Assembly (NCBI GenBank): GCA_013150955.1
Contig: JAADJD010000020.1
Span: forward strand, 124,001 to 188,000
Direction: 5' to 3'
DNA: 64,000 nucleotides
DNA from: Calditrichota bacterium
Lineage (GTDB): Bacteria; Calditrichota; Calditrichia; RBG-13-44-9; J042
The translations under genes were made by a program, and so were the position numbers. The notes beneath the pieces are model-generated. The model saw only the letters and a program-made list of their open reading frames with translations, was not told the origin of the DNA and did no database searches. Within the stretch, counting starts at the first letter, position 1. Every line of letters starts with the position of its first letter. Positions 1 to 64,000 of this stretch are shown here, in pieces.

Positions 1-2
1 TC

Positions 3-1361
3 TGGTGCGTTCAGTTGACCACCGGGGAGGTCTTCCCGTTAACCCGGTTCCCGGGACCAGAGTATCAGCCCCGGTTTTCTCCCGATGGACGATGGATTTT
101 TTACATCAATCAGACCACACCGGATATTGAGTTTGCCGAATGGGACCTGGCGCGCATTCCGTTTCGTCCCCGACAGACGGTACAGAAAGCGGATACTTTA
201 ACCCATGATCTGGATCGTTCCGTCCAGACGTTTGAATTTGATGCCCGGGGGCGGTTGTATATTCAGGTAGCGGAGGGCACGGAGACCCATCTGTACCGGT
301 TTGACTGGAACAAACAGAAAAAACGCTATTCCAGAATCACCCCGGTTCCGGGGGCTTTTACAAACTTTTTTGACCTGCGATTTACGGACACCGGTCAGGC
401 ATTTTGTCTGGCAGAGGGCCCGTATCGGCTGCCGGAAATTATTCAATTGCGTTCGCGTCGGGTAGTGCCAGTTACCCGGTTTTCGGATCGGTTAAAAGAA
501 TTTACGCTGGGACAGCAGCGGGTTTATCGGTACACCAGCGTGGATGGGGTACTGATCGAAGCCCTGGTTATTTTCCCGGTGAATTACCAGCCGGATCGGC
601 AATATCCGTTGATTTTAACCATTCACGGTGGACCGTATGGACGATTCCGTCACACCTTCCGCCAGGCCTATTTTCATCAGGTGTACGCAAATAACGGTTT
701 TCTATTGCTGGCCCCTAATCCCCGCGGTAGTTCGGGATACGACGATGCGTTCGGCAAGGCCATCTGGTATCGTGCAGGCGGTCACATGGGCGGAGTGGAT
801 TACCAGGACATTATGGCCGGCGTGGATGCGGTGATTGCCGAGGGTTGGGTGGATTCTACACGCATGGGGGTGATTGGAGGAAGCTATGGCGGTTACATGA
901 CCAACTGGATTATTGCCCATACCCATCGATTTGCCGCGGCCGTTTCTCTGTTTGGCATTTTTAGTCTGTTTACGGACTGGAGCAATTCCTGGCAACCCAG
1001 CTGGGAAAAGATGTATCTGGGCATCTATTACTGGGAGCAGCCCATCAGTCCGGAGCATCCGTATGTAAAATATTCGCCGGCATTTTATGTACAGAACATC
1101 CAGACGCCAGTGTTGATTATGCACGGTGAAAAAGATCGCTACACCAATCTGGCCAATTCGCAGGAGATGTACCAGGCATTAAAAACCCTGCAGCGACCGG
1201 TGAAGTTTGTAGTCTATCCGCGGGAGGGGCATGGTCTGGGACGAGAACCCAATCATCGCCGGGATGTTTTCCACCGCGCCCTGAAGTGGTTTCAAACGTA
1301 TTTAAAACCGGATGTTCCCGCGAGCCGTTCCGGAAGCCATTCACCCTGGCAACAGGAATAG
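3..1361 (+). CDS. S9 family prolyl oligopeptidase-type serine peptidase, C-terminal part
   Basis: The gene is cut by the left edge of the window: the reading frame is open back to base 3 with no convincing start, so the N-terminus is missing. The first part (to about residue 150, counted from base 15) holds the end of a WD40/PD40-like beta-propeller (motif FSPDG). The rest is an alpha/beta-hydrolase domain with HGGPYG (oxyanion region), the nucleophile elbow GGSYGG (Ser290), an Asp in HGEKD (Asp374) and a His in EGHG (His406). The triad order Ser–Asp–His is that of family S9 (acylaminoacyl peptidase/dipeptidyl peptidase IV-like). The family cleaves short peptides, usually in the periplasm when exported; the signal sequence cannot be seen here. 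A second, complete S9 peptidase lies at 54635–56644. Confidence 0.93.
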   Translation, partial: WCVQLTTGEVFPLTRFPGPEYQPRFSPDGRWIFYINQTTPDIEFAEWDLARIPFRPRQTVQKADTLTHDLDRSVQTFEFDARGRLYIQVAEGTETHLYRFDWNKQKKRYSRITPVPGAFTNFFDLRFTDTGQAFCLAEGPYRLPEIIQLRSRRVVPVTRFSDRLKEFTLGQQRVYRYTSVDGVLIEALVIFPVNYQPDRQYPLILTIHGGPYGRFRHTFRQAYFHQVYANNGFLLLAPNPRGSSGYDDAFGKAIWYRAGGHMGGVDYQDIMAGVDAVIAEGWVDSTRMGVIGGSYGGYMTNWIIAHTHRFAAAVSLFGIFSLFTDWSNSWQPSWEKMYLGIYYWEQPISPEHPYVKYSPAFYVQNIQTPVLIMHGEKDRYTNLANSQEMYQALKTLQRPVKFVVYPREGHGLGREPNHRRDVFHRALKWFQTYLKPDVPASRSGSHSPWQQE

Positions 1362-1586
1362 CGGGTGACAGTTAAACGCCTTTTTGAAAAGGAATGGGGG
1401 ACGGGGTACCGATTCGGGAATGCGGTGCTGTAGGGTAAGTGAATTTTCCAGTGCAGGCGGTGGCAGATAAGCATGGGGGAAACAAAAAATCGCTTGGGTT
1501 TCCGGAAGAAATCGTCAATATTCCAGACGCGAACAACTGTTGATTCAAGATAATCAAATAGGGTGAATAAAAACGAAGGAGAAGGA

Positions 1587-2402
1587 ATGGGAAGCCATCA
1601 ATCAGATCGGGCAAAATATGCATTGATTCTGGGAAGCAGCAGCGGGTTTGGAGCTGCCACGGCCATCCGTCTGGCGCAGGACGGATTTCATATTTTTGGG
1701 GTGCATCTGGATCGTAAGGCCACCATGCCGCAGGTGGAGGCGGTCATCGAAAAGATTAAGAGCCATGGTGTGCAGGCGGTTTTCTTTAATGTCAATGCGG
1801 CGGATGATGAAAAGCGGAAAATGGTGGTAAATGAAATTAAAAATCAGCTCCCGCAAGGGGCATATATCGACGTCATGCTTCATAGCCTGGCCTTTGGGGC
1901 GTTGAAGCCGTTTATTGCCGACGAGCCTTCGCAGGCAATTAATAAAGCCAGCATGGTGATGACCATGGATGTGATGGCCCATTCGCTGGTGTACTGGACG
2001 CAGGAGTTGTACTGGGCCGGATTATTGGGGCAGGGCAGCCGAATTTTTGCCATGACCAGCAGCGGTAGCAAGGTGGTATTTCCACACTATGGGGCCGTAT
2101 CGGCCGCAAAAGCCGCGCTGGAAAATCATGTAAAGCAGCTGGGAATGGAGCTGGGGCATCTGGGAGTCACGGTGAATGCCATCATGGCGGGTGTAACCGA
2201 TACCCCGGCATTGCGGAAAATTCCCGGTCATGAGAAGATGATTGAAATGGCCAAACAGCGGAACGCCGGTGGGCGATTGACCACGCCCGAGGATGTGGCC
2301 AATGTGATTTCCCTGCTGGCACGCCCGGAAGCCCAGTGGATCAACGGTGGCGTGATTCCGGTGGATGGCGGTGAGCTGGTAATGGACAAAGGGGAGGTAT
2401 GA
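1587..2402 (+). CDS. Enoyl-[acyl-carrier-protein] reductase-like SDR oxidoreductase
   Basis: This 271-residue short-chain dehydrogenase has an N-terminal Rossmann motif (GSSSGFG, residues 16–22), HSLAFG in the position of the FabI HS-AFA motif, and Tyr168 followed six residues later by Lys175. The Y-x6-K spacing is that of enoyl-ACP reductases (FabI/FabL), not the Y-x3-K of classical SDRs. The likely role is the last NAD(P)H-dependent reduction of fatty-acid elongation in the cytosol. I chose the ATG at 1587 because GAAGGAG stands five bases upstream; an in-frame GTG at 1563 has no such site. The stop overlaps the next start (ATGA), so the two genes are probably translationally coupled. Cofactor preference and FabI versus FabL membership cannot be settled by eye. 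Confidence 0.85.
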   Translation: MGSHQSDRAKYALILGSSSGFGAATAIRLAQDGFHIFGVHLDRKATMPQVEAVIEKIKSHGVQAVFFNVNAADDEKRKMVVNEIKNQLPQGAYIDVMLHSLAFGALKPFIADEPSQAINKASMVMTMDVMAHSLVYWTQELYWAGLLGQGSRIFAMTSSGSKVVFPHYGAVSAAKAALENHVKQLGMELGHLGVTVNAIMAGVTDTPALRKIPGHEKMIEMAKQRNAGGRLTTPEDVANVISLLARPEAQWINGGVIPVDGGELVMDKGEV

Positions 2403-2965
2403 AATCCCAACCCCGAAAAATCCGGGTGCTCATCGATCTGGATGGCGTGGTACGGGACTTCATCGGTGGACTGACCCGCATTTACCAACGGGAATATCCG
2501 GATCATGAAATTAAAACGATAAATTCCCGGGCACTGGAGACCTTTTTCCCCATCGGGGAGCGGATTTACGATTTTATCGATCGACAATTTCTGGATGAGA
2601 TTCTCATCGATTCGCCGCCATATCCCGGGGCCATCGAGGCCATGCGGCGCTGGGAAGATCGGTTCGAAAACGTAATTGTAACCGCGCAACCCCGGCGGTG
2701 GCGCTATCCCACGTTCATCTGGCTGGGCAAGTTTAAAGTGCCCACAAACGAAGTGCACATTTGCTACCGGAAGGAGGAAGTCGACGGAGTGGCGCTGCTG
2801 GACGATTTTGTGGATAACCTGGAAGCCTTTCAGGCCACCGGGCGGCTGGCCGTTTGCATGGATCAGCCCTGGAATCAGCACTGGCCGGGGCCAAGAGTCC
2901 GATCATTAAACGAATTTTACGAACTGGTGCTGGATGCAATCGCAGCCGATTCTAACGCATTTTGA
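2399..2965 (+). CDS. HAD-superfamily 5'(3')-deoxyribonucleotidase-like phosphatase
   Basis: The 188-residue protein begins with the HAD motif I DLDGV (nucleophile Asp13, acid/base Asp15). It has a Thr/Ala-containing motif II region (VTAQP), a downstream basic segment (RKEE) and the acidic motif IV LLDDFVDN, where two Asp residues would bind Mg2+. Length and motif layout fit the small cytosolic 5'(3')-nucleotidase (NT5C-like) group, which removes phosphate from (deoxy)nucleoside monophosphates. The start overlaps the SDR stop by four bases. The substrate is inferred from family resemblance only; other small HAD phosphatases would look similar. Confidence 0.7.
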   Translation: MKSQPRKIRVLIDLDGVVRDFIGGLTRIYQREYPDHEIKTINSRALETFFPIGERIYDFIDRQFLDEILIDSPPYPGAIEAMRRWEDRFENVIVTAQPRRWRYPTFIWLGKFKVPTNEVHICYRKEEVDGVALLDDFVDNLEAFQATGRLAVCMDQPWNQHWPGPRVRSLNEFYELVLDAIAADSNAF

Positions 2966-3207
2966 GTTTGCATCCAGAAAGATGGAGTGGGTAACGAATG
3001 TTTCCGTAAGCAACATGAACGCGTGCAGGATTTGCCACTATTCTCATTCTAAACCCACGGGAAGATCTCATGATAATTTAGACTTCGAGACTCGAAATAA
3101 ATGAATTTGTTTTTGAAATGCGCGTTTGCGTGTGTAAGCTGAGATGACACAGCGGGCATTGCAGAAAAATCTGGATAAATTTAAATTTCGGAAAAGAGGA
3201 GGTGAGT

Positions 3208-3330
3208 ATGGGGAAACGTTATAACCCTCGGGAAAAACGAAAACGTCGAAAACGCTATATTAAACGACAGCGGAAAAAATTGCGGGAATTGCTCCGCAGC
3301 AAACAATCCTCCGAGAATTCTCAGCAATAA
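3208..3330 (+). CDS. Small highly basic protein (40 aa), possibly ribosome-associated
   Basis: A very strong ribosome-binding site (AGAGGAGGTGAG, 3195–3206) sits directly before an ATG that opens a 40-codon frame ending in TAA. Eighteen of the 40 residues are Lys or Arg, concentrated in residues 3–32 (it starts MGKRYNPREKRKRRKRY), followed by a polar Ser/Gln/Asn tail. The composition resembles small rRNA-binding proteins (bTHX or the AURKAIP1/COX24-type basic peptides of related phyla), but I cannot assign it to either. A weak promoter match (TTGAAA, 16 bp, TAAGCT; 3113–3140) lies 68 bp upstream. It stands alone, with a potential structured RNA just downstream. The translation signal is convincing; the function is not known. 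Confidence 0.62.
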   Translation: MGKRYNPREKRKRRKRYIKRQRKKLRELLRSKQSSENSQQ

Positions 3331-3345
3331 TACGGCTTTCTTTCC

Positions 3346-3391
3346 GGGGTGTGGGATCTGAGGCCTGCACCCCATTTTTACACTCAGATCC
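3346..3391 (+). ncRNA. Possible H-type pseudoknot or alternative hairpins after the small basic ORF
   Basis: Two perfect complementary pairs are interleaved here. GGGGTG (3346–3351) can pair with CACCCC (3368–3373), and GGATCTGAG (3354–3362) can pair with CTCAGATCC (3383–3391). The order arm1–arm2–arm1'–arm2' is that of an H-type pseudoknot, or of two mutually exclusive hairpins. It starts 16 bases after the stop of the 40-aa ORF. No U-run follows, so it is not a simple terminator. No covariation evidence is available. Confidence 0.35.
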
Positions 3392-3452
3392 ATGTTCGCC
3401 GGCGGATGCGCCGAATCCACACAGATAACAACACAGGCAAAGTGGCATCTTA

Positions 3453-3764
3453 AACCCAGATTATGCATTAGAACCACGAATTACACGAAATAACCCGGAT
3501 TATGCAATAGCCTACGAATTACACGAATTAAAACGAATAAAAATAATAAACCAAAATTATGCTTTTGACCACGAATTACACGAATGAACACAAATAAAAA
3601 CAATAAAATCCATTAGATTAGATCTGGATGAAGATTCGCTTCGAGGTTTATTCGTGATTTTATTGATATTTCTGGGTTTCATTCGCGGGATTCGCGGTTC
3701 AATGCATTATTGGGGATTATTCGAATTCATTCGTGTGATTCGTGGTTTCACCCATTGTTTGGGA
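3453..3764 (+). repeat. MITE-like repeat, copy 1 (nested cluster)
   Basis: This stretch contains three left ends of the dispersed element (near 3453, 3492 and 3549) followed by two right ends (near 3716 and 3762), the pattern left by an element inserting into earlier copies. The consensus left end is CCCAGATTATGCATTA followed by CCACGAATTACACGAAT; the right end is ATTCGTGTGATTCGTGG followed by TAATGCATTATTTGGG, i.e. an imperfect inverted repeat of about 40 bp. It fills most of the 571-bp gap before the thiolase gene; I see no gene in it. In 3765–3901 only the thiolase ribosome-binding site is recognisable. Confidence 0.85.
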
Positions 3765-3901
3765 TTATGATGAATCGAAATCAATCCCGCGTTTCGTTTC
3801 TGGTACCACGCTTCCTCAGCGTCTGTGAGAACTTACTTAGTCCTTTTAAGGGATTGCCTTCTTTATTATCTTGTCATTAATCGAAATACGGGAGAGTGCG
3901 T

Positions 3902-5188
3902 ATGAAACGGATTGCGATTGTTGAGGGATTGCGAACCCCTTATGCCAAGGCGTGGACAGTTTTCAACCACATCCCGGCGTATGATCTGGGGCGTATTGTG
4001 ACCCGGGAATTGCTGGAGCGCACTGAAATTGCGCCGGAAGAGATCGACGAGGTCATCTGGGGAAATATCGGCCAACCTGTGGAGGCGATTAATATTGCGC
4101 GCATCATTGCGCTGAAATCGGGCATTCCCAAGCACGTTCCCGCCTACACGGTACAGCGGAATTGCGGATCCGGGTTGCAGGCCATTGTTTCCGGGTATTA
4201 CGAGATCGTAAAGGGCGATGCCGAAATTGTACTGGCCGGTGGGGTGGAATCCATGAGCAACTTTCCCCTGCTGTATCCCAAAGCTTACTCGGACTGGTTG
4301 CTGCGGTTCAGTCGGGCCAAAACCCTGGGAGAAAAGCTGGCGCTGTTGCCTCAATTCCGGTTCAGTTTTTTGAAACCGATTAACAGTTTGCAGCTGGGAT
4401 TAACAGATTACATTTGCGGCCTGTTGATGGGGGAAACGGCGGAAATTCTGGCGCGGGATTACCACATCACCCGGGAAGAGATGGACAGCTTTGCGTTAAT
4501 GAGCCATCAGCGGGCAAGTCAGGCCACGAAACTGGGCATTTTTAAAGAAGAAATTGTTCCCGTACCTCTGCCACCCCGCTTTGATACCTTCCAGGAAGAA
4601 GACAACGGGATCCGCCACAACCAGTCCATGGAAGCGCTGGCAAAATTGAAACCCGTATTTGATCGAAAGTTTGGTTCGGTGACGGCGGGCAATTCGTCTC
4701 AGATTACCGATGGCGCTGCCGCCGTAATTTTAATGCCCGAGGAGAAGGCCCGGGCACTGGGACTGGAGCCACTGGGCTACATTCGGGAATTTGCCTTTGC
4801 CGGCGTGGATCCGGCATACATGGGCATTGCGCCCACCTATGCCATCGCCCGGGCACTAAAAAAGGCGGGGTTGAAATCCCGGGACATTCAACTGTGGGAA
4901 ATCAACGAGGCCTTTGCCGCCGTGGTGATTGCTAATGAACGCCTGTTTGCCGATGCCCGTTTTGTGGAAGAAACGTTCGGGGACAAAACGTTGCTGGAAC
5001 CGCTGGATCGGGAGCGATTGAATGTCAACGGGGGAGCCATTGCGCTGGGGCATCCCGTGGGTTCCTCTGCAGCACGGCTGGTGATTACCCTGTTGAAGGA
5101 GATGAAGCGTCGCGATCTGGAGTTGGGGGTTGCCTCCATGTGCATTGGTGGAGGCCAGGGTGGCGCCATCATCCTGGAACGCAAGTGA
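3902..5188 (+). CDS. fadA: Acetyl-CoA C-acyltransferase (3-ketoacyl-CoA thiolase)
   Basis: A 428-residue thiolase with all catalytic residues: the acylated Cys88 in NCGSG, His384 in ALGHPVG and Cys414 in MCIGGGQG. It catalyses thiolytic cleavage of 3-ketoacyl-CoA with CoA, the last step of the beta-oxidation spiral, in the cytosol. It is longer than a typical 390-residue FadA and closer to the FadI length class; the extra residues lie in the loop domain after residue 120. I chose the ATG at 3902, with GGGAG about six bases upstream, over the in-frame GTG at 3896, which would lie inside that site. It is followed after 127 bp by the hydratase/dehydrogenase fusion, the usual partner, so the two probably form one operon. 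Confidence 0.93.
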   Translation: MKRIAIVEGLRTPYAKAWTVFNHIPAYDLGRIVTRELLERTEIAPEEIDEVIWGNIGQPVEAINIARIIALKSGIPKHVPAYTVQRNCGSGLQAIVSGYYEIVKGDAEIVLAGGVESMSNFPLLYPKAYSDWLLRFSRAKTLGEKLALLPQFRFSFLKPINSLQLGLTDYICGLLMGETAEILARDYHITREEMDSFALMSHQRASQATKLGIFKEEIVPVPLPPRFDTFQEEDNGIRHNQSMEALAKLKPVFDRKFGSVTAGNSSQITDGAAAVILMPEEKARALGLEPLGYIREFAFAGVDPAYMGIAPTYAIARALKKAGLKSRDIQLWEINEAFAAVVIANERLFADARFVEETFGDKTLLEPLDRERLNVNGGAIALGHPVGSSAARLVITLLKEMKRRDLELGVASMCIGGGQGGAIILERK

Positions 5189-5315
5189 GGACGAACACTA
5201 TCGGTGATGCCAGGATGCACGAATTGAAAAGAGCACCACTCAGTGATTGAGATTCAAAGCGTGGGTGGAACAAATCTGCAGGTGATTGAAAACGAAGAGG
5301 ATAAGGAGTGCAGCC

Positions 5316-7496
5316 ATGGGTACCATTTTTCGCACCGAGTTCATTACCGACGGCATATTGAAAATTGTATTTGACCTTCCGGACAGCCGGGCAAACATTT
5401 TTAATCGCGCCGTTTTTGAGGAGCTGCCGGCGTTGATTGACGAGCTGGAAGTCAATCGCGATGTCCGCCTGGCGGTGCTGACCAGCGCCAAAGAAAACAT
5501 CTTCATCGCCGGCGCAGATGTGAATGAAATATTCAACATCACCACCGTTGACGATGCCTATGAAAAATCCCGACTGGGACAAAAACTGATTGATCGCTGG
5601 GAAAACCTGCCCTTCCCAACGCTGGCAGTGGTGCATGGCGCCTGCATGGGCGGCGGAACGGAATTTATTCTGGGCTGTACCTATCGCATTGCCAGCGATC
5701 ACCAGAAGACCCGCATCGGGTTACCGGAGGTGAAGCTGGGGGTCATTCCCGGCTGGGGGGGCACGCAACGGCTTCCCCGTTTGATTGGTCTACAGAATGC
5801 GTTGAAGATGATTCTGACAGGCAATCCTGTGGATGCGCGCCGGGCCTACCGAAGTCATCTGGTGGACGAGGTGGTACCCCACAAGATTCTGGATGAGGCC
5901 ACGCTAAAGGTCGCCCAGAAAATTCTGGCGAATGGGGGAAAATCTTACCTTTCCCGGCGAAAAAAACGCTCCTTCATGGAAGTGGCGCTGGAAGCCACCG
6001 CTATCGGACGGAATCAAATTTTCAAGAAATCCCGGGAAATGGTGTTGAAGGAAACCCGTGGACATTATCCCGCTCCACTGGCGGCGCTGGATGCCGTGAA
6101 GTACGGTACCGAGCGCGATTTGCAACAGGGCCTGGAATACGAAGCGCGAAAATTTGCCGAAATGGCGGTCACGGATGTTTCCAAAAATCTCATCCGCATT
6201 TTCTTTTTCACCGAAGAGATCAAGAAGGAAAATGGGGTGGATAATCCCAAAGTAAAGCCCCGACCGATTCACAAGATTGGTATTCTGGGAGCAGGCGTCA
6301 TGGGGGGTGGTATTGCTCAGCTGGCGGCGTATCGGGATCATCCGGTGCGGCTGAAGGATATTGATGAGAAGCCCCTGGCCATGGCCATGGCGCACGCAAA
6401 GGAATTGTTCGATCAGTTAGTCAAGCGCCGCCGATTGAACCAGCGAGAGGCGGACATCAAAATGGGGCTGATCAGTACCACGCTGGACTACAGTGGATTT
6501 AAGCATACCGATCTGGTGATCGAAGCGGTGGTGGAAGATGTGACCATTAAGAAGAAAGTATTCTCGGAGCTGATGGAGCATGTTTCCCCGGAAACCATCG
6601 TGGCCAGTAACACCTCGGCCATCCCGATTACCGAACTGGCTAAGGCGGTAAAACGCCCTGGACGCTTTGTTGGGATGCACTTTTTTAATCCCGTCCACCG
6701 AATGCCATTGATCGAGGTGATCCGCGGGAAAAAGACTACCGACGAAACCGTGGTTACCATCGTGGAGCTGTGCAAAAAGTGGGGCAAGACGCCCATTGTG
6801 GTGAACGATGGGCCGGGGTTTCTGGTGAATCGACTGTTGATGCCCTACATGGCCGAGGCCGTTGTTTTGCTGGAGGCCGGGGTTTCCATTCAAGATATCG
6901 ATCGCGCGATGCTGGATTTTGGCATGCCCATGGGGCCGTTCCGATTATACGATGAGGTGGGTATTGACGTGGCCTATAAGGCGGCGCGGGTAATGCAGGA
7001 GTATTTTGGCGATCGGTTGCCTGCCTCGGAAAGTATTGAAAAAATGGTGAAAGCAGGACGATTGGGAATCAAAAGCGGTAAGGGATTTTACCTGCCCAGG
7101 GAGAAAAAGGGGCAGCATCGCAAGGTTGATCCTTCGGTGTATGCGTTTCTGGGGATTCGGCCCGAAACCAAAATGGCTGCAGAGGATATTCAGAAGCGCC
7201 TGATTTATCTAATGCTCAACGAAGCTGCGCGGTGTCTGGATGAGCAGATTGCCCGCCAACCCCGCGATGTGGATGTGGGCCTGATTTTTGGAATTGGGTT
7301 TCCGCCATTCCGGGGCGGTCTACTGGTATATGTGGATCGGCTGGGAGTGGATTCGGTGGTTCGGGAAATGCAGGCGCTGGCGACTGAGGTTGGGGAGCGG
7401 TATACACCAGTGCCCCTGTTACAAAAAATTGCGGAATCGGGCAAGGGCTTTTACGATTATTTTGCAGATCAGAAAAACGAATCGAAAAAAGCATGA
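5316..7496 (+). CDS. fadB: Fused enoyl-CoA hydratase / 3-hydroxyacyl-CoA dehydrogenase (FadB/FadJ type)
   Basis: A 726-residue bifunctional enzyme. The N-terminal crotonase domain (about 1–190) has the oxyanion-hole motif GACMGGG and two Glu residues (Glu116, Glu138) that match the catalytic pair of E. coli FadB (Glu119, Glu139). The NAD-binding domain starts near residue 320 with GAGVMGGGIA. His455 in GMHFFNP matches the dehydrogenase catalytic His. A C-terminal 3HCDH domain (about 500–700) follows and includes the dimerisation repeat. It hydrates trans-2-enoyl-CoA and oxidises the 3-hydroxyacyl-CoA with NAD+. The ATG at 5316 has AAGGAG seven bases upstream; an in-frame start at 5286 has none. 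It works with the thiolase just upstream. Confidence 0.95.
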   Translation: MGTIFRTEFITDGILKIVFDLPDSRANIFNRAVFEELPALIDELEVNRDVRLAVLTSAKENIFIAGADVNEIFNITTVDDAYEKSRLGQKLIDRWENLPFPTLAVVHGACMGGGTEFILGCTYRIASDHQKTRIGLPEVKLGVIPGWGGTQRLPRLIGLQNALKMILTGNPVDARRAYRSHLVDEVVPHKILDEATLKVAQKILANGGKSYLSRRKKRSFMEVALEATAIGRNQIFKKSREMVLKETRGHYPAPLAALDAVKYGTERDLQQGLEYEARKFAEMAVTDVSKNLIRIFFFTEEIKKENGVDNPKVKPRPIHKIGILGAGVMGGGIAQLAAYRDHPVRLKDIDEKPLAMAMAHAKELFDQLVKRRRLNQREADIKMGLISTTLDYSGFKHTDLVIEAVVEDVTIKKKVFSELMEHVSPETIVASNTSAIPITELAKAVKRPGRFVGMHFFNPVHRMPLIEVIRGKKTTDETVVTIVELCKKWGKTPIVVNDGPGFLVNRLLMPYMAEAVVLLEAGVSIQDIDRAMLDFGMPMGPFRLYDEVGIDVAYKAARVMQEYFGDRLPASESIEKMVKAGRLGIKSGKGFYLPREKKGQHRKVDPSVYAFLGIRPETKMAAEDIQKRLIYLMLNEAARCLDEQIARQPRDVDVGLIFGIGFPPFRGGLLVYVDRLGVDSVVREMQALATEVGERYTPVPLLQKIAESGKGFYDYFADQKNESKKA

Positions 7497-7608
7497 CCCT
7501 TTTCCTGAATCAAGAACGCGATGGGCACAGGTGGATCCGCAAAACGGTGTGATCCACGTTCAGGTGAGGTAATACCGATGAGAGGAACGGCAGGTAGGGA
7601 GGAAAACC

Positions 7609-8577
7609 GTGCCCGGACAGGGTTACAGGATGGCTGATGTGAAAGAAATCTGTGGTCGCCTCATCCGGGGAATTCTGTTACTGAGCGTTTTTTTGCAGGG
7701 TGTGATTATTGCCTCAGAACCCCGGAGCGCTTCCCGCTGGCAATTGATCAACACAATCGACGTTTCGGGGAGTCCGGGTGGGCCATTAAAGCAGGCAGTG
7801 GCGATCGATCTGGATTCGGAGGGCAATATTTACCTTGTGGATCGCGGGCGGCACCGGTTAATCAAACTTGATCCGGATGGAACGTTTATTCACGAGATTG
7901 GCGGTTTCGGTAGCCAGGTCGATCAGTTTGATGATCCCCGGGATGTGGATGCCCACACCACCCTCAACATTTTTGTGGCCGATTACAACAATCAGCGAGT
8001 GGTTCGACTGGATCGGTATTTAAACTATTTGAGCGAATTAACTCCACAGTGGGAATCCCCGTATGACTTTGATCAGGTGCTGAGTGTGGCCGTCACTTCC
8101 CAGTTCGATCTGTTTTTACTGGACGACATCACCAAAAAAATCATTAAATTCAATCGGTTTAGCGAACCGATTCAGGTATTTGGTGGACTGGATGATCCCT
8201 ACGGACAGTTATTGGAACCGGTGCAGTTAACCGTTGACGATGTGAATCATGTGTTTGTAACCGATCCGGGACAACAGGCGGTTCTGGTTTTCGATTATCT
8301 GGGAAATTACCTGCAGACGCTCACCGTTCCGGAGTTGCAGCAACCCACCGGTCTGGCCTGGGGATGGGACAACCAGTTGTACGTGGTGGATGCCGATGGG
8401 AATGAGATCTTTGTGTTTAACAATCAATTGAAATTTCAGGAAATACTTCGTTTTCCGGAAATATCTGAGACCATTGCCGATGTTGCTGTGCGCTTTTTCC
8501 AGAGTGACCGCCGACGCATGATGTATCTGCTAACCCCAACCCGGTGCTGGGTATTTCAGGAGCGTTTGAGGGAGTAA
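7609..8577 (+). CDS. Exported NHL-repeat six-bladed beta-propeller protein
   Basis: This 322-residue protein begins at a GTG preceded by AGGGAGGA (7596–7602). An in-frame ATG at 7630 lacks a good site but is possible. A hydrophobic segment at residues 17–36 looks like a signal peptide. The rest is built from NHL-type blades: repeated 'D.EGNIYLVDRGRHRL.K.D' and 'IFVADYNNQRVVRLD'-like units, and again near residues 205–270. NHL propellers are usually binding scaffolds; no catalytic motif is seen. A 112-bp gap separates it from the fad genes, so co-transcription is possible. Ligand and role are unknown. Confidence 0.75.
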   Translation: MPGQGYRMADVKEICGRLIRGILLLSVFLQGVIIASEPRSASRWQLINTIDVSGSPGGPLKQAVAIDLDSEGNIYLVDRGRHRLIKLDPDGTFIHEIGGFGSQVDQFDDPRDVDAHTTLNIFVADYNNQRVVRLDRYLNYLSELTPQWESPYDFDQVLSVAVTSQFDLFLLDDITKKIIKFNRFSEPIQVFGGLDDPYGQLLEPVQLTVDDVNHVFVTDPGQQAVLVFDYLGNYLQTLTVPELQQPTGLAWGWDNQLYVVDADGNEIFVFNNQLKFQEILRFPEISETIADVAVRFFQSDRRRMMYLLTPTRCWVFQERLRE

Positions 8578-8663
8578 AGATACTCTGAAGGGGCGGGTAC
8601 GTCCAGTGAAATTCCACCGCTGCTGAGCAAATCAGACACACCAATACATCTGACTAAATTAAA

Positions 8664-8827
8664 CCCAGATTATGCCTTTGCCTACGAATGAAACGAATTA
8701 AAACGAATAAAAATAATAAAATCCATTTGATGATATATGGATAAAAATGTGTTTTGTGGTTTATTCGCGATTTTGTAGATATTTTTGGTTTCATTCGTGT
8801 GATTCGCGGTTCAATGCATTATTTGGG
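8664..8827 (+). repeat. MITE-like repeat, copy 2 (best-preserved ends and target duplication)
   Basis: A single, un-nested 164-bp copy running from CCCAGATTATG to ATTATTTGGG. It is flanked on both sides by the same 5 bp, TTAAA (8659–8663 and 8828–8832). This is a direct, not inverted, repeat: extending the inverted ends would require TTTAA on the right. It is therefore the best evidence that the element moves by transposition. It occupies most of the gap 8578–8974; no gene is seen there. Confidence 0.88.
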
Positions 8828-8885
8828 TTAAAAAATCCAGCGAAAGCCCGGAGTTCCTTCTGACGGTAAAATGCCCAATTAAAAC

Positions 8886-8913
8886 TTGACATTTATTTTA
8901 ACTGCAGTAAATT
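8886..8913 (+). promoter_or_regulatory. Sigma70-like promoter of the surface-protein operon
   Basis: TTGACA (8886–8891), a 16-bp spacer, then TAAATT (8908–8913), in an AT-rich stretch. The predicted start of transcription is near 8920, about 55 bases before the ATG at 8975. The same -10 sequence recurs at three other places in the window. Confidence 0.55.
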
Positions 8914-8974
8914 ATTAAAAACTAAATAATTCGGAGGTAATTCATCCCAAAATTAAAACAGGAGAGGTGAGGTT

Positions 8975-10030
8975 ATGAAACAGATGATACGTTGGATCTG
9001 GGTTTTACTTGTTTTCTTTGTACCGTCTCTTCTGGCACAGGCTCTTTTTCAGGAAACGTTCTCCGAGGGGACGCTGGATAATGTCTGGTATCCCGGTTTT
9101 AATGCCAACGGCAAGGGCAAAATTTTTACACCCAAACCGTACCCGGATAATCCCAGCGGGGATGGCTGGGTGGGCTGGATGAGCACGGCGCGTCCGGACA
9201 CCGGGATGGTGGCATCCTGTTTTGCCGGGGATCCAGGATGGAGCGATTTTTATTTTGAGGCTATGGTTTATCTGCCCGCAGAGGGGGGAACGCCATTTGG
9301 ATTTTTCCAGCTGTTCGGGCTGGAATTTCGAGTGGATTCCAGCGGAAATACGTCCGGATATCAGTTTGTAGCGGTATTAAATCCTAACTCGATGGTTACG
9401 CCGCGATTCCGATTCCGAAAACGCCCCAAAGACACGCCCGCTCAACCGGTAGTGATTCATGAGTGGAAGGCCACGGATTACCCGGAGCTGATTCCCGATA
9501 CGTCTGGATGGTATAAAATGGCCGTGAATGTGGTGGGTGATCAATTCTGGTTTTATTTCAATGATCAGGAATTGCCCGGATGTCCTTACACAGATACAAC
9601 GTCCAGTCCGAAGTTCGACAGCGGGTTTATTGGGTTTTATGCCTTTCATATGAATTTTAACGATCAACTGGATTCCGCCAATCTCTATGTTGACGACGTA
9701 AGAGTCACCGAGCCCCTGACTCAAATCGATGATGCGGAACCGGTGGCAATCGAAGGGTATCGACTGGAACAAAATTATCCCAATCCCTTCAATCCCACCA
9801 CGACCATTTCCTTTACCATTCCTCGCGGTGAATGGGTTAATCTGGAAATTTACAACAATCTGGGGGAAAACATCCGCACGTTAGTGGCAGGCCGTTTCCC
9901 TGCGGGAACGCATTCGGTGCGCTGGGATGGTCGGGATGATCGGGGAAGGGTGGTACCGGCCGGCATTTATTATTATCGCCTGAAGGCCGGAGATTTTGTT
10001 CAGGCCAGAAAGATGTTGTTGGCAAAATAA
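8975..10030 (+). CDS. Secreted LamG/concanavalin-like protein with T9SS C-terminal sorting tail
   Basis: A 351-residue exported protein. A signal peptide (residues 1–21, ending LLAQA) is followed by a jelly-roll domain (about 25–245, aromatic-rich beta strands) resembling LamG or the DUF1080-type glucanase-like fold. The C-terminal 85 residues hold the motif NYPNPFNPTTTISF, then a FlgD-Ig-like strand pattern ending in GIYYYRLKAG, the type A sorting tail of type IX secretion cargo. Such proteins cross the outer membrane and stay on the surface or are released. GGAGAGGTGAG lies just before the ATG. It leads an operon with a TonB receptor, a large sorted protein and a PorV-like barrel. The ligand is unknown; carbohydrate binding is a guess from the fold. 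Confidence 0.8.
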   Translation: MKQMIRWIWVLLVFFVPSLLAQALFQETFSEGTLDNVWYPGFNANGKGKIFTPKPYPDNPSGDGWVGWMSTARPDTGMVASCFAGDPGWSDFYFEAMVYLPAEGGTPFGFFQLFGLEFRVDSSGNTSGYQFVAVLNPNSMVTPRFRFRKRPKDTPAQPVVIHEWKATDYPELIPDTSGWYKMAVNVVGDQFWFYFNDQELPGCPYTDTTSSPKFDSGFIGFYAFHMNFNDQLDSANLYVDDVRVTEPLTQIDDAEPVAIEGYRLEQNYPNPFNPTTTISFTIPRGEWVNLEIYNNLGENIRTLVAGRFPAGTHSVRWDGRDDRGRVVPAGIYYYRLKAGDFVQARKMLLAK

Positions 10031-10041
10031 CCACCATCTAA

Positions 10042-10077
10042 ACGGGCGGGTGGGGACATTGACCCCATCCTGCCCGT
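10042..10077 (+). promoter_or_regulatory. Intercistronic RNA hairpin before the TonB receptor gene
   Basis: ACGGGC plus GGGTGGGG (10042–10055) pairs with CCCCATCC plus TGCCCGT (10063–10077), giving a GC-rich stem of about 14 pairs with one bulge and one G·U pair around a 7-nt loop. No U-run follows, so it is more likely an mRNA stabiliser or processing site than a terminator. Confidence 0.5.
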
Positions 10078-10087
10078 AACTGATAAC

Positions 10088-10108
10088 GGCTCCGGGATGG
10101 CTGGAGCC
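10088..10108 (+). promoter_or_regulatory. Second intercistronic hairpin before the TonB receptor gene
   Basis: GGCTCC (10088–10093) and GGAGCC (10103–10108) form a perfect 6-bp stem with a 9-nt loop, 28 bases before the receptor start codon. With the hairpin at 10042 it makes a tandem structure in a 105-bp gap. Confidence 0.4.
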
Positions 10109-10135
10109 TGATGACTGAGAGGGAGAGCGCCGAAG

Positions 10136-12817
10136 ATGCGGCATACCTTTCTAAAAACCACACTGGTTTTTATTTTAGGGGTGCTGGTCACCTGCCTGCT
10201 TGCCGGAACCACGGGAAAAATCGTGGGGACGGTAGTCGATAAGCAAACCGGTGAACCCCTTGTGGGCGTGAATATCCGCCTGTTAAATACCCACCTGGGC
10301 GCTTCCACCGATCTGGATGGTCAGTTTTTGATTTTGAATGTCCCACCTGGTGTGTACGATGTGGAAGTGAGTATGTTAGGATATAAAACAATCGTTCAAA
10401 AAGACGTGAAAGTTTCGATCGATTTAACAACCCGGTTGACTTTTCAATTGGAGGAAGCGCCAATTGAAGGGGAGGAGGTGGTGGTTGTTGCCGAGCGTCC
10501 GCTCATACGGAAAGACATTACTTCCCGACAGTCTTATATTGGCAGTAAGGAAATCATTGATTTACCGGTGTCGGATTTTAAGGCGGTACTGTCCCTGCAG
10601 GCTGGCATTATCAAAGATGCTGCAGGACGGTTGCACATTCGGGGCGGACGTCAGGGTGAAATTGCCTTTCTAATCGACGGCGTGTACATGGATGATCCCC
10701 TTCAGGGTGGTTTTGGTAGCGAATTACAGGAAAGCAATCAGGCCCGCCAGGCCATGAGTGCTAATCTGGGCATCTTGATCAGTGATGATGCCATCGATGA
10801 AATGGTGGTCATTAGCGGTACCTTCAATGCGGAATATGGCAATGTGATGTCCGGTGTGGTGAACATTGTTACCCGCGAACCCAGTCCCACCTACACCGGG
10901 CGTTTAGAATTTACCAGCGACTACGTAAACCGTTCTCCCTACCGACGTCCCAATGCCCTGGTGGAGGATAAAAATCCCATTGTAGATGCTCTGAGCGGAA
11001 AACGCCTGTTCTATTCTCCCCCGGAAAATTTGCAGGGTTTTCCCACCCGGTTGCCGTTTGCCGGTCAGTTTCAGGGATCCTTTAGTGGCCCCGTTCCCGG
11101 TGTCCCGCACCTGTCCTTCTTCTTTTCAGGAAAGTATGCCAATCTCAATTCCCATTTGCCGCATGGCTTCGATTTGCAACGGAGCTATTTTACCAAGCTG
11201 ACGTATTACCTTTCGCCAACATTTAAAATCAATTTTACAGAAAATTTCAGTCGACGCATTTTTCAGATCTATGATCATGCCTGGAAGTACCTACCCCAAA
11301 ATCAGGGATTAAACTGGTTAACGCAGCGACGCCATATCTTTACCATTACCCATACGATTTCTCCCAGGGCGTTTTACATCCTGAACGTTGGGTTGTCCGA
11401 TCAGCGCAGCGAATTTGGCGTCTGGAACTGGAAAGAAAACCGCTTTGCCGATCCCGAAACGGAATATGAGAAAGGGGAGCGGGACAACGAACTGGAGTTT
11501 TATGTGCGGGGCACGGACGATCTGTATTTGTTGAGCACCTCTCGGGTATTTTCGATTAAAGGCGATTTGAATTACCAGGCCGGGATGCATCATGAATTCA
11601 AGACCGGTTTTGAGATCAAAGCCCATGACCTATCCACATATAAACGGATTGAACCCTGGCCGGAGCAGGGTGGCGCGAATCGTACCATTGCGTTTGATAA
11701 ACAACCGCTGGAAGCCGCATTTTACATTCAGGACAAGATTGAGTACGATTACATCATCATTAATGCCGGATTGCGATTGGATTACGTGGATGTCCGGGCA
11801 GAGCGCTGGCGCGAAATCGATAATCCGCTTTCCGGTCTGGTAAAAGCCTCTCCACGGTATCAGCTCAGTCCGCGATTGGGAATGGCTCTGCCCATCTCTG
11901 AAAATACCGTGTTTCACTTCTCTTACGGTCACTTTTTCCAGTTTCCCAGCTACGCCGATGTATATACCAATCTGGTCTATCAGAATCCGGAGATCATGAG
12001 CCGGGAAGCCTTTGTCATTGTTGGCAATCCGGGAGTGGAACCTCAGAAAACCGTGGCCTATGAGGCAGGACTGAAATTTCAGCTGGGAAATTCCAGCGCC
12101 CTGGATGTAACCGCCTACTTTAAGGATTTAACAAACCTGCTGGGCACCCGATTTTATCGTCGGCAATTAATCTACCGCTATTCCGTGTTTACCAACATCG
12201 ACTACGGGAGCGTGAAAGGAATTGATTTTAGCTGGCGATATTTCTATGCGCCTTACCTTCAGTTAAATGTAAATTATACCTATTCCGTGGCCACGGGGAA
12301 CAGTTCCTTCCCGACGGATCAGGCGTACAATGCCTATTTCCAGCTGGAAGAAGCCCATCAGGAATACCCGCTGGATTTTGATCAGCGCCATAACATCAGC
12401 GCATCGATTATTTTGACTTATCCCCGGCGAGAGGGAGCATCCATGTGGGAGCGCTGGTTATTATCTAACACCAACTTGAGCGTGATCATCCAGTACGCTT
12501 CAGGATTTCCGTACACTCCGGTTACGGATGATCCCACACTATTTATTAAACCCAACTCAGCACGAATGCCGTGGACTGGCACCGTGGATTTGCGGCTGGA
12601 AAAACGATGGAATTTTATGGGCAGTCAGTGGGGCGTGTTTACCGAAATCACCAATTTATTTGATCGTCTGAACGTGTTGCGGGTACAACCTTACACCGGC
12701 CGCATCTGGGATACTGGAAAACTGGACCTGCTGGCTACGGGAACCGATTACGTACACGATCCCAGCGATGCCGGTCCCCCTCGCTTGATTCGATTGGGGG
12801 CAGTGGTTCAATTTTAA
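10136..12817 (+). CDS. TonB-dependent receptor with N-terminal carboxypeptidase-regulatory-like domain
   Basis: An 893-residue outer-membrane receptor. A signal peptide (about 1–25) precedes a CarboxypepD_reg-like Ig domain (about 26–110, starting GKIVGTVVDKQTGEPLVGV). A plug domain follows (about 120–260, with LHIRGGRQGEIAFLIDG and AEYGNVMSGVVNIVTREP), then a 22-strand-type beta-barrel with alternating aromatic strands that ends in a C-terminal Phe. The family imports large ligands using the TonB–ExbBD proton motive force. There is no SusD next to it; the partners are a large sorted protein and a PorV-like barrel. The substrate is not evident. It differs from the SusC-type receptor at 45651–48671 in lacking the SusC plug signature. 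Confidence 0.92.
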   Translation: MRHTFLKTTLVFILGVLVTCLLAGTTGKIVGTVVDKQTGEPLVGVNIRLLNTHLGASTDLDGQFLILNVPPGVYDVEVSMLGYKTIVQKDVKVSIDLTTRLTFQLEEAPIEGEEVVVVAERPLIRKDITSRQSYIGSKEIIDLPVSDFKAVLSLQAGIIKDAAGRLHIRGGRQGEIAFLIDGVYMDDPLQGGFGSELQESNQARQAMSANLGILISDDAIDEMVVISGTFNAEYGNVMSGVVNIVTREPSPTYTGRLEFTSDYVNRSPYRRPNALVEDKNPIVDALSGKRLFYSPPENLQGFPTRLPFAGQFQGSFSGPVPGVPHLSFFFSGKYANLNSHLPHGFDLQRSYFTKLTYYLSPTFKINFTENFSRRIFQIYDHAWKYLPQNQGLNWLTQRRHIFTITHTISPRAFYILNVGLSDQRSEFGVWNWKENRFADPETEYEKGERDNELEFYVRGTDDLYLLSTSRVFSIKGDLNYQAGMHHEFKTGFEIKAHDLSTYKRIEPWPEQGGANRTIAFDKQPLEAAFYIQDKIEYDYIIINAGLRLDYVDVRAERWREIDNPLSGLVKASPRYQLSPRLGMALPISENTVFHFSYGHFFQFPSYADVYTNLVYQNPEIMSREAFVIVGNPGVEPQKTVAYEAGLKFQLGNSSALDVTAYFKDLTNLLGTRFYRRQLIYRYSVFTNIDYGSVKGIDFSWRYFYAPYLQLNVNYTYSVATGNSSFPTDQAYNAYFQLEEAHQEYPLDFDQRHNISASIILTYPRREGASMWERWLLSNTNLSVIIQYASGFPYTPVTDDPTLFIKPNSARMPWTGTVDLRLEKRWNFMGSQWGVFTEITNLFDRLNVLRVQPYTGRIWDTGKLDLLATGTDYVHDPSDAGPPRLIRLGAVVQF

Positions 12818-12901
12818 CCATATGGGAAGAGGATGAATACATCGATTGGTCGCATTGGGTCGAATGGTGCAGACAGAAATTCCCGACAGGAAGGATAATG
12901 G

Positions 12902-15900
12902 ATGGAGCTCGATAAAATGATTCATCGAATGGTACCTGTATGTAGAATGTTTCTCGTCATTGCGTTTTTCCTGCCAGCTTTTGTTTTTTCTCAATCATTA
13001 TTCAACGCTCGGGATGAAGGGCGACTTGTCTACGAACGATACAAACAACGGTTGAAAGGTGCACTGAATAAAGAATATGCCAAAATCGACCGCGGTGTGG
13101 GCATTCTGGATCGCGGGGAATTGTCCAATGTTGTCGGAAATTTTGGGGTCATTTCCAATTTCCACCTGTTTGCACCGGCATTTCACTGGCCCAGCTGGGC
13201 AGATTATCGCCATCAGTATTGTTTTGGATTGGAATTGCTGGTGGGCGTGAAAGGGGATGTGGTCACCTCCATTCATGATCCGGCTACCGTGGCGGAAAAC
13301 TACGATTGGGAGGCTAAAGATGGATCGCTGGGGAATCTGTTTTCCGGTAATGTGACGGTACCGGACGGTACTCCCGTGCTGGCCAGCTCGGACAATCCCG
13401 AGACCTGGCCCATTGGACCGGATGGCGAGCCCTTCTGGCCCGGCCCATTTCGTATCGATCCCGAAACCAGGCAGCAGGTACCCGGAGAGTTCGTTTCTGA
13501 ACGCGACGTCTATGCGGAGTTTACCGATCAAAATAATCAGAAGGGAGCTTATGGCCTGGAAGTCCGGCAAACGGCCTATTCGTTTAGCCGAAGTTATGCA
13601 CGAGATTTTCTGATCTTTGATTTCTGGATTTACAATACGTCGGCCGATACGCTGGATTCTGTCTGGGTCGGGTACATGGCCGATTTTAAAGTGGATTTCG
13701 ATGCCCATGATCTGATTCGCTTTATCTCACTTGATGGGACCGGTAAAAAAGACCTGGTTTACCTCTGGGATGCGGATCCCACCGAAGGGATCTGGGACAT
13801 TACGGGCTACATCGGATTCCTGATGTTGTTTACCCCTGAAAATAAAGGAATTACCGATTTTCATTTTTTCGATAATATTTACGAACCCAGTACGAATGAG
13901 CAACTCTGGGAAATCATGACCAGCGATACTTCCGGGGCGCATATCACCGTCAGTAATTATTTCCACGGCGAAAATCATCGCATTGATGACGATCGCCTGG
14001 CTCCGGATATGGATCCATCCGGGCGAGGACTGGGTACCGATTTTGTTTTCATCGTTTCTACCGGACCCCTGACTTTATTGCCGGGAGATAGCATCCATTC
14101 TGCCTTTGCCGTGGTGATGGGAGAAACGGAAGAAGACATGCTGGCCAATGCTCGCATGGTGAAACGCATGGCCAACCAATATTATCTGGGGCCCAATGCT
14201 CCCAAATCACCCGTTGTGCAGGGATTTGCAGGGGATGGGAAGGTAATTATCACCTGGGATGGTCGGGAGTCGGAAACTTCAACCGATCTGCTTACCCGCA
14301 AGGTGGATTTTGAGGGATACCGGATTTACCGCAGTGAAGATTATGGTCAGAGCTGGGGCAAACCCATTACCGATGAAAAGGGCAATCTGATCGGGTATGT
14401 CCCCATTGCCCAATTCGACCTGAACAATAAAATCACCGGTCGGGATCCTTATTCCAATTTTTATTTGGGGAATGATACCGGTTTGCGACACACTTTTGTG
14501 GATACCACGGTCATCAATGGCGTGGAATACTGGTATACGGTGACCGCCTACGATCACGGAGATCCGGAAACCGGGGTACCCGCCCTGGAAAGCGCACGGG
14601 GGATTACCCCCGATGAGCCCAACACGGTCAGTGTCATTCCTTCCGCGCCGGCTTCAGGGTTCCAGTTCTCGCAAATAACGGGTGGAGACTCGTTACCCCC
14701 TCAGGGAGGCCCCTGCGATTCACGGTTGGCCATCGAGATTGTTGATCCGCGTGCCCTTACCGGACATACCTACCGGGTGACTTTCAATGATGTAGGATGG
14801 GTGTTAAAACCGGATGCCGATGGATTTCTGGATACCGTGGTGACCACCACGTTTAATCTTATTGATCTGACCACCGGGGATACATTGCTTTATAACCACC
14901 CCCTTCTGGATGAGACCGGAGATAATGTGCCGGTCACCGATGGCTTTCGGGTTCTGGCACAGGACCGGGAACCGGAGGTGACCTTTTTAGGATGGACCCG
15001 CGTCATGGGAGACACCTGTACGTTTGACTGGCGGGTAAAAAATTATGAAAATTTTGCCAATCATCCCTGGGTAGGGCCAGAGGCCATTTATACCAGCGAC
15101 GACATTCGCATTACGGTAGATTACAATCCCGATGGGGGTTCCAGGGTTCAATGGTTTGACAACTATTATGGTACTCCACTGGATACCTTCATTCACATTC
15201 CCATCCGCATCGAAGTCATAACGGATCCGCAAAATCCCATTGATATCGGATCGACCTCCCGGCTCATGGAATACGAAATTAACAGCGATCCGGCCTGGCA
15301 CGATTCCCATTACAGCCCGCTGGGCTGGGATCTGGAGCCGGGTGGTGCCGGTTACAATCCCAATTATCCCTGGATGTACCTGTGGCCCGATATTCTGAAC
15401 CTCCGCCGCGTGATCACCGATCCTCAAACCGGTTTACAACGGGAAGTGGGACTCTATCTGTTAACCCAGAACTTTCCCGATCGATATCCCGATCAAAATG
15501 GTCAAATGGTGGAACGACCGGCTGTTAAACCCTCTCAGGGCGATCAATTCGAAATCCGCACCCGGAAGCTTTTCCGCTCTCAGGTTTACTACGAATTTAC
15601 CACCAGTCCTGGAAAATTCGATATCCTGAAAGCCGACCTGGATCAGGTTAAAGTCATTCCCAATCCATATATCGTTCGGGCGGGTTGGGAGCGCAGCGCG
15701 TTTGAAGGGCGCATCCAATTTGTAAATTTGCCTCCACAGTGCGAAATCACTATTTATACAGTAGCTGGAGATCGGGTCATCACCCTGCAACACAATAGCG
15801 ATACCAATTACACCTTCTGGAATTTACAAAATGAATCGGGGATAAACGTGGCGTATGGGGTTTACGTCTACGTGGTCAAAGCTCCTGATGGCCAGAAAAA

Positions 15901-15928
15901 AGTGGGACGATTTGTGATCATCAAATAA
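12902..15928 (+). CDS. Large exported surface protein (1008 aa) with FN3-like region and C-terminal sorting-like tail
   Basis: After a signal peptide (hydrophobic residues 14–30, ending VFSQS) comes a long beta-rich region. Residues about 430–560 look like a fibronectin type III module (EGYRIYRSEDYG, then EYWYTVTAYDHGDPETG). The last 95 residues contain KVIPNPYIVRAG and end GVYVYVVKAPDGQKKVGRFVIIK-like, the layout of FlgD/Por sorting tails. Families with this plan are surface or extracellular structural proteins in FCB bacteria. No catalytic motif is seen. The start ATG has AGGAAGG about seven bases upstream. Being 84 bp after the TonB receptor and 1 bp before the PorV-like gene, it is probably co-transcribed with both and may be a partner of the receptor. 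Confidence 0.72.
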   Translation: MELDKMIHRMVPVCRMFLVIAFFLPAFVFSQSLFNARDEGRLVYERYKQRLKGALNKEYAKIDRGVGILDRGELSNVVGNFGVISNFHLFAPAFHWPSWADYRHQYCFGLELLVGVKGDVVTSIHDPATVAENYDWEAKDGSLGNLFSGNVTVPDGTPVLASSDNPETWPIGPDGEPFWPGPFRIDPETRQQVPGEFVSERDVYAEFTDQNNQKGAYGLEVRQTAYSFSRSYARDFLIFDFWIYNTSADTLDSVWVGYMADFKVDFDAHDLIRFISLDGTGKKDLVYLWDADPTEGIWDITGYIGFLMLFTPENKGITDFHFFDNIYEPSTNEQLWEIMTSDTSGAHITVSNYFHGENHRIDDDRLAPDMDPSGRGLGTDFVFIVSTGPLTLLPGDSIHSAFAVVMGETEEDMLANARMVKRMANQYYLGPNAPKSPVVQGFAGDGKVIITWDGRESETSTDLLTRKVDFEGYRIYRSEDYGQSWGKPITDEKGNLIGYVPIAQFDLNNKITGRDPYSNFYLGNDTGLRHTFVDTTVINGVEYWYTVTAYDHGDPETGVPALESARGITPDEPNTVSVIPSAPASGFQFSQITGGDSLPPQGGPCDSRLAIEIVDPRALTGHTYRVTFNDVGWVLKPDADGFLDTVVTTTFNLIDLTTGDTLLYNHPLLDETGDNVPVTDGFRVLAQDREPEVTFLGWTRVMGDTCTFDWRVKNYENFANHPWVGPEAIYTSDDIRITVDYNPDGGSRVQWFDNYYGTPLDTFIHIPIRIEVITDPQNPIDIGSTSRLMEYEINSDPAWHDSHYSPLGWDLEPGGAGYNPNYPWMYLWPDILNLRRVITDPQTGLQREVGLYLLTQNFPDRYPDQNGQMVERPAVKPSQGDQFEIRTRKLFRSQVYYEFTTSPGKFDILKADLDQVKVIPNPYIVRAGWERSAFEGRIQFVNLPPQCEITIYTVAGDRVITLQHNSDTNYTFWNLQNESGINVAYGVYVYVVKAPDGQKKVGRFVIIK

Positions 15929-15929
15929 A

Positions 15930-17021
15930 ATGAACGGAATCATCATGAGGTCGACCAAGCGGGTTTACTACTACCTCGAAGAGTTTATTGCAGACCGTTC
16001 CCGAATGCTGATCGGTATTCTGCTGGCAGGGGCAATAATTTTTGCGGCCCATCCACTTTTAGCCGTTTCAAAGAAAGGCACTTCGGTTGCCCAGTTTTTG
16101 AAAATCGGCGTCGGTGCACGAGCCGCCGCCATGGGAAGTGCATTTGTTGGACTGGCCAACGATGTGACCGCATTATACTGGAATCCCGCCGGCATTGCCC
16201 GTCTCGATCGTCCCCAGTTTATGGCCGCCCATACGGAATGGTTTGCGGATTTAAACCACGAATTTATGGGGCTGAGTTTGCCGCTGGGTCCTTCTACAGC
16301 GCTGGGAGTTAGTTTTACGGCTTTTTATGCACCGGAGATGGAACAGACCACAATCGAGGAGCCAGAGGGAACCGGTATTTATTTTGACACCCAGGACATT
16401 GCCATCGGACTTACCTATGCCCGACGCCTGACGGATCGATTTAGTTTTGGTATGACGGCAAAATATGTTCATCAGCGTTTGTTTAACGAAACTGCCAGTA
16501 CATTTGCTGTGGACATCGGTGGTCAGTTGCACACCGGTTTTAAAGGCATGCGCCTGGGAATGGTGATGACCAACTTTGGTGGGAAGATGCGTCTGGATGG
16601 TCGCGACCTGATTGTCAGTTACGATCCACGGGTGGATGTAGCCGGAAATCCCTTAATCGAATCCAAGCTGTCCACAGAAAGCTGGCCTTTGCCTCACAGT
16701 TTTCGCATCGGGATTGCGCTGGATTTGCTGGGGAAGCAGGCCGCCGTACATTACGATCCGATTCAGCGCATTACCGTTACCATTGATGGCTATCATGTGA
16801 ATGACGCAGCCGAAACCCTGAACTGGGGCGCCGAATACGCCTGGAGCGAATTATTTTTCCTACGAGCCGGTTATCGCTGGAATCACGATACAGAACGCTG
16901 GTCGCTTGGGGTGGGCATTCGTCTGCCCTTCCAGCGATGGATGGTGCAGGCCGATTACGCCTTTGCCCAGATGGGGGATCTGGGGCCGATCCAGCGCATG
17001 CAAATCGGTATCCAATTTTAA
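15930..17021 (+). CDS. PorV/PorQ-family outer-membrane barrel protein
   Basis: A 363-residue protein with a hydrophobic export segment (about 27–45) and the family hallmark near residues 55–95: FLKIGVGARAAAMGSAFVG, then NDVTALYWNPAGIA. The rest is amphipathic beta strands ending in QIGIQF, typical of an outer-membrane barrel. In type IX secretion PorV shuttles cargo from the translocon to the attachment complex; paralogues encoded beside sorted proteins are common. It starts one base after the stop of the 1008-aa protein, which suggests a dedicated pair. A methionine at 15945 is an alternative start; neither has a clear ribosome-binding site. Confidence 0.82.
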   Translation: MNGIIMRSTKRVYYYLEEFIADRSRMLIGILLAGAIIFAAHPLLAVSKKGTSVAQFLKIGVGARAAAMGSAFVGLANDVTALYWNPAGIARLDRPQFMAAHTEWFADLNHEFMGLSLPLGPSTALGVSFTAFYAPEMEQTTIEEPEGTGIYFDTQDIAIGLTYARRLTDRFSFGMTAKYVHQRLFNETASTFAVDIGGQLHTGFKGMRLGMVMTNFGGKMRLDGRDLIVSYDPRVDVAGNPLIESKLSTESWPLPHSFRIGIALDLLGKQAAVHYDPIQRITVTIDGYHVNDAAETLNWGAEYAWSELFFLRAGYRWNHDTERWSLGVGIRLPFQRWMVQADYAFAQMGDLGPIQRMQIGIQF

Positions 17022-17065
17022 TCCCAAATGGATGCGACACAAATGAACACGAAAAAAATAAAAAA

Positions 17066-17227
17066 CCCAGATTATACATTAACCTGCGAATTACACGAAT
17101 TAACACGAACAAAAATAATAAAGTCCGTTTGATTATATCCAGATGAAAAATTCGGAGATTTATTCGCTATTTTGTTGATGTTTTTCGGATTCACTCGCGT
17201 GATTCGTGGCTTAAGACATTATTGGGG
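17066..17227 (+). repeat. MITE-like repeat, copy 3
   Basis: A single copy of about 162 bp between CCCAGATTATAC and ATTATTGGGG. A degenerate second left end (TCCCAAAT…AATGAACACGAA) abuts it at 17023–17062, directly after the stop of the PorV-like gene. It lies in the same orientation as all other copies. The remaining 80 bp before the GH31 gene show no feature I can support. Confidence 0.82.
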
Positions 17228-17307
17228 TTAAATTGATTTTTCATGCAAGTTTTCTAATGGACGATGTGGTTATCAAACTGTGATCTATAAAACGGAGAAC
17301 CACGGCA

Positions 17308-19752
17308 ATGCAGAAAAGGTTGAGCAGATGCTTTATTTTTATTCTATTGCTATTGGGTACAACCCTCCTGGCAAATTATCAATTTCTGGGCGATGTGGAA
17401 TCCTATCAATTGCACCCCAATGGCGTTCGCCTGGAATGCCAGCAGGGGATTCAGCTGGATATCCGTTTTCTGCTTCCCAATCTGGTACGGTTTACCTTAC
17501 TGCTTCCGGGACAATCACTGGATGATCGATTAACCACCCCATTGTACCGCAAGCAATGGCCGGCGGTAGCCCTGGAGGTGGAGGAAGGAAAGGATCGGTT
17601 GGTGCTATTGTCCAGCGAGGTCGATGTTTCCATCCAGTTTTCTCCCTGCCGCATAACGATCCTGAATAAAGAGGGGGAAGTGATTTTAGAAGATGATCCC
17701 GGTATGGGTTGGGGCTGGGAAGGCAACGAAATCCGCAGCTGGAAGACCATTCGGGAGGACGACCGGTTTTTCGGATTGGGCGAAAAAACCGGGGATGTGA
17801 ACAAACGGGGACGCGAGTGGGTAATGTGGACCAGCGACATTCCGGGTTACGACAACAACACCGATCCGCTTTATCAGGCCATTCCATTTTTCATTGGTTT
17901 AAGGCATAAAAAGGCTTACGGGGTTTATGTGAATAACAGCTATCGCACGGTGTTTAATATGAGCGCCGGCAATCTGCGGTATTTTTCCTTTTCAGTGGAC
18001 GGTGGCATTATGGACTACTTTTTTATTTATGGCCCCCAATTTAGCAAAGTGGTTCAAACCTATACGGAGATCACCGGTCGAACCCCCATGCCACCGAAAT
18101 GGGCGCTGGGATATCAGCAATGCCGCTGGAGTTATTTCCCGGATCGGGAGGTGCTCCGGGTGGCGCGGACGTTCCGGGAGCGAAATATCCCGGCAGATGT
18201 GATTTATTTAGACATTCACTACATGGATGATTATAAAGTGTTTACCTGGCATCCCACCCGTTTTCCCGATCCCGCAGGGCTCATGCAACAACTGGAGCAA
18301 ATGGGATTTAAGACGGTGGTGATTGTGGATCCGGGCGTCAAAGCCGATCCGAACTATGCTGTAGCACGGGAAGGCCTGGAAAACGGCTATTTTTTGGAAT
18401 ACCCGGATGGGCAGGTTTACGTGGGAGAAGTATGGCCGGGCCCATCGTATTTTCCGGACTTTAGTTATGCGGAAGCAAGAGGATGGTGGGGGCGATGGTT
18501 GAATCGCCTTTTCCAGGTGGGTGTCAAAGGCATCTGGAACGATATGAACGAACCGGCCGTCTGGGGAAAAGCGTTTCCCCTGGAGGTATTGTTTCAGGAT
18601 GAAGGCCGCTGGAAGAATCAGAAAAAGATGCACAATTTGTACGGTTATTTGATGGCACAGGCCACCTTTGATGCATTTCGACGCTTTCGTCCGCGGGAGC
18701 GCCCCTTCATTCTTACCCGCGCTGGATTCGCTGGCATTCAGCGATATGCTGCGGTATGGACTGGAGACAACGTGGCCTCCTTCGAGCATCTGGCGCTGGG
18801 TATTCGGATGATGCTGGGCATGGGGCTTTCCGGACTGACTTTTATTGGCACCGATGTGGGAGGATTTATTGGAACGCCTTCTGGAGAACTATTCGCCCGC
18901 TGGATGCAAATCGGAGCGGTTTCGCCATTATTCCGGGGACACACCCATTACGGTTCGGTACGCCAGGAACCCTGGATATTTGGGGAAGAAATTGAACGCA
19001 TCAGTCGCAAGTTTGTGCGCTGGCGATATCGACTCTTTCCTTACTTGTACACCCTGTTCTGGGAAGCCAGCGAATCCGGTGTTCCCATTCTGCGCCCGCT
19101 TTTCTGGGAGTTTCAGGAAGATGAGCAGGCATACAACCCGGCCTATCAGCATCAATTTCTGGTGGGCAGTCATCTGATGATTGCGCCCGTATTGAAAGAA
19201 GGCCAGCGCATTTTGAAGGTCTATCTGCCCGATGGAAAATGGCTGGAATTGAATTCCCTGAATGTGTACGAGGGGCCAGGAACGATTTTTATTGAAGCCC
19301 CACTGGATCAGTTGCCCACGTTCCTGCGGGAAGGCGGAATGCTTCCGTATTATCCCGTGCGACCGTATATTGTGGATCAAACCCCGGATTCCCTGCAGCT
19401 GTCCATCTACCCGGCCGGACGATTTGGCCGATTTGTCCTTTATGAAGATGACGGCTCGTTTCGGGCTGGAGAAGACGGAAATTATCGGTTGACCGCTTTC
19501 GAATTCCTCCGCAGTGGCGGAAAATTTCAATTTAATCTTGAGTTGATTGCCAGTGGTCTTGCCGAAGGAAAGGGGCCACTGATCTTAACGTTCTATGACT
19601 GGAAGAAAGCTCCCCGAAAAATACGGCTGAATGGGCGAAAATTGTCTTCAAGCCGATCCGCTGCAAACGGATATACATACGATCCCGATACCCGAAAGCT
19701 GATCGTCTGGCTGGAACGGCGCGACCGTCCCCAGGCACTGGAGATTCAGTGA
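17308..19752 (+). CDS. Exported glycoside hydrolase family 31 (alpha-glucosidase-type)
   Basis: An 814-residue enzyme with a signal peptide (about 1–22). It has the GH31 N-terminal beta-sandwich (to about 250), a (beta/alpha)8 barrel (about 260–600) and two C-terminal beta domains. The nucleophile is Asp412 in WNDMNEP and the acid/base is Asp487 in WTGDN. PxWALGYQQCRWSYF and the barrel strand motif DIHYMDDYKVFTW are also family signatures. GH31 enzymes release alpha-linked glucose or xylose from oligosaccharides with retention of configuration. Export suggests a periplasmic or surface role in alpha-glucan use. It stands alone between two repeat copies; the SusC/SusD pair that could supply substrate is 25 kb away. 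Alpha-xylosidase cannot be excluded. Confidence 0.93.
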   Translation: MQKRLSRCFIFILLLLGTTLLANYQFLGDVESYQLHPNGVRLECQQGIQLDIRFLLPNLVRFTLLLPGQSLDDRLTTPLYRKQWPAVALEVEEGKDRLVLLSSEVDVSIQFSPCRITILNKEGEVILEDDPGMGWGWEGNEIRSWKTIREDDRFFGLGEKTGDVNKRGREWVMWTSDIPGYDNNTDPLYQAIPFFIGLRHKKAYGVYVNNSYRTVFNMSAGNLRYFSFSVDGGIMDYFFIYGPQFSKVVQTYTEITGRTPMPPKWALGYQQCRWSYFPDREVLRVARTFRERNIPADVIYLDIHYMDDYKVFTWHPTRFPDPAGLMQQLEQMGFKTVVIVDPGVKADPNYAVAREGLENGYFLEYPDGQVYVGEVWPGPSYFPDFSYAEARGWWGRWLNRLFQVGVKGIWNDMNEPAVWGKAFPLEVLFQDEGRWKNQKKMHNLYGYLMAQATFDAFRRFRPRERPFILTRAGFAGIQRYAAVWTGDNVASFEHLALGIRMMLGMGLSGLTFIGTDVGGFIGTPSGELFARWMQIGAVSPLFRGHTHYGSVRQEPWIFGEEIERISRKFVRWRYRLFPYLYTLFWEASESGVPILRPLFWEFQEDEQAYNPAYQHQFLVGSHLMIAPVLKEGQRILKVYLPDGKWLELNSLNVYEGPGTIFIEAPLDQLPTFLREGGMLPYYPVRPYIVDQTPDSLQLSIYPAGRFGRFVLYEDDGSFRAGEDGNYRLTAFEFLRSGGKFQFNLELIASGLAEGKGPLILTFYDWKKAPRKIRLNGRKLSSSRSAANGYTYDPDTRKLIVWLERRDRPQALEIQ

Positions 19753-19771
19753 TGGTAATGTTCATTCATTT

Positions 19772-20049
19772 TAAGCGCAGATGATAAATCCGCCTGGGAA
19801 TTCCACAAATTCACACGAATGAAAATAATAAACCTGGATTATGCAATAGACCACGAATTACACGAATTAACACAAATAAAATTGATAAAATAAATTGGGT
19901 AGCGCCTGGATGAAAAACTTGTTTTGGTGATTTATTGGCTATTTTGTGGATGTATTTTGGTTTCATTCGTGTGATTCGTGGTTTAGCGCAATATTTGGCT
20001 TTATTTGCGATTATCCGTGTAATTCGTGGTCCAAGGTATAATTTGGGAT
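19772..20049 (+). repeat. MITE-like repeat, copy 4 (nested)
   Basis: An outer, degenerate copy (left end near 19772, right end with AATTCGTGG and ATTTGGGATAA to 20049) is interrupted by an inner, better-preserved copy (left AACCTGGATTATGCAATAG from 19831, right end to about 20000). Left–left–right–right order shows insertion of one element into another. Confidence 0.8.
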
Positions 20050-20393
20050 AATGTGTGGATTTTTACACACCGGGGTGGAAAAAGTCCCACAAGGCACTCG
20101 CGGTTGCGCGGATTCCTTCATTTTCAAAACTCGCGCCAGCCTTCCCGATGTTTCTGAATTGCAACGTTACAACACCTGGCGTTTCCAAATAGCAACGATT
20201 TTCCTCCTTTTCGTTCAACAATAAACTTTCCCTATCTTTAAAAAATTCAATGAGATAATTGGCTTCCCGCTACCCGTGGCATTGAATTTGTAAAACTTAT
20301 CGGAAAATTCGACTGATTTCAGGAATTGATCACAGGAATGTGCGACGGGGATGAGGGTAACATTTCAATGAGGTAAATTGTGGGGAGGCAATC
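20050..20393 (+). other. Intergenic region upstream of the 16-gene locus, no gene seen
   Basis: This is the remainder of a 641-bp gap. It is AT-rich from about 20200 and must hold the promoter of the 20394–44071 gene run, but I found no -35/-10 pair that fits as well as the other promoters in the window. A GGGGAGG ribosome-binding site lies at about 20381–20387. Confidence 0.4.
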
Positions 20394-21266
20394 ATGCAAT
20401 TCCGGGTGAGTCTTTCCCTGTTTGTATTTTTTCTGGGCCTGTACCTTTCCGGTTGTGGTGGGGGATATCGGCTAACGGGTAAGGTGCAGGATGCGGCATT
20501 TGTTCCCCTGAACGGTGCCCGGGTGGTGGTGAAATATATGCAGCGGACCGATTCCATGGCCACCCGCACGGACGAAACCGGTATGTTTGTTTTTGAAGGG
20601 ATCAAGGAACCCCGGGTGGTGGTCAGGGCCAGCGCACCCAAGTACGTCCCCCAGGAAAAAGTCGTTCGCTTCCGGAAAAAGGAACAATCCGAAACATTCA
20701 TTCTGGAATACAAGTCGGCCAGTATCACCGGCAAGGTGGTGGATAGTCGCACGCAGGAGCCCATTGCAAACGCACGGGTGATGAGTGTGGATGGGGCCTT
20801 TCAAACCATGACCGATATCGACGGAAAGTTTACCATCAGTGGGCCGGGTTTAACGCCGGGTATAACTTACGTGCTTGAGATCTGGAAGGTGAACTACAAG
20901 CCGGAGCAGCGCACCGTTCAGGTGGCAGAGGCAGAAGATCGTGATATCGGGGTAATCCCCCTGATCCGCATGGCCGGTGCCAGCGCCGTTAAAATTGAAG
21001 TGGGGGCAGAACACGGCCTGGCCAGCGAGGAAGATGTGGAAGTCAGCACCGTGATTGGACGGGGGTTTTACAATCGGAAAATCGATGAATTTTTGCTGGA
21101 AAAGGAAAATTTCAGCTACCTGGAATTCAAGCAGTTGTTTGGCAAAGACCAGTCGGATGAGGCAATCCGGCTCAATCTTCAATCGCTGATTGAACAGAAA
21201 CGGGTAGAGCAGATCGACCGCAATCGATATCGCAGCCTGGATTATGTGCGGAAATATCAGAAGTAA
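20394..21266 (+). CDS. Lipoprotein with two carboxypeptidase-regulatory-like Ig domains
   Basis: A 290-residue protein with a lipoprotein signal (lipobox LSGC, Cys21). Two CarboxypepD_reg-like modules follow (about 25–100, starting YRLTGKVQDAAFVPLNGARV, and 105–190, starting SITGKVVDSRTQEPIANARV). The C-terminal helical region (about 225–290) is charged and reads like a small winged-helix or coiled segment (FSYLEFKQLFGKDQSDEAI). GGGGAGG lies upstream of the ATG. It is the first gene of a 16-gene run. The domains are structural or binding modules; no enzyme motif is seen. The role is unknown. Confidence 0.7.
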   Translation: MQFRVSLSLFVFFLGLYLSGCGGGYRLTGKVQDAAFVPLNGARVVVKYMQRTDSMATRTDETGMFVFEGIKEPRVVVRASAPKYVPQEKVVRFRKKEQSETFILEYKSASITGKVVDSRTQEPIANARVMSVDGAFQTMTDIDGKFTISGPGLTPGITYVLEIWKVNYKPEQRTVQVAEAEDRDIGVIPLIRMAGASAVKIEVGAEHGLASEEDVEVSTVIGRGFYNRKIDEFLLEKENFSYLEFKQLFGKDQSDEAIRLNLQSLIEQKRVEQIDRNRYRSLDYVRKYQK

Positions 21267-21333
21267 GTCAAAGTGCTCACAAGGGTCAATGGCCCATTGA
21301 TCTATTAATGGACTGAAAGTACAGGATGGGGGT

Positions 21334-23370
21334 ATGGGAAACAAATTACTCATTGTACTCAACCTGATTTTGATTTTCCTGTTGCTCATTGTGGTGGGGT
21401 TGTTGTTTCTGGTATTGCTGGATGGTCAGATTGAGCTTCCCATCTCGTTCCAACGGATGGCCCGGGAAGCGCCTTCCGAACGGGTTGAAGAACGGCCGGG
21501 CTCCCTGGAATCGCTTCCCCGGGATGAACGGGCGGCGACTCTAACTCCCGGAAAACGCATTCATTATAATCTGGAAGTGATTACAACTTCTCCCGATGCC
21601 CGTCCGCTGCCGGGTGTGGATGTTTTCATTAACGATCAGCGAGTGGGGCAGACCGATGAATCGGGAATGCTGATCATTGGTCGTCAACTAACCGAGGATG
21701 AAATTTACCAGCTCCGGGTGGCTCCTCAGCTGGCCGGCTACCGGCTGAGCAATCGGGAAGGCCCGATTGTGGTGCCAGAACAGAATTCCATCACTTACCG
21801 ATTTACTCTGGTTCCTGCCCGGAAAAAGAATGCCGTTCAGATTCGACTATCCCTGCAAACGAACGGATACCCCATCCTTGCACCACTGAAGTTGTACCAC
21901 GGATCGGAGTCGATTGCGGTGGTGGATCGTCCGGAGGTGACCATCTCGGTGGATATGGAGCGGTTGAGCGATCCCCTGCGAATCGAAGGGCCTTATTTTA
22001 AGCCTCAGAATTTTCAGGTGGATCCGGAAAATCCAGACGTAACCTTACCTCTGGAACCCCTGTTGGTGCAAATTCAGTGTGCCGATAGTGTGGGCATCTA
22101 CAACGATCGTCTGGAAGGGATAGAGATTTATTACCGGGGGCAGCGGGTGGCAGTGTCCAAAGCGGAAGGCAGGGCGCTGGTACACATCCCCCGACCCGGT
22201 TTCCTGGAACTTGTTTTTTACAAACCGCATGTATTCCCCAGGCAGAAGAAACGATTGCAAATTACCGATCTGTCTCAAGTTTATAAAGTCAATCTGATTC
22301 CCACCCCGCATTACTGCTACGTGCAATTTGTGGATCAGAATGAAAATCCCATTGCCGGTCAGGAAGTGTTTCTGGTCGGGCGCCGGGTATCCGAGAATCG
22401 ACGGACGAATGAGAAGGGGATTGTCAAATTTACCAGCTGGTTCCTGCGACCGGGGGTAAAGTATAATCTCCGCTTCCCTTCGTTCAACTACACCACCTCG
22501 GAATTTTCCATTGATGAGAGTTATTTCGATGCGGATCAGGTGATGGTTTATCAGGTGAATCTGGAGATTGAATGCCTGGTGGAGGCGGATCAGGCCGATG
22601 CGCAGATCGAAGTCTACGATCCCAGAGGACGGCTGGTGGCTTCCGGGACGGGCAAAGTCTCCACCCGTCTGGCCATGGGAAATTACAAGGCCGTGGCCAA
22701 AGTCAAAGGCGAAACCTATCGGAAGATATTTAATCCCGCGCGCGATCAGTATGTAAAGATCCGTACCACCGATATCGTTCAATTCTTAAAGAAAAAATTG
22801 CCCAGGGGATACAAACCAACTGAAGAGGACTATCAGGCGCTTAAAAATTACCCGGTTACCGATCCATTTTACAACGAAAGCCTGAAGTTACTGGGCCAGC
22901 TGGCCATGGAGCGGGAAGAATACGTGGTGGCCTATCAGGCATACAATCGGTATTACCAGGCCGTTACATTGTCCCGCTACGATCCCCAGTTTTTAACCCA
23001 CTTTGGCGAGGCCGCCTTGAAGATGGCCAAACGCGGTTCGCGGGAAAACCGGATGAACTTTCTATTGCGAGCAAAAGAACATCTGGAAGCCGCCCGTACC
23101 TACTACAAAGAAAAAATTGCCATGAAATATCGCGATGACTATGCCCTGCGCATTTTCTACGACCTCAGCGAAGTGAACTATCAGTTGTACATCATTTATC
23201 GCGATCTGGAAAATCCGGAATACGAGCGCATTGCCGAGGATGCCCAAATTGCCATCGAGGATTTTCTGTTTCGGTATGAAAAACTGTCTTCCGGTTCGCC
23301 TTTGAAGCGAAAGTACGAAAAGCAGTACCTCAGGGTAAAAGACATATACGAAAATCTAACCATTTACTGA
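21334..23370 (+). CDS. Membrane-anchored protein with Ig-like repeats and C-terminal TPR-like helices
   Basis: A 678-residue protein with one N-terminal membrane helix (about 5–29, very rich in Leu/Ile/Val) and no cleavage site, so it is probably anchored in the inner membrane with the rest in the periplasm. Residues about 70–450 contain several beta-rich modules of the carboxypeptidase-regulatory type (PLPGVDVFINDQRVGQTDESG; NPIAGQEVFLVGRRVSENRRTNEKG). Residues about 480–678 are alpha-helical with TPR-like spacing (EEYVVAYQAYNRYYQAV). The combination of regulatory-like modules and TPRs recalls T9SS accessory proteins such as PorE/PorW in domain content, but no homology can be claimed by eye. 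It lies 67 bp after the lipoprotein gene and 22 bp before the next. Confidence 0.65.
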   Translation: MGNKLLIVLNLILIFLLLIVVGLLFLVLLDGQIELPISFQRMAREAPSERVEERPGSLESLPRDERAATLTPGKRIHYNLEVITTSPDARPLPGVDVFINDQRVGQTDESGMLIIGRQLTEDEIYQLRVAPQLAGYRLSNREGPIVVPEQNSITYRFTLVPARKKNAVQIRLSLQTNGYPILAPLKLYHGSESIAVVDRPEVTISVDMERLSDPLRIEGPYFKPQNFQVDPENPDVTLPLEPLLVQIQCADSVGIYNDRLEGIEIYYRGQRVAVSKAEGRALVHIPRPGFLELVFYKPHVFPRQKKRLQITDLSQVYKVNLIPTPHYCYVQFVDQNENPIAGQEVFLVGRRVSENRRTNEKGIVKFTSWFLRPGVKYNLRFPSFNYTTSEFSIDESYFDADQVMVYQVNLEIECLVEADQADAQIEVYDPRGRLVASGTGKVSTRLAMGNYKAVAKVKGETYRKIFNPARDQYVKIRTTDIVQFLKKKLPRGYKPTEEDYQALKNYPVTDPFYNESLKLLGQLAMEREEYVVAYQAYNRYYQAVTLSRYDPQFLTHFGEAALKMAKRGSRENRMNFLLRAKEHLEAARTYYKEKIAMKYRDDYALRIFYDLSEVNYQLYIIYRDLENPEYERIAEDAQIAIEDFLFRYEKLSSGSPLKRKYEKQYLRVKDIYENLTIY

Positions 23371-23392
23371 AATTGATCAAGGGGGGTCGAGG

Positions 23393-24865
23393 GTGAGGCA
23401 ACACCACTTCACCAGCCGGTTGTTGGTCGTAGGGATCATCCTGATTGGGTTCGTGGGATGCCAGCAAAAACGGTTTAAGGATGAAACCATCATTCTACCC
23501 ACGGATCTATTCAATAATCAGAGGGATTACAATACGATGATATTTGAATCCCTGGTGGCCACCCAGCAAAACTCCGCAGATGTGGTGAAGATCCTGCCCG
23601 GTCTCTATGGTGCCTATCGCATGTGCGAGATCCTGTACGTGGCGAATTCGCTGTCCAATGCCATGCAGGATGAACTGGTACGTCATTTTCTGGAATATGC
23701 AGACATTCCCAATATCGGAAGTGCATTTTACCTGTATAACGCCCTCTGGTTTCTGGAACAGGGGCAAATGGCAAAGGCCCGACAGCAGGTGGAACGCTTC
23801 TTGAGAACTCCCGCAGAGAATCAATCGCCGACCAATCGGGCCATCGCCCAGTTTATTCAGAACTGGTTTCGGGAACGCAGCCAGGTTGGTCAACAGGCGA
23901 AATTGCAGGACATTCGGGATCAATTGTTAATCAGTCAAAAAGCCATCCGTCAGGTGGCTGGACAATTGCATTCCGAACGGTTCGCTTTTTTGAACGATCT
24001 ACAAAATCACTCCTTCATCAATGCCTGGCGGCGATTCCTGCGTCATGACGATCAACTGGTGGCACCTCTGTTTCAGGAAGTGGTTCAGGACACCTCTCCC
24101 CGCGCTGCCCTGAAGGAGGTTACCAAATATTATTATCCGCCAGCATTGTACCGCATTTTGTTTGAATTTTACCTGGAGACGTTCCAGTATCTGGCAGAAA
24201 CGTATCTGAATCGGCTGGAGCCTGGCTGGATTCAGGCGCTGAAAGAGACCGATCGACTGTATTTTATTTACCTGAATATTTATCTGAGCCAGTCCGGAAA
24301 ATACTGGGAAGCCCGGAGGGCAAGGAATTTCCTGGACATCGTGGAACCCTATCTGAAAACGCCTTTTCAGGAACGGCTGGTGGCCATTCATCGATCGTGG
24401 TTGAGCCAGCAGGATGTCTCCGATGTGGATCTGGAAGACCTGAAGGACAGTTATCCCACCTTTTACTACTATCTGGCCAGGGCCATTCGCACCTATTTCC
24501 AGAGTTTACAATTTCCGCGTACGGTTGACCTGTCGGCGCTGCAGGAGGTGGAGAAGGCACTGATCGAAACAGCGCCGGTGCTGGAGTATCGGAATTGGGG
24601 ACTGGCTTATCTGGGACTGGTCTATTATCAACTGGGCAAGTGGAAGTTGTGTCTGGCCAATCTCCGGCCGGCTTTTGATTGGGGCTACGACGCCCCGGAT
24701 GCCGATCCCGTAATCATGATGTACCTGAGCCATGCCTATTATATGGATCGGTTACAGATGGATGGCGGAAAAAGCATTTTAGAATATATGGTGGATTGGT
24801 ATCCGTTTTTAAAGCCACTGCGGCATGAATATGTGCGTGTGCTGACGTTTGTTTACGCAAAATGA
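23393..24865 (+). CDS. Helical lipoprotein of unknown function (490 aa)
   Basis: The GTG start has GGGGGG (23381–23386) six bases upstream. Residues 1–24 form a lipoprotein signal with lipobox GFVGC. The mature part is almost wholly alpha-helical, with many Gln, Arg and aromatic residues and TPR-like helix pairs (for example YNALWFLEQGQMAKARQQVERFL, and again near the C-terminus, LAYLGLVYYQLGKWKLCLANL). No catalytic motif is seen. It ends 10 bp before the substrate-binding protein gene, so it may be an accessory lipoprotein of that transporter. I do not recognise the family. Confidence 0.62.
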   Translation: MRQHHFTSRLLVVGIILIGFVGCQQKRFKDETIILPTDLFNNQRDYNTMIFESLVATQQNSADVVKILPGLYGAYRMCEILYVANSLSNAMQDELVRHFLEYADIPNIGSAFYLYNALWFLEQGQMAKARQQVERFLRTPAENQSPTNRAIAQFIQNWFRERSQVGQQAKLQDIRDQLLISQKAIRQVAGQLHSERFAFLNDLQNHSFINAWRRFLRHDDQLVAPLFQEVVQDTSPRAALKEVTKYYYPPALYRILFEFYLETFQYLAETYLNRLEPGWIQALKETDRLYFIYLNIYLSQSGKYWEARRARNFLDIVEPYLKTPFQERLVAIHRSWLSQQDVSDVDLEDLKDSYPTFYYYLARAIRTYFQSLQFPRTVDLSALQEVEKALIETAPVLEYRNWGLAYLGLVYYQLGKWKLCLANLRPAFDWGYDAPDADPVIMMYLSHAYYMDRLQMDGGKSILEYMVDWYPFLKPLRHEYVRVLTFVYAK

Positions 24866-24875
24866 GAGGGTAGGC

Positions 24876-26450
24876 ATGCAAACGAATCGTAAGATTATTG
24901 TGATCCTGCTTTTTGCGCTCACCTTACTGCTGACGGGAAAAGCTCAGATTGTTGGGCAGATTAAAAACGAGCTGGTCTATGTCGAACGGATGGATCCGGG
25001 AACCATTGATCCAATTACGTTTAGCAGCCTGGAAGCCCGGCGGGTGGTGGAAATTTTATTTGGCGCCCTCTACACTTTTGATGAGGATCGGAAACGTATT
25101 CCGGAATTTGCTCAGGATTATCCGGAATTGAGTTCAGACAATATGTCCTGCCGGGTTCGAATAAAACCCGGATTGCGCTGGTCAGACGGGAAACCATTGA
25201 CCGCCGATGATGTCATTTTTACCTATCAGGCGGTAATGAATCCGGAATCGGATTCGCCCCATCGGGAACTGTTCAATTATGTGGAAAACATTCAGAAGAT
25301 TGACTCGTTGACCATTCAGGTCAATTTCATTAAACCCGTAAAAGGCCCGGAGCGCTATTTGATGTTCTTCATTGCTCCCCGCCATCTATTCATGTCCACC
25401 AAAGTCAACAAAATGCTAACCTATTGTAAGAAACCCCAGGTCACCAACGGGGGCTATGTTTACGAACGTAGCAATCCCACAAAATACATTTTGCGCAAAA
25501 ATGAGTTTTATCGGGGACGCGGTGTACCCCAGATTGAAAACATTGCCATGTATGTGCACACCGATACCCGGGCGCATGTGTCCAATCTGAATAGCGGACT
25601 TTACAATATGGTGCCGTTTGTGCCACCATCCTATCTTGCAGAAGCCCGGAACAACTCGAGGCTGGTGGTCAAACCGTATTCTTCAAACTCCGTGCAATCC
25701 ATTGTGTTAAATTGCCAGCACCCGTTCTTAAAATTCAACGAAGTGCGGCAGGCATTGAATCTGGCCATCAATCGCCAGGATCTGTTGAGTTCCTTTTATG
25801 GAAATAATGGGGAGCTCCTCAGCGGGCCTTTTCCGTCCATGCATCGCGGCTACAATCCCGATGTAAAGCCCTATCCATTCAATCCCCGCCTGGCAGTCAA
25901 TATTTTAAAAGAACTGGGTTTCCGGGATACCGATGGCGATTCGGTTCTGGAGAAGGACGGGCAGCCGTTCCGATTGCGATTTCTGGTGCCTTACACGCAG
26001 GACGCCACCCTGGATCATTTATTCCGCTCCATCGCCGAGCAATTGAAAAACATTGGCATCGATGTTCAGTTAAAGCCCATGATTGGCGCCAATTTCGAAT
26101 ACAACGTGAACATGCGCAATTTCGACATTGTGTATTATGACTGGTATATGCAGAATCAGGCCTCGCCGTATCCCATGTTTATTAGCACGGAGGCCCGCCT
26201 GGGGGGAAAGAACATCGCGATGTACCAGAATGATCTGGTGGACAGTCTGTTGATTCAGGCCGAGACTCAACCCGATCTGGAATTCCAGACTAAGATCTTT
26301 CAGGAGCTGCATAAAATTTTGCATGAAGAAGCCCCCTGGATTTTCCTCTGGCATCTGGAGCACCACGCGGCGTACTACCGCTATATCAAAGGGGTCAGTA
26401 TCGAACCGTTTAACTTTTTCACCACCATCGAAAACTGGTTTATTCGCTAA
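24876..26450 (+). CDS. ABC transporter substrate-binding protein, family 5 (Dpp/Opp type)
   Basis: A 524-residue periplasmic binding protein. The signal peptide (about 1–26, ending GKAQ) lacks a lipobox Cys. Family-5 signatures are present: RVRIKPGLRWSDGKPLTADDVIFTY-like residues near 90–115, a central LNLAINRQDLLSS-like helix near 300, and the C-terminal LHKILHEEAPWIFLW region. It would deliver peptides, or another family-5 ligand such as nickel or oligosaccharide, to the adjacent permeases. I chose the ATG at 24876, with GAGAGGG six bases upstream; an upstream TTG at 24849 lies inside the previous gene. The start is 10 bp after the lipoprotein stop. Confidence 0.88.
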   Translation: MQTNRKIIVILLFALTLLLTGKAQIVGQIKNELVYVERMDPGTIDPITFSSLEARRVVEILFGALYTFDEDRKRIPEFAQDYPELSSDNMSCRVRIKPGLRWSDGKPLTADDVIFTYQAVMNPESDSPHRELFNYVENIQKIDSLTIQVNFIKPVKGPERYLMFFIAPRHLFMSTKVNKMLTYCKKPQVTNGGYVYERSNPTKYILRKNEFYRGRGVPQIENIAMYVHTDTRAHVSNLNSGLYNMVPFVPPSYLAEARNNSRLVVKPYSSNSVQSIVLNCQHPFLKFNEVRQALNLAINRQDLLSSFYGNNGELLSGPFPSMHRGYNPDVKPYPFNPRLAVNILKELGFRDTDGDSVLEKDGQPFRLRFLVPYTQDATLDHLFRSIAEQLKNIGIDVQLKPMIGANFEYNVNMRNFDIVYYDWYMQNQASPYPMFISTEARLGGKNIAMYQNDLVDSLLIQAETQPDLEFQTKIFQELHKILHEEAPWIFLWHLEHHAAYYRYIKGVSIEPFNFFTTIENWFIR

Positions 26451-26463
26451 GCGAGAGACTACC

Positions 26464-27384
26464 ATGATGAGATCACTGCTGAAAATAGCGGTTTTTGGCA
26501 TTCAGGTGATGGCGCTGCTGCTGGTGATTACCGCAATCGAATTCACCGTGTTTGTAAGTTCCCCGGCGGCTCGACAGGAAATGGGCAAATACATTCTAAA
26601 ATATTATCCCGAACTGGTGGATGGGGACGTGGTGATGGCCTCTCAGGAAGTGGATACCCGGCTTCCGCTAATGGCTTACTGGCGATTCTACTTCTTATGG
26701 ATGACCAATATTTTGAAGGACTGGAATTGGGGGTACAGCCAGTTCAGTGGGGAGCCATTGAGCCATTTGTGGGGTTATCCCCTGAGAACCACGCTATTGC
26801 TGGCCGTGATGGGGTTGTTGTTTTCTACAGGAATTGCGCTGTTTCTGGTGTTTCTTCAACGCAACTGGGGAGAAAGCCGCCCGGTGCGATGGTTTCTCCA
26901 GGGAACGCGATTTGTTTCCAGTATCCATTACATCATCCTGGCATATTTTGTCTATTATGGATTGAATTTAAAGAATCCTCCGTTGATCATCCCCGTGTTG
27001 ATCATCGCGGTGGGGAATGGGGTGTTAACCGATACCCTGGATCTCATTTCGGAGGATTTAAAGAACATCTTTTCGTCGCGTTATTATCAGGGAATTCGGG
27101 CGCGGGGTAGCAATGTGTATCGGCATCTGGCAAAACCCTTCACCATTTCCCTGGTGCGCATCATGAATGCCAAATTTCCCATGCTGCTCGGGGGAACCTT
27201 CATTGTGGAATACATCATGAACATTCGGGCAATGGGACTGGAAACCATTCAGGCGGTGTTACAGGATGATCATTTAAAACTCCTGGTGATTACGTTCCTG
27301 GTTACCATTTTCATACTCAGCTCCAACTTTTTCAATCGATTGGTGCAACAAAAACTGGATCCCAGACCGGTGATTGAGATATGA
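26464..27384 (+). CDS. ABC transporter permease, DppB/OppB-like
   Basis: A 306-residue inner-membrane protein with about six membrane helices (first at residues 5–25; others near 110–130, 150–170, 175–195, 240–260 and 280–300). The cytoplasmic loop YYQGIRARGSNVYRHLAKPF corresponds to the EAA loop that docks the ATPase. It pairs with the next gene as a heterodimeric pore. The ATG at 26464, after a GAGAG site, is chosen; a longer frame reaching back into the binding-protein gene is an overlap artefact. The periplasmic segment (about 30–80) is longer than usual for DppB and charged. The stop overlaps the next start. Confidence 0.86.
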   Translation: MMRSLLKIAVFGIQVMALLLVITAIEFTVFVSSPAARQEMGKYILKYYPELVDGDVVMASQEVDTRLPLMAYWRFYFLWMTNILKDWNWGYSQFSGEPLSHLWGYPLRTTLLLAVMGLLFSTGIALFLVFLQRNWGESRPVRWFLQGTRFVSSIHYIILAYFVYYGLNLKNPPLIIPVLIIAVGNGVLTDTLDLISEDLKNIFSSRYYQGIRARGSNVYRHLAKPFTISLVRIMNAKFPMLLGGTFIVEYIMNIRAMGLETIQAVLQDDHLKLLVITFLVTIFILSSNFFNRLVQQKLDPRPVIEI

Positions 27385-28241
27385 GAAAGTTGCGTCGATT
27401 AAAATACCTGCCCATTGGGGCGTTTCTAACCGTTTACTTTCTGCTGATTCTGTGGGGATGGCTGGATATTTTCCCCCGGCAATGGCGCGAGGTACCTCCG
27501 CGTACCATCGTTTCCCAGTATTATCCTCCCAGTGTTGCCCATCCCCTGGGCATTTTCTTTCAAAAGGATTTGTTAATCTCCTTTGTAAAAAGTGCTCCTT
27601 CGTCATTTGTTGCCGGAACCATCACGCTGCTACCATTTCTGGTGTTCGGTATTTTGCTGGGGGTGGGGTCTTCCATGAAGCAGGGAAGCTTACAGCAACT
27701 CTGTCATCGTCTGATCGAAATCATGAATGCCTTTCCTAAACTGGTGGTGCTGCTAATTTATGCCGCCCTGTTTGGAGTAAACATCTATTCTTTACTGATC
27801 CTTTTCGGCATCATTAGCGCCCCCAAACTGGCAGAGCTCATCCGGGGAAAAATCCTGGAATTGAAACGAGAAGATTTCATCGATGCCACCATTGCCCTGG
27901 GACTGCCCATCCGTACGATCGTGTTTAAACACATACTCTGGTACCATGGGCGTAACATAGTGGCGTCTCAAATCTTTTACATCTTCGCCATGGCCGTATT
28001 GATGGAAGCCAGCCTGTCCTATTTGAATCTGGGTATACGCTATGGCTATTACAGCTGGGGATTGATGCTCCACTATGCAACCAGTGTGGGGCACCTGTCT
28101 TTTTTCCGCTGGCCCTGGCACCCGGATTTTAATCTACCGGCCGTGCTGCCCAGCGTGGGGTTAATCGGTCTAACCTATTGTTTGATGTACATTTCTCGCC
28201 TGATCCAGGAAAGGGAAATGCAGATGAAGGGGATTTTATGA
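27381..28241 (+). CDS. ABC transporter permease, DppC/OppC-like
   Basis: A 286-residue permease. The N-terminal helix (about 12–30) is followed by a periplasmic loop with HPLGIFFQKDLL, the Dpp/OppC HPLGTD-like signature. A BPD_transp_1 domain (about 70–270) follows, with the EAA-loop motif FIDATIALGLPIRTIVFKHI. Typical OppC proteins carry a similar coupling sequence (A-A-x-x-x-G). The start overlaps the upstream permease by four bases (ATGA) and the stop overlaps the ATPase gene by four, so the five transporter genes are translationally linked. It forms the pore with the preceding protein. Confidence 0.87.
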   Translation: MRKLRRLKYLPIGAFLTVYFLLILWGWLDIFPRQWREVPPRTIVSQYYPPSVAHPLGIFFQKDLLISFVKSAPSSFVAGTITLLPFLVFGILLGVGSSMKQGSLQQLCHRLIEIMNAFPKLVVLLIYAALFGVNIYSLLILFGIISAPKLAELIRGKILELKREDFIDATIALGLPIRTIVFKHILWYHGRNIVASQIFYIFAMAVLMEASLSYLNLGIRYGYYSWGLMLHYATSVGHLSFFRWPWHPDFNLPAVLPSVGLIGLTYCLMYISRLIQEREMQMKGIL

Positions 28242-29413
28242 AACCATTGCTGGAAGTGGAAAATCTGACCGTGGCCATTCAGCGGCAAAACCAGTTGTTG
28301 TATCCCGCTTACCGGGTACAATTCGAGGTGGAGGTAGGGGAATTCGTGGGCATTGTAGGCGAATCCGGTTCGGGAAAAACGGTGACGATTTTATCCCTGT
28401 TAGGACTGGAGAATTTTTATCCCGGCGTGATAGGTGGGCAGGTGCGGTTTCGGTTCCGGGATGGCGAGGTGTCCATTCTGGATCGCCTGGACGACTTTGT
28501 GCGCTTCCAGAACGGAATGCCCCATAAGAACGTCATTGGCTGGCGACGTTCCATCCACCGAATATCCCGCAATTTACTGGGACGCAAAGTAGCGATCATT
28601 TTACAGGACAGCCAGAAGACCCTGAATCCATTCTTAAAAATTCACCAGCACCTGCGGGAAATGATTTTGCATAATGTGGAAACCGCCCGGCAACCGCAAA
28701 ATCCACCGGGCAGACCTCTATCGCTCATGTCATTTGTCCGGCGGCAACAACCGGCATTCGACACTCCGGTAAGCCCGGTCGCCCTGGATGCGGTGCAGGA
28801 GGAGGCCATACGGTTGTTAAGAAGGGTGCAGTTCCGGGAACCGATGCGGGTGATGAATGCTTATCCCCATGAATTGAGCGGAGGTATGTGCCAGCGAATT
28901 TCCATTGCGCTGGCGCTGGCCACCCGACCGGAATTTCTGGTGCTGGACGAACCGACCACGGGTCTGGACGTCACTCTGCAGGCTTCCTTAACCGATTTGC
29001 TTTTCGAAATCCGTCAACGGGAAAGCATGAGCGGCATTGTGATTTCCCATGACCTGCCATTCATTTCGCGGATTACCGATCGCGTGGTGGTCATGTTTTC
29101 TGGAGAAATCTGGGAAATTGGCCCGGTAAAGGAAATCATGCATCCGGAATTTCCCTGGAAGCACCCCTATACCCGGTTTCTCCTGCAGAGTGCCACCTCA
29201 CATCAGGGCGCCAGGAATGGCGTGTTTGTCCCCCGGCTGGAGCAGCGAAAGCGCAAGGGCTGCATTTTGCGTGCGGAATGTCCCCTGTATCGGCAGGTGA
29301 AGAAAGCCGCATTTCGGAAGAAGTGCGACACCCGCTGGCCAGAGTTTTTTCAGGTGTACCCCAGGCATCACATCCGTTGTTGGGCGTTTGAAAATGAAGG
29401 GAGCGTGAAATGA
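28238..29413 (+). CDS. ABC transporter ATP-binding protein, DppD/OppD-like (enlarged)
   Basis: A 391-residue ATPase: Walker A GESGSGKT (about residues 36–43), Q-loop ILQDSQKTLNPF, signature LSGGMCQRIS, Walker B FLVLDEPTTGLD, and a C-terminal oligopeptide-transporter tail with four Cys (GCILRAEC … C … HHIRCW). In this family the tail can bind an Fe–S cluster. It is about 60 residues longer than a usual DppD because of two insertions between Walker A and the signature (an RFRFRDGEVSILDRLDDF region and a segment around QNPPGRPLSLMSFV). The ATG at 28238 has AAGGGG six bases upstream and overlaps the permease stop. Confidence 0.88.
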   Translation: MKPLLEVENLTVAIQRQNQLLYPAYRVQFEVEVGEFVGIVGESGSGKTVTILSLLGLENFYPGVIGGQVRFRFRDGEVSILDRLDDFVRFQNGMPHKNVIGWRRSIHRISRNLLGRKVAIILQDSQKTLNPFLKIHQHLREMILHNVETARQPQNPPGRPLSLMSFVRRQQPAFDTPVSPVALDAVQEEAIRLLRRVQFREPMRVMNAYPHELSGGMCQRISIALALATRPEFLVLDEPTTGLDVTLQASLTDLLFEIRQRESMSGIVISHDLPFISRITDRVVVMFSGEIWEIGPVKEIMHPEFPWKHPYTRFLLQSATSHQGARNGVFVPRLEQRKRKGCILRAECPLYRQVKKAAFRKKCDTRWPEFFQVYPRHHIRCWAFENEGSVK

Positions 29414-30441
29414 TCGACATTCTGGAAGTTCGGGATTTACGGAAGGATTTCTATTTAAAAGAACGCGTGGGGTGGCGGAAACGGAAACGGGTGATTCCGG
29501 CCCTGCGCGGCGTGTCGTTTACCGTTCGCCGGGGCGAGATTCTGGGAATCGTTGGAGAAAGCGGCTGTGGAAAAACCACGCTGGGGAAGCTGTTGGTACG
29601 CCTGCTGGAACCCAGCAGCGGGGACATTCTGCTAAAAGGGCGCCGCGTCACCGCAATGCCGCAGAGTCAATTCCGAAAATATCGGCGCATCATCCAGATG
29701 GTCTTCCAGAATCCTTACGCCAGTTTGAATCCCGCCATGAACATTCAAAAGCATTTTGAAGAGGTGATTGCGTTAACCGGTAAGGTGCGCCCACAGCAAT
29801 TCCAATCGCGAATTTACGCCCTGCTAAAACAGGTGCATTTGCAACCCTCCGTTCTGACGCAATATCCTCATCAACTGAGCGGGGGAGAATGCCGACGGGT
29901 GGGGCTGGCCCGCATTCTGGCCCTGGAACCCGAAATCCTTATCCTGGATGAACCGGTGGCATCCCTGGACATCTCCATTAAGGGATCCATCATTGATTTG
30001 TTACTGGAGCTTCAAAAAAAGAAGAACCTGACCTACATCTGGATTTCCCACGACATCGAGGTGATCCAGCGCGTTTCCCATCGCATTCTGGTCATGTTTG
30101 CCGGGGAAATTGTGGAAATCTTCACCCCCAATCACGAAAGCCAGGAACATTTCAACCACCCGTATACGCGGGTGCTGATGGAAGCAGCTGCAAAGGTGCA
30201 GCGGCACCTGGGCCTCTGGACGCCCAATCCCGAACGTTACGAACGATTGTTCGAATCCCAATTACCGGCAGATGCGCCCAATCAATGCATTTATCAACCC
30301 TATTGCGATCGCTTCATTCATGCCGGTTCCCCCAGCGTGTGTTGTTCGGTAAAGCCACCGTTACGGCACGTGGCCGATCAGCATTATGTGGCCTGTCATT
30401 TTCCCTGGAATGAAAAAGCGAGAGTGCGCAGTTATGCGTAA
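29410..30441 (+). CDS. ABC transporter ATP-binding protein, DppF/OppF-like
   Basis: A 343-residue second ATPase of the heterodimer: Walker A GESGCGKTT (about 49–57), Q-loop QMVFQNPYASLNP, signature LSGGECRRVG, Walker B ILILDEPVASLD, switch His in WISHD. The C-terminal tail again has a Cys cluster (QCIYQPYC … CC … C), as in Dpp/Opp ATPases. It completes a full binding protein–two permease–two ATPase importer inside a much larger gene run. The start overlaps the previous stop by four bases, and its own end overlaps the following TPR gene by eight bases. Confidence 0.9.
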   Translation: MIDILEVRDLRKDFYLKERVGWRKRKRVIPALRGVSFTVRRGEILGIVGESGCGKTTLGKLLVRLLEPSSGDILLKGRRVTAMPQSQFRKYRRIIQMVFQNPYASLNPAMNIQKHFEEVIALTGKVRPQQFQSRIYALLKQVHLQPSVLTQYPHQLSGGECRRVGLARILALEPEILILDEPVASLDISIKGSIIDLLLELQKKKNLTYIWISHDIEVIQRVSHRILVMFAGEIVEIFTPNHESQEHFNHPYTRVLMEAAAKVQRHLGLWTPNPERYERLFESQLPADAPNQCIYQPYCDRFIHAGSPSVCCSVKPPLRHVADQHYVACHFPWNEKARVRSYA

Positions 30442-32233
30442 GCATCTGTTGATATGGTTCATGATGGGCATGTTGTTCTCTCTGGCAATTTCACAAACGC
30501 CAGGGGATTTAACCCGAAAACAGGAAACACGCCGTCAGATCCAGTTCCTGATCGAATTGAACAATGCCTGTCAGTATTTCCAGAAGGGAAAACCGGACAT
30601 GGCGATGCGCATTCTGGATCGCCTCTATCAACGATATCCGGACAATGAGCGCGTGAATTATTTACTGTCCATTCTGTATTACCATTACCTTGGGGATCTG
30701 GTGGCTTACAAAGACTTTTTCAACCGGGCCTATCAGTTAAACCCCTCGTTAACCGATCCTCAGTTGCTGGATCAGGATGCCATCCGGAAGGTCTTTGCAC
30801 CGCGGAATTTAAATGAGGCTTCGGTAAATTTACTGTTTGTATTGATCACTGTGGATGAGCGGATTCAACGCAAGTCATTCGATGAGGCGCGGATGGCTCT
30901 CCAAAGTGCCCGGCCTTACCTGCAAAAGGCCGATCCGGCCTACCTCAGCCGCTACCATCTTTATGCAGCCATCACCTATCAGAAACTGGATAGCCTGTTT
31001 CGAGCCGCCAAACATTATCTGGAGATTCAACCGCAACATCTGGAGGGCACCGACTTCCGCCGCTACGAGGATCTAAAAAGCAGCATGGATCGATTCATCA
31101 AGAAGTTTCATACGGAATTTCGGTCGCCCAAGTACATGCTGTCCTATCTCCATCGATTGTATCGAAAACGGGAATACCGGCAAATCCTGGATCTGGTGGA
31201 TTTGTTGTTACCTCGATTTCAGTTACCCAGCCGATATTACTGGCCATTGCAAATTTATCGGCTAAAAGCCTACGAGGGCTTGGGGGATATTCGCACCGGA
31301 ATTCCTTTTTACAAGCGCCTGAAAGCCCTGATGGAGGAGCGGTTTGTCTGGGATCAGTTTGAGGATGAAGTAAACCGCATCTGGGCGCGACTGAGTTTAC
31401 TGGCCACCCAGCGCAAAATTGGCCGCCAGAGTGCCCGTGCGGATTCTCTGATGCTACGGGGACAGTATGCCAGCGGCAGGATGCTGTACGAGCAAATGCT
31501 GGATGAGAACCGGGAAGATCTGAGCATTGTGGGTTATTTGTATTACCAACTCTCTCGTGTTCATACAGAATTGGGCCGATACCGCGATGCCCGCCGATAT
31601 CTGGGGAAATCCCGCCGAAAGGAATTTAATGAAATCCTGCTGGACAGTTTAAGCAAATACATCGATGCGGCCGAGGCGTTTGAAAAGGAATGGAATCGCA
31701 CCCGGGAAAAAGTTGAAAAATACATTCGCGAAGGCAATTTGCAGCTGGCAAAAGGACTGGCTCTAACCATGCTGGTCGATCCCCGTTTGCGTTATGGCCT
31801 GAAAGAGCCCACCCTGCTGCTGATGGCCGAAATCTATCGGAAAATGGGACGTATTTCCTGGGCACAGGAGATGGTGCGGGCGGCCATTCCCTTCAGCATT
31901 CAGCCCGATTCCCTGCTGCGGATCGATTCCACACTGGCTGCGTATCGCCAGAAGAATTACATCAATCACTGGCCGGAACGTACCCATGCGTATCAATCCC
32001 TGAAATTGCTCTATCGCAATAATGTTGAAATGCGGATTTATCCACTGGCCGACGCCGATATTGCCGGGGGTGCCGTTCCGCTTCAACCTATATTGGCGTT
32101 TTCCAATCAGGAAGTGGACATACGGGGTGGTCATGTTTATCTGGTGGAGTTTGATGAGGAGGTCTTCTGGCAAAAGGTGCTGGCAACCCTGGGGGTTATG
32201 GGGTTTGCCCAGTTTTACCTAACCTTTCGTTGA
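30434..32233 (+). CDS. Exported TPR-rich protein (599 aa)
   Basis: The ATG at 30434 is chosen because it opens directly on a signal peptide (residues 1–21, ending LAISQ); upstream in-frame ATGs lie inside the ATPase gene. The mature protein is mainly paired helices with TPR-type spacing (for example ACQYFQKGKPDMAMRILDRLY near the N-terminus, and YYQLSRVHTELGRYRDARRYL near residue 380). A short C-terminal beta segment is followed by a hydrophobic stretch (KVLATLGVMGFAQFYL) that could insert in a membrane. The role is not known. The 8-bp overlap with the ATPase gene argues for a link to the transporter. Confidence 0.65.
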   Translation: MRKHLLIWFMMGMLFSLAISQTPGDLTRKQETRRQIQFLIELNNACQYFQKGKPDMAMRILDRLYQRYPDNERVNYLLSILYYHYLGDLVAYKDFFNRAYQLNPSLTDPQLLDQDAIRKVFAPRNLNEASVNLLFVLITVDERIQRKSFDEARMALQSARPYLQKADPAYLSRYHLYAAITYQKLDSLFRAAKHYLEIQPQHLEGTDFRRYEDLKSSMDRFIKKFHTEFRSPKYMLSYLHRLYRKREYRQILDLVDLLLPRFQLPSRYYWPLQIYRLKAYEGLGDIRTGIPFYKRLKALMEERFVWDQFEDEVNRIWARLSLLATQRKIGRQSARADSLMLRGQYASGRMLYEQMLDENREDLSIVGYLYYQLSRVHTELGRYRDARRYLGKSRRKEFNEILLDSLSKYIDAAEAFEKEWNRTREKVEKYIREGNLQLAKGLALTMLVDPRLRYGLKEPTLLLMAEIYRKMGRISWAQEMVRAAIPFSIQPDSLLRIDSTLAAYRQKNYINHWPERTHAYQSLKLLYRNNVEMRIYPLADADIAGGAVPLQPILAFSNQEVDIRGGHVYLVEFDEEVFWQKVLATLGVMGFAQFYLTFR

Positions 32234-32250
32234 AAGGGAGGATGGAAGGG

Positions 32251-33183
32251 ATGAAACTCCGAATGGTTCTGGTTTTTGGCTGTATCCTGTTGGGGGTCTC
32301 CGTTGGATTGGCCCAGTTGAACCGCACGTTAATTCTCGATCGGGTTCGATCCTATTACAAGGCCAAGCAATTTTCCAGTGCGCTGGATGAAATCAAAAGG
32401 CTGCTGGTCTTTCAACCGGAAGATATCGAAGCCCGGTACTGGCAGACCCGTTTACTGATGGAGCGGCCTCAATTTCCCGAAGGCACCCAGTTCGATGCCA
32501 TCCGGGATAATCTGGAGTTTCTGGCCCGGCAAATGGAAACCATGCCCCGACTGCGCAACGAAATCCAGGAGCTGCTCAGCCTGTACCGGAAGGACTTTGC
32601 CGAATTGACAATACGGATCACCAACGCCCCGGTCGTGGGATTTTACGTGGCCCGACTTCCCATGCGATTTCTTCCCCCCATCAAACTGTCTCCCCTGCAG
32701 CAGGCCCGTCTGGACGAAATTAATGCCTATCTGGAAAGTGAGGGGAAACTCTATTTTAATCAGATTGAGAAACGGGATTCGGTGTATGTTTGCAAAATAC
32801 GGGATTTCCCGGTGTTGCCCCAGAGAAGGCGTTCGGTAAAATATTCAGTGGCGATGTTCACCAATCGCGATACACTGCACTTTGCTTTCAATCTTCGGAA
32901 AAAGGATCCGTTGATCGTGGAAATGAAGCATCTGGATGAGTTGTATTACCATCTCCCCGATGACTATGCCGTGCTGCTATTCAAGCGCCATTTACGCATT
33001 CGGAATCATCGGCCAGGCCCCGGTTTTTTGTCGCGTAAGCTGGGTATTTATCAGGCCGTGTTGGTGCCACTCCATCCCACGGCCGAAGTGCAGATTGGTG
33101 AGGCTCTGGATTGGAAACGCAAAGCCATGTACTGGGGGGGACTGGCCACCGCCCTATGGCTATTGGTTCAAATGTCAAGATAG
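32251..33183 (+). CDS. Exported protein with N-terminal TPR and C-terminal membrane helix
   Basis: A 310-residue protein: signal peptide (about 1–21, ending GLAQ), a TPR-like helix pair (YKAKQFSSALDEIKRLLVFQPEDIEARYW), a central beta-rich region (about 115–270) and a C-terminal hydrophobic helix (AMYWGGLATALWLLVQM) that may anchor it. The overall plan (signal, TPR, beta region, C-terminal hydrophobic end) matches the preceding gene, so the two may be distant paralogues or partners. Of several close start codons, the ATG at 32251 has the best-spaced GGAGG. I do not recognise the family. Confidence 0.6.
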   Translation: MKLRMVLVFGCILLGVSVGLAQLNRTLILDRVRSYYKAKQFSSALDEIKRLLVFQPEDIEARYWQTRLLMERPQFPEGTQFDAIRDNLEFLARQMETMPRLRNEIQELLSLYRKDFAELTIRITNAPVVGFYVARLPMRFLPPIKLSPLQQARLDEINAYLESEGKLYFNQIEKRDSVYVCKIRDFPVLPQRRRSVKYSVAMFTNRDTLHFAFNLRKKDPLIVEMKHLDELYYHLPDDYAVLLFKRHLRIRNHRPGPGFLSRKLGIYQAVLVPLHPTAEVQIGEALDWKRKAMYWGGLATALWLLVQMSR

Positions 33184-33191
33184 GAGGGATT

Positions 33192-34388
33192 ATGCGGCGG
33201 ACAATCTGGATTATCTTCATCTGCCTGGGTTGGATCATCAGTCTGGCTCAAAACGTACGCGTGGAGTGGCTCAAACAACTGGAAATTCCCCCGAAAAAGA
33301 ATTGCCGCGTGCCCATATTTTCGCCGGATGGGAAATACCTGAGCTTTGAAATCCATGACAACGAAAATGCCTATCTGTATCTGTACGATATTGCCACGGA
33401 TCGTTTTGTTCAACTGGGGAAAACCGAAGAAGCGGCGCAAACCGGCATGTTTGGTACCCTGACGCGAAGAGGCACCGAATTTACCGGCCACATCACCTGG
33501 TGGTACGATCGGGAAGAAGAATCACTGGTTTTCGATTTTGTCCACACCCCCACCTTTGGGCGGCGGGTGTTGTATCAGGGGTGGATCGATGAGGGCGAAT
33601 CCATAGAAAAATTCCGTAATCGGGAATTTGATACCGATGTGTACGAGAAGTACGATCGCATGCGGGGAATTACCATTGTGCGATATCCAGGATTAAGCCA
33701 TAAAAGCGTGAACGGCATCCCCTGGGTGGTATTTGCCGATAAACAGAGCCTGTATTTATTCAATCATGGCCGTTACGATCTGCCTGTCAAAATTACCAGT
33801 CCCACAGGCCTGTGGGCCGATTTGATGGCCCAATTTTCCCCCGATGATCGGCGACTGGTCTTTATCCGGGATTCCCGCGAAAATACCGATATTGGCCTCA
33901 TTACCCTGCGTGCTACCTCTGCTGGACTATCCAAAATTAATGAGGAGTTGATCATCAGCGGGAAGGCGATTGAGGTCTCGCCGGCCTGGTCTCCCAATGG
34001 GCGCTGGATTGCTTATTTTTCCGATAAAGGCCATTCGCGAAACTTCAGCATCTGGATTTATGAGCTGGAAACCGGAAAGACCTATCCGGTGGTGGACAAC
34101 GTGGAAGTGACCGAAGACCGGCGGCAAACCCCCACCTGGGTGGGCAACTACGGACTCATCTTTGTCCGACGGGATATTAAGAAAGGATATCCCATCATGT
34201 ATTACGATCTGCAGACCCGACGGGAAATTCTGGTGCGCACGGGAACGGTGAACAATCTCAGTACCACGGTGCATCAATTGTCCGGGCGGGAATTTTTGCT
34301 GGCATTTACCGCACGGGGGCAGGAAAACACCGAGCAGGAAGAGTACATCTGGACAAAATTATATCTGGCCAAGTTGATCATCGACTGA
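33192..34388 (+). CDS. Exported TolB/PD40-type beta-propeller protein
   Basis: A 398-residue protein with a signal peptide (about 1–17, ending LAQ) and repeated PD40/WD40-like blades: FSPDGKYLSFEIHD (about residue 40), FSPDDRRLVFIRDSRE (about 215) and WSPNGRWIAYFSDKG (about 270). Such propellers occur in TolB and as T9SS-associated modules, and bind proteins or peptidoglycan-linked partners. AGGAGGG stands at 33182–33188, so the ATG at 33192 is preferred over earlier in-frame ATGs. It lies 8 bp after the previous gene. Confidence 0.75.
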   Translation: MRRTIWIIFICLGWIISLAQNVRVEWLKQLEIPPKKNCRVPIFSPDGKYLSFEIHDNENAYLYLYDIATDRFVQLGKTEEAAQTGMFGTLTRRGTEFTGHITWWYDREEESLVFDFVHTPTFGRRVLYQGWIDEGESIEKFRNREFDTDVYEKYDRMRGITIVRYPGLSHKSVNGIPWVVFADKQSLYLFNHGRYDLPVKITSPTGLWADLMAQFSPDDRRLVFIRDSRENTDIGLITLRATSAGLSKINEELIISGKAIEVSPAWSPNGRWIAYFSDKGHSRNFSIWIYELETGKTYPVVDNVEVTEDRRQTPTWVGNYGLIFVRRDIKKGYPIMYYDLQTRREILVRTGTVNNLSTTVHQLSGREFLLAFTARGQENTEQEEYIWTKLYLAKLIID

Positions 34389-34410
34389 ACGGTAAAACAA
34401 GGGATAAACA

Positions 34411-36174
34411 ATGAAAACGAACGTCTTAATGCTAATTGCCGGCTTCCTTTTTGTGGTAAGATTGTCCCCTGCACAGGATTTTCAAATTCGACTGGCGGAT
34501 GAATTCCAGGTACAGCCGTATTTGACGGGCGAAAAGAAAATTGAGATATTCGGGCAGGTGGTTGCCCTTTCTGAAGATGATTCGTTAACCCACATTCTTT
34601 ACCGCTGGCATGCGCAAAAAAACTGGCAGGCCAGGAAGTTAGAAGGGGGCAAACCGGTAAAAAAAGAGTTTCGCTTTGAGGTAAACATCCCGGAAGAGGG
34701 CTGGAATATTCTGTACCTGAGTGCTCGCAGTAAATTGCGGAAAAATTACAAACAGGTGGTGGACTCCCTGGTGCTTTACACCGATTACCAGGCACCAACC
34801 CTGGCTCCCACGCCGGCGATTCTTACCCGCGGAATCGATTCCACCCAGCAGGTGTTCTGGAAGCTTACCATTTCTTTTACCGAGTTTCTGGCTCATTATA
34901 ATCTGGAAAACTTTACGATTAAAAACCTGGTGACTTCGGAGAAGCTTCCCCTTTCTGGTGCCACACCCGTTCCCGCGGCTAACAATCGGTTGCTGGTGTT
35001 GCGAATGGGCGATAAACACGGTGGGATACTGGAGAGCTGGGTGGAGGCGGGCGATTCGCTGCAGCTGGAAATCGAGACGGGTGGCGTTGCCGATCGGGTG
35101 GGGAACGTCAACAGCTCTTTACTGAGACGGGCCATACAGTTTATTGAAATGCAAATCGTGCAGGAAGTTCATCTGGCACAGGGGGCAATCAGTCCCAATG
35201 GGGATGGCCAGAACGACCGCCTGGAAGCCAGTTTCTTTGTCCGTTATCCGGGTTACGTGTGGGTACAGATACTGAACGCCAGTGGTGATGTTATTTACCA
35301 GACTGCCACCCGGGTGGATCCTACCGATTCTCTGTACACCGCCGTGCGGGATAGCAGCCTGATTGAACAGCCCAATGGGAAAATGCAGTTTTACTGGCCG
35401 CCGGAAAATTACACGAAAAAAATTAAAGATGGAAAATATTACCTGGCCGTTGCGTCCCAGTTAACCCCGGAACTGGGATCGTCGTCTTTCATTTTAAAAC
35501 CGTTTTACGTGGATCGAAAGGCGCCAGAAATCGCGCGCATATCCCCGGTTTCCGGGCAAAAGCAACACTTCATTACCCCTCAACCCCGATTTGAAATATT
35601 CACCCGCGTGGATACTACGCGGGAATCTCCCGTTGTACGCGTGGAAGGGATTATTGAAAAAGTTCGTGGAGTGGAATTTTACGAAACACTCCGGGTGCAG
35701 TTTGTTTACGACACGCTGGTTGGTGGATATGTGTTCGATTTCCGGAAGAAAGGATTACGCTGGCGATCCGGCAATCGCAAATTGCAACTCTTGCTTTCCG
35801 ACCTTGCAGGCAATGAAAGGATTTATGATCTGAAATATACCGTTGTTGCCGATACAACCGTCAATGATGTCGCCGATCTGTACAACTATCCGAATCCGTT
35901 TAATCCCCGGCAGGGCGAGGTGACGGCGATCAGCTTTTACACCAATCTGGATAATGAACCATTAAACCTCTACATCTACAATTTTACCGGGCAGCTGGTG
36001 TATTTTCGGAAAATACCGGCCTCCGAAATGACATTTTCCTCTCCCCGTCGCCTGTTGCTCTGGAACGGACGGGACTTAAGCGGAAAAATTGTACCCAACG
36101 GGGTCTATTTCTGCCAGATCCAGATTGGACAGAAAAAAAGCAAGTTACTGAAAATTGCGGTTATAAATCACTAA
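34411..36174 (+). CDS. Surface protein with T9SS-type sorting tail (587 aa)
   Basis: Signal peptide residues 1–21. The central region contains Ig-like beta modules, including SPNGDGQNDRLEASF near residue 265 (a gliding-motility/CHU_C-like FlgD-Ig module: 'SPNGDG' followed by strands describing RILNASGDVI-type sequence). The C-terminal 95 residues hold YNYPNPFNPRQGEVTAISF and end with GVYFCQIQIGQKKSKLLKIAV, a clear type A sorting tail. The protein should cross the outer membrane by type IX secretion. It is followed by a PorV/PorQ-like barrel, the same arrangement as 12902–17021. Confidence 0.78.
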   Translation: MKTNVLMLIAGFLFVVRLSPAQDFQIRLADEFQVQPYLTGEKKIEIFGQVVALSEDDSLTHILYRWHAQKNWQARKLEGGKPVKKEFRFEVNIPEEGWNILYLSARSKLRKNYKQVVDSLVLYTDYQAPTLAPTPAILTRGIDSTQQVFWKLTISFTEFLAHYNLENFTIKNLVTSEKLPLSGATPVPAANNRLLVLRMGDKHGGILESWVEAGDSLQLEIETGGVADRVGNVNSSLLRRAIQFIEMQIVQEVHLAQGAISPNGDGQNDRLEASFFVRYPGYVWVQILNASGDVIYQTATRVDPTDSLYTAVRDSSLIEQPNGKMQFYWPPENYTKKIKDGKYYLAVASQLTPELGSSSFILKPFYVDRKAPEIARISPVSGQKQHFITPQPRFEIFTRVDTTRESPVVRVEGIIEKVRGVEFYETLRVQFVYDTLVGGYVFDFRKKGLRWRSGNRKLQLLLSDLAGNERIYDLKYTVVADTTVNDVADLYNYPNPFNPRQGEVTAISFYTNLDNEPLNLYIYNFTGQLVYFRKIPASEMTFSSPRRLLLWNGRDLSGKIVPNGVYFCQIQIGQKKSKLLKIAVINH

Positions 36175-36218
36175 AAATAGCGTTGCACGAATTGGAAAAA
36201 CCATAGAGGATGACAGCA

Positions 36219-37190
36219 ATGAGACGGATGATCCTTGGGATGGGCATCGGGTTGATGCTGATTGTGCCATTGGCCGCCATCAGTCCCGGTTATTTGCTGG
36301 AACTTTCTCCGGATGCGTCCAGCCTGGCGCTGGCAGGTGCCACCCAGGCGCTGCCATCGGGAGCGCTGGATATCTTTATCAACCCCGCGTTAATCGAACA
36401 GGATGGCGGCCTGCGATTGGCTCTGAGCAATTTTGTGGAATATCGAAACTATCAGTACATGGCACTTGGGGTCACCTTCCCCTTTCGAAAATATGGTACC
36501 ATGGGGGTCGGCATTCTGGGATTGCACGTTCCCGGCATCCAACAGTACGATGCCCTGGGCATGTATCTGGGGGAATTTTCCCATTACAACGCAGCGGTAT
36601 TTTTAAGCTTCGCCCGTAAGATCCTGCCATGGCGGTTTGGGGTGAATCTTAAATTTTTACGCTCGGGCTTTCTGGGCCTGTCGAAAAATCGAGCCGGAAA
36701 TGGGGTTGGAATGGATCTGGGTGTGCACTACGCGGTCTATCCCGGGGTTCAGCTGGGTGTGGTGTATCGCCTGGCGTTTCGCGTGTTCTGGGGAGACGGG
36801 TATTCCGAAACGATCCCCAAAAGCCTGAATCTGGCCCTTTACTGGTCGCCCAAACTACTGGGAAGTCGGTTTCTGGGAAGTGTGCTGGGTATCCAGCAGG
36901 TGAAGGGTGAACCGGCCAAATTAAACCTGGGTATCCGTCTGGCGCCGTTTCGGGATGAAAACAAGCTGGAACGTCTGGTGATTTATGGGGGCATGGGAAC
37001 CGTTAATATTGAAACGCGAAATTTGCAGATTGACCTGGCTGATTATTCTCGCGCCGAAGGGGTCTACAGCACCGGGATAACCCTGAAAGTGGGCACGCCC
37101 GGTGCATTTGTGTTTGTGCTGGATTATTGTTTCTGGTGGCATCGGGTTTTAGGGAACCGCCACTTGTTAACCACAAAACTTGAATTTTAG
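36219..37190 (+). CDS. PorV/PorQ-like outer-membrane barrel protein
   Basis: A 323-residue protein with a signal peptide (about 1–20). Its opening motif, LSPDASSLALAGATQALPSGALDIFINPALI, has the same plan as the PorV/PorQ start (A-x-x-x-A-M/L-G … N-P-A) but is more diverged than the protein at 15930. Repeated amphipathic beta strands run to a C-terminal TTKLEF. It probably sits in the outer membrane. The ATG at 36219 is preferred because GAGG lies nine bases upstream; the ATG at 36210 would overlap that site. Whether it is a PorQ, PorP or separate paralogue cannot be told by eye. Confidence 0.68.
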   Translation: MRRMILGMGIGLMLIVPLAAISPGYLLELSPDASSLALAGATQALPSGALDIFINPALIEQDGGLRLALSNFVEYRNYQYMALGVTFPFRKYGTMGVGILGLHVPGIQQYDALGMYLGEFSHYNAAVFLSFARKILPWRFGVNLKFLRSGFLGLSKNRAGNGVGMDLGVHYAVYPGVQLGVVYRLAFRVFWGDGYSETIPKSLNLALYWSPKLLGSRFLGSVLGIQQVKGEPAKLNLGIRLAPFRDENKLERLVIYGGMGTVNIETRNLQIDLADYSRAEGVYSTGITLKVGTPGAFVFVLDYCFWWHRVLGNRHLLTTKLEF

Positions 37191-37192
37191 CC

Positions 37193-40100
37193 ATGAAAAC
37201 AAAAAACATTGTGGGTTTCTTGTTTAGCATTCTTCTGGTAACCAGTCTGTTAGCGGAAACAACACCGCGGGTGTTTGAGGCCATCCAGTTTGTGGATCAC
37301 CGCGGTGAGCCGGTCAAGATTCATCAATATAGTCGGTGGGGGCCATATCTTTACCTGGTGTCGGAAAAGAACATTCTGTTTGAATTTAACCTCCACACCG
37401 GGGAGATGCACCGGATGATCCTTTCCGGAGCTCAGCTGGGTGCGGTAAGTGCCTTTGCCGCTTTATCGCGCGAGAATTTCCTGTTTGCCATGGATAAAAA
37501 GTTGTTCAAATTGCGCGTTCCCGCATTTTACCTGAAAGGCCCCGAGTATCCCGTCAAGGATCAAAAAATCACCGCCATTGTCCCCGTCGATGAAGAACAC
37601 GCCCTGATTTTGTATGAACGCTCCCTGATACTATACAATGTCCTTTCCGGTAAACACCGCGTGTTGTTACATCAGCAGAAGAAAGAGTATGGTCGGTTCC
37701 GGGGGCTGCGGGTCACAGCGGACGGGCACATCTGGGTGCTGGCGTTAAACGCCCTCCTGGAATTGAATCTCAGTGAATCCGGAAAATTCAATATCAAAAA
37801 GCATTCCTACTTTACGGCTCGGGATGTGACCCTGGATGCTAATGGGAATCTCTATATTCTCAGCAAAGAGGGATTACGGCAGGTTGGCCGTGAGGGAACA
37901 CAGCGCTGGCCGACACCTGCCAATATCAAAGGCATTTTCGTGGATCCAGCAGGTGGAATCTGGGTTTATAGCGAGTCGAAAATATACCAGCTGGATGCCG
38001 GAAATTTCATTCACTTACCGTTACCCAAAAAAATTGCCAATGAAAAGATTCTGGGAATGGCGGGTGGGGACTGGAATGAGATATTTATTATTGGCCGGGA
38101 ACATCTGTACTGTTTCCACGATATTCTTCAGCCGGATGATATTGCCACTCATCTGATCGAAAAAATCAACCGGTTTTATACGCCGCGGGCATTGTGGTAC
38201 TTTTGCCAGAGCGATATGCAACGCTTGCTGGAGTATTTGGACCGGTCGGATGATGAAGCCATCAATCGGCGCATCCTGGCCACCATTCTACCCTCCCTTC
38301 CTCAATTGCAGCAAAAAACCGGCATGGACCTGGCCATTGAACCCCATATTCTTCGATTGTCTTCGCAACTGGAACGCAAAACGCTTTTAAAACGATTGAG
38401 CGAGCAGATGGGAATGGAAAACTGGGCGCGGGGCGTTTTTCTCCACAAAACCATTCTGAAGAACGAACGCAGTATAAAGGATAAAATTCGAACCGAATTC
38501 GAGGTCGCTCAGTTGTTTGCCCGCGATACCAGCAATTACCCACTGGCCCGGTATTTGATCGAGAATCTCATTCGAAAATATGACAACATCATCTTTGAAG
38601 AAACCTTGAAAGATTCTCTTTATTTCCTGCTACTGAAATATTCCCGTGGTTTTCCTTTTACGCGGGATCCGGGGCTGGAACGCTACTGGAAGTATTTATT
38701 TGCGAATTCGACAGTTCCAGTGATCAGGGAATATGCCCGTCAGTATTTTTTCAAAAAACGGACCGATGCCAAGTTTGAGATAGAGAGGGATTCGCTGGCA
38801 CAATATCACATCTGGCGGCACGGGCAGACCATGCGCATGCTGGTACCGGTTGCCGAAGGGATCTGGTACCTGGATACGAATGGCCGCCTGCATTATCTGG
38901 ACACGCGCAACGGTGTGATATCCTCTCCGAGGGCCCTAAAACGTTTACGCCTCGATCGGTTGCTGGCGGTTTCCGACAGGGTGCTGGGTATTACCAATCG
39001 CGGCCGATTGCTCCAATTGTCCCTGAAAGGAGCGCAGGACTTTCAACCGGCACCGCCTTTTCCGGTAAAGAATGCCTGGGTTGCCGGAGCCGATATTATC
39101 ATCCTGGGTAAGCGAGGCAAACGCTGGTTGATCAGCAGTCTGGATGTGCGCGTGGGCTCCCGATGGAGCACCCCGGTCGAACTACCAATTGAACTGGCCG
39201 ATCTGAGTTTCATTTATGTAAGCAAAATTACGGCGCAGGCATACTTGCTGGTAACCCGGACAAAAGCCTATCGATATGATGTTACCAGCCGTCAGGCACG
39301 TAGTATTCAGCTGCCGCCCCAAATTTTAACCATCTCTGATTGTGTTCTGGATGATCAGCGCGGGTTTTATTTTGCCACCAACAATGGGCTCTGGTATTAT
39401 CGAGATCTGGATGGGAGCTGGAGTCACAAGTCGATAGAGGATGCGCTTCCGGAGACGGCCATCAGAAAATTAAGTTTTGATTACCGAAATGGGGTGCTGG
39501 CATTTGCTTCGGCAGATGTGGTGGGTATTCAGGACAGGTTCGGGTGGATGCTTTTCCGATTGCCGCCATTGAACGTAACCGCCTCTCCGCCATCCCATTT
39601 GCAATTTGATGCCCAATTGAATCTGTACGTGCTGCAGGAAACTCGCAGTGTGGTCTGGCAACGCAATCTTAAATTGGATTTGAACAACATGGTGGCCCGG
39701 CTGATGGATGCGGAGGATTATTTCCATCAGCGCCGTGCCATCCCTCACTTTATCCAGCTACTGAAGCGGGCGGAACGCATTCAGGAATTGTCGGATTGGG
39801 CGTCCGTCTATCAGGCGCTGTTATACATTCGCATGAAAAAATACAAAGAGGCGGTGGAAATCTATCAGTTAAAGCTGGGCGGAAGTCGGGCCCATTCTTC
39901 CGAATGGTTGAGTGATATGAATTTTCTTGTTCTGGTGGATCAGCTGTTCGATCAACAAAAGTGGGAAACGGTTCTGGATGTGAGCAAAACGTTGTTTCCT
40001 TACCTTCGGGATCAGGCGGTACGGTCTTTAAGCCGGGAATATTATTTGAAAAAAATGAGGGAGGGAGGGCCCCGGCAGTTCACTCGAGACAAACTGGAAC

Positions 40101-40426
40101 TGGCACTCTGGCTACGGGAAACCACTGAGGATGCATCGTTTTCCAGAAAGCTGGAGTACGAGATCCAGCAATTGTTGATGGCCCTGTACATGGCAAGGGA
40201 TGCCGAGTTTGAAAAATATCTCTCCCGGGTTGTGCGCAATTTTTCGCAGTCGACTTTTCTACCCATCTGGTACTTTTTGTGGGCGCGATATGCCTATGAC
40301 AATGGCAATTTCCAGAAAGCCGTACAGTACATCACCAATCACGTGGAGCATGGGGGAGATCGCTGGTTGGGAATACTTTCCGGGCCATTCTACCTGCGAT
40401 CGTTAGTCCAGCTGGTTCTGCAATAA
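37193..40426 (+). CDS. Large exported double beta-propeller protein (1077 aa)
   Basis: A signal peptide (residues 1–22, ending LLAE) is followed by a first propeller (about 25–315; blades such as VTADGHIWVLALNALLELN, VTLDANGNLYILSKEG and VDPAGGIWVYSESKIYQL). A helical linker (about 320–540) precedes a second propeller (about 545–830), and a helical TPR-like C-terminus (about 840–1077) completes it. The blade sequences are of the Reg_prop/NHL type found in periplasmic sensor domains, but no kinase or receiver domain is attached. No enzyme motif is seen. It starts 2 bp after the barrel gene. The function is unknown; a scaffold or sensor is plausible. Confidence 0.65.
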   Translation: MKTKNIVGFLFSILLVTSLLAETTPRVFEAIQFVDHRGEPVKIHQYSRWGPYLYLVSEKNILFEFNLHTGEMHRMILSGAQLGAVSAFAALSRENFLFAMDKKLFKLRVPAFYLKGPEYPVKDQKITAIVPVDEEHALILYERSLILYNVLSGKHRVLLHQQKKEYGRFRGLRVTADGHIWVLALNALLELNLSESGKFNIKKHSYFTARDVTLDANGNLYILSKEGLRQVGREGTQRWPTPANIKGIFVDPAGGIWVYSESKIYQLDAGNFIHLPLPKKIANEKILGMAGGDWNEIFIIGREHLYCFHDILQPDDIATHLIEKINRFYTPRALWYFCQSDMQRLLEYLDRSDDEAINRRILATILPSLPQLQQKTGMDLAIEPHILRLSSQLERKTLLKRLSEQMGMENWARGVFLHKTILKNERSIKDKIRTEFEVAQLFARDTSNYPLARYLIENLIRKYDNIIFEETLKDSLYFLLLKYSRGFPFTRDPGLERYWKYLFANSTVPVIREYARQYFFKKRTDAKFEIERDSLAQYHIWRHGQTMRMLVPVAEGIWYLDTNGRLHYLDTRNGVISSPRALKRLRLDRLLAVSDRVLGITNRGRLLQLSLKGAQDFQPAPPFPVKNAWVAGADIIILGKRGKRWLISSLDVRVGSRWSTPVELPIELADLSFIYVSKITAQAYLLVTRTKAYRYDVTSRQARSIQLPPQILTISDCVLDDQRGFYFATNNGLWYYRDLDGSWSHKSIEDALPETAIRKLSFDYRNGVLAFASADVVGIQDRFGWMLFRLPPLNVTASPPSHLQFDAQLNLYVLQETRSVVWQRNLKLDLNNMVARLMDAEDYFHQRRAIPHFIQLLKRAERIQELSDWASVYQALLYIRMKKYKEAVEIYQLKLGGSRAHSSEWLSDMNFLVLVDQLFDQQKWETVLDVSKTLFPYLRDQAVRSLSREYYLKKMREGGPRQFTRDKLELALWLRETTEDASFSRKLEYEIQQLLMALYMARDAEFEKYLSRVVRNFSQSTFLPIWYFLWARYAYDNGNFQKAVQYITNHVEHGGDRWLGILSGPFYLRSLVQLVLQ

Positions 40427-40460
40427 ACCACCAGTTAATCATAAAGAGGGTGGGTGAGGC

Positions 40461-43199
40461 ATGAGCAGGACAAATCAATTGTTCCGGTATGTTGGCCTCT
40501 ATGTTCTGATAGCGTGTCTGGGGACGGGCCAGATAAATGCGAGCCTGTTTCAGTGGGTTCAGCGATTTCCTTCGGGAGGCCTAACCCCGATAAAGATTCT
40601 GTTTTCCCCCGATCAAACCATCTATCTATATGCCAATGGATTGGATGAAAACTACCGAAACGTCAACCGCCTGTTCATGTTCGACAGATCAGGTAATTTT
40701 CTGCTAAAACAATCGGTACCTCTGGGCACATCCGTGGTCTTAACGGATGTGCTTTTGCTACCGGGTGGGGAAACCCTTTATGTGGGACAGGATGAAAATG
40801 ATTTTAGCGGTTATGTGGGAATTGCCACCGGATCCCAATCGGCACAACGGTTCCCCCTGCAAACGCCGGAAAATCGTCCCCTGGCCGTCAAGTCGGCGAC
40901 AATCAAGGATCGTTCTCGCGTGCTTCTGGCAGGGTGTCTGGAGTCTCCAAAGGGCATTCTGGAGGGTCGGGACGGGTACCTGGCGTTTCTGGACATTCCC
41001 AACCAAAAAGTTTTCCATCGGGTTCTGGGGAAGCCGGGCATCGAGGAAGGTCTCAATAGTGCAGTGGTGTTGTCGGATGGGCGTGTGGTTGCCGGTGGTT
41101 ACGAATATCAGGATGGGCAATACAATGGCTGGTTGGTGGTGCTGGATTCCACGTTGACCCGGGTTTTGCTGGAAAAACAGTTTCCCAATGGATGGGTCAA
41201 TCGCGTGTTTCGGATGCCGGATGGGGGATGGGGAATTCTGGGCTATCGTTTTTCCGAAACGCAACGGGAAAAAAACGCCTGGTTTGTGGTGTTTGACAAA
41301 AATATGCAACTGCGATGGGAATGGCAATCCAGTCTCTGGGGGGATGATGAGTTTCGGGATGGCTTTGTGACCGTCGATCGGCGTCTGGCATTTTGCGGTT
41401 ATGCCACGCTCAGTGGAAGTCGAAAGGCCATATTTATGAAGTTCGACTGGATGACACGTCAGAAACTGTTTCAAAAACCGCTGTCCCGTTTTAAGTCCAG
41501 TGTGGCTCAGGTGTTGTATGAATTGCCCACGGGACGCATTCTGATGGCGGGTGAGCTACCCGAAAGCCATGCCGGTTTTATCCTGCAGGAACAGGGCATC
41601 AACAAACGGGCGTATCCTCCGCAAATTTTTCTGGCCTACCAGGTGCTGGATGCCAACAGCAATCGAAAGGTTGAGCCGGGCGAAAATTATTTTCTGAAGA
41701 TTCAGATTGATAACCGCGGGAAAACGGCGTTGAAAAATGGCGAACTGGTCATTCAGGCGGACGACGAGGGGCTGGGCATCCTGGAGCAGCAGGTCATTTT
41801 AATTGGGGATATTTTTCCCGGTCAAACCCGCCTGGTGCAGCGCAGTTTTCAGGCCGCCAGCTATATCCAGCCCGGGGTTTCTCATATTTACCTGAGGGTT
41901 CGGGAGATGGGCAATACATATCTGGAACGATCGGTTAAAATCCAAAAGGCACCGGGCCGGAGTTTGCAGATTTCATTTAACGTATTTCCCGGTGTGGTTT
42001 TCCCGGAAGACACCACCACGGTCACCCTGCAGATAAGAAATAGTTCGTCCTTTGCGGCGAAAGATTGTCGCCTGAAGATCCTGTCCAATCATCCCGCCAT
42101 CAAATTGATGGGCGATGTGGATCGGTCGCAACTGGAAATCGGTTCGGGGGAGGAAATCTCTCTGGAGTTTCGGTTGTTTGTGGCCCCCACCTACACCGGG
42201 CCCGAAAAGCTGCCTCTGGTATTGTACCTGCAATCCCGGGCATCCAACCTGTCCCTTCGGCGCCCCCTGGATATTCGTCTGGAAAAAGCGCCCACGGAAA
42301 TGGTGGTGACCTCACCCCCCGCCGTATCCCCAACCGCAAAGCAACTGGCCCCCATCGATGTCGATATGCGACTGAATCCCGAAATTGATATTGAGGCCAA
42401 CATTCCCAGAATCGCAAAAAAAGATCCTCTAAAATTTGCTGTGGTTATTGGCAACCGGGATTATCGACATGGGATTGCGCCGGTAGATTATGCCATTCGA
42501 GATGCGTTTGTGTTCAAGGAGTATTTGATAAACATGCTGGGATTCGACGAAGGGAATGTGTTTTTCCTGCCCAATGCCACCAAGTCGGATTTTGAACGCT
42601 TTTTTGGGGATGAACGAAATGTACGCGGGAAATTGTACAACAGCATTGTTCCCGGAAAGTCCGACGTGATCGTCTTTTATTCCGGTCATGGTGCACCGGG
42701 ACGTTCGAAAGATGAGGACAATTATCTGGTTCCCGTGGATGCCGACCCCAATTTTCTGCGGATGACGGGTTACCCATTAAATCAGTTTTATCAAAATATC
42801 AGCCAGATTCCCGCACGCAATATTCTGGTGATCATCGATGCTTGCTTTAGTGGGCAGGTGTATCAGGGGATCAGCCCCATTTTTGTGTATGTTCCACCGG
42901 AAGAGCGCGTTGCCCCCCATTTTATTGCGTTGACCAGTACTTCGGAAACGGAGACCTCCGTCTGGCTGGAAGACAAACGGCACAGTCTGTTTACTTACCT
43001 GTTTTTGAAGGGATTGCAAACATTTGAGGCCGATCGCAATCGCGATCTCAAGATTACCATAAAAGAAATGTACGAGTATTTAACGGATCCGATCAATCTG
43101 TCCCACAGCATCCCTTATCTGGCGCGTAAATTGCGCAATGTGGAGCAGCGACCATCGCTCTTTGGTAAGAATGTTCAGTTTATTCTGGTAGAGCGGTAA
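40461..43199 (+). CDS. Exported caspase-like (peptidase C14) protease with propeller and Ig-like domains
   Basis: A 912-residue protein. After a signal peptide (about 1–28) comes a beta-propeller-like region (about 35–390) and Ig/CARDB-like modules (about 395–620, for example VEPGENYFLKIQIDNRGKT). The C-terminal caspase-fold domain (about 650–905) starts KFAVVIGNRDYRHG and has the catalytic His743 in YSGHGA and Cys795 in DACFSG. Both catalytic residues are intact, so it should be an active cysteine protease, probably with the Arg/Lys preference of bacterial metacaspase-type enzymes (known of the family). Export places it outside the cytoplasm. It is followed by a DUF4384 protein, a frequent neighbour of such proteases. 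Confidence 0.85.
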   Translation: MSRTNQLFRYVGLYVLIACLGTGQINASLFQWVQRFPSGGLTPIKILFSPDQTIYLYANGLDENYRNVNRLFMFDRSGNFLLKQSVPLGTSVVLTDVLLLPGGETLYVGQDENDFSGYVGIATGSQSAQRFPLQTPENRPLAVKSATIKDRSRVLLAGCLESPKGILEGRDGYLAFLDIPNQKVFHRVLGKPGIEEGLNSAVVLSDGRVVAGGYEYQDGQYNGWLVVLDSTLTRVLLEKQFPNGWVNRVFRMPDGGWGILGYRFSETQREKNAWFVVFDKNMQLRWEWQSSLWGDDEFRDGFVTVDRRLAFCGYATLSGSRKAIFMKFDWMTRQKLFQKPLSRFKSSVAQVLYELPTGRILMAGELPESHAGFILQEQGINKRAYPPQIFLAYQVLDANSNRKVEPGENYFLKIQIDNRGKTALKNGELVIQADDEGLGILEQQVILIGDIFPGQTRLVQRSFQAASYIQPGVSHIYLRVREMGNTYLERSVKIQKAPGRSLQISFNVFPGVVFPEDTTTVTLQIRNSSSFAAKDCRLKILSNHPAIKLMGDVDRSQLEIGSGEEISLEFRLFVAPTYTGPEKLPLVLYLQSRASNLSLRRPLDIRLEKAPTEMVVTSPPAVSPTAKQLAPIDVDMRLNPEIDIEANIPRIAKKDPLKFAVVIGNRDYRHGIAPVDYAIRDAFVFKEYLINMLGFDEGNVFFLPNATKSDFERFFGDERNVRGKLYNSIVPGKSDVIVFYSGHGAPGRSKDEDNYLVPVDADPNFLRMTGYPLNQFYQNISQIPARNILVIIDACFSGQVYQGISPIFVYVPPEERVAPHFIALTSTSETETSVWLEDKRHSLFTYLFLKGLQTFEADRNRDLKITIKEMYEYLTDPINLSHSIPYLARKLRNVEQRPSLFGKNVQFILVER

Positions 43200-43246
43200 G
43201 GGACGCAAATCGGAATCTGCAAGGAATGATGAGGAGATCCGGCTTC

Positions 43247-44071
43247 ATGAAAGTACTCATCCTTCTGTTATGTTTTGGACTGGGCATTCAGGCGCAGACC
43301 CATTCGGGGGTGGTGGAGGCGATTGGGGAAGCATCGCTGGAATATTTATCCCAGAAAGAAGCCATCCAGCAGGCCATGATGGAAGCCCGGCGCCAGGCCA
43401 TCGAGAAGGTCTGTGGTTCTCAAATTGCCGGCCAAAAAGTGGTTTCCAATTTCCGCCTGGTCGCCGATGTGATCGAAAATTTAACCACTGCGAAAGTCAC
43501 GGTGCTGGATTCCGCCATCCAGATGGTGGAAAGTGGAAAGACGCCTTCTGGAATTCCCATCATGCGGGTCAGGGCACGCATTCGGGCGCAGGTAAATTGC
43601 GGAGTGCAACAGCCGGATCCGGGATTTCACCTGCGTATTCAGCTGAGCAAGACCCGTGTGGCCCATGGGGACACCTTTTACCTGACCATCACCCCCAGCA
43701 AGGAGTGTTACCTCAACATTTTTAATGTGACCGGTGAAGGCGATGTGTACCTCTTATACCCGGGGGCAGATCCCCGATTGCGCCAGCGACAGCTGCAGGC
43801 AAATAAGCCCTGGCGCTTTCCCTATCCGCTCAAAGCGTTTTGTCCACCGGATCGATCTCAGGTGACCGAATGGATTTATGTGGTGGGCACCCGATTTCCC
43901 ATCGAGCTTTTTCCGTTAAAAGAAGGCGGCCCTTATGCCGAAACCGATGCCCGCATGGGACTGGTCTGGAAAAGCCAGCGCGCTTTTTACAACGATATTT
44001 TGTTGCAATTACTGGAAATTCCCAGGAACCAGCGTGCGGAATCCCGTGAAGCCATTACGGTTTATCGCTAA
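43247..44071 (+). CDS. Exported DUF4384 domain protein
   Basis: A 274-residue protein: signal peptide (about 1–17, ending IQAQ), an N-terminal LPP20/FlgT-like module (GEASLEYLSQKEAIQQAM, about 25–110), then a DUF4384 domain (about 125–255) with the typical YLNIFNVTGEGDVYLLYP motif. DUF4384 is found fused to, or beside, caspase-like proteases and kinases; its biochemical role is not established. I chose the ATG at 43247 since TGAGGAG lies ten bases upstream and the signal peptide begins there; an ATG at 43226 is possible. It is the last gene of the 16-gene run. Confidence 0.76.
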   Translation: MKVLILLLCFGLGIQAQTHSGVVEAIGEASLEYLSQKEAIQQAMMEARRQAIEKVCGSQIAGQKVVSNFRLVADVIENLTTAKVTVLDSAIQMVESGKTPSGIPIMRVRARIRAQVNCGVQQPDPGFHLRIQLSKTRVAHGDTFYLTITPSKECYLNIFNVTGEGDVYLLYPGADPRLRQRQLQANKPWRFPYPLKAFCPPDRSQVTEWIYVVGTRFPIELFPLKEGGPYAETDARMGLVWKSQRAFYNDILLQLLEIPRNQRAESREAITVYR

Positions 44072-44271
44072 GGTCATCGGGAACTTCATCGGTGTGAATT
44101 CCGTTTATTATTCAGAATTTTCAGAAAGTGATAGCGAACGTCCTGAAGGTATCCGATAGGTACAACGGTTAAAGATTTCGGGAGCGGATCAAGATCGGTT
44201 CAGTACAGCGCAACCATTAAAAGGCATGTGAAAGACCGCCTCATAGCTCCTCCGTGCACCGGAGGAAAATG

Positions 44272-44303
44272 AAAAAGCCAGGGGAAGGATCCCCTGGCTT
44301 TTT
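44272..44303. terminator. Strong bidirectional intrinsic terminator
   Basis: AAAAAGCCAGGGGA (44272–44285) and TCCCCTGGCTTTTT (44290–44303) form a perfect 14-bp stem with a 4-nt loop. It has T-runs on both strands, between the convergent DUF4384 gene and the susD-like gene. In 44072–44271 I see only a small extra hairpin (CCTCCG … CGGAGG, 44248–44264). Confidence 0.9.
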
Positions 44304-44319
44304 GGATTGGAGGGGTTAT

Positions 44320-45630
44320 TTATCCGCCGCTTTCAGGCAATTCGGTTTCTGGAATGGGCATCTTATCCAGAATCTTGTCTTTATCCGGCCGATCGATGGG
44401 CAAGGCATCCAGCCTTCCAAAACGACGCATATCCACCCAGCGATGCCCTTCAATGAAAAGGGAATAGCGCCGTTCGTGCAGCAATTGATTAATCGCCTGA
44501 TCGGCATCGGTTAACGTGACTGGCCCCAGACCCGCAGCCTGCCGAACCACATTGATGTCCGTTTGCGCATCGGCCAGCTTACCCAGCCCAATGTTGGCCT
44601 CGGCACGGATCAGCAGAAGTTCCTCGTTGCGGATGATGGGCAAACGATCCACGTCGCTTTCGGTAACCGTAATGGCCAGATCCGTGGTCAGATCATCGAA
44701 TTTCGTGACATCGCTGCGTTTAAATACCTTGGAGGCAAAGCGCTGATCGCCGGCTTCGGCGTCCGTCTCGAAGCTGGGATGAGCCATGAACTTTACGAAT
44801 GGCGCTTCAGGATTTTCGTAAATTTCGTTGGTCTGATCCCCCAGGCCGGTGCCATAAACCATATACACGCCCAGATCCATCGGGGCGTTGGGATCAATGA
44901 AGGACGCATCGAGGGCATCCAGGGCATCCTGAAATTTGTTCTGGTAAATGGCAACCCTTGCCCGCAGTGCCCGGTTGAATTTGGCAAAGCCTTCCGGGTT
45001 GTCGAATCCGCTGAAACCCGAAGACAGCTGAAACGGAAACGCATCTCCGGCGGCCTGCAATGCGGTATACCCTTCATCCAGATTCTGTTCAATAAATGCA
45101 AACGCTTCGGCCTTGCTGGCCATAGGAGCGTTTAAGTCCCCGGAAAAGTCCAGCTTGATGCCGTTTTCGTCCAGATAGTTTAAATTCAGGAGTAACTGAT
45201 AGGCCATGATGGTTTTGGCAAACCCCTCGATGCCAGCCTTTTCGGCACCCGAGAAGTTGTTGGCCTTGTCCAGCAAGAATCGACAATCCGCTACCACCCG
45301 ATACCGTGCCGACCAGGGGCGGTTGACAATAAATCCGCCGGGATCGGGTCGACCGAATAACAATTCACCGGTATAGCGGGGATCTGCCGGTTCGAAGTAG
45401 TAGGCTTCGCGCCCCACCACAGACACTGCACGAAGGTAAATGGCATAATCGATGCGCATGCCGGCTTCAGCGCCCGATACCAGCGTCTGGATGGGGACAT
45501 TCTCCAGATCCGGGGCATTGGGATTCGGAAAATTCAATTCCCCGCAGGACAGCATCATCAACGATGCCAGCCCAACAAGGATCAGAATTGTCCGAAAAAG
45601 TTGCGTTTTTTGTAACGGTATATTCCTCAT
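44320..45630 (-). CDS. susD: SusD/RagB-family nutrient-binding outer-membrane lipoprotein
   Basis: A 436-residue lipoprotein (lipobox LMMLSC, Cys29). It has the SusD hallmarks: an N-terminal LNFPNPNAPDLENV-like stretch after the lipid anchor, TPR-type helices, and the C-terminal motif LLHERRYSLFIEGHRWVDMRRFG. SusD proteins cap the SusC barrel and bind glycans or other oligomers at the cell surface. It is shorter than most SusD proteins (usually about 480–600 residues). It is 20 bp downstream of the SusC-type receptor in the same operon and shares the terminator at 44272–44303 with the opposing gene. The ligand cannot be predicted; no glycoside hydrolase or anti-sigma factor is adjacent. Confidence 0.93.
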   Translation of the reverse strand: MRNIPLQKTQLFRTILILVGLASLMMLSCGELNFPNPNAPDLENVPIQTLVSGAEAGMRIDYAIYLRAVSVVGREAYYFEPADPRYTGELLFGRPDPGGFIVNRPWSARYRVVADCRFLLDKANNFSGAEKAGIEGFAKTIMAYQLLLNLNYLDENGIKLDFSGDLNAPMASKAEAFAFIEQNLDEGYTALQAAGDAFPFQLSSGFSGFDNPEGFAKFNRALRARVAIYQNKFQDALDALDASFIDPNAPMDLGVYMVYGTGLGDQTNEIYENPEAPFVKFMAHPSFETDAEAGDQRFASKVFKRSDVTKFDDLTTDLAITVTESDVDRLPIIRNEELLLIRAEANIGLGKLADAQTDINVVRQAAGLGPVTLTDADQAINQLLHERRYSLFIEGHRWVDMRRFGRLDALPIDRPDKDKILDKMPIPETELPESGG

Positions 45631-45650
45631 CGTTAAGCTTCCTTTCCTGT

Positions 45651-48600
45651 TTATAATCCAAAGGACATGTTAAAATAAAACGTTCGGGAAGAGGGATAGG
45701 GAATGGTGTCGATGGCGCGTCCGATGGCCACGTTACCAAACTGGCTCACTTCGGGGTCGTATCCCTGGTACTTGGTGAACATGAGAAGATTGCGTCCCGA
45801 AATACCGATTTTCCAGTAGGAGACGTATCCATTAAAGAAGTTGCGGAGCCAGCTGTCCGGTACGGAATAACTCACGCTTAGCTCTCTGAGTTTAATAAAC
45901 GTGCCATCTTCCACGTAGGGCGCGGTGGACTTACCGAGCAGTTCCAGTCGGCAGGGTCCCAATCGCTGATCGGAACAATCGCTGGCCTTCACCACGCCGT
46001 TTGCCGGTAAGTTCAGGCTGGCATCGGTGGCCGGATCGTCGTAATCGGCGCTGGTGGCCCCCAGGTCGGTGATCAGCTTACCCAGATTGATCACGTCCCC
46101 GCCCTGGCGCCAATCCCACAGAAAATACACATTGAACTTCCCGAAACTGAAATTGAAGTTCATGTCGTTGCTGAAAGAAAGCTGAAAATCGGGCGTGGCA
46201 TCTCCCAGAATGATGGTGTTGCCGTTGGCATCCACGTCTGCCCCGATGATGGTGGTGGGCGACCAGCCTTCCTGAATTCGGAAGGTTCCCAGAAATGTTG
46301 CGAAGCCGCCTTTGTTAAACGGATCCACCGTCAGTTCCGTGATTTCGGAGCGGGTTTTGTAGAAATTCACCCGTGCATTCCACAACAGGCTGTGTGTGCG
46401 CACCGGAGTGACTCCCAGCGATATTTCCACCCCATTGGTACGCATTTTCCCCCCGTTGGTAAACTCTTCGTTAAATCCAGAAGATGGGGGAAGAGAGGCA
46501 ATCAGGAACAGATCTGAAATGTTCTGGGTGTAGTAGGTAAATTCCAGGCTGGCCCGTCCATCCATGAACAAGGCGTCAAATCCCATCTCCAGCTCTTCGG
46601 TGCGTTCCGGGCGGATGTCTTTGGAACCGCGTCGGGTGGAGGGTAACAATCCGGCGCGTCCATCGATGTTGGACGGCACCAGCTCGGTGTATTTGGCGTT
46701 AGCCGGCGGCTGGTTTCCTGTGGCACCGTAAGCAGCCCGGATCTTAAACTCCGGTACCAGATTTTTGACGGCCCAGAAAGGAAATTCCGACAGTCGCACC
46801 GAACCGTTGATTTTGGGATACAGATAATACTTGCCAGGATCTCCATTAGCGCTGCTGGCATCGCCCCGCAGGCCGGCTGTCAGAAAAATTTTGCCCTGAA
46901 TATCCACTTCTTCCTGGATGAAGAAGCCGCGATCCCGCTTAATGACCCGTTCCTGAAACGATTTGCTCACAGATGCCTGATCGATGTTTTCCTGCGTGGG
47001 GATCAATCCGCGGGATTCAATCAAGCTATTATTCAGATTGGCATTTTCAAATTGCAATCCAGCAGCAGTGGTCAGCAGCACGCTGGAACTTGCCGAAAAG
47101 TTATGTACCAGGTTCAGGTAAAGGTTGGAGTTTGTGCTCACCGTTTCCCCCAGCAAGGAGGCACCCGGAAAAGTGGCGTTGCGTTCGTACTGCAATTCCG
47201 GGGGAGAGATGACCTTGTTTTCCTGCGAGAAAAAGTCCACCCCTGCCTGCACGATAAAATTCAGCGTCTGCCGCTGGCTACGGTACAGATTCTGCTTAAA
47301 CTGGCTGGAGATGATGAAGCGGTTCACCAGCTCCTTGTTCACAAACACATCGCGAGTGTGCAGGGGATTGGAGGGGTTAAACGGATGATCGGGATATTCG
47401 CCATTTTTGGGACGAATGTCCAGAAAACTGGGGGTGAAGGCCAGCGAAAAGCCATAGGTGATATTGGTGTTGTCGTTTCCGGTGACCCCACGATCGGATT
47501 CCGTGCGAATGTAATTGGTGAACACGCTAATTTCGGAGCGATCGCTGAGCTTGTGCTCCAGATTAAATCGGGTGGCATACTTCTGATATCCGGTATTTTT
47601 AATGATGCCATCTTCCGTACGGGCCAGACCGGAGACATAAAAGCGGGATTTGTTGCTGCCTCCTCGCAAGCTCACGCTGGTCTCGGAAAGGAACCCCCGT
47701 TCGCCGTACATTTCATCCTCATAGTCGATGTAAATCCCACCGTTCTGGTTGTAAATGTCCAGACCCTGCTGACCATAGGCTTCCAGAGCGGCATCGGCGG
47801 TAAAGCGTCGGGTGCCGATTTTTTTCAGCAGGGAATTGTAGCCAAAGCGCTGGCTGATGTCGATGCGCGTTTTGCCAGGAACCCCCCGTTTGGTGGTAAT
47901 GATGATCACCCCATTGGTTGCTTTGGAGCCGTAAATGGCCGCTGCACTGGCCCCTTTTAATACTTCAATACTTTCGATGTCGTTGGGGTTGATGTCGGCA
48001 ATGCGATTAGTAGGTTGTCCCTGAGGGTTGCGACTCCCGGCGGCCGCTGCTTTGGTGACCAGATCGATGCCGGATTGGATGGCGTCATTGTTGATAATCA
48101 CCCCATCCACCACGTACAGCGGCTGGGTGGATCCCTCGATGGTGGACACACCGCGGAGGTTTACATCAATGCCTCCACCCGGTGCACCGGTGTTCTGGGT
48201 AACCCGAATGCCCGCGAACTTGCCTTCCAGTGCCCGTTCCAGAGTCTGGGTGGGGGCGGGTAGCAATTCCGCGGCATTAATAGTGGCCACGGCATTGGCC
48301 AGGTTCTGCCGCTTCACGGTGGTGGCAAAACCGGTCACCACGACCTCGGAAGTCTTTAAAATGTCTTCCTCCATGCCAATGACCAGGTTATCGGTATTTC
48401 CGGTGACTTTTACGGTCACCGTTTTATAGCCAATGTAGGTAATTTCCAGCTCCGCCTCGTCTACATCCGGGATTTCGAGAATGAATACCCCATCAATATC
48501 GGAGGCAGTGCCATGGAACGTGCCTTTTACGGTGATTTCCGCTCCGGGCAGAGGATCGCCCGAATTTTTGTCAATCACCCGTCCGGTTACTTTAATGCCT

Positions 48601-48671
48601 TCCGCCATTGCCAGTGTGGCGAAAAACAACAGCATCAACACGGAAAATGTCCATTGGTTGAATTTGCCCAT
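45651..48671 (-). CDS. susC: SusC/RagA-family TonB-linked outer-membrane receptor
   Basis: A 1006-residue receptor. Signal peptide (about 1–23), CarboxypepD_reg-like domain (about 25–110, starting IKVTGRVIDKNSGDPLPGA), plug domain with the SusC signature IESIEVLKGASAAAIYGS (about 225) followed by ATNGVIIITTKRG, then a 22-strand barrel ending in FNMSFGL. It imports the ligand captured by the adjacent SusD protein using TonB energy. The start at 48671 (the second of two adjacent ATGs) has GGAG at suitable distance on the minus strand; a longer in-frame start at 48710 has none. The leader carries a promoter and a terminator-like hairpin. Confidence 0.95.
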   Translation of the reverse strand: MGKFNQWTFSVLMLLFFATLAMAEGIKVTGRVIDKNSGDPLPGAEITVKGTFHGTASDIDGVFILEIPDVDEAELEITYIGYKTVTVKVTGNTDNLVIGMEEDILKTSEVVVTGFATTVKRQNLANAVATINAAELLPAPTQTLERALEGKFAGIRVTQNTGAPGGGIDVNLRGVSTIEGSTQPLYVVDGVIINNDAIQSGIDLVTKAAAAGSRNPQGQPTNRIADINPNDIESIEVLKGASAAAIYGSKATNGVIIITTKRGVPGKTRIDISQRFGYNSLLKKIGTRRFTADAALEAYGQQGLDIYNQNGGIYIDYEDEMYGERGFLSETSVSLRGGSNKSRFYVSGLARTEDGIIKNTGYQKYATRFNLEHKLSDRSEISVFTNYIRTESDRGVTGNDNTNITYGFSLAFTPSFLDIRPKNGEYPDHPFNPSNPLHTRDVFVNKELVNRFIISSQFKQNLYRSQRQTLNFIVQAGVDFFSQENKVISPPELQYERNATFPGASLLGETVSTNSNLYLNLVHNFSASSSVLLTTAAGLQFENANLNNSLIESRGLIPTQENIDQASVSKSFQERVIKRDRGFFIQEEVDIQGKIFLTAGLRGDASSANGDPGKYYLYPKINGSVRLSEFPFWAVKNLVPEFKIRAAYGATGNQPPANAKYTELVPSNIDGRAGLLPSTRRGSKDIRPERTEELEMGFDALFMDGRASLEFTYYTQNISDLFLIASLPPSSGFNEEFTNGGKMRTNGVEISLGVTPVRTHSLLWNARVNFYKTRSEITELTVDPFNKGGFATFLGTFRIQEGWSPTTIIGADVDANGNTIILGDATPDFQLSFSNDMNFNFSFGKFNVYFLWDWRQGGDVINLGKLITDLGATSADYDDPATDASLNLPANGVVKASDCSDQRLGPCRLELLGKSTAPYVEDGTFIKLRELSVSYSVPDSWLRNFFNGYVSYWKIGISGRNLLMFTKYQGYDPEVSQFGNVAIGRAIDTIPYPSSRTFYFNMSFGL

Positions 48672-48800
48672 CATTTCTCCTCTCTTAAAAAATTTGACCC
48701 TTAAACCCAAAATACCTGTTAATCATTTCCCCACGGGTTGTTCTGTGGAAGTGCATCAGGGAGCTCGGGGGAGACGAGGCAGGAGCCTGTCGAAAAGGGG

Positions 48801-48832
48801 AATAAAAAATAAGCACTCAAATTGAGTGCTTA
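48801..48832 (-). terminator. Terminator-like hairpin in the susC leader (candidate attenuator)
   Basis: TAAGCACTCAA (48810–48820) and TTGAGTGCTTA (48822–48832) form a 23-nt perfect palindrome. On the minus strand it is followed directly by ATTTTTTATT (48801–48810). It lies about 25 bases after the predicted transcription start and 130 bases before susC, so it could stop leader transcripts. The palindrome could also be a protein-binding operator. Confidence 0.55.
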
Positions 48833-48862
48833 AGCATTTTTCATTGTATCGTTCCATCCGAT

Positions 48863-48890
48863 AATTTAATGAAATAAAATAAAAAGTCAA
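48863..48890 (-). promoter_or_regulatory. Sigma70-like promoter of the susC–susD operon
   Basis: On the minus strand: TTGACT (48890–48885), a 16-bp spacer, then TAAATT (48868–48863). The spacer length and -10 box are identical to those of the promoter at 8886–8913. The region 48891–48988 shows nothing else. Confidence 0.55.
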
Positions 48891-48990
48891 TACCTCAACC
48901 CCTTCTTTTATGAAAAAAAATGGAAGATTTTACCGTGTGTGCAATTATTCACAAAAAGGGTGGGTTCAGGGGATCGGATGCTGTTTTTAA

Positions 48991-49156
48991 CCCGGATGAT
49001 GCATCAGAACCACGAATGACACGAATGAACACGAACAAAAATAATAAAGTGCACTTGATGGCTATCTGGATGAAAATGTTTTCCCGGATATATTCGCTAT
49101 TTCGTTAATATTTTTCGAATTCATTCGCCGGATTCGTGGATTCACGTTTATTTGGG
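48991..49156 (+). repeat. MITE-like repeat, copy 5
   Basis: A 166-bp copy from CCCGGATGATGCATCA to TATTTGGG, with near-matching 5-bp flanks (TTTAA left, TTTAT right). An extra right-end-like fragment (TTGCATGAGTTGGGTTT) follows to 49177. It keeps the same orientation as the other copies although it lies between divergent genes. Confidence 0.82.
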
Positions 49157-49266
49157 TTTATTGCATGAGTTGGGTTTATTCAGGAGCAGCGAAATTTTGG
49201 AAACCCTTTTTATCCCCGAATTTATATGATAAATTTGAAGCCAATTTTAGAAGGGGGTAGAATTAC

Positions 49267-49710
49267 ATGGGTTCCAGGTCCGAAGAATTTAAAGATTTGA
49301 CGCTTCTGGGGCGGAAAGCCCAGCCCAGTAAAAAACTGGAGGCCTTTCCCAATCGGACGCCCGATCGGTACTATCTGGTGACCTTAGAAACCAACGAATT
49401 TACCTGTTTATGCCCCATTACCGGTCAACCCGATTTTGCCACCATTCGAGTGGAATACGTACCCGATCAGAAAATCGTGGAATCCAAGTCCTTCAAGTTA
49501 TACCTGTGGTCTTATCGAAATGAAGGGGTATTCCACGAGCATGTGGTAAATCGAATACTGGACGATCTGGTAAAAACGCTGGATCCCCACTGGTGCCGGG
49601 TGGTGGGGATATTCAACATTCGCGGTGGGATTGGCATTACAGTGGATGCAGAGCATACACGAACCCCAGAAGCACGGGAAGCGATTAAGGATCGAATCCG
49701 AAATGGCTAA
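49267..49710 (+). CDS. queF: NADPH-dependent 7-cyano-7-deazaguanine reductase (preQ1 synthase)
   Basis: A 147-residue enzyme of the short, B. subtilis-like QueF type. The motif FTCLCPITGQPDF carries the catalytic Cys49 (forms the thioimide with preQ0) and Asp56, seven residues apart as in the family. E-rich segments (VESKSFKLYLWSYRNEG and FHEH) are the NADPH/substrate-binding signature shared with GTP cyclohydrolase-like T-folds. It reduces preQ0 to preQ1 in queuosine tRNA modification. The start has GAAGGGGGTAG upstream. It overlaps the transporter gene by eight bases. I looked for a preQ1 riboswitch in the 90 bp upstream and did not find one. Confidence 0.96.
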   Translation: MGSRSEEFKDLTLLGRKAQPSKKLEAFPNRTPDRYYLVTLETNEFTCLCPITGQPDFATIRVEYVPDQKIVESKSFKLYLWSYRNEGVFHEHVVNRILDDLVKTLDPHWCRVVGIFNIRGGIGITVDAEHTRTPEAREAIKDRIRNG

Positions 49711-50416
49711 TTCGGAACAAACGGAGAAATCGTTCCGCTGGTTCTTTCTGGTGACGGCCATCTTTGTGACCACACTGGTGGTTTCCAACATTATTGCGGT
49801 CAAACTCATTCAACTGGGGCCATTGACCCTGCCTGCCGGGGTGCTGGTATTTCCCATAACCTATATTTTTGGCGACATTTTAACGGAGGTGTACGGTTAC
49901 GCCCGTGCCCGACGGGTGATCTGGACAGGCTTTTTCTGCAATCTGTTGGCCGTGGGGGCAATATGGCTGGCCATTCAGTTACCAGGGGCGCCATTCTGGA
50001 ATCTGAAAGACTTTGCGGATCCGGTGGCGGCTCAAAAGGCATTCGCAGCGGTTCTGGGTTTTGCGCCTCGACTTCTGGCGGCTTCATTTGTTGCTTATCT
50101 GGTGGGCGAATTTCTCAATTCCTACGTTCTGGCAAAAATGAAGATTCGCACTGGCGGGCGTTTTTTGTGGATGCGGACGATCGGCTCCACAATTGTTGGC
50201 GAAGGGGCCGACTCCTTTTTATTTATTTTCCTGGCGTTTGGCGGTGTTTTTCCTTTAGCCGTGCTGTGGGAAACTTTCCTCTGGCAATGGGTGTTCAAAA
50301 CGTCCTACGAAGCGCTGGTAACTCCGGTTACATACGCGGTGGTGCGGTTTTTGAAGAAGTCGGAAGGTGTGGACGTTTTCGACTATTCAACGCGTTTTAA
50401 TCCCTTAAAATTTTAA
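49703..50416 (+). CDS. yhhQ: Queuosine precursor transporter (YhhQ/VUT family, DUF165)
   Basis: A 237-residue integral membrane protein with about six helices (near 14–34, 42–60, 72–92, 115–140, 165–190 and 195–215). Family signatures are VVSNIIAVKL in helix 1, PAGVLVFPITYIFGDILTEVYGY in and after helix 2, and GEGADSFLFI in helix 5. Known members import preQ0/preQ1. The start ATG is inside the last codons of queF (8-bp overlap), so uptake and reduction of the precursor are co-expressed. This suggests salvage of preQ0 followed by QueF reduction; the upstream synthesis genes queC, queD and queE are not in the window. Confidence 0.92.
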   Translation: MANSEQTEKSFRWFFLVTAIFVTTLVVSNIIAVKLIQLGPLTLPAGVLVFPITYIFGDILTEVYGYARARRVIWTGFFCNLLAVGAIWLAIQLPGAPFWNLKDFADPVAAQKAFAAVLGFAPRLLAASFVAYLVGEFLNSYVLAKMKIRTGGRFLWMRTIGSTIVGEGADSFLFIFLAFGGVFPLAVLWETFLWQWVFKTSYEALVTPVTYAVVRFLKKSEGVDVFDYSTRFNPLKF

Positions 50417-50490
50417 GTATTTACCCGAAGATTAAACTTGGACTTATGCGTGTCAATTTTTTTTAATGTAAAAAAAGGAAAATCGGAGTC

Positions 50491-53253
50491 ATGGGCAATA
50501 AATTTCCGTATTTGTTTCAGGCACATCCTCAGTTTATAGAGTCCCTTTACCAGGATTTTCAGCGGGATCCCGAGTCGATCGATCCCAGCTGGCGAAAGTT
50601 TTTTGAGGGGTATGATTTTGCCCGTCAGCATTTAAAGGCCGCCCCGGAAATTCCCGAGGACGTGGAGAAAGAATTTCGCGTACTCAATTTAATTCACGGA
50701 TACCGCACGCGGGGCCATTTCTTTACCAAAACCAATCCCGTTCGGGCGCGCCGGAAGTACCGTCCCACGCTGGACATCGAGAATTTTGGTCTTTCGGAGG
50801 CGGATCTGGATAAGGTCTTTCAGGCAGGGCGAGAAATTGGGCTGGGCCCGGCGCGATTACGGGACATCGTCGAATATCTGCAGCAAACCTACTGCCATTC
50901 CATCGGGGTGGAATACATGTACATTCGTTACCCGGAGCGGGTGAAGTGGCTGCAGGAACGGATGGAATCCACCCGTAATCGCCCCAACCTGACCACGGAA
51001 GACAAGCGCCACATCCTGCATAAATTAAATCAGGCCGTGGTGTTCGAAAAATTCCTGCACACCAAGTATGTGGGACAGAAGCGCTTCGCGCTTTCGGGTG
51101 GGGAAACGTTAATTCCCGGTCTGGATGCCATCATCGAAAAAGGGGCCGAGCTGGGGGCCCGCGAATTTGTCATTGGCATGGCGCACCGGGGTCGATTGAA
51201 TGTGCTGGCAAATATTCTGAATAAATCGTACGAAGAAATTTTTGCCGAATTTGAAGGCGAAATGCTGGAAACCGATCTGTTTGAAGGAGATGTGAAATAC
51301 CACCTGGGTTATTCCAACGATGTGAAAACCCGTTCCGGAAAAACCGTTCATTTAAGTCTGTCTCCCAATCCATCCCACCTGGAAGCGGTTGATCCCGTGG
51401 TGGAAGGAACGGCCCGCGCAAAAATCGATCATCTGTATGGTGGGGATCTGAAAAAGTTAATCCCGATTCTCATCCACGGCGATGCAGCCATTGCGGGGCA
51501 GGGGGTTGTGTACGAGGTGGTGCAGATGGCCCAGTTGCCGGGCTACCGCACCGGTGGAACCATTCACATTGTGATTAACAATCAGGTGGGATTTACCACC
51601 AATTATCTGGAAGGCCGTAGCAGCATCTACTGCACGGATGTGGGAAAGGTAACCCATTCTCCCATCTTTCACGTTAATGCGGATGATGTGGAAGCCGTGG
51701 TGTGGGCCGTCCAGCTGGCCGTGGCCTACCGACAGGAATTCCACACCGATGTATTCATCGACCTGCTGGGATACCGCCGTTACGGGCACAACGAAGCCGA
51801 TGAACCGCGCTTTACGCAACCCAAGTTGTACAAGATTATCGAACGCCATCCGGATCCCCGACAGATTTACTATCAGAAGCTGCTGGAAGGGGGCGAAGTG
51901 GAACGGGGCATTGCCGAAGAGATGGAGAAGGAATTCCAGAAAATGCTGCAGGAGCGGCTGGAGAAGGTGAAAAAAGAACCGGTGAAGCCGCGCATTACGC
52001 CTTTCAGGGCTTACTGGGAAGGTTTCCGGGAACCCCGGTCTGAGGATTTTGAAAATCCACCGGAGACTGCCGTGGAAAAATCCCACCTGAAACATCTGGC
52101 CGAAAAAATCTTTACCATTCCCCCGGACATTAAAGTGTTCCGAAAAATCCGGCGGTTATTCGATGATCGGCGCAAGCGGGTGCTGGAAAAGGAAGAGGTC
52201 GACTGGGCCATTGCCGAATGGTTGGCGTATGCCACGTTGCTGGACGAAGGCGTTCCCATTCGCTTAAGCGGGCAGGACAGCCGACGGGGAACCTTCGCCC
52301 ATCGCCATGCGGTGCTGTTGAATGAGGATACCGAGGAAGAATACATTCCATTGAACCACATCAAAGAAGGGCAACCGGCATTTGAAATCTACAATTCCCC
52401 GCTGAGTGAATATGGGGTCATGGGGTTTGAGTTTGGTTACGCCTGGGCCACCCCGCGTGGCCTGACGATCTGGGAAGCCCAGTTTGGTGACTTTGCCAAT
52501 GGGGCTCAGATCATTATCGATCAATTCCTGTGCTGCTCGTACCAGAAGTGGAAAAAGGTAAATGGTCTGGTGGTGTATCTGCCACACGGCTACGAAGGCC
52601 AGGGGCCGGAACATTCTTCCGCCCGCATTGAGCGATTTTTAACCCTTTCTGCCGGCCTGAACTGGCAGGTGGTCTATCCCACCACTCCAGCCAATATGTT
52701 CCATGTGTTGCGGCGGCAGATGAAATTCCCGTTCCGGATCCCATTGATCCTGTTTACTCCCAAGAGCTTGCTGCGACATCCGTTGTGTGTGAGTACGCTG
52801 GATGAACTGGCTGAAAAGAAGTTTCAGGAAGTCATCGACGATCCGGTGGTGCACCCGGAAGCCGTCAAAGTCGTGTTCTTCTGCAGCGGGAAAATTTATT
52901 ACGATCTGATTCAGGAGCGCCAGAAACGGGAGCGTCGCGACATCGCCTTTGTGCGTTTGGAACAGTTGTATCCGTTGCCGATCCGTCAGTTGCAGCAGAT
53001 CATCGATCGGTATGCACACGCAAAGAAGTTTGTCTGGGTGCAGGAAGAACCGGAAAACATGGGCGCCTGGCCGTTCCTGCGACGCAAATTCAATCTGGTA
53101 CGCCTGGATGTGATCGCACGGCGGGAAAGTGCCAGCCCGGCCACCGGATTTCACCGGGTGCACACCATGGAGCAAACAGAGATTCTGGATAAAGTTTTTC
53201 AGGTGTTGTCCACTTCCAGAAAACGCGAAAAGTCAATCACCATTTTTGGATAA
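50491..53253 (+). CDS. sucA: 2-oxoglutarate dehydrogenase E1 component
   Basis: A 920-residue thiamine-diphosphate enzyme, close to the 933 residues of E. coli SucA. The N-terminal segment HPQFIESLYQDFQRDPESIDPSWRKFF is typical of SucA. The TPP site residues fit His232 (MAHRGRLNVLAN), Asp331 (HGDAAIAGQG) and Asn363/364 (VINNQVGF). The C-terminal transketolase-like domain (about 580–790) has SEYGVMGFEFGYA and PHGYEGQGPEHSSAR. It decarboxylates 2-oxoglutarate and transfers the succinyl group to the E2 lipoyl arm. The E2 gene follows after 23 bp; no E3 (dihydrolipoamide dehydrogenase) is in the window, so it must be supplied elsewhere. Confidence 0.96.
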   Translation: MGNKFPYLFQAHPQFIESLYQDFQRDPESIDPSWRKFFEGYDFARQHLKAAPEIPEDVEKEFRVLNLIHGYRTRGHFFTKTNPVRARRKYRPTLDIENFGLSEADLDKVFQAGREIGLGPARLRDIVEYLQQTYCHSIGVEYMYIRYPERVKWLQERMESTRNRPNLTTEDKRHILHKLNQAVVFEKFLHTKYVGQKRFALSGGETLIPGLDAIIEKGAELGAREFVIGMAHRGRLNVLANILNKSYEEIFAEFEGEMLETDLFEGDVKYHLGYSNDVKTRSGKTVHLSLSPNPSHLEAVDPVVEGTARAKIDHLYGGDLKKLIPILIHGDAAIAGQGVVYEVVQMAQLPGYRTGGTIHIVINNQVGFTTNYLEGRSSIYCTDVGKVTHSPIFHVNADDVEAVVWAVQLAVAYRQEFHTDVFIDLLGYRRYGHNEADEPRFTQPKLYKIIERHPDPRQIYYQKLLEGGEVERGIAEEMEKEFQKMLQERLEKVKKEPVKPRITPFRAYWEGFREPRSEDFENPPETAVEKSHLKHLAEKIFTIPPDIKVFRKIRRLFDDRRKRVLEKEEVDWAIAEWLAYATLLDEGVPIRLSGQDSRRGTFAHRHAVLLNEDTEEEYIPLNHIKEGQPAFEIYNSPLSEYGVMGFEFGYAWATPRGLTIWEAQFGDFANGAQIIIDQFLCCSYQKWKKVNGLVVYLPHGYEGQGPEHSSARIERFLTLSAGLNWQVVYPTTPANMFHVLRRQMKFPFRIPLILFTPKSLLRHPLCVSTLDELAEKKFQEVIDDPVVHPEAVKVVFFCSGKIYYDLIQERQKRERRDIAFVRLEQLYPLPIRQLQQIIDRYAHAKKFVWVQEEPENMGAWPFLRRKFNLVRLDVIARRESASPATGFHRVHTMEQTEILDKVFQVLSTSRKREKSITIFG

Positions 53254-53276
53254 ATGATTAAAGGAGATGCCCATAA

Positions 53277-54521
53277 ATGAAAGTGCGCATTAAAGTACCT
53301 GAAGTCGGGGAATCGATTACAGAGGTGACCATTGGCCAGTGGTTAAAACCCGATGGCGCATATGTGGAACGAGACGAACCGGTCTGCGAGATTGAATCCG
53401 AAAAGGCCACCTTTGAAGTGCCGGCTGAGGAATCCGGTGTGCTAAAGATTCTTGTGAAAGAAGGGGAGACCGTTCGCGTTGGAGATGTCATCGGAGAAAT
53501 CGATACTGCAGGGAAGGCGGAAGGTGCCGAAGCGGGTGTTGCGGAAGCGGAGGCTCCAGTGGAAACCAGATCCGAACCGGCACCGGAGGCCAGTCGACAG
53601 GAAACGGTTGTGAAAGTCTCCCCGGTGGCCGCGCGGATTCTGGCGGAGGCCGGCATTTCCCCGGCAGACGTCAAAGGAACGGGTGCGGGAGGAAGGATTA
53701 CCAAAGAGGATGCGCTTCGGGCGGTGGCAGAAAAAGAAAAGGCTTCCCGGCAGGTTGATACCGGGACGAAAACCGCCCCAAAGGAAGCCCCGCCGACGGT
53801 TACCGACATCGGAACGGATCAGCGTCGAACAAGCCGGGAACGTATGTCCACCCTGCGACAAACCATCTCCCGCCGACTGGTTGCTGCCAAAAACGAAACC
53901 GCCATGCTAACCACCTTCAACGAAGTCGATATGTCCGAAATCCTGCGCCTGCGAAAAGCCTATCGGGAGACATTTCAGGAAAAATTTGGGATAAGGCTTG
54001 GATTCATGTCCTTTTTTGTAAAGGCCTGCACCATTGCATTAAAAGAATTCCCGGCAGTCAATGCTCAGATTGATGGCACCGATATCGTTTACCACGATTA
54101 TTGCGATATTGGCATCGCGGTTTCCACGGATCGGGGGTTGGTGGTGCCGGTCATCCGAAATGCCGAGCGCCTGTCCCTTGCTGAGATCGAAAAAGAAGTG
54201 GCTCGCCTTGCAGAAAAAGCCCGCCAGAACAAACTCACCATCGAGGAAATGAGCGGTGGAACCTTCACCATCACCAACGGGGGCGTTTTTGGATCTTTGC
54301 TGTCAACACCCTTATTGAATTATCCGCAGTCCGCCATACTGGGCATGCACAAAATCCAGGAGCGACCGGTGGTTATTGATGGGGAAATTGGGATTCGCCC
54401 CATGATGTATGTGGCGTTGTCGTACGACCACCGAATTATCGATGGAAGGGAATCGGTTCGTTTTCTGGTGCGGGTAAAGGAATTACTGGAGGATCCCACC
54501 CGAATGCTCCTGAATGTGTGA
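53277..54521 (+). CDS. sucB: Dihydrolipoyl succinyltransferase, E2 of 2-oxoglutarate dehydrogenase
   Basis: A 414-residue E2 with one lipoyl domain (1–77; lipoyl Lys43 in ESEKATFEV), an Ala/Glu-rich linker, a peripheral-subunit-binding domain (about 115–152; [14 protein letters not shown] … [12 protein letters not shown]) and a catalytic domain (about 185–414) with His385 and Asp389 in [11 protein letters not shown]. It transfers the succinyl group to CoA. It directly follows sucA, 23 bp apart, and the two encode the core of the TCA-cycle complex in the cytosol. Length and domain plan are standard. Confidence 0.96.
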
Positions 54522-54563
54522 TACTCCAACGTGCCCCTTTCCGCGATGAATTTTTGAATCCGG

Positions 54564-54593
54564 TTGATACCTTACGGTGAAGTATTCTATATT
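54564..54593 (+). promoter_or_regulatory. Candidate promoter of the S9 peptidase gene
   Basis: TTGATA (54564–54569), an 18-bp spacer and TATATT (54588–54593), with a predicted start near 54600, about 35 bases before the ATG at 54635. Confidence 0.45.
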
Positions 54594-54634
54594 CACGGGA
54601 AGGTAACGGAATCTTAATGAAGGAGGAGGTCGTC

Positions 54635-56644
54635 ATGAGCACGTTCCGCCCCGTACGTCTGGTGTTTTGGATTTTCCTGCTGTTATTTTCATGGGTCGGG
54701 TTAACCGCGGAAGAATTGCGTATCCTTCAACCCGAAGATGTGGTTAACCTGAAGCTGGTGACAGAGGTGCAGCTGTCGCCGGATGGAAAGCGCATTGCGT
54801 ACGTGTTGCGTAAGCAGCGGGAGGAAGGAGAAAAACCTGGAGGCTATCGTTACGAAATCTGGTTGACCGATGTTGAGGGCAAAGAAATCCGCCGATTAAC
54901 CCTGGAAGGTGTCAATTCGCGGTCACCCCAATGGCATCCCGATGGAACCATTCTGTATTTCCTGTCACGCCGGGAGCCGGAAAAACACACCCAGGTGTAT
55001 GCGTTGCCGTTAAAAGGTGGCGAAGCCTATCCGGTAACCAGGGCACTGAATTCTGTCAGTCGTTTTGCTGTGTCCCCGGATGGCAACTGGCTGGTTTATC
55101 GGGTGGTTGATCCGGAAACCGAAGAAGAGAAAAAGGAAAAAGAAGCGGGTCGCGATTGGGAAGTGTTCGAAAAGGATTATAAGCATGCCCGCCTGTGGTT
55201 ATTGAACCTGAATAACGGAGACAGTCAGGTGTTAACCACAGACCCCATCACGGTGTGGGATTTTGTCTGGGCTCCCAATTCCCGGGAAATTATTTTCACG
55301 GCGTCGGACAAACCGTTTACCGACCATTCCTACATGTTTAAGCGTATTTATCGCATTCACATCGAACAGAAAAAGGCAGAACAGATTTTCGATCCGGGCG
55401 CAAAGATCGGCAGCATGCAGGTATCTCCCGATGGCACCCGACTGGCATTTTTGGCCGGTGTGGATCAACACGATCCGGCATCCGGTACCCTGTTTATTCT
55501 GGATTTAAAGAATGGGAGCGTGGTCAATATTTCGGGGGATTTTGAAGGTACCAATCGTTATGTTGAATGGTGGGATCGGAAACGGGTACTTACAGTGGCC
55601 GAACAGGGAGTTTACACAAATGTTCTGTTGTGGGATTTAAAGAAACGGCGCTATACGCCTATTCTGGCTGAAGGCCCCATTTTTTCCGCCATTTCTTTTC
55701 ATCGACCAACAAAAAATTTTGCGTTTGCAGGGAATACCCCCGGACATCCCAATGAAGTCTTTTTCGCCAACCGAAAAGGTAAATATCGCCGTTTGACGGA
55801 TTCCAATCCCTGGTTAAAAGAAGTGCGATTGGCTCCGCAGGAGGTCATTTCCTGGACGGCCCGCGATGGGTTGGAAATACAGGGAATTTTAATTAAGCCG
55901 CTGGATTTTCAGGAAGGTCAGCGCTATCCCCTGATCGTTCAAATTCACGGTGGACCGGAATCGGCGTATCATCATGGATGGGTTACCTATTATAGCAGAT
56001 GGTCGCAATTACTAGCCGCCAGAGGATACATGGTGCTGATGCCGAACTATCGCGCCAGCACGGGGCGCGGGGTGAATTTCGCCAAAGCGGATCACAAAGA
56101 TCTGGCCGGGGCGGAATTCAACGACGTGCTGGATGGGATTGATTATCTCATCAAAAAAGGATGGGTCGATCGCGGAAAAGTGGGTATTGGTGGTGGATCT
56201 TACGGAGGATACTTTTCGGCCTGGGCGGCCACCCGCCATAGCGAGCGCTTTGCAGCCTCGGTTGTGTTTGCCGGGATCAGCAACTGGATCAGTTTTACCG
56301 GGACTACCGACATCCCCAGGGAAAATAGCCTGGTGCACTGGGCCATGTTCTGGCTGGACAGCGAAGAAAATGAGCAACTGGCCTGGGAGCGATCACCACT
56401 GGCGCATGTCCGCAATGCCCGCACCCCCACGTTGATCTGCCATGGCGATCGGGATCTGCGCGTGCCCATTGGACAGGGATATGAGCTGTATCGGGCACTG
56501 GAAATGCGCAATGTACCGGTGGAATTTGTGATTTATCCCAGGGAACCCCACGGATTGCTGGAACGGGAACATCAGCTGGACTTCATCAAACGGGTTCTGG
56601 CATGGTATGATAAGTATGTAAAAGGGCAGGGAAGTGGAGAATAG
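54635..56644 (+). CDS. Exported S9 family prolyl oligopeptidase-type peptidase
   Basis: A 669-residue protein with a signal peptide (about 8–28), an N-terminal PD40-type beta-propeller (about 35–400; LSPDGKRIAYVLRK, VSPDGTRLAFLAG) and a C-terminal alpha/beta-hydrolase domain. The triad is Ser522 in GGGSYGGY, Asp607 in HGDRDLRVP and His639 in EPHG. HGGPESAYHHGW holds the oxyanion region. It probably trims short peptides or acylated N-termini in the periplasm. AGGAGGAGG five bases before the ATG at 54635 fixes the start; an in-frame ATG at 54617 lies upstream of that site. It is a single-gene unit, with its own promoter candidate and a strong terminator. Confidence 0.94.
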   Translation: MSTFRPVRLVFWIFLLLFSWVGLTAEELRILQPEDVVNLKLVTEVQLSPDGKRIAYVLRKQREEGEKPGGYRYEIWLTDVEGKEIRRLTLEGVNSRSPQWHPDGTILYFLSRREPEKHTQVYALPLKGGEAYPVTRALNSVSRFAVSPDGNWLVYRVVDPETEEEKKEKEAGRDWEVFEKDYKHARLWLLNLNNGDSQVLTTDPITVWDFVWAPNSREIIFTASDKPFTDHSYMFKRIYRIHIEQKKAEQIFDPGAKIGSMQVSPDGTRLAFLAGVDQHDPASGTLFILDLKNGSVVNISGDFEGTNRYVEWWDRKRVLTVAEQGVYTNVLLWDLKKRRYTPILAEGPIFSAISFHRPTKNFAFAGNTPGHPNEVFFANRKGKYRRLTDSNPWLKEVRLAPQEVISWTARDGLEIQGILIKPLDFQEGQRYPLIVQIHGGPESAYHHGWVTYYSRWSQLLAARGYMVLMPNYRASTGRGVNFAKADHKDLAGAEFNDVLDGIDYLIKKGWVDRGKVGIGGGSYGGYFSAWAATRHSERFAASVVFAGISNWISFTGTTDIPRENSLVHWAMFWLDSEENEQLAWERSPLAHVRNARTPTLICHGDRDLRVPIGQGYELYRALEMRNVPVEFVIYPREPHGLLEREHQLDFIKRVLAWYDKYVKGQGSGE

Positions 56645-56672
56645 CAAATTTACCGGGATTGCCCAATATATC

Positions 56673-56715
56673 ATTAAAGAAGCGCCTGTCCCCACGGGAT
56701 GGGCGCTTCTTTAAT
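56673..56715 (+). terminator. Intrinsic terminator after the S9 peptidase gene
   Basis: ATTAAAGAAGCGCC (56673–56686) pairs with GGCGCTTCTTTAAT (56702–56715), with a short inner TCCC/GGGA pair. The 3' arm contains CTTCTTT rather than a pure U-run, but the 14-bp perfect stem 28 bp after the stop codon makes termination very likely. Confidence 0.8.
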
Positions 56716-56762
56716 AAATTCACATGACTTTGTGTACCACAGGTTATTAAATTTTTGCATCA

Positions 56763-57116
56763 AACCCAAATTATCCCAGATGATACATTAAAACCGCGAA
56801 TTACACGAATTATCCCAAATAAAACCAATAAAATACATTGGATTGTGTATGTATGAAAATGTGTTCCAGGGTTTATCCCAGATTATGCATTAGCCTACGA
56901 ATTACACGAATGAACACAAATAAAATTAATAAAATACCCTGGGTTAGATCTGGATGAAAATGTGTCGGTCGGAGTTTATTCGCGATTTTGTTGATATATT
57001 TTTAGTTTCATTCGTGTGATTCGCGGTTTAATGCATTATTTGGGTTTCTTCGCGATTTTGTAGATATTTTTTGGTTTTCATTCGCGTGATTCGCGGTTTA
57101 TTGCGTTATTTGGGTT
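56763..57116 (+). repeat. MITE-like repeat, copy 6 (cleanly nested pair)
   Basis: An inner copy of 168 bp (56877–57044, CCCAGATTATGC to ATTATTTGGG) interrupts an outer copy whose left part ends at GGTTTAT and whose right part resumes at TCGCGATTTTG. The inner copy is flanked by TTTAT and TTTCT, a 5-bp target duplication with one mismatch. A truncated extra left end lies at 56763–56774. The whole 484-bp gap holds no gene. Confidence 0.88.
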
Positions 57117-57128
57117 GAATCAAAAAAA

Positions 57129-57701
57129 TTAGTTGCTAATGCCGTGAGGCTTGTCGGTAAGCGGGACCCAGATTTCCCCCTGGAAGTTTTCGTCACTGGT
57201 GGATACCTTTTGGTAATCGATGACCCTTACTACCACCGGTCCATCAATCCGCAGTTGGCCATTCTTCAGGGATCGTAAAAAGCCAATATCCGGGCGGGTG
57301 ATTTCATCCACCGAACCGATCCGCTCCACGGTTAACACCTGATTGTAATCCCAGGTTTTAATTTGCAGCGGCTCCTTTACCATGGTGCCTTCTGCGGTGG
57401 GAAAGCAAAATTCCATGATGATGTTGGATTCACCCGGATGCTCGGGAATCTCCCGATAAACGATAAAAAGTGGTCCGGTGGGAATAATCTGCTGCCGCTC
57501 CACCTCGTCCAGGAATGATTTTAAAGCCAGAAATTGCTCCGAGAAGTCCCCCTGAAAAGCGAAGGCTACGTAAGGGAAGGAATTGACATTCTCAACACGG
57601 GGATTAAAATGTTTGCTTAAAACACTTACGTTACCACCCTGTTGGCCAAAGAACAGAATCGCTACAGCAGCGATGACAATGATATATATTAATTTTTTCA
57701 T
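57129..57701 (-). CDS. Membrane-anchored GyrI-like (effector-binding-domain) protein
   Basis: A 190-residue protein with an N-terminal membrane helix (about 4–19, KLIYIIVIAAVAILFFG) and a GyrI-like/AraC-effector-binding fold in the rest. The diagnostic middle reads FLDEVERQQIIPTGPLFIVY, followed by a Glu-containing strand pair (ESNIIMEFCFP). GyrI-like domains bind small hydrophobic molecules; most are fused to DNA-binding domains or are soluble, so a stand-alone anchored form facing the periplasm is less common. It is the only gene in its stretch, on the minus strand, between repeat copies 6 and 7. It has a clear promoter but no ribosome-binding site; the predicted leader is only about 21 bases. 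Confidence 0.7.
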   Translation of the reverse strand: MKKLIYIIVIAAVAILFFGQQGGNVSVLSKHFNPRVENVNSFPYVAFAFQGDFSEQFLALKSFLDEVERQQIIPTGPLFIVYREIPEHPGESNIIMEFCFPTAEGTMVKEPLQIKTWDYNQVLTVERIGSVDEITRPDIGFLRSLKNGQLRIDGPVVVRVIDYQKVSTSDENFQGEIWVPLTDKPHGISN

Positions 57702-57729
57702 AGAACGATTTCGTTATTTGAACAGCCAA

Positions 57730-57758
57730 ATATTAGGGAATTTTACCCATTTTGTCAA
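57730..57758 (-). promoter_or_regulatory. Sigma70-like promoter of the GyrI-like gene
   Basis: On the minus strand: TTGACA (57758–57753), a 17-bp spacer and TAATAT (57735–57730), the best promoter match in the window. The predicted transcription start is near 57722. Confidence 0.62.
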
Positions 57759-57864
57759 TATCCCATTGGGATTTTTTTCGTCCTGCTGGGGGTTCGGACC
57801 CATTTTCGTTGAACATTATTCAAAATATTTTCATATTCGATTTGTATCCCAATAATGCCTTAAA

Positions 57865-58030
57865 CCCAGATTATGCATTCGCCTACGAATGACACGAATT
57901 AACACCAACAAAAATAATAAAATGCATTTGATTCTATCTGGATGAAAATGTTTTCCTGGATATATTCGCTATTTTGTTGATTTTTTTCGAAATCATTCGC
58001 GTGATTCGTGATTTAACGCCTTATTTTGGA
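57865..58030 (+). repeat. MITE-like repeat, copy 7
   Basis: A copy from CCCAGATTATGCATTC (left flank TTAAA, 57860–57864) to TTATTTTGG. Two degenerate right-end fragments follow (around 58084–58103 and 58111–58150: CCGCGTGCATGCGTGG with CAATG…CGGG), remnants of older nested copies. No gene lies in 57702–58306. Confidence 0.8.
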
Positions 58031-58182
58031 TAATTCAATGGATTTTAATCTGCTTGTTCATGGTAATATGTGTAACGTGTAGGCCAATGCATCATCCGGG
58101 ATTATTAATATCCATCCGCGTGCATGCGTGGTCCAATGTAAACTTCGGGCTCATTGCGAAACCCGTCGGAAAATATTGGAAT

Positions 58183-58211
58183 TTGAAAACCAACCCATTT
58201 GCTCTTAAATT
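58183..58211 (+). promoter_or_regulatory. Candidate promoter of the porD-like gene
   Basis: TTGAAA (58183–58188), a 17-bp spacer and TAAATT (58206–58211), about 96 bases before the ATG at 58307. Confidence 0.45.
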
Positions 58212-58306
58212 CCATTACCAAGAAAATAAAGACTTTGAGCAGGGAATCTCGGGAACTCGAGCTCAAAATCAGATAATAATGAATGAAGCAAAAATCGGGT
58301 AAAACC

Positions 58307-59167
58307 ATGAACATGAAAACAAGAGTGGTTTGTTTCTTTATGGCGCTTCTGAGTGTGGGCCTGTTAGCGAGTGGTTTGAATGCGCAGGTTGTGAAGGCCA
58401 GTGTCTCCGTGCAGGCCAATACTTTACCTGCCGAAGAACAGACGCTACTTATGAGTTTGCCCGCTCAATTGGAAGATTACATTAACACTTACGAATGGGC
58501 AGACGTTAATGATGAAATCGAAATTGAATGCACGATCCATATTCTGGTCGAGACTTACACCACACGGGGGGCTGACAAGCTGTATCTGGCGCAATTTCTC
58601 ATCAGCTCGCCTTCCGGAGAAAACTTTCGGGATCAGGCCTGGCAATTCCTCTACCAGCCGGGCCAGGCTTTTGATCATCAGCGGTCCCAGTTTGATCCGC
58701 TATTAGATATGGTCGATTATTACATCAATCTGGTCATTGCCGGAGAACTGGACACCTACATTTTGTTGGGTGGCACTCCATTTTATAACAAAGCTTTAAC
58801 CATTGCGAATCAGGGAACCATCAGTCTTTATGCCCGTGGCTGGACAGCGCGGTTAGAGCAGGTGAAAGAAATCACCGACGGAGACCATCTTCCCCTGCGC
58901 CAGGCAAAATACTACTATTATGAATGCCTGTATTATATTGAAGCCGAGCAGGATGAGGAGAAGGCACGGGAACTGTCGCGCAAAGTGGTGGATTTGCTGG
59001 AGCAGGTGTACAATCGTGTGCCAAACAGCGTTGCCCTGAAGCGCTTTATGGATGCTCACTACCAGGAATTTTGTAGCCTGTTTGTTTATGACGAGAGCCG
59101 CTATAACGTGCGGCGCCTAATATCCATGGATCCGTCTCACCGGGAGACGTATGAGGAGTGTTTGTGA
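58307..59167 (+). CDS. porD: PorD-like type IX secretion protein (DUF4835 family)
   Basis: A 286-residue exported protein with a signal peptide (about 1–26, ending LNAQ). It follows the DUF4835/PorD plan: an early beta strand, LEDYINTYEWADVNDEIEIEC, then strands for the FLISS … NFRDQAWQFLY region, the hallmark LLDMVDYYINLVIAGELDTYILLGGTPFYNKA (about 130–165), a Trp-containing helix GWTARLEQVKE and the C-terminal VPNSVALKRFMDAHYQEF. In Bacteroidota, PorD is a periplasmic protein needed for T9SS, of unclear mechanism. The recognition is mine, from memory of the family. The start is uncertain: ATGs at 58283, 58307 and 58313 all lack a ribosome-binding site; 58307 begins the signal peptide best. 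Confidence 0.75.
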   Translation: MNMKTRVVCFFMALLSVGLLASGLNAQVVKASVSVQANTLPAEEQTLLMSLPAQLEDYINTYEWADVNDEIEIECTIHILVETYTTRGADKLYLAQFLISSPSGENFRDQAWQFLYQPGQAFDHQRSQFDPLLDMVDYYINLVIAGELDTYILLGGTPFYNKALTIANQGTISLYARGWTARLEQVKEITDGDHLPLRQAKYYYYECLYYIEAEQDEEKARELSRKVVDLLEQVYNRVPNSVALKRFMDAHYQEFCSLFVYDESRYNVRRLISMDPSHRETYEECL

Positions 59168-59216
59168 TCCCGGTAAAAAATTGTGCCAGGCGAACATAAA
59201 TCAATGGACAAATTCA

Positions 59217-60482
59217 ATGATTCAAAGTGTTGAAATTTTGTATTTTAAGGGGTTTAAATACAAAAAGGTTGATTTAAAATCGTATAATGTCTTGGTTGGT
59301 CCGAATGCCAGTGGAAAAAGTACCTTTATCGATGTCTTAAAGTTAATAAAGGATGTGTTGAATGATGGCCCAATAGGAGCGGTTGAAAAACGGAGCTCTA
59401 ATTTTTTAGATTTAACATGGAACAAAGCAAAAACGTATTTTGAATTTGCATTAGAATTCAAACTACCATCTACCTATAATCATCACTACCGATTTTCACG
59501 ATATGAATTAGCGATTAATCAAGACACTGAATATGGTATTTGTATTAGCAATGAGCAGCTGTGGTTGATTAAAGATGAAAAATCACTAAAGAAGGGGTAT
59601 GCGCTTTTCCAGAAAACGGCGGAGGATCAATTAGAACGTTTCCCGTATGAATTTGCCGCTCCGGATCATCTGAGCATTGGACGAAGAAAATCCCCTGCAG
59701 GTTGGAGAAAAATTTTTTCAAAGAATGAAAAGGGAACCGATTATTTTCGCTCTGAGACCACCGATTGGAATATCACTTACCGTTTTGGACCCCATAAAGC
59801 ATCATTGGCCAGAATTCCCGAAGACGAAACTCGGTTTCCAATATCACTCTGGGTAAAGCAGGTTTTAATGGAAGGAATAGAGTATATTCATTTGAACAGT
59901 GAGGCCATGAGATGGCCTTGTCGTCCAGATGCACCAACAATGTTTAAACCCGATGGATCTAATTTGCCAAAAGTGTTGAAAAGTTTGAGGATGAAGGATG
60001 AAGAAAAATACAAAATGTGGGTTAATCATGTAAAAACAGCTTTATATGATATCAAAGATATTATTATTCGAGAAAGGCCTGAAGATCGATTCTTGTATGT
60101 TTCTATACGATATCAAAATGGAATTGATATTCCCTCGTGGCTCCTTTCGGATGGAACATTACGACTCCTGGCATTAACCTTAATTCCATATCTTCCTGTT
60201 AAAAACAAAGTGTTTTTAATTGAGGCGCCAGAAAATGGATTGCACCCCACTGCAATTGAGACCGTCATCCAATCCCTGTCATCAAGTTATGAAAATGTGA
60301 TATTCGTTGCCACACATTCTCCGATTGTACTGCGTTTGGCCAGCCCGGAAGACATTTTATGTTTTTCAAAAACGGAATCAGGAACAATTGACGTCATTAG
60401 AGGAGATCAACACCCAAGGTTAAAGGATTGGAAAAAGGATATCGATTTAGCGACTTTGCATGCAGCCGGTGTACTTCAATGA
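59217..60482 (+). CDS. OLD/RecF-like AAA ATPase, probable defence module component
   Basis: A 421-residue ATPase of the AAA_15/AAA_21 (SMC/RecF-like) type: Walker A GPNASGKST (28–36), signature-like LSDGTLRLLALTLI, Walker B with FLIEAPENGLHP, and an H-loop VATHSPIVLR. A long insertion separates the ATPase halves. Proteins of this type pair with nucleases or effectors in anti-phage systems (for example OLD, Gabija and PARIS families; I also recall MADS-type ATPases). It is AT-rich compared with its neighbours: 19 of 60 G+C at 60061–60120, against 31 of 60 at 52801–52860. The ATG at 59217 is chosen because it starts MIQSVEILYFKGFK, the usual family start; no ribosome-binding site is clear. Its stop overlaps the next gene by four bases. 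Confidence 0.82.
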   Translation: MIQSVEILYFKGFKYKKVDLKSYNVLVGPNASGKSTFIDVLKLIKDVLNDGPIGAVEKRSSNFLDLTWNKAKTYFEFALEFKLPSTYNHHYRFSRYELAINQDTEYGICISNEQLWLIKDEKSLKKGYALFQKTAEDQLERFPYEFAAPDHLSIGRRKSPAGWRKIFSKNEKGTDYFRSETTDWNITYRFGPHKASLARIPEDETRFPISLWVKQVLMEGIEYIHLNSEAMRWPCRPDAPTMFKPDGSNLPKVLKSLRMKDEEKYKMWVNHVKTALYDIKDIIIRERPEDRFLYVSIRYQNGIDIPSWLLSDGTLRLLALTLIPYLPVKNKVFLIEAPENGLHPTAIETVIQSLSSSYENVIFVATHSPIVLRLASPEDILCFSKTESGTIDVIRGDQHPRLKDWKKDIDLATLHAAGVLQ

Positions 60483-61099
60483 AACGATTAATTGTTCTGG
60501 TACCCGATAAAAACACAGAGCACACTTTAAAAGGGCTATTATCCAGACACCAGTCCTTTAATATTGTTCCCCTGTCATATCGGAGAGATTATGATATTTT
60601 TGTTCATCCTGAACGAGATCCAGGTGTTGTTAGAACCTCAGTGAATTTTTTAAGAGCTTTTCAAAGGCAATACGAATATGCAATGGTGTTTTTTGATTTT
60701 GAGGGAAGCGGCCTGGAAGATCAATTCCTCGACGCAATTGAAAACAATTTAAAATCGGATTTGGAACGGAGTGGGTGGAAGGATCGGGTCGAAGTTTTTG
60801 GTTTTTATCCGGAGTTGGAGATTTGGGCCTGGGTTCAATCGAATGAAATGGCCCGGATCATTGGTTGGGAAGATGTGGATAGGATTCGTTTGTTTTTAAA
60901 AGAAAATGGTTACTGGCAAGAGCCGAATAATAAGCCGCATCGTCCTAAAGAAGCATTTGAGCATTTATTATATGAAAAAAGAATTCAAAGATCCTCTACT
61001 ATTTATGAGGAAATTGCACAAAGAGTTAGTTTCCGAAATTGTTCAGACCGTACGTTTTTAAAATTTAAGCAAACACTAAACCGATGGTTTTCTATCTAA
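60479..61099 (+). CDS. Toprim/OLD-nuclease-like partner of the ATPase
   Basis: A 206-residue protein overlapping the ATPase stop (ATGA). It has acidic motifs in a Toprim-like order: a hydrophobic first strand with Asp10 (LIVLVPDKNTE), Asp73 and Glu75 in FFDFEGSG, and Glu112/Glu114 in FYPELEIWAW. This suggests a metal-dependent nuclease or phosphotransferase that the ATPase controls, as in OLD-, Gabija- or PARIS-like pairs. I believe related ATPase/small-protein pairs occur in defence islands, including the methylation-associated MADS loci, but cannot confirm family membership. It is AT-rich (22 of 60 G+C at 60541–60600). It ends only 4 bp from the stop of the convergent ychF-like gene. Confidence 0.6.
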   Translation: MKRLIVLVPDKNTEHTLKGLLSRHQSFNIVPLSYRRDYDIFVHPERDPGVVRTSVNFLRAFQRQYEYAMVFFDFEGSGLEDQFLDAIENNLKSDLERSGWKDRVEVFGFYPELEIWAWVQSNEMARIIGWEDVDRIRLFLKENGYWQEPNNKPHRPKEAFEHLLYEKRIQRSSTIYEEIAQRVSFRNCSDRTFLKFKQTLNRWFSI

Positions 61100-61103
61100 T
61101 TCA

Positions 61104-62192
61104 TCACACATTAAACCGAATGGTCAGAATATCCCCGTCCTGGACGATGTAGTCCTTCCCCTCCAGGCGTAACGCGCCTTTTTCGCGACAGCGGGCCAGG
61201 CTCCTGTGTTTCATGAATTCCTCAAAATGAACCACTTCTGCTCGAATGAAGCCTCTCTCCATATCCGAATGAATCGCACCGGCCGCTTTTTGAGCCCGCG
61301 TTCCTCGCTTAATTGTCCACGCCCGACATTCTTCATCGCCCACGGTGAAAAAGGAGATCAGACCGAGCAATTCGTAAGATGCTCGAATCATTTTGGATAA
61401 AGCCGGCTCCTGAATCCCCAGTTCTTTTAAGAAAAGTTGCGCATCTTCAGGGGAAAGCTGCGCGATTTCTTCTTCAATTTTGGCGCACAAAGTTACCACT
61501 GCCATGTTTGTCCGCCGGGAATATTTCTGAAATGTCTCTAAAATCTCGTTTTCCCTGCGGATATCCGTTTCCCCAATATTTACCACCAGTAATACCGGCT
61601 TGGCCGAAAGAAATTGAAAACCCCGAATCATCAACTGTTCATCATCGGTAAAGGACATTTCCCGCAAGGGACGTTCCGTCTCCAGCCACCGGTGACAACG
61701 TTTCAACAATTCCAGTTCCTTTAATCCCTTTTCATCCCGGGCTTTCATCACCTGCTTTTCCAGTCGGGCAATTCGATTTTCCACGATCTGCAGGTCAGAT
61801 AACAGGAATTCGGTTTCCAGAATTTGAATATCGCGAAGCGGATCCACATTTCCATAAGGATGAGGAGCGTATTCATTCTCAAACGCTCGAATCACCATAC
61901 ACAGGGCATCCGTGTTTTTCAGGACTTGCAGGATCTGGGAATCAATTCCCCGGGTACGGGCGGCGTCTTTCTCGAATCCACCAACTTCAATATATTCAAT
62001 GGTGGCAAAGGTGGTCTTTTTGGGGGTGAAGATTTCCGAAAGGATCTCCAGGCGCCGGTCGGGTACCTTTACCACTCCCCGATGCACTTCCACTTTCCCA
62101 AAACGTTGCGCTGTTTCTCCACCCTCGCCGATAAGTGTTCGAAACAAAGTGGTTTTACCCGAAACGGGCAGCCCAATGATTCCAACTTCCAT
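61104..62192 (-). CDS. YchF/Obg-like P-loop NTPase with TGS domain (variant P-loop)
   Basis: A 362-residue protein with the full YchF plan: G domain (P-loop GLPVSGKTT, residues 7–15), a helical coiled-coil insert (about 125–190), the NxxE motif (VNIGE, replacing NKxD as in YchF) and a C-terminal TGS-like domain (about 280–362) with RGTRAQKAAGAIHSDMERGF and DYIVQDGDILTIRFNV. The canonical YchF P-loop is GxPNVGKST; here it is GLPVSGKTT, so this is a diverged paralogue rather than standard ychF/engD. Family members bind ATP and ribosomes. The gene is probably autonomous; the strong canonical copy may lie elsewhere in the genome. Confidence 0.85.
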   Translation of the reverse strand: MEVGIIGLPVSGKTTLFRTLIGEGGETAQRFGKVEVHRGVVKVPDRRLEILSEIFTPKKTTFATIEYIEVGGFEKDAARTRGIDSQILQVLKNTDALCMVIRAFENEYAPHPYGNVDPLRDIQILETEFLLSDLQIVENRIARLEKQVMKARDEKGLKELELLKRCHRWLETERPLREMSFTDDEQLMIRGFQFLSAKPVLLVVNIGETDIRRENEILETFQKYSRRTNMAVVTLCAKIEEEIAQLSPEDAQLFLKELGIQEPALSKMIRASYELLGLISFFTVGDEECRAWTIKRGTRAQKAAGAIHSDMERGFIRAEVVHFEEFMKHRSLARCREKGALRLEGKDYIVQDGDILTIRFNV

Positions 62193-62315
62193 GGAGTATC
62201 CCTTTTCTTTTTTCTAACTCCATTAAATACCGGCCAAATTTAACGGTTCGCGCGGGCGAAACCAACTGTTTACCAATTCCATATCCAGAATAATTAAGGC
62301 GTGACAGGAATTGCC

Positions 62316-62344
62316 TTGATATAACCACTTTTAATCCTTAAATT
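62316..62344 (+). promoter_or_regulatory. Candidate promoter of the zinc-ribbon gene
   Basis: TTGATA (62316–62321), a 17-bp spacer and TAAATT (62339–62344). The predicted start, near 62351, leaves a 23-base leader containing AGAGAGGAAC before the ATG. Confidence 0.42.
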
Positions 62345-62373
62345 TCTTTGAGATAACGCCAGAGAGGAACATC

Positions 62374-62688
62374 ATGAATCGATTGCAGTGTCCCCAATGT
62401 GGGCAGACATTGAGAATAGAGAACGAATATCTGGCCATTTGTGATCGATGTGAGGAGGAATATCCCACGATTTCTCAGTGCCCGGTCTGTCAGCACGACG
62501 TGTACAAGGCCTTTCACGTGCCGTATAAATATGAAGTCCCGATTTTTGGGATTTTGTTCATCTGGATAGATCGGTTACTGGATCGGGTTCAGGTCATCTG
62601 TCCGGAATGTTATCATCGGATTCGCATTAAGGAAATTACGTACAAGTTGATTTCCCGTCCCCGCATTTTTCATACCATGCTGATGTAA
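62374..62688 (+). CDS. Small zinc-ribbon protein (104 aa)
   Basis: Four Cys pairs with CxxC spacing (Cys6/9, Cys23/26, Cys36/39, Cys76/79) can form two zinc sites, the first pair being a rubredoxin-like knuckle (LQCPQCGQTL). A short hydrophobic segment (VPIFGILFIWIDRLL, about 55–69) lies between the third and fourth pairs and may be a membrane-associated helix. The role is not known; such proteins are often structural or nucleic-acid-binding. The start has GAGAGGAAC upstream, and a candidate promoter precedes it. Confidence 0.7.
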   Translation: MNRLQCPQCGQTLRIENEYLAICDRCEEEYPTISQCPVCQHDVYKAFHVPYKYEVPIFGILFIWIDRLLDRVQVICPECYHRIRIKEITYKLISRPRIFHTMLM

Positions 62689-62744
62689 TCACAACAATCT
62701 GTTTGCCCCGCCTTTCCAATTCGGTAATTATCCACCGGTTAAAT

Positions 62745-62769
62745 CCGGCAAAAATGGGTCGGTTTTTTT
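62745..62769 (+). terminator. Possible weak intrinsic terminator after the zinc-ribbon gene
   Basis: CCGGC (62745–62749) and GTCGG (62758–62762) can form a 5-bp stem (one G·U pair) followed by seven T residues (62763–62769), 57 bp after the stop codon. The stem is short, so confidence is low. Confidence 0.35.
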
Positions 62770-62937
62770 CAGGCGTGTGAAAAATTGAAGGCTGAAAATA
62801 TTCATTTTTTCAAAAGAAAAATATTTTAGAAATTGAGTTTTATCTTGAATTTGATGAAAATCACAATTTATATTCATTCGAAATTAATATATAGAATAAC
62901 CGTCTGCGTTTTTTGATTTTGAAATCAAGCGAGGCCT

Positions 62938-64000
62938 ATGATTTTTGTGGAGAGGAAGCTGTTCTTGCCAGGGGGATTTTATGCGCTTCTGATGACCTTT
63001 CTCTGGTTATTCGCGACCGGAAACAATCTGGCGGAAGAAAAAGACCTGTTTAAAGGACGGCGGTATGCCGTCGCTGTTCGAACCAACCCACCTCCCAAAA
63101 TCGATGGATACGTTGATCCGCTCTGGCTAAAAGCGCCTGCGCAAACGGATTTCATTCAACGCTTTCCCAATCAGGGCGAAAAAGCCATTGCCGATACCCG
63201 ATTTTACATCATGTATGATGACCACAATTTGTATTTGCTCTTCATTATGATTGATCCAGAACCGGAAAAGATTCCGGCCCGGTTGGTGGAGCGTGATTAC
63301 ATGTTTTATCCAGACGATAGCATCAATTTTTATCTGGACACCTTTAACGATAATCAGCGGGCTTATTATTTTTCCACCAATCCCCTGGGAGTGGAACAGG
63401 ATGGCCTCATCAGCGAGAATGGGAATAAGGTGGATATGTCCTGGGATTGTGTTTTTCATGTGGCGGCACGTCGCAATAAATATGGATGGGTCGCCGAATT
63501 TGCCATCCCATTTAAATCACTGCGGTTTGACAATTCAAAAAAGTATCAGGTGTGGGGATTTAACGTCTGGCGCATTCGAAAAATTAATCGGGAAATTTCT
63601 TACTGGAGTCTGGTCGACCAAAATTACAAGATGTTTCGTCTGGACAAGGGAGGCGTACTCATCGGTATTGATCAAAAGGTCAGTTCCGGGAATCACCTGG
63701 ATTTTCTCCCGTTTGCCACGCTGCAGTTACAGACCCGGGGTGGAATGGATGAATGGATTTACAAGGGGGGATTGGATCTGCGCTACGGGATCACCTCGGA
63801 TGTGACGCTGAACCTGACCCTGAATCCCGATTTCGGTCAGGTGGAAATCGATGAGGAACAGATTAATCTGGATAAACGCTATGAGCTGTATTTACAGGAG
63901 AAACGTCCATTCTTCCTGGAGAATACCAATTTATTCCAGCTGCCCATTCAAACGTTTTATTCCCGGCGCATCGGTGCACGATCCGATATTAAAGGGGGGC
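62938..64000 (+). CDS. Exported DUF5916/CBM9-type protein, N-terminal part
   Basis: The frame is open from the ATG at 62938 (GCGAGG just upstream) to the end of the window: 354 complete codons, C-terminus missing. A signal peptide (hydrophobic residues 14–26) is followed by a CBM9-like/DOMON-type beta domain (about 40–230: KIDGYVDPLWLKAP, MYDDHNLYLLFIM, DSINFYLDTF, WVAEFAIPFKSLRF). Next comes the start of a membrane-barrel-like domain with the DUF5916 hallmarks NPDFGQVEIDEEQINL and EKRPFFLENTNLF (about 300–330). DUF5916 proteins are outer-membrane barrels of unknown function in FCB bacteria, often next to peptidases or TonB systems. A second in-frame start at 62947 is possible. Confidence 0.85.
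   Translation, partial: MIFVERKLFLPGGFYALLMTFLWLFATGNNLAEEKDLFKGRRYAVAVRTNPPPKIDGYVDPLWLKAPAQTDFIQRFPNQGEKAIADTRFYIMYDDHNLYLLFIMIDPEPEKIPARLVERDYMFYPDDSINFYLDTFNDNQRAYYFSTNPLGVEQDGLISENGNKVDMSWDCVFHVAARRNKYGWVAEFAIPFKSLRFDNSKKYQVWGFNVWRIRKINREISYWSLVDQNYKMFRLDKGGVLIGIDQKVSSGNHLDFLPFATLQLQTRGGMDEWIYKGGLDLRYGITSDVTLNLTLNPDFGQVEIDEEQINLDKRYELYLQEKRPFFLENTNLFQLPIQTFYSRRIGARSDIKGG

Follow-up and report, generated by a model that had tools for sequence, protein, structure and literature searches.

A run of 16 co-directional genes at positions 20394–44071 of the forward strand of the window (the whole 64-kb stretch of DNA analyzed here) contains a 14-gene block, from CRD1 to Prop1077, that its conservation shows to be a real functional unit, since its order is kept in four distant genomes and it is cleanly absent from a close relative. 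The block, which is present or absent as a whole, may be a single operon that encodes an envelope-spanning uptake apparatus built around an AppA-like ABC importer, a reading to which we give slightly less than an even chance. Co-inheritance of this kind shows a common function, not a physical complex. All features are listed in Table 1.

Table 1 Features of the locus, with positions in the window.
Feature	Positions	Strand	Assignment	Remarks
5' intergenic region	19753–20393	+	Likely promoter region	Absent from the empty site in G001
CRD1	20394–21266	+	Lipoprotein with two carboxypeptidase-regulatory-like domains (CRD); first core gene	CarboxypepD_reg 82 bits
CRD2tm	21334–23370	+	Membrane-anchored; core	Weak CRD/MG-like sandwich domains, below Pfam cut-off
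LpTPR	23393–24865	+	Lipoprotein; core	Lipobox FVGC
SBP	24876–26450	+	AppA-like family-5 solute-binding protein; core	SBP_bac_5 216 bits
PermB	26461–27384	+	Importer permease; core	Below Pfam cut-off; Opp2B/Opp1B matches over its length
PermC	27381–28241	+	Importer permease; core	BPD_transp_1 35 bits; Opp4C/Opp2C matches
AtpD	28238–29413	+	Importer ATPase; core	C-terminal Cys-rich oligo_HPY-type tail
AtpF	29410–30441	+	Importer ATPase; core	ABC_tran 119 bits; DppF/OppF-type matches
TPR615	30434–32233	+	Exported TPR protein, hydrophobic C-terminal tail; core	TPR_19 46 bits
TPR317	32251–33183	+	Exported; core	N-terminal TPR, beta-rich middle, hydrophobic C-terminal tail
PD40	33192–34388	+	TolB-like periplasmic beta-propeller; core	PD40 55 bits; TolB 7mx5 E 2e-11
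T9SSd	34411–36174	+	Surface protein with type A T9SS sorting tail; core	CHU_C-like segment, CHU_C 41 bits
Barrel	36216–37190	+	PorV/FadL-type outer-membrane barrel; core	PorV_fam 63 bits, low-confidence barrel model
Prop1077	37193–40426	+	Exported, propeller-like and TPR-like stretches; last core gene	Separated from the barrel gene by 2 bp in all four carriers
Caspase	40461–43199	+	C14 caspase-like protein; accessory	Peptidase_C14 59 bits; N-terminal region, CARDB-like domain
DUF4384 protein	43226–44071	+	Accessory	Orthologue seen in G003 only
Terminator hairpin	44272–44303		Terminator hairpin	Common to the empty site (SusD side)

We confirmed all 16 genes in the window, and the recomputed junctions bear out the same-strand run with gaps of 67 bp or less described in a first-pass annotation of this DNA (successively 67, 22, 10, 10, -4, -4, -4, -8, 17, 8, 22, 41, 2, 34 and 26 bp, figures that depend on the start codons chosen here). 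Four of the five overlaps of 4–8 bp given there were recovered, whereas the fifth appears only with an upstream TTG as the start. Terminator-like sites are no commoner across the region than in shuffled sequence; promoter-like sites are fewer than expected in the first half, and their number in the second half (19 against 13.3 expected, sd 3.7) does not count as evidence for promoters. The very strong terminator placed after the last gene is a real hairpin but does not mark the locus, because the same hairpin stands at the empty site of a congeneric genome (G001), beside a SusD gene; it is part of the convergent SusD side, unless it acts in both directions. At the other end, the 5' intergenic region holds a MITE-like inverted-repeat element (19851–20029). 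An Rfam search found no riboswitch or other Rfam element, and a tRNA-borne island was ruled out, the window containing no tRNA and the block no composition shift.

Searching other Calditrichota for synteny of the importer with its partner genes, we found the 14 genes, importer included, in identical order in three further genomes, which rules out chance neighbours and supports the earlier proposal of one co-inherited unit around the importer. Amino-acid identity between block orthologues ranges from 15 to 75%. One of the four known carriers (G017, whose complete genome of 4.98 Mb is probably that of Caldithrix abyssi) lies outside the window's family, in the same phylum. The junctions are alike among carriers: in all four genomes the start of TPR615 overlaps the stop of the ATPase gene (-8, -4, -8 and -28 bp) and a 2-bp gap precedes Prop1077. 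The genes that flank the block in the window are not common to G017, and because the neighbourhood differs there, the block persists as a unit in another place. In G001, about 0.4 kb corresponds to 24.5 kb in the window, an empty site that defines the unit.

The first-pass annotation had named importer genes conserved without their neighbours as evidence against such a unit; we looked for this pattern and found the binding-protein clade only together with the neighbours. Importer relatives elsewhere share at most 27% identity and lie in ordinary loci without the partner genes. Full-length members of the binding-protein clade and of the PD40 and TPR615 families occur only in block carriers (the latter two in 4 of 385 genomes each). 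Profiles of PD40 and TPR615, used to look for the non-importer half standing alone, gave no further carriers among the 385 genomes, a screen that scored the best three to four candidates per genome and could miss diverged copies. A binding-protein gene near a PorV-like gene in Nitrospira (L092) proved unrelated when its context was examined.

The five-gene importer (24876–30441) is complete, as first annotated, and has the gene content of the Opp/App/Dpp type: a family-5 binding protein (SBP_bac_5), two permeases and two oligo_HPY-type ABC ATPases encoded together. The best PDB match of the binding protein, which shares 64–65% identity within the family and 41% with G017, is AppA (1xoc, E 4e-53), and the substrate is most likely oligopeptides; sugar, nickel and heme binders also occur among the relatives of this protein. 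The lost Opp/Dpp peptide-binding Asp was considered as a sign of a non-peptide substrate and dropped, as AppA also seems to have no Asp at the aligned position.

Nine of the 14 core genes are envelope genes, and profile matches support the CRD, TPR, PD40, type A sorting tail, PorV-type barrel, C14 caspase and DUF4384 assignments made at first pass; the Reg_prop-type propeller is a weak match (E 0.007) below the Pfam cut-off. The lipobox Cys of CRD1 (LSGC) is kept in all four orthologues. CRD2tm is likewise kept in four genomes (25–40% identity to the window) and is lipoprotein-like in G017, and LpTPR, which has no Pfam match and orthologues at 20–37% identity, is of putative TPR character. The TPR part of the TPR317 model (pLDDT 78) aligns with 3ma5 (Z 10.3, rmsd 2.5, 88 residues) in a comparison covering mainly residues 10–188. 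The tail of T9SSd passes TIGR04183 (28.7 bits, cut-off 23) and falls below PF18962 (23.2 bits, cut-off 27); it is meaningful because the carriers have the T9SS translocon SprA (SprA_N occurs in 37 of 40 Calditrichota genomes, all carriers included). The barrel misses the NCBIfam PorV_fam cut-off (63.3 bits against 90), and its model, of low confidence (pLDDT 56), resembles OmpG, CymD, FadL, TodX and the T9SS protein PorV with Z of 18–20. Conservation is highest for the importer and PD40, the best conserved non-importer protein (53–55% within the family, 36% to G017), and among the lowest for the surface protein and Prop1077 (1077 aa; 29–30% within the family and 19% to G017 over full length).

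The two 3' genes behave differently from the core. The caspase, which has the His and Cys dyad of C14 peptidases (SGHG and DAC motifs), belongs to the operon in both the window and G003. No C14 caspase was detectable in the G017 genome, where FHA/VWA/PP2C/Ser-Thr-kinase genes instead stand 29 bp downstream of the core (34 bp separate core and caspase in the window). Because G017 keeps the other 14 genes without it, the caspase, with DUF4384, is a family-specific 3' add-on and not core; such 3' genes, whether caspase and DUF4384 or FHA, kinase and phosphatase, may be exchangeable regulators or effectors.

By family or fold, the parts are supported as an AppA/Opp-type importer, a T9SS-sorted protein, a FadL/PorV barrel, CRD lipoproteins, tailed TPR proteins and a TolB-like propeller. 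In the apparatus that we propose, T9SSd and the barrel would capture a substrate on the outer-membrane side, TPR, propeller and CRD proteins in the periplasm would tether this outer part to the importer in a presumed physical coupling, and the binding protein would pass the captured substrate (oligopeptides, most likely) on to the inner-membrane permeases. Gram-negative bacteria usually have separate loci for the outer- and inner-membrane steps of nutrient uptake, and the two steps are usually studied separately as well. A constant block of 14 genes reaching from a surface protein, through a barrel and periplasmic scaffolds, to a full ABC importer would give direct access to the question whether the membranes are physically bridged during import, and would connect components of type IX secretion with uptake. 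Should G017 be C. abyssi, the block is present in a cultivated species and thus testable.

The block could also be read as chiefly a machine for surface assembly or anchoring, a T9SS side-system of the PorE-PorP-CTD kind in which the importer recycles or senses peptides such as cleaved sorting tails or murein peptides. The non-importer kit, nine of the 14 core genes, does match T9SS accessory parts (sorting tail, PorV/PorQ-type barrel, PD40/TolB propeller, TPR, CRD), T9SS is present, and both the anatomy of PorE (PMC5053529) and its complex with PorP and CTD proteins (PMC9143113) are known. Yet none of the proteins carries OmpA_C, and the conservation gradient, with importer and PD40 at the top and surface protein and Prop1077 near the bottom, better fits an uptake-centred machine, so we consider this reading unlikely. 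Signalling, with the importer bringing in a signal peptide and the 3' genes as output, would explain why signalling or proteolysis genes fill the 3' slot in both families at gaps of just 29–34 bp. It is nevertheless improbable: the nine envelope proteins and the caspase appear to be exported, unlike the cytoplasmic kinases; neither a gene for a peptide precursor nor one for a cytoplasmic receptor was identified; and signalling would require neither a barrel nor several periplasmic proteins.

Import of oligosaccharides, tied to the GH31 and SusCD genes that flank the block in the window, draws on the ability of thermophile family-5 binding proteins to bind oligosaccharides (the mannoside-binding 4pfu is among the matches). 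However, a functional tie to these neighbours was rejected, both being present in G001 without the block, and they do not stand beside it in G017; with no glycosidase in the conserved block and a peptide binder as the closest solved relative, we judge it quite improbable. The first-pass annotation had the caspase supplying peptides to the importer by surface or periplasmic proteolysis. An intact dyad in the operons of the window and G003 and a binding protein of oligopeptide type speak for this, but C14 peptidases generally act in specific processing, not in digestion, and the caspase-free block of G017 does not bear out a core role, which leaves very little probability for this reading.

We thus retain the uptake apparatus around the importer as the preferred reading, and, as noted at first pass, found no described system of this composition in the open-access literature searched. 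That it represents an undescribed trans-envelope class, with a T9SS-displayed protein, a PorV/FadL barrel and a TolB/PorE-like scaffold physically coupled to an AppA-type importer in one gained or lost block with exchangeable caspase or kinase outputs, is a tentative and somewhat unlikely proposal. Known pairs of bacterial C14 caspase and DUF4384 genes share with the locus a His/Cys-dyad caspase domain beside a DUF4384 gene, whereas here the pair only extends a larger operon, and the carrier from the other family lacks it. SusCD loci are a functional analogy, one locus serving outer-membrane capture and inward transfer; unlike them, the block has no TonB-dependent receptor or SusD, and an ABC importer takes the inner-membrane step. 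As in App/Opp/Dpp importers (SBP_bac_5), all five subunits are present with normal motifs and a binding protein closest to AppA, but among the matches listed every subunit scores below the NCBIfam equivalog cut-offs, and the operon adds nine envelope genes missing from ordinary App/Opp loci. PorE-PorP-CTD complexes, described experimentally, join a surface protein, a barrel and a periplasmic TPR/PD40/CRD protein (PMC9143113), PorE uniting TPR, PD40 propeller, CRD and OmpA_C in one protein (PMC5053529). The resemblance to this T9SS accessory kit claimed at first pass is real (sorting-tail surface protein, outer-membrane barrel, TPR, PD40 propeller and CRD) and stops short of PorE itself: OmpA_C, its peptidoglycan anchor, matches none of the 16 proteins. 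In the block, the domains instead sit on separate polypeptides, the barrel is PorV/PorQ/FadL-like and not PorP-like, the surface protein has a type A tail, and the whole is joined to an ABC importer.

The 16 co-directional genes that the first-pass annotation had placed at 20394-44071 were all recovered, none of them more than 67 bp from the next; neighbouring genes also overlap by 4–8 bp, at four junctions with the start codons used here instead of the five claimed. Domain searches resolved the importer into one family-5 binding protein, two permeases and two ATPases (see table). Across the region, the frequency of terminator-like sites was close to that in shuffled sequence, and no clear signal came from promoter-like sites.

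Features of the locus and its surroundings (window coordinates; CRD, carboxypeptidase-regulatory-like domain; T9SS, type IX secretion system)
Feature	Position	Description
CRD1		CRD lipoprotein, first of the 16 genes
SBP	24876-26450	family-5 binding protein
PermB	26461-27384	importer permease
CRD2tm		membrane-anchored protein, CRD-like domains weak
LpTPR		second lipoprotein
TPR615	30434-32233	exported; TPR part, hydrophobic C-terminal tail
TPR317	32251-33183	exported; TPR part, hydrophobic C-terminal tail
PD40		propeller protein
T9SSd		carries a T9SS sorting tail
Barrel		PorV-like
Prop1077	37193-40426	1077 aa, propeller/TPR-like
C14 caspase, DUF4384 protein		last two of the 16 genes
Terminator	44272-44303	
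MITE-like inverted-repeat elements, ~115-300 bp	3474-3745, 8682-8809, 17084-17209, 19851-20029, 49010-49026, 56794-57096, 57883-58011	ends like CCACGAATTACACGAAT
Second block	8682-17209	genes 8975-17021, with TonB-dependent receptor and PorV-family barrel

The first 14 genes, CRD1 to Prop1077, form a real unit. When the window proteins were compared by tblastn with the contigs of three other genomes of the phylum, order and strand were identical in G002 and G003 (two contigs), both from the window's family, and in G017, a single contig of 4,978,541 bases from another family. Gene order is retained despite far sequence drift, pairwise identity across the carriers ranging from 15% (Prop1077) to 75% (SBP). 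Junctions are kept as well: in each of the four genomes, the TPR615 start overlaps the ATPase gene and Prop1077 begins 2 bp downstream of the barrel gene. None of the GH31, SusC, SusD, upstream PorV and TonB-receptor genes of the window's flanks was found near the block in G017. Both TPR615 and TPR317 (30434-33183 and orthologues) end in an unusual conserved tail in 4/4 genomes, with a final Arg after a hydrophobic segment.

This SBP clade occurs in 4 of 40 phylum genomes, namely these carriers, one of which lies outside the window's family. When the GTDB species collection was scanned, without the genome of the window itself and perhaps without some close to it, G003 (WGBF01) and G002 (RFHE01) were returned at 64-67% identity and nothing else above 27%. 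Among 385 genomes, with the best 3-4 candidates of each scored, PD40 and TPR615 profiles matched over their full length in the four carriers and in no other. Beside importers of ≤27% identity, profiles built from the four carriers detected no partner genes save two isolated domain matches, a CRD in locus L079 and a barrel in the Nitrospira locus L092; the latter was rejected as a related system on inspection, its context being unrelated.

With its conserved order and domains, the block is present or absent as a whole. In the same-genus relative G001 (98% complete), the GH31 gene adjoins the SusD/SusC genes on one contig, the GH31 stop and the SusD terminator lie ~0.4 kb apart vs 24.5 kb in the window, and searches elsewhere in that genome found no copies of PermB, SBP, PD40, TPR615 or the caspase. 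The difference reflects either loss of the block in G001 or its gain in the lineage of the window. The terminator after the locus also stands at this empty site and is therefore not block-specific. Ends of the MITE-like type matched 18 times (0.24 expected); no element lies within the 16 genes and one lies at the block's 5' edge. The second block is likewise absent from the corresponding place in G001 and is bracketed by two elements, which suggests repeat-associated gain or loss.

The 3' genes vary. The caspase and DUF4384 genes follow Prop1077 in the window and G003, and the G002 contig stops inside the caspase-gene homologue. In G017, the genes starting 29 bp past Prop1077 (L070 5201-13971) encode FHA, FHA-RDD and VWA-FHA proteins, a PP2C phosphatase, a protein without Pfam match and two Ser/Thr kinases (one PASTA), followed by ParA/ParB genes. 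Because a search of the whole G017 genome found no C14 domain, the caspase cannot be required for the block's basic role, and its earlier suggested part as peptide source for the importer is not supported as a core mechanism. In the G003 caspase orthologue (L069, reverse strand), a single in-frame TGA separates the N-terminal part from the CARDB-caspase part, reflecting a point mutation, an assembly error or a split gene.

The importer looks functional, with AppA as the best solved relative of the SBP profile (E 4e-53) and with Walker and signature motifs readable in its ATPases. The PD40 protein matches TolB, T9SSd scores above the TIGR04183 cut-off, and the carriers encode the T9SS translocon SprA. 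Of two structure predictions, each from a four-sequence alignment, the low-confidence barrel model is similar to FadL/TodX and to PorV chains of the T9SS, 6h3i_F and 8gl6_F.

Since PorE-like parts and an importer share one block, we propose an envelope-spanning uptake apparatus, for which we infer the periplasmic bridge, the uptake direction and the substrate. At the outer membrane, T9SSd and the barrel would capture substrate, the CRD/TPR/PD40 proteins would form a bridge across the periplasm, and delivery would be to the AppA-like importer. No described system of such composition was found in the open-access literature. In Porphyromonas, PorE carries TPR, propeller, CRD and OmpA_C on a single protein (PMC5053529). 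It attaches to the barrel PorP, itself bound to a surface CTD protein (PMC9143113). Parts of these types are found in the block too, but on separate proteins, without OmpA_C and with an importer added.
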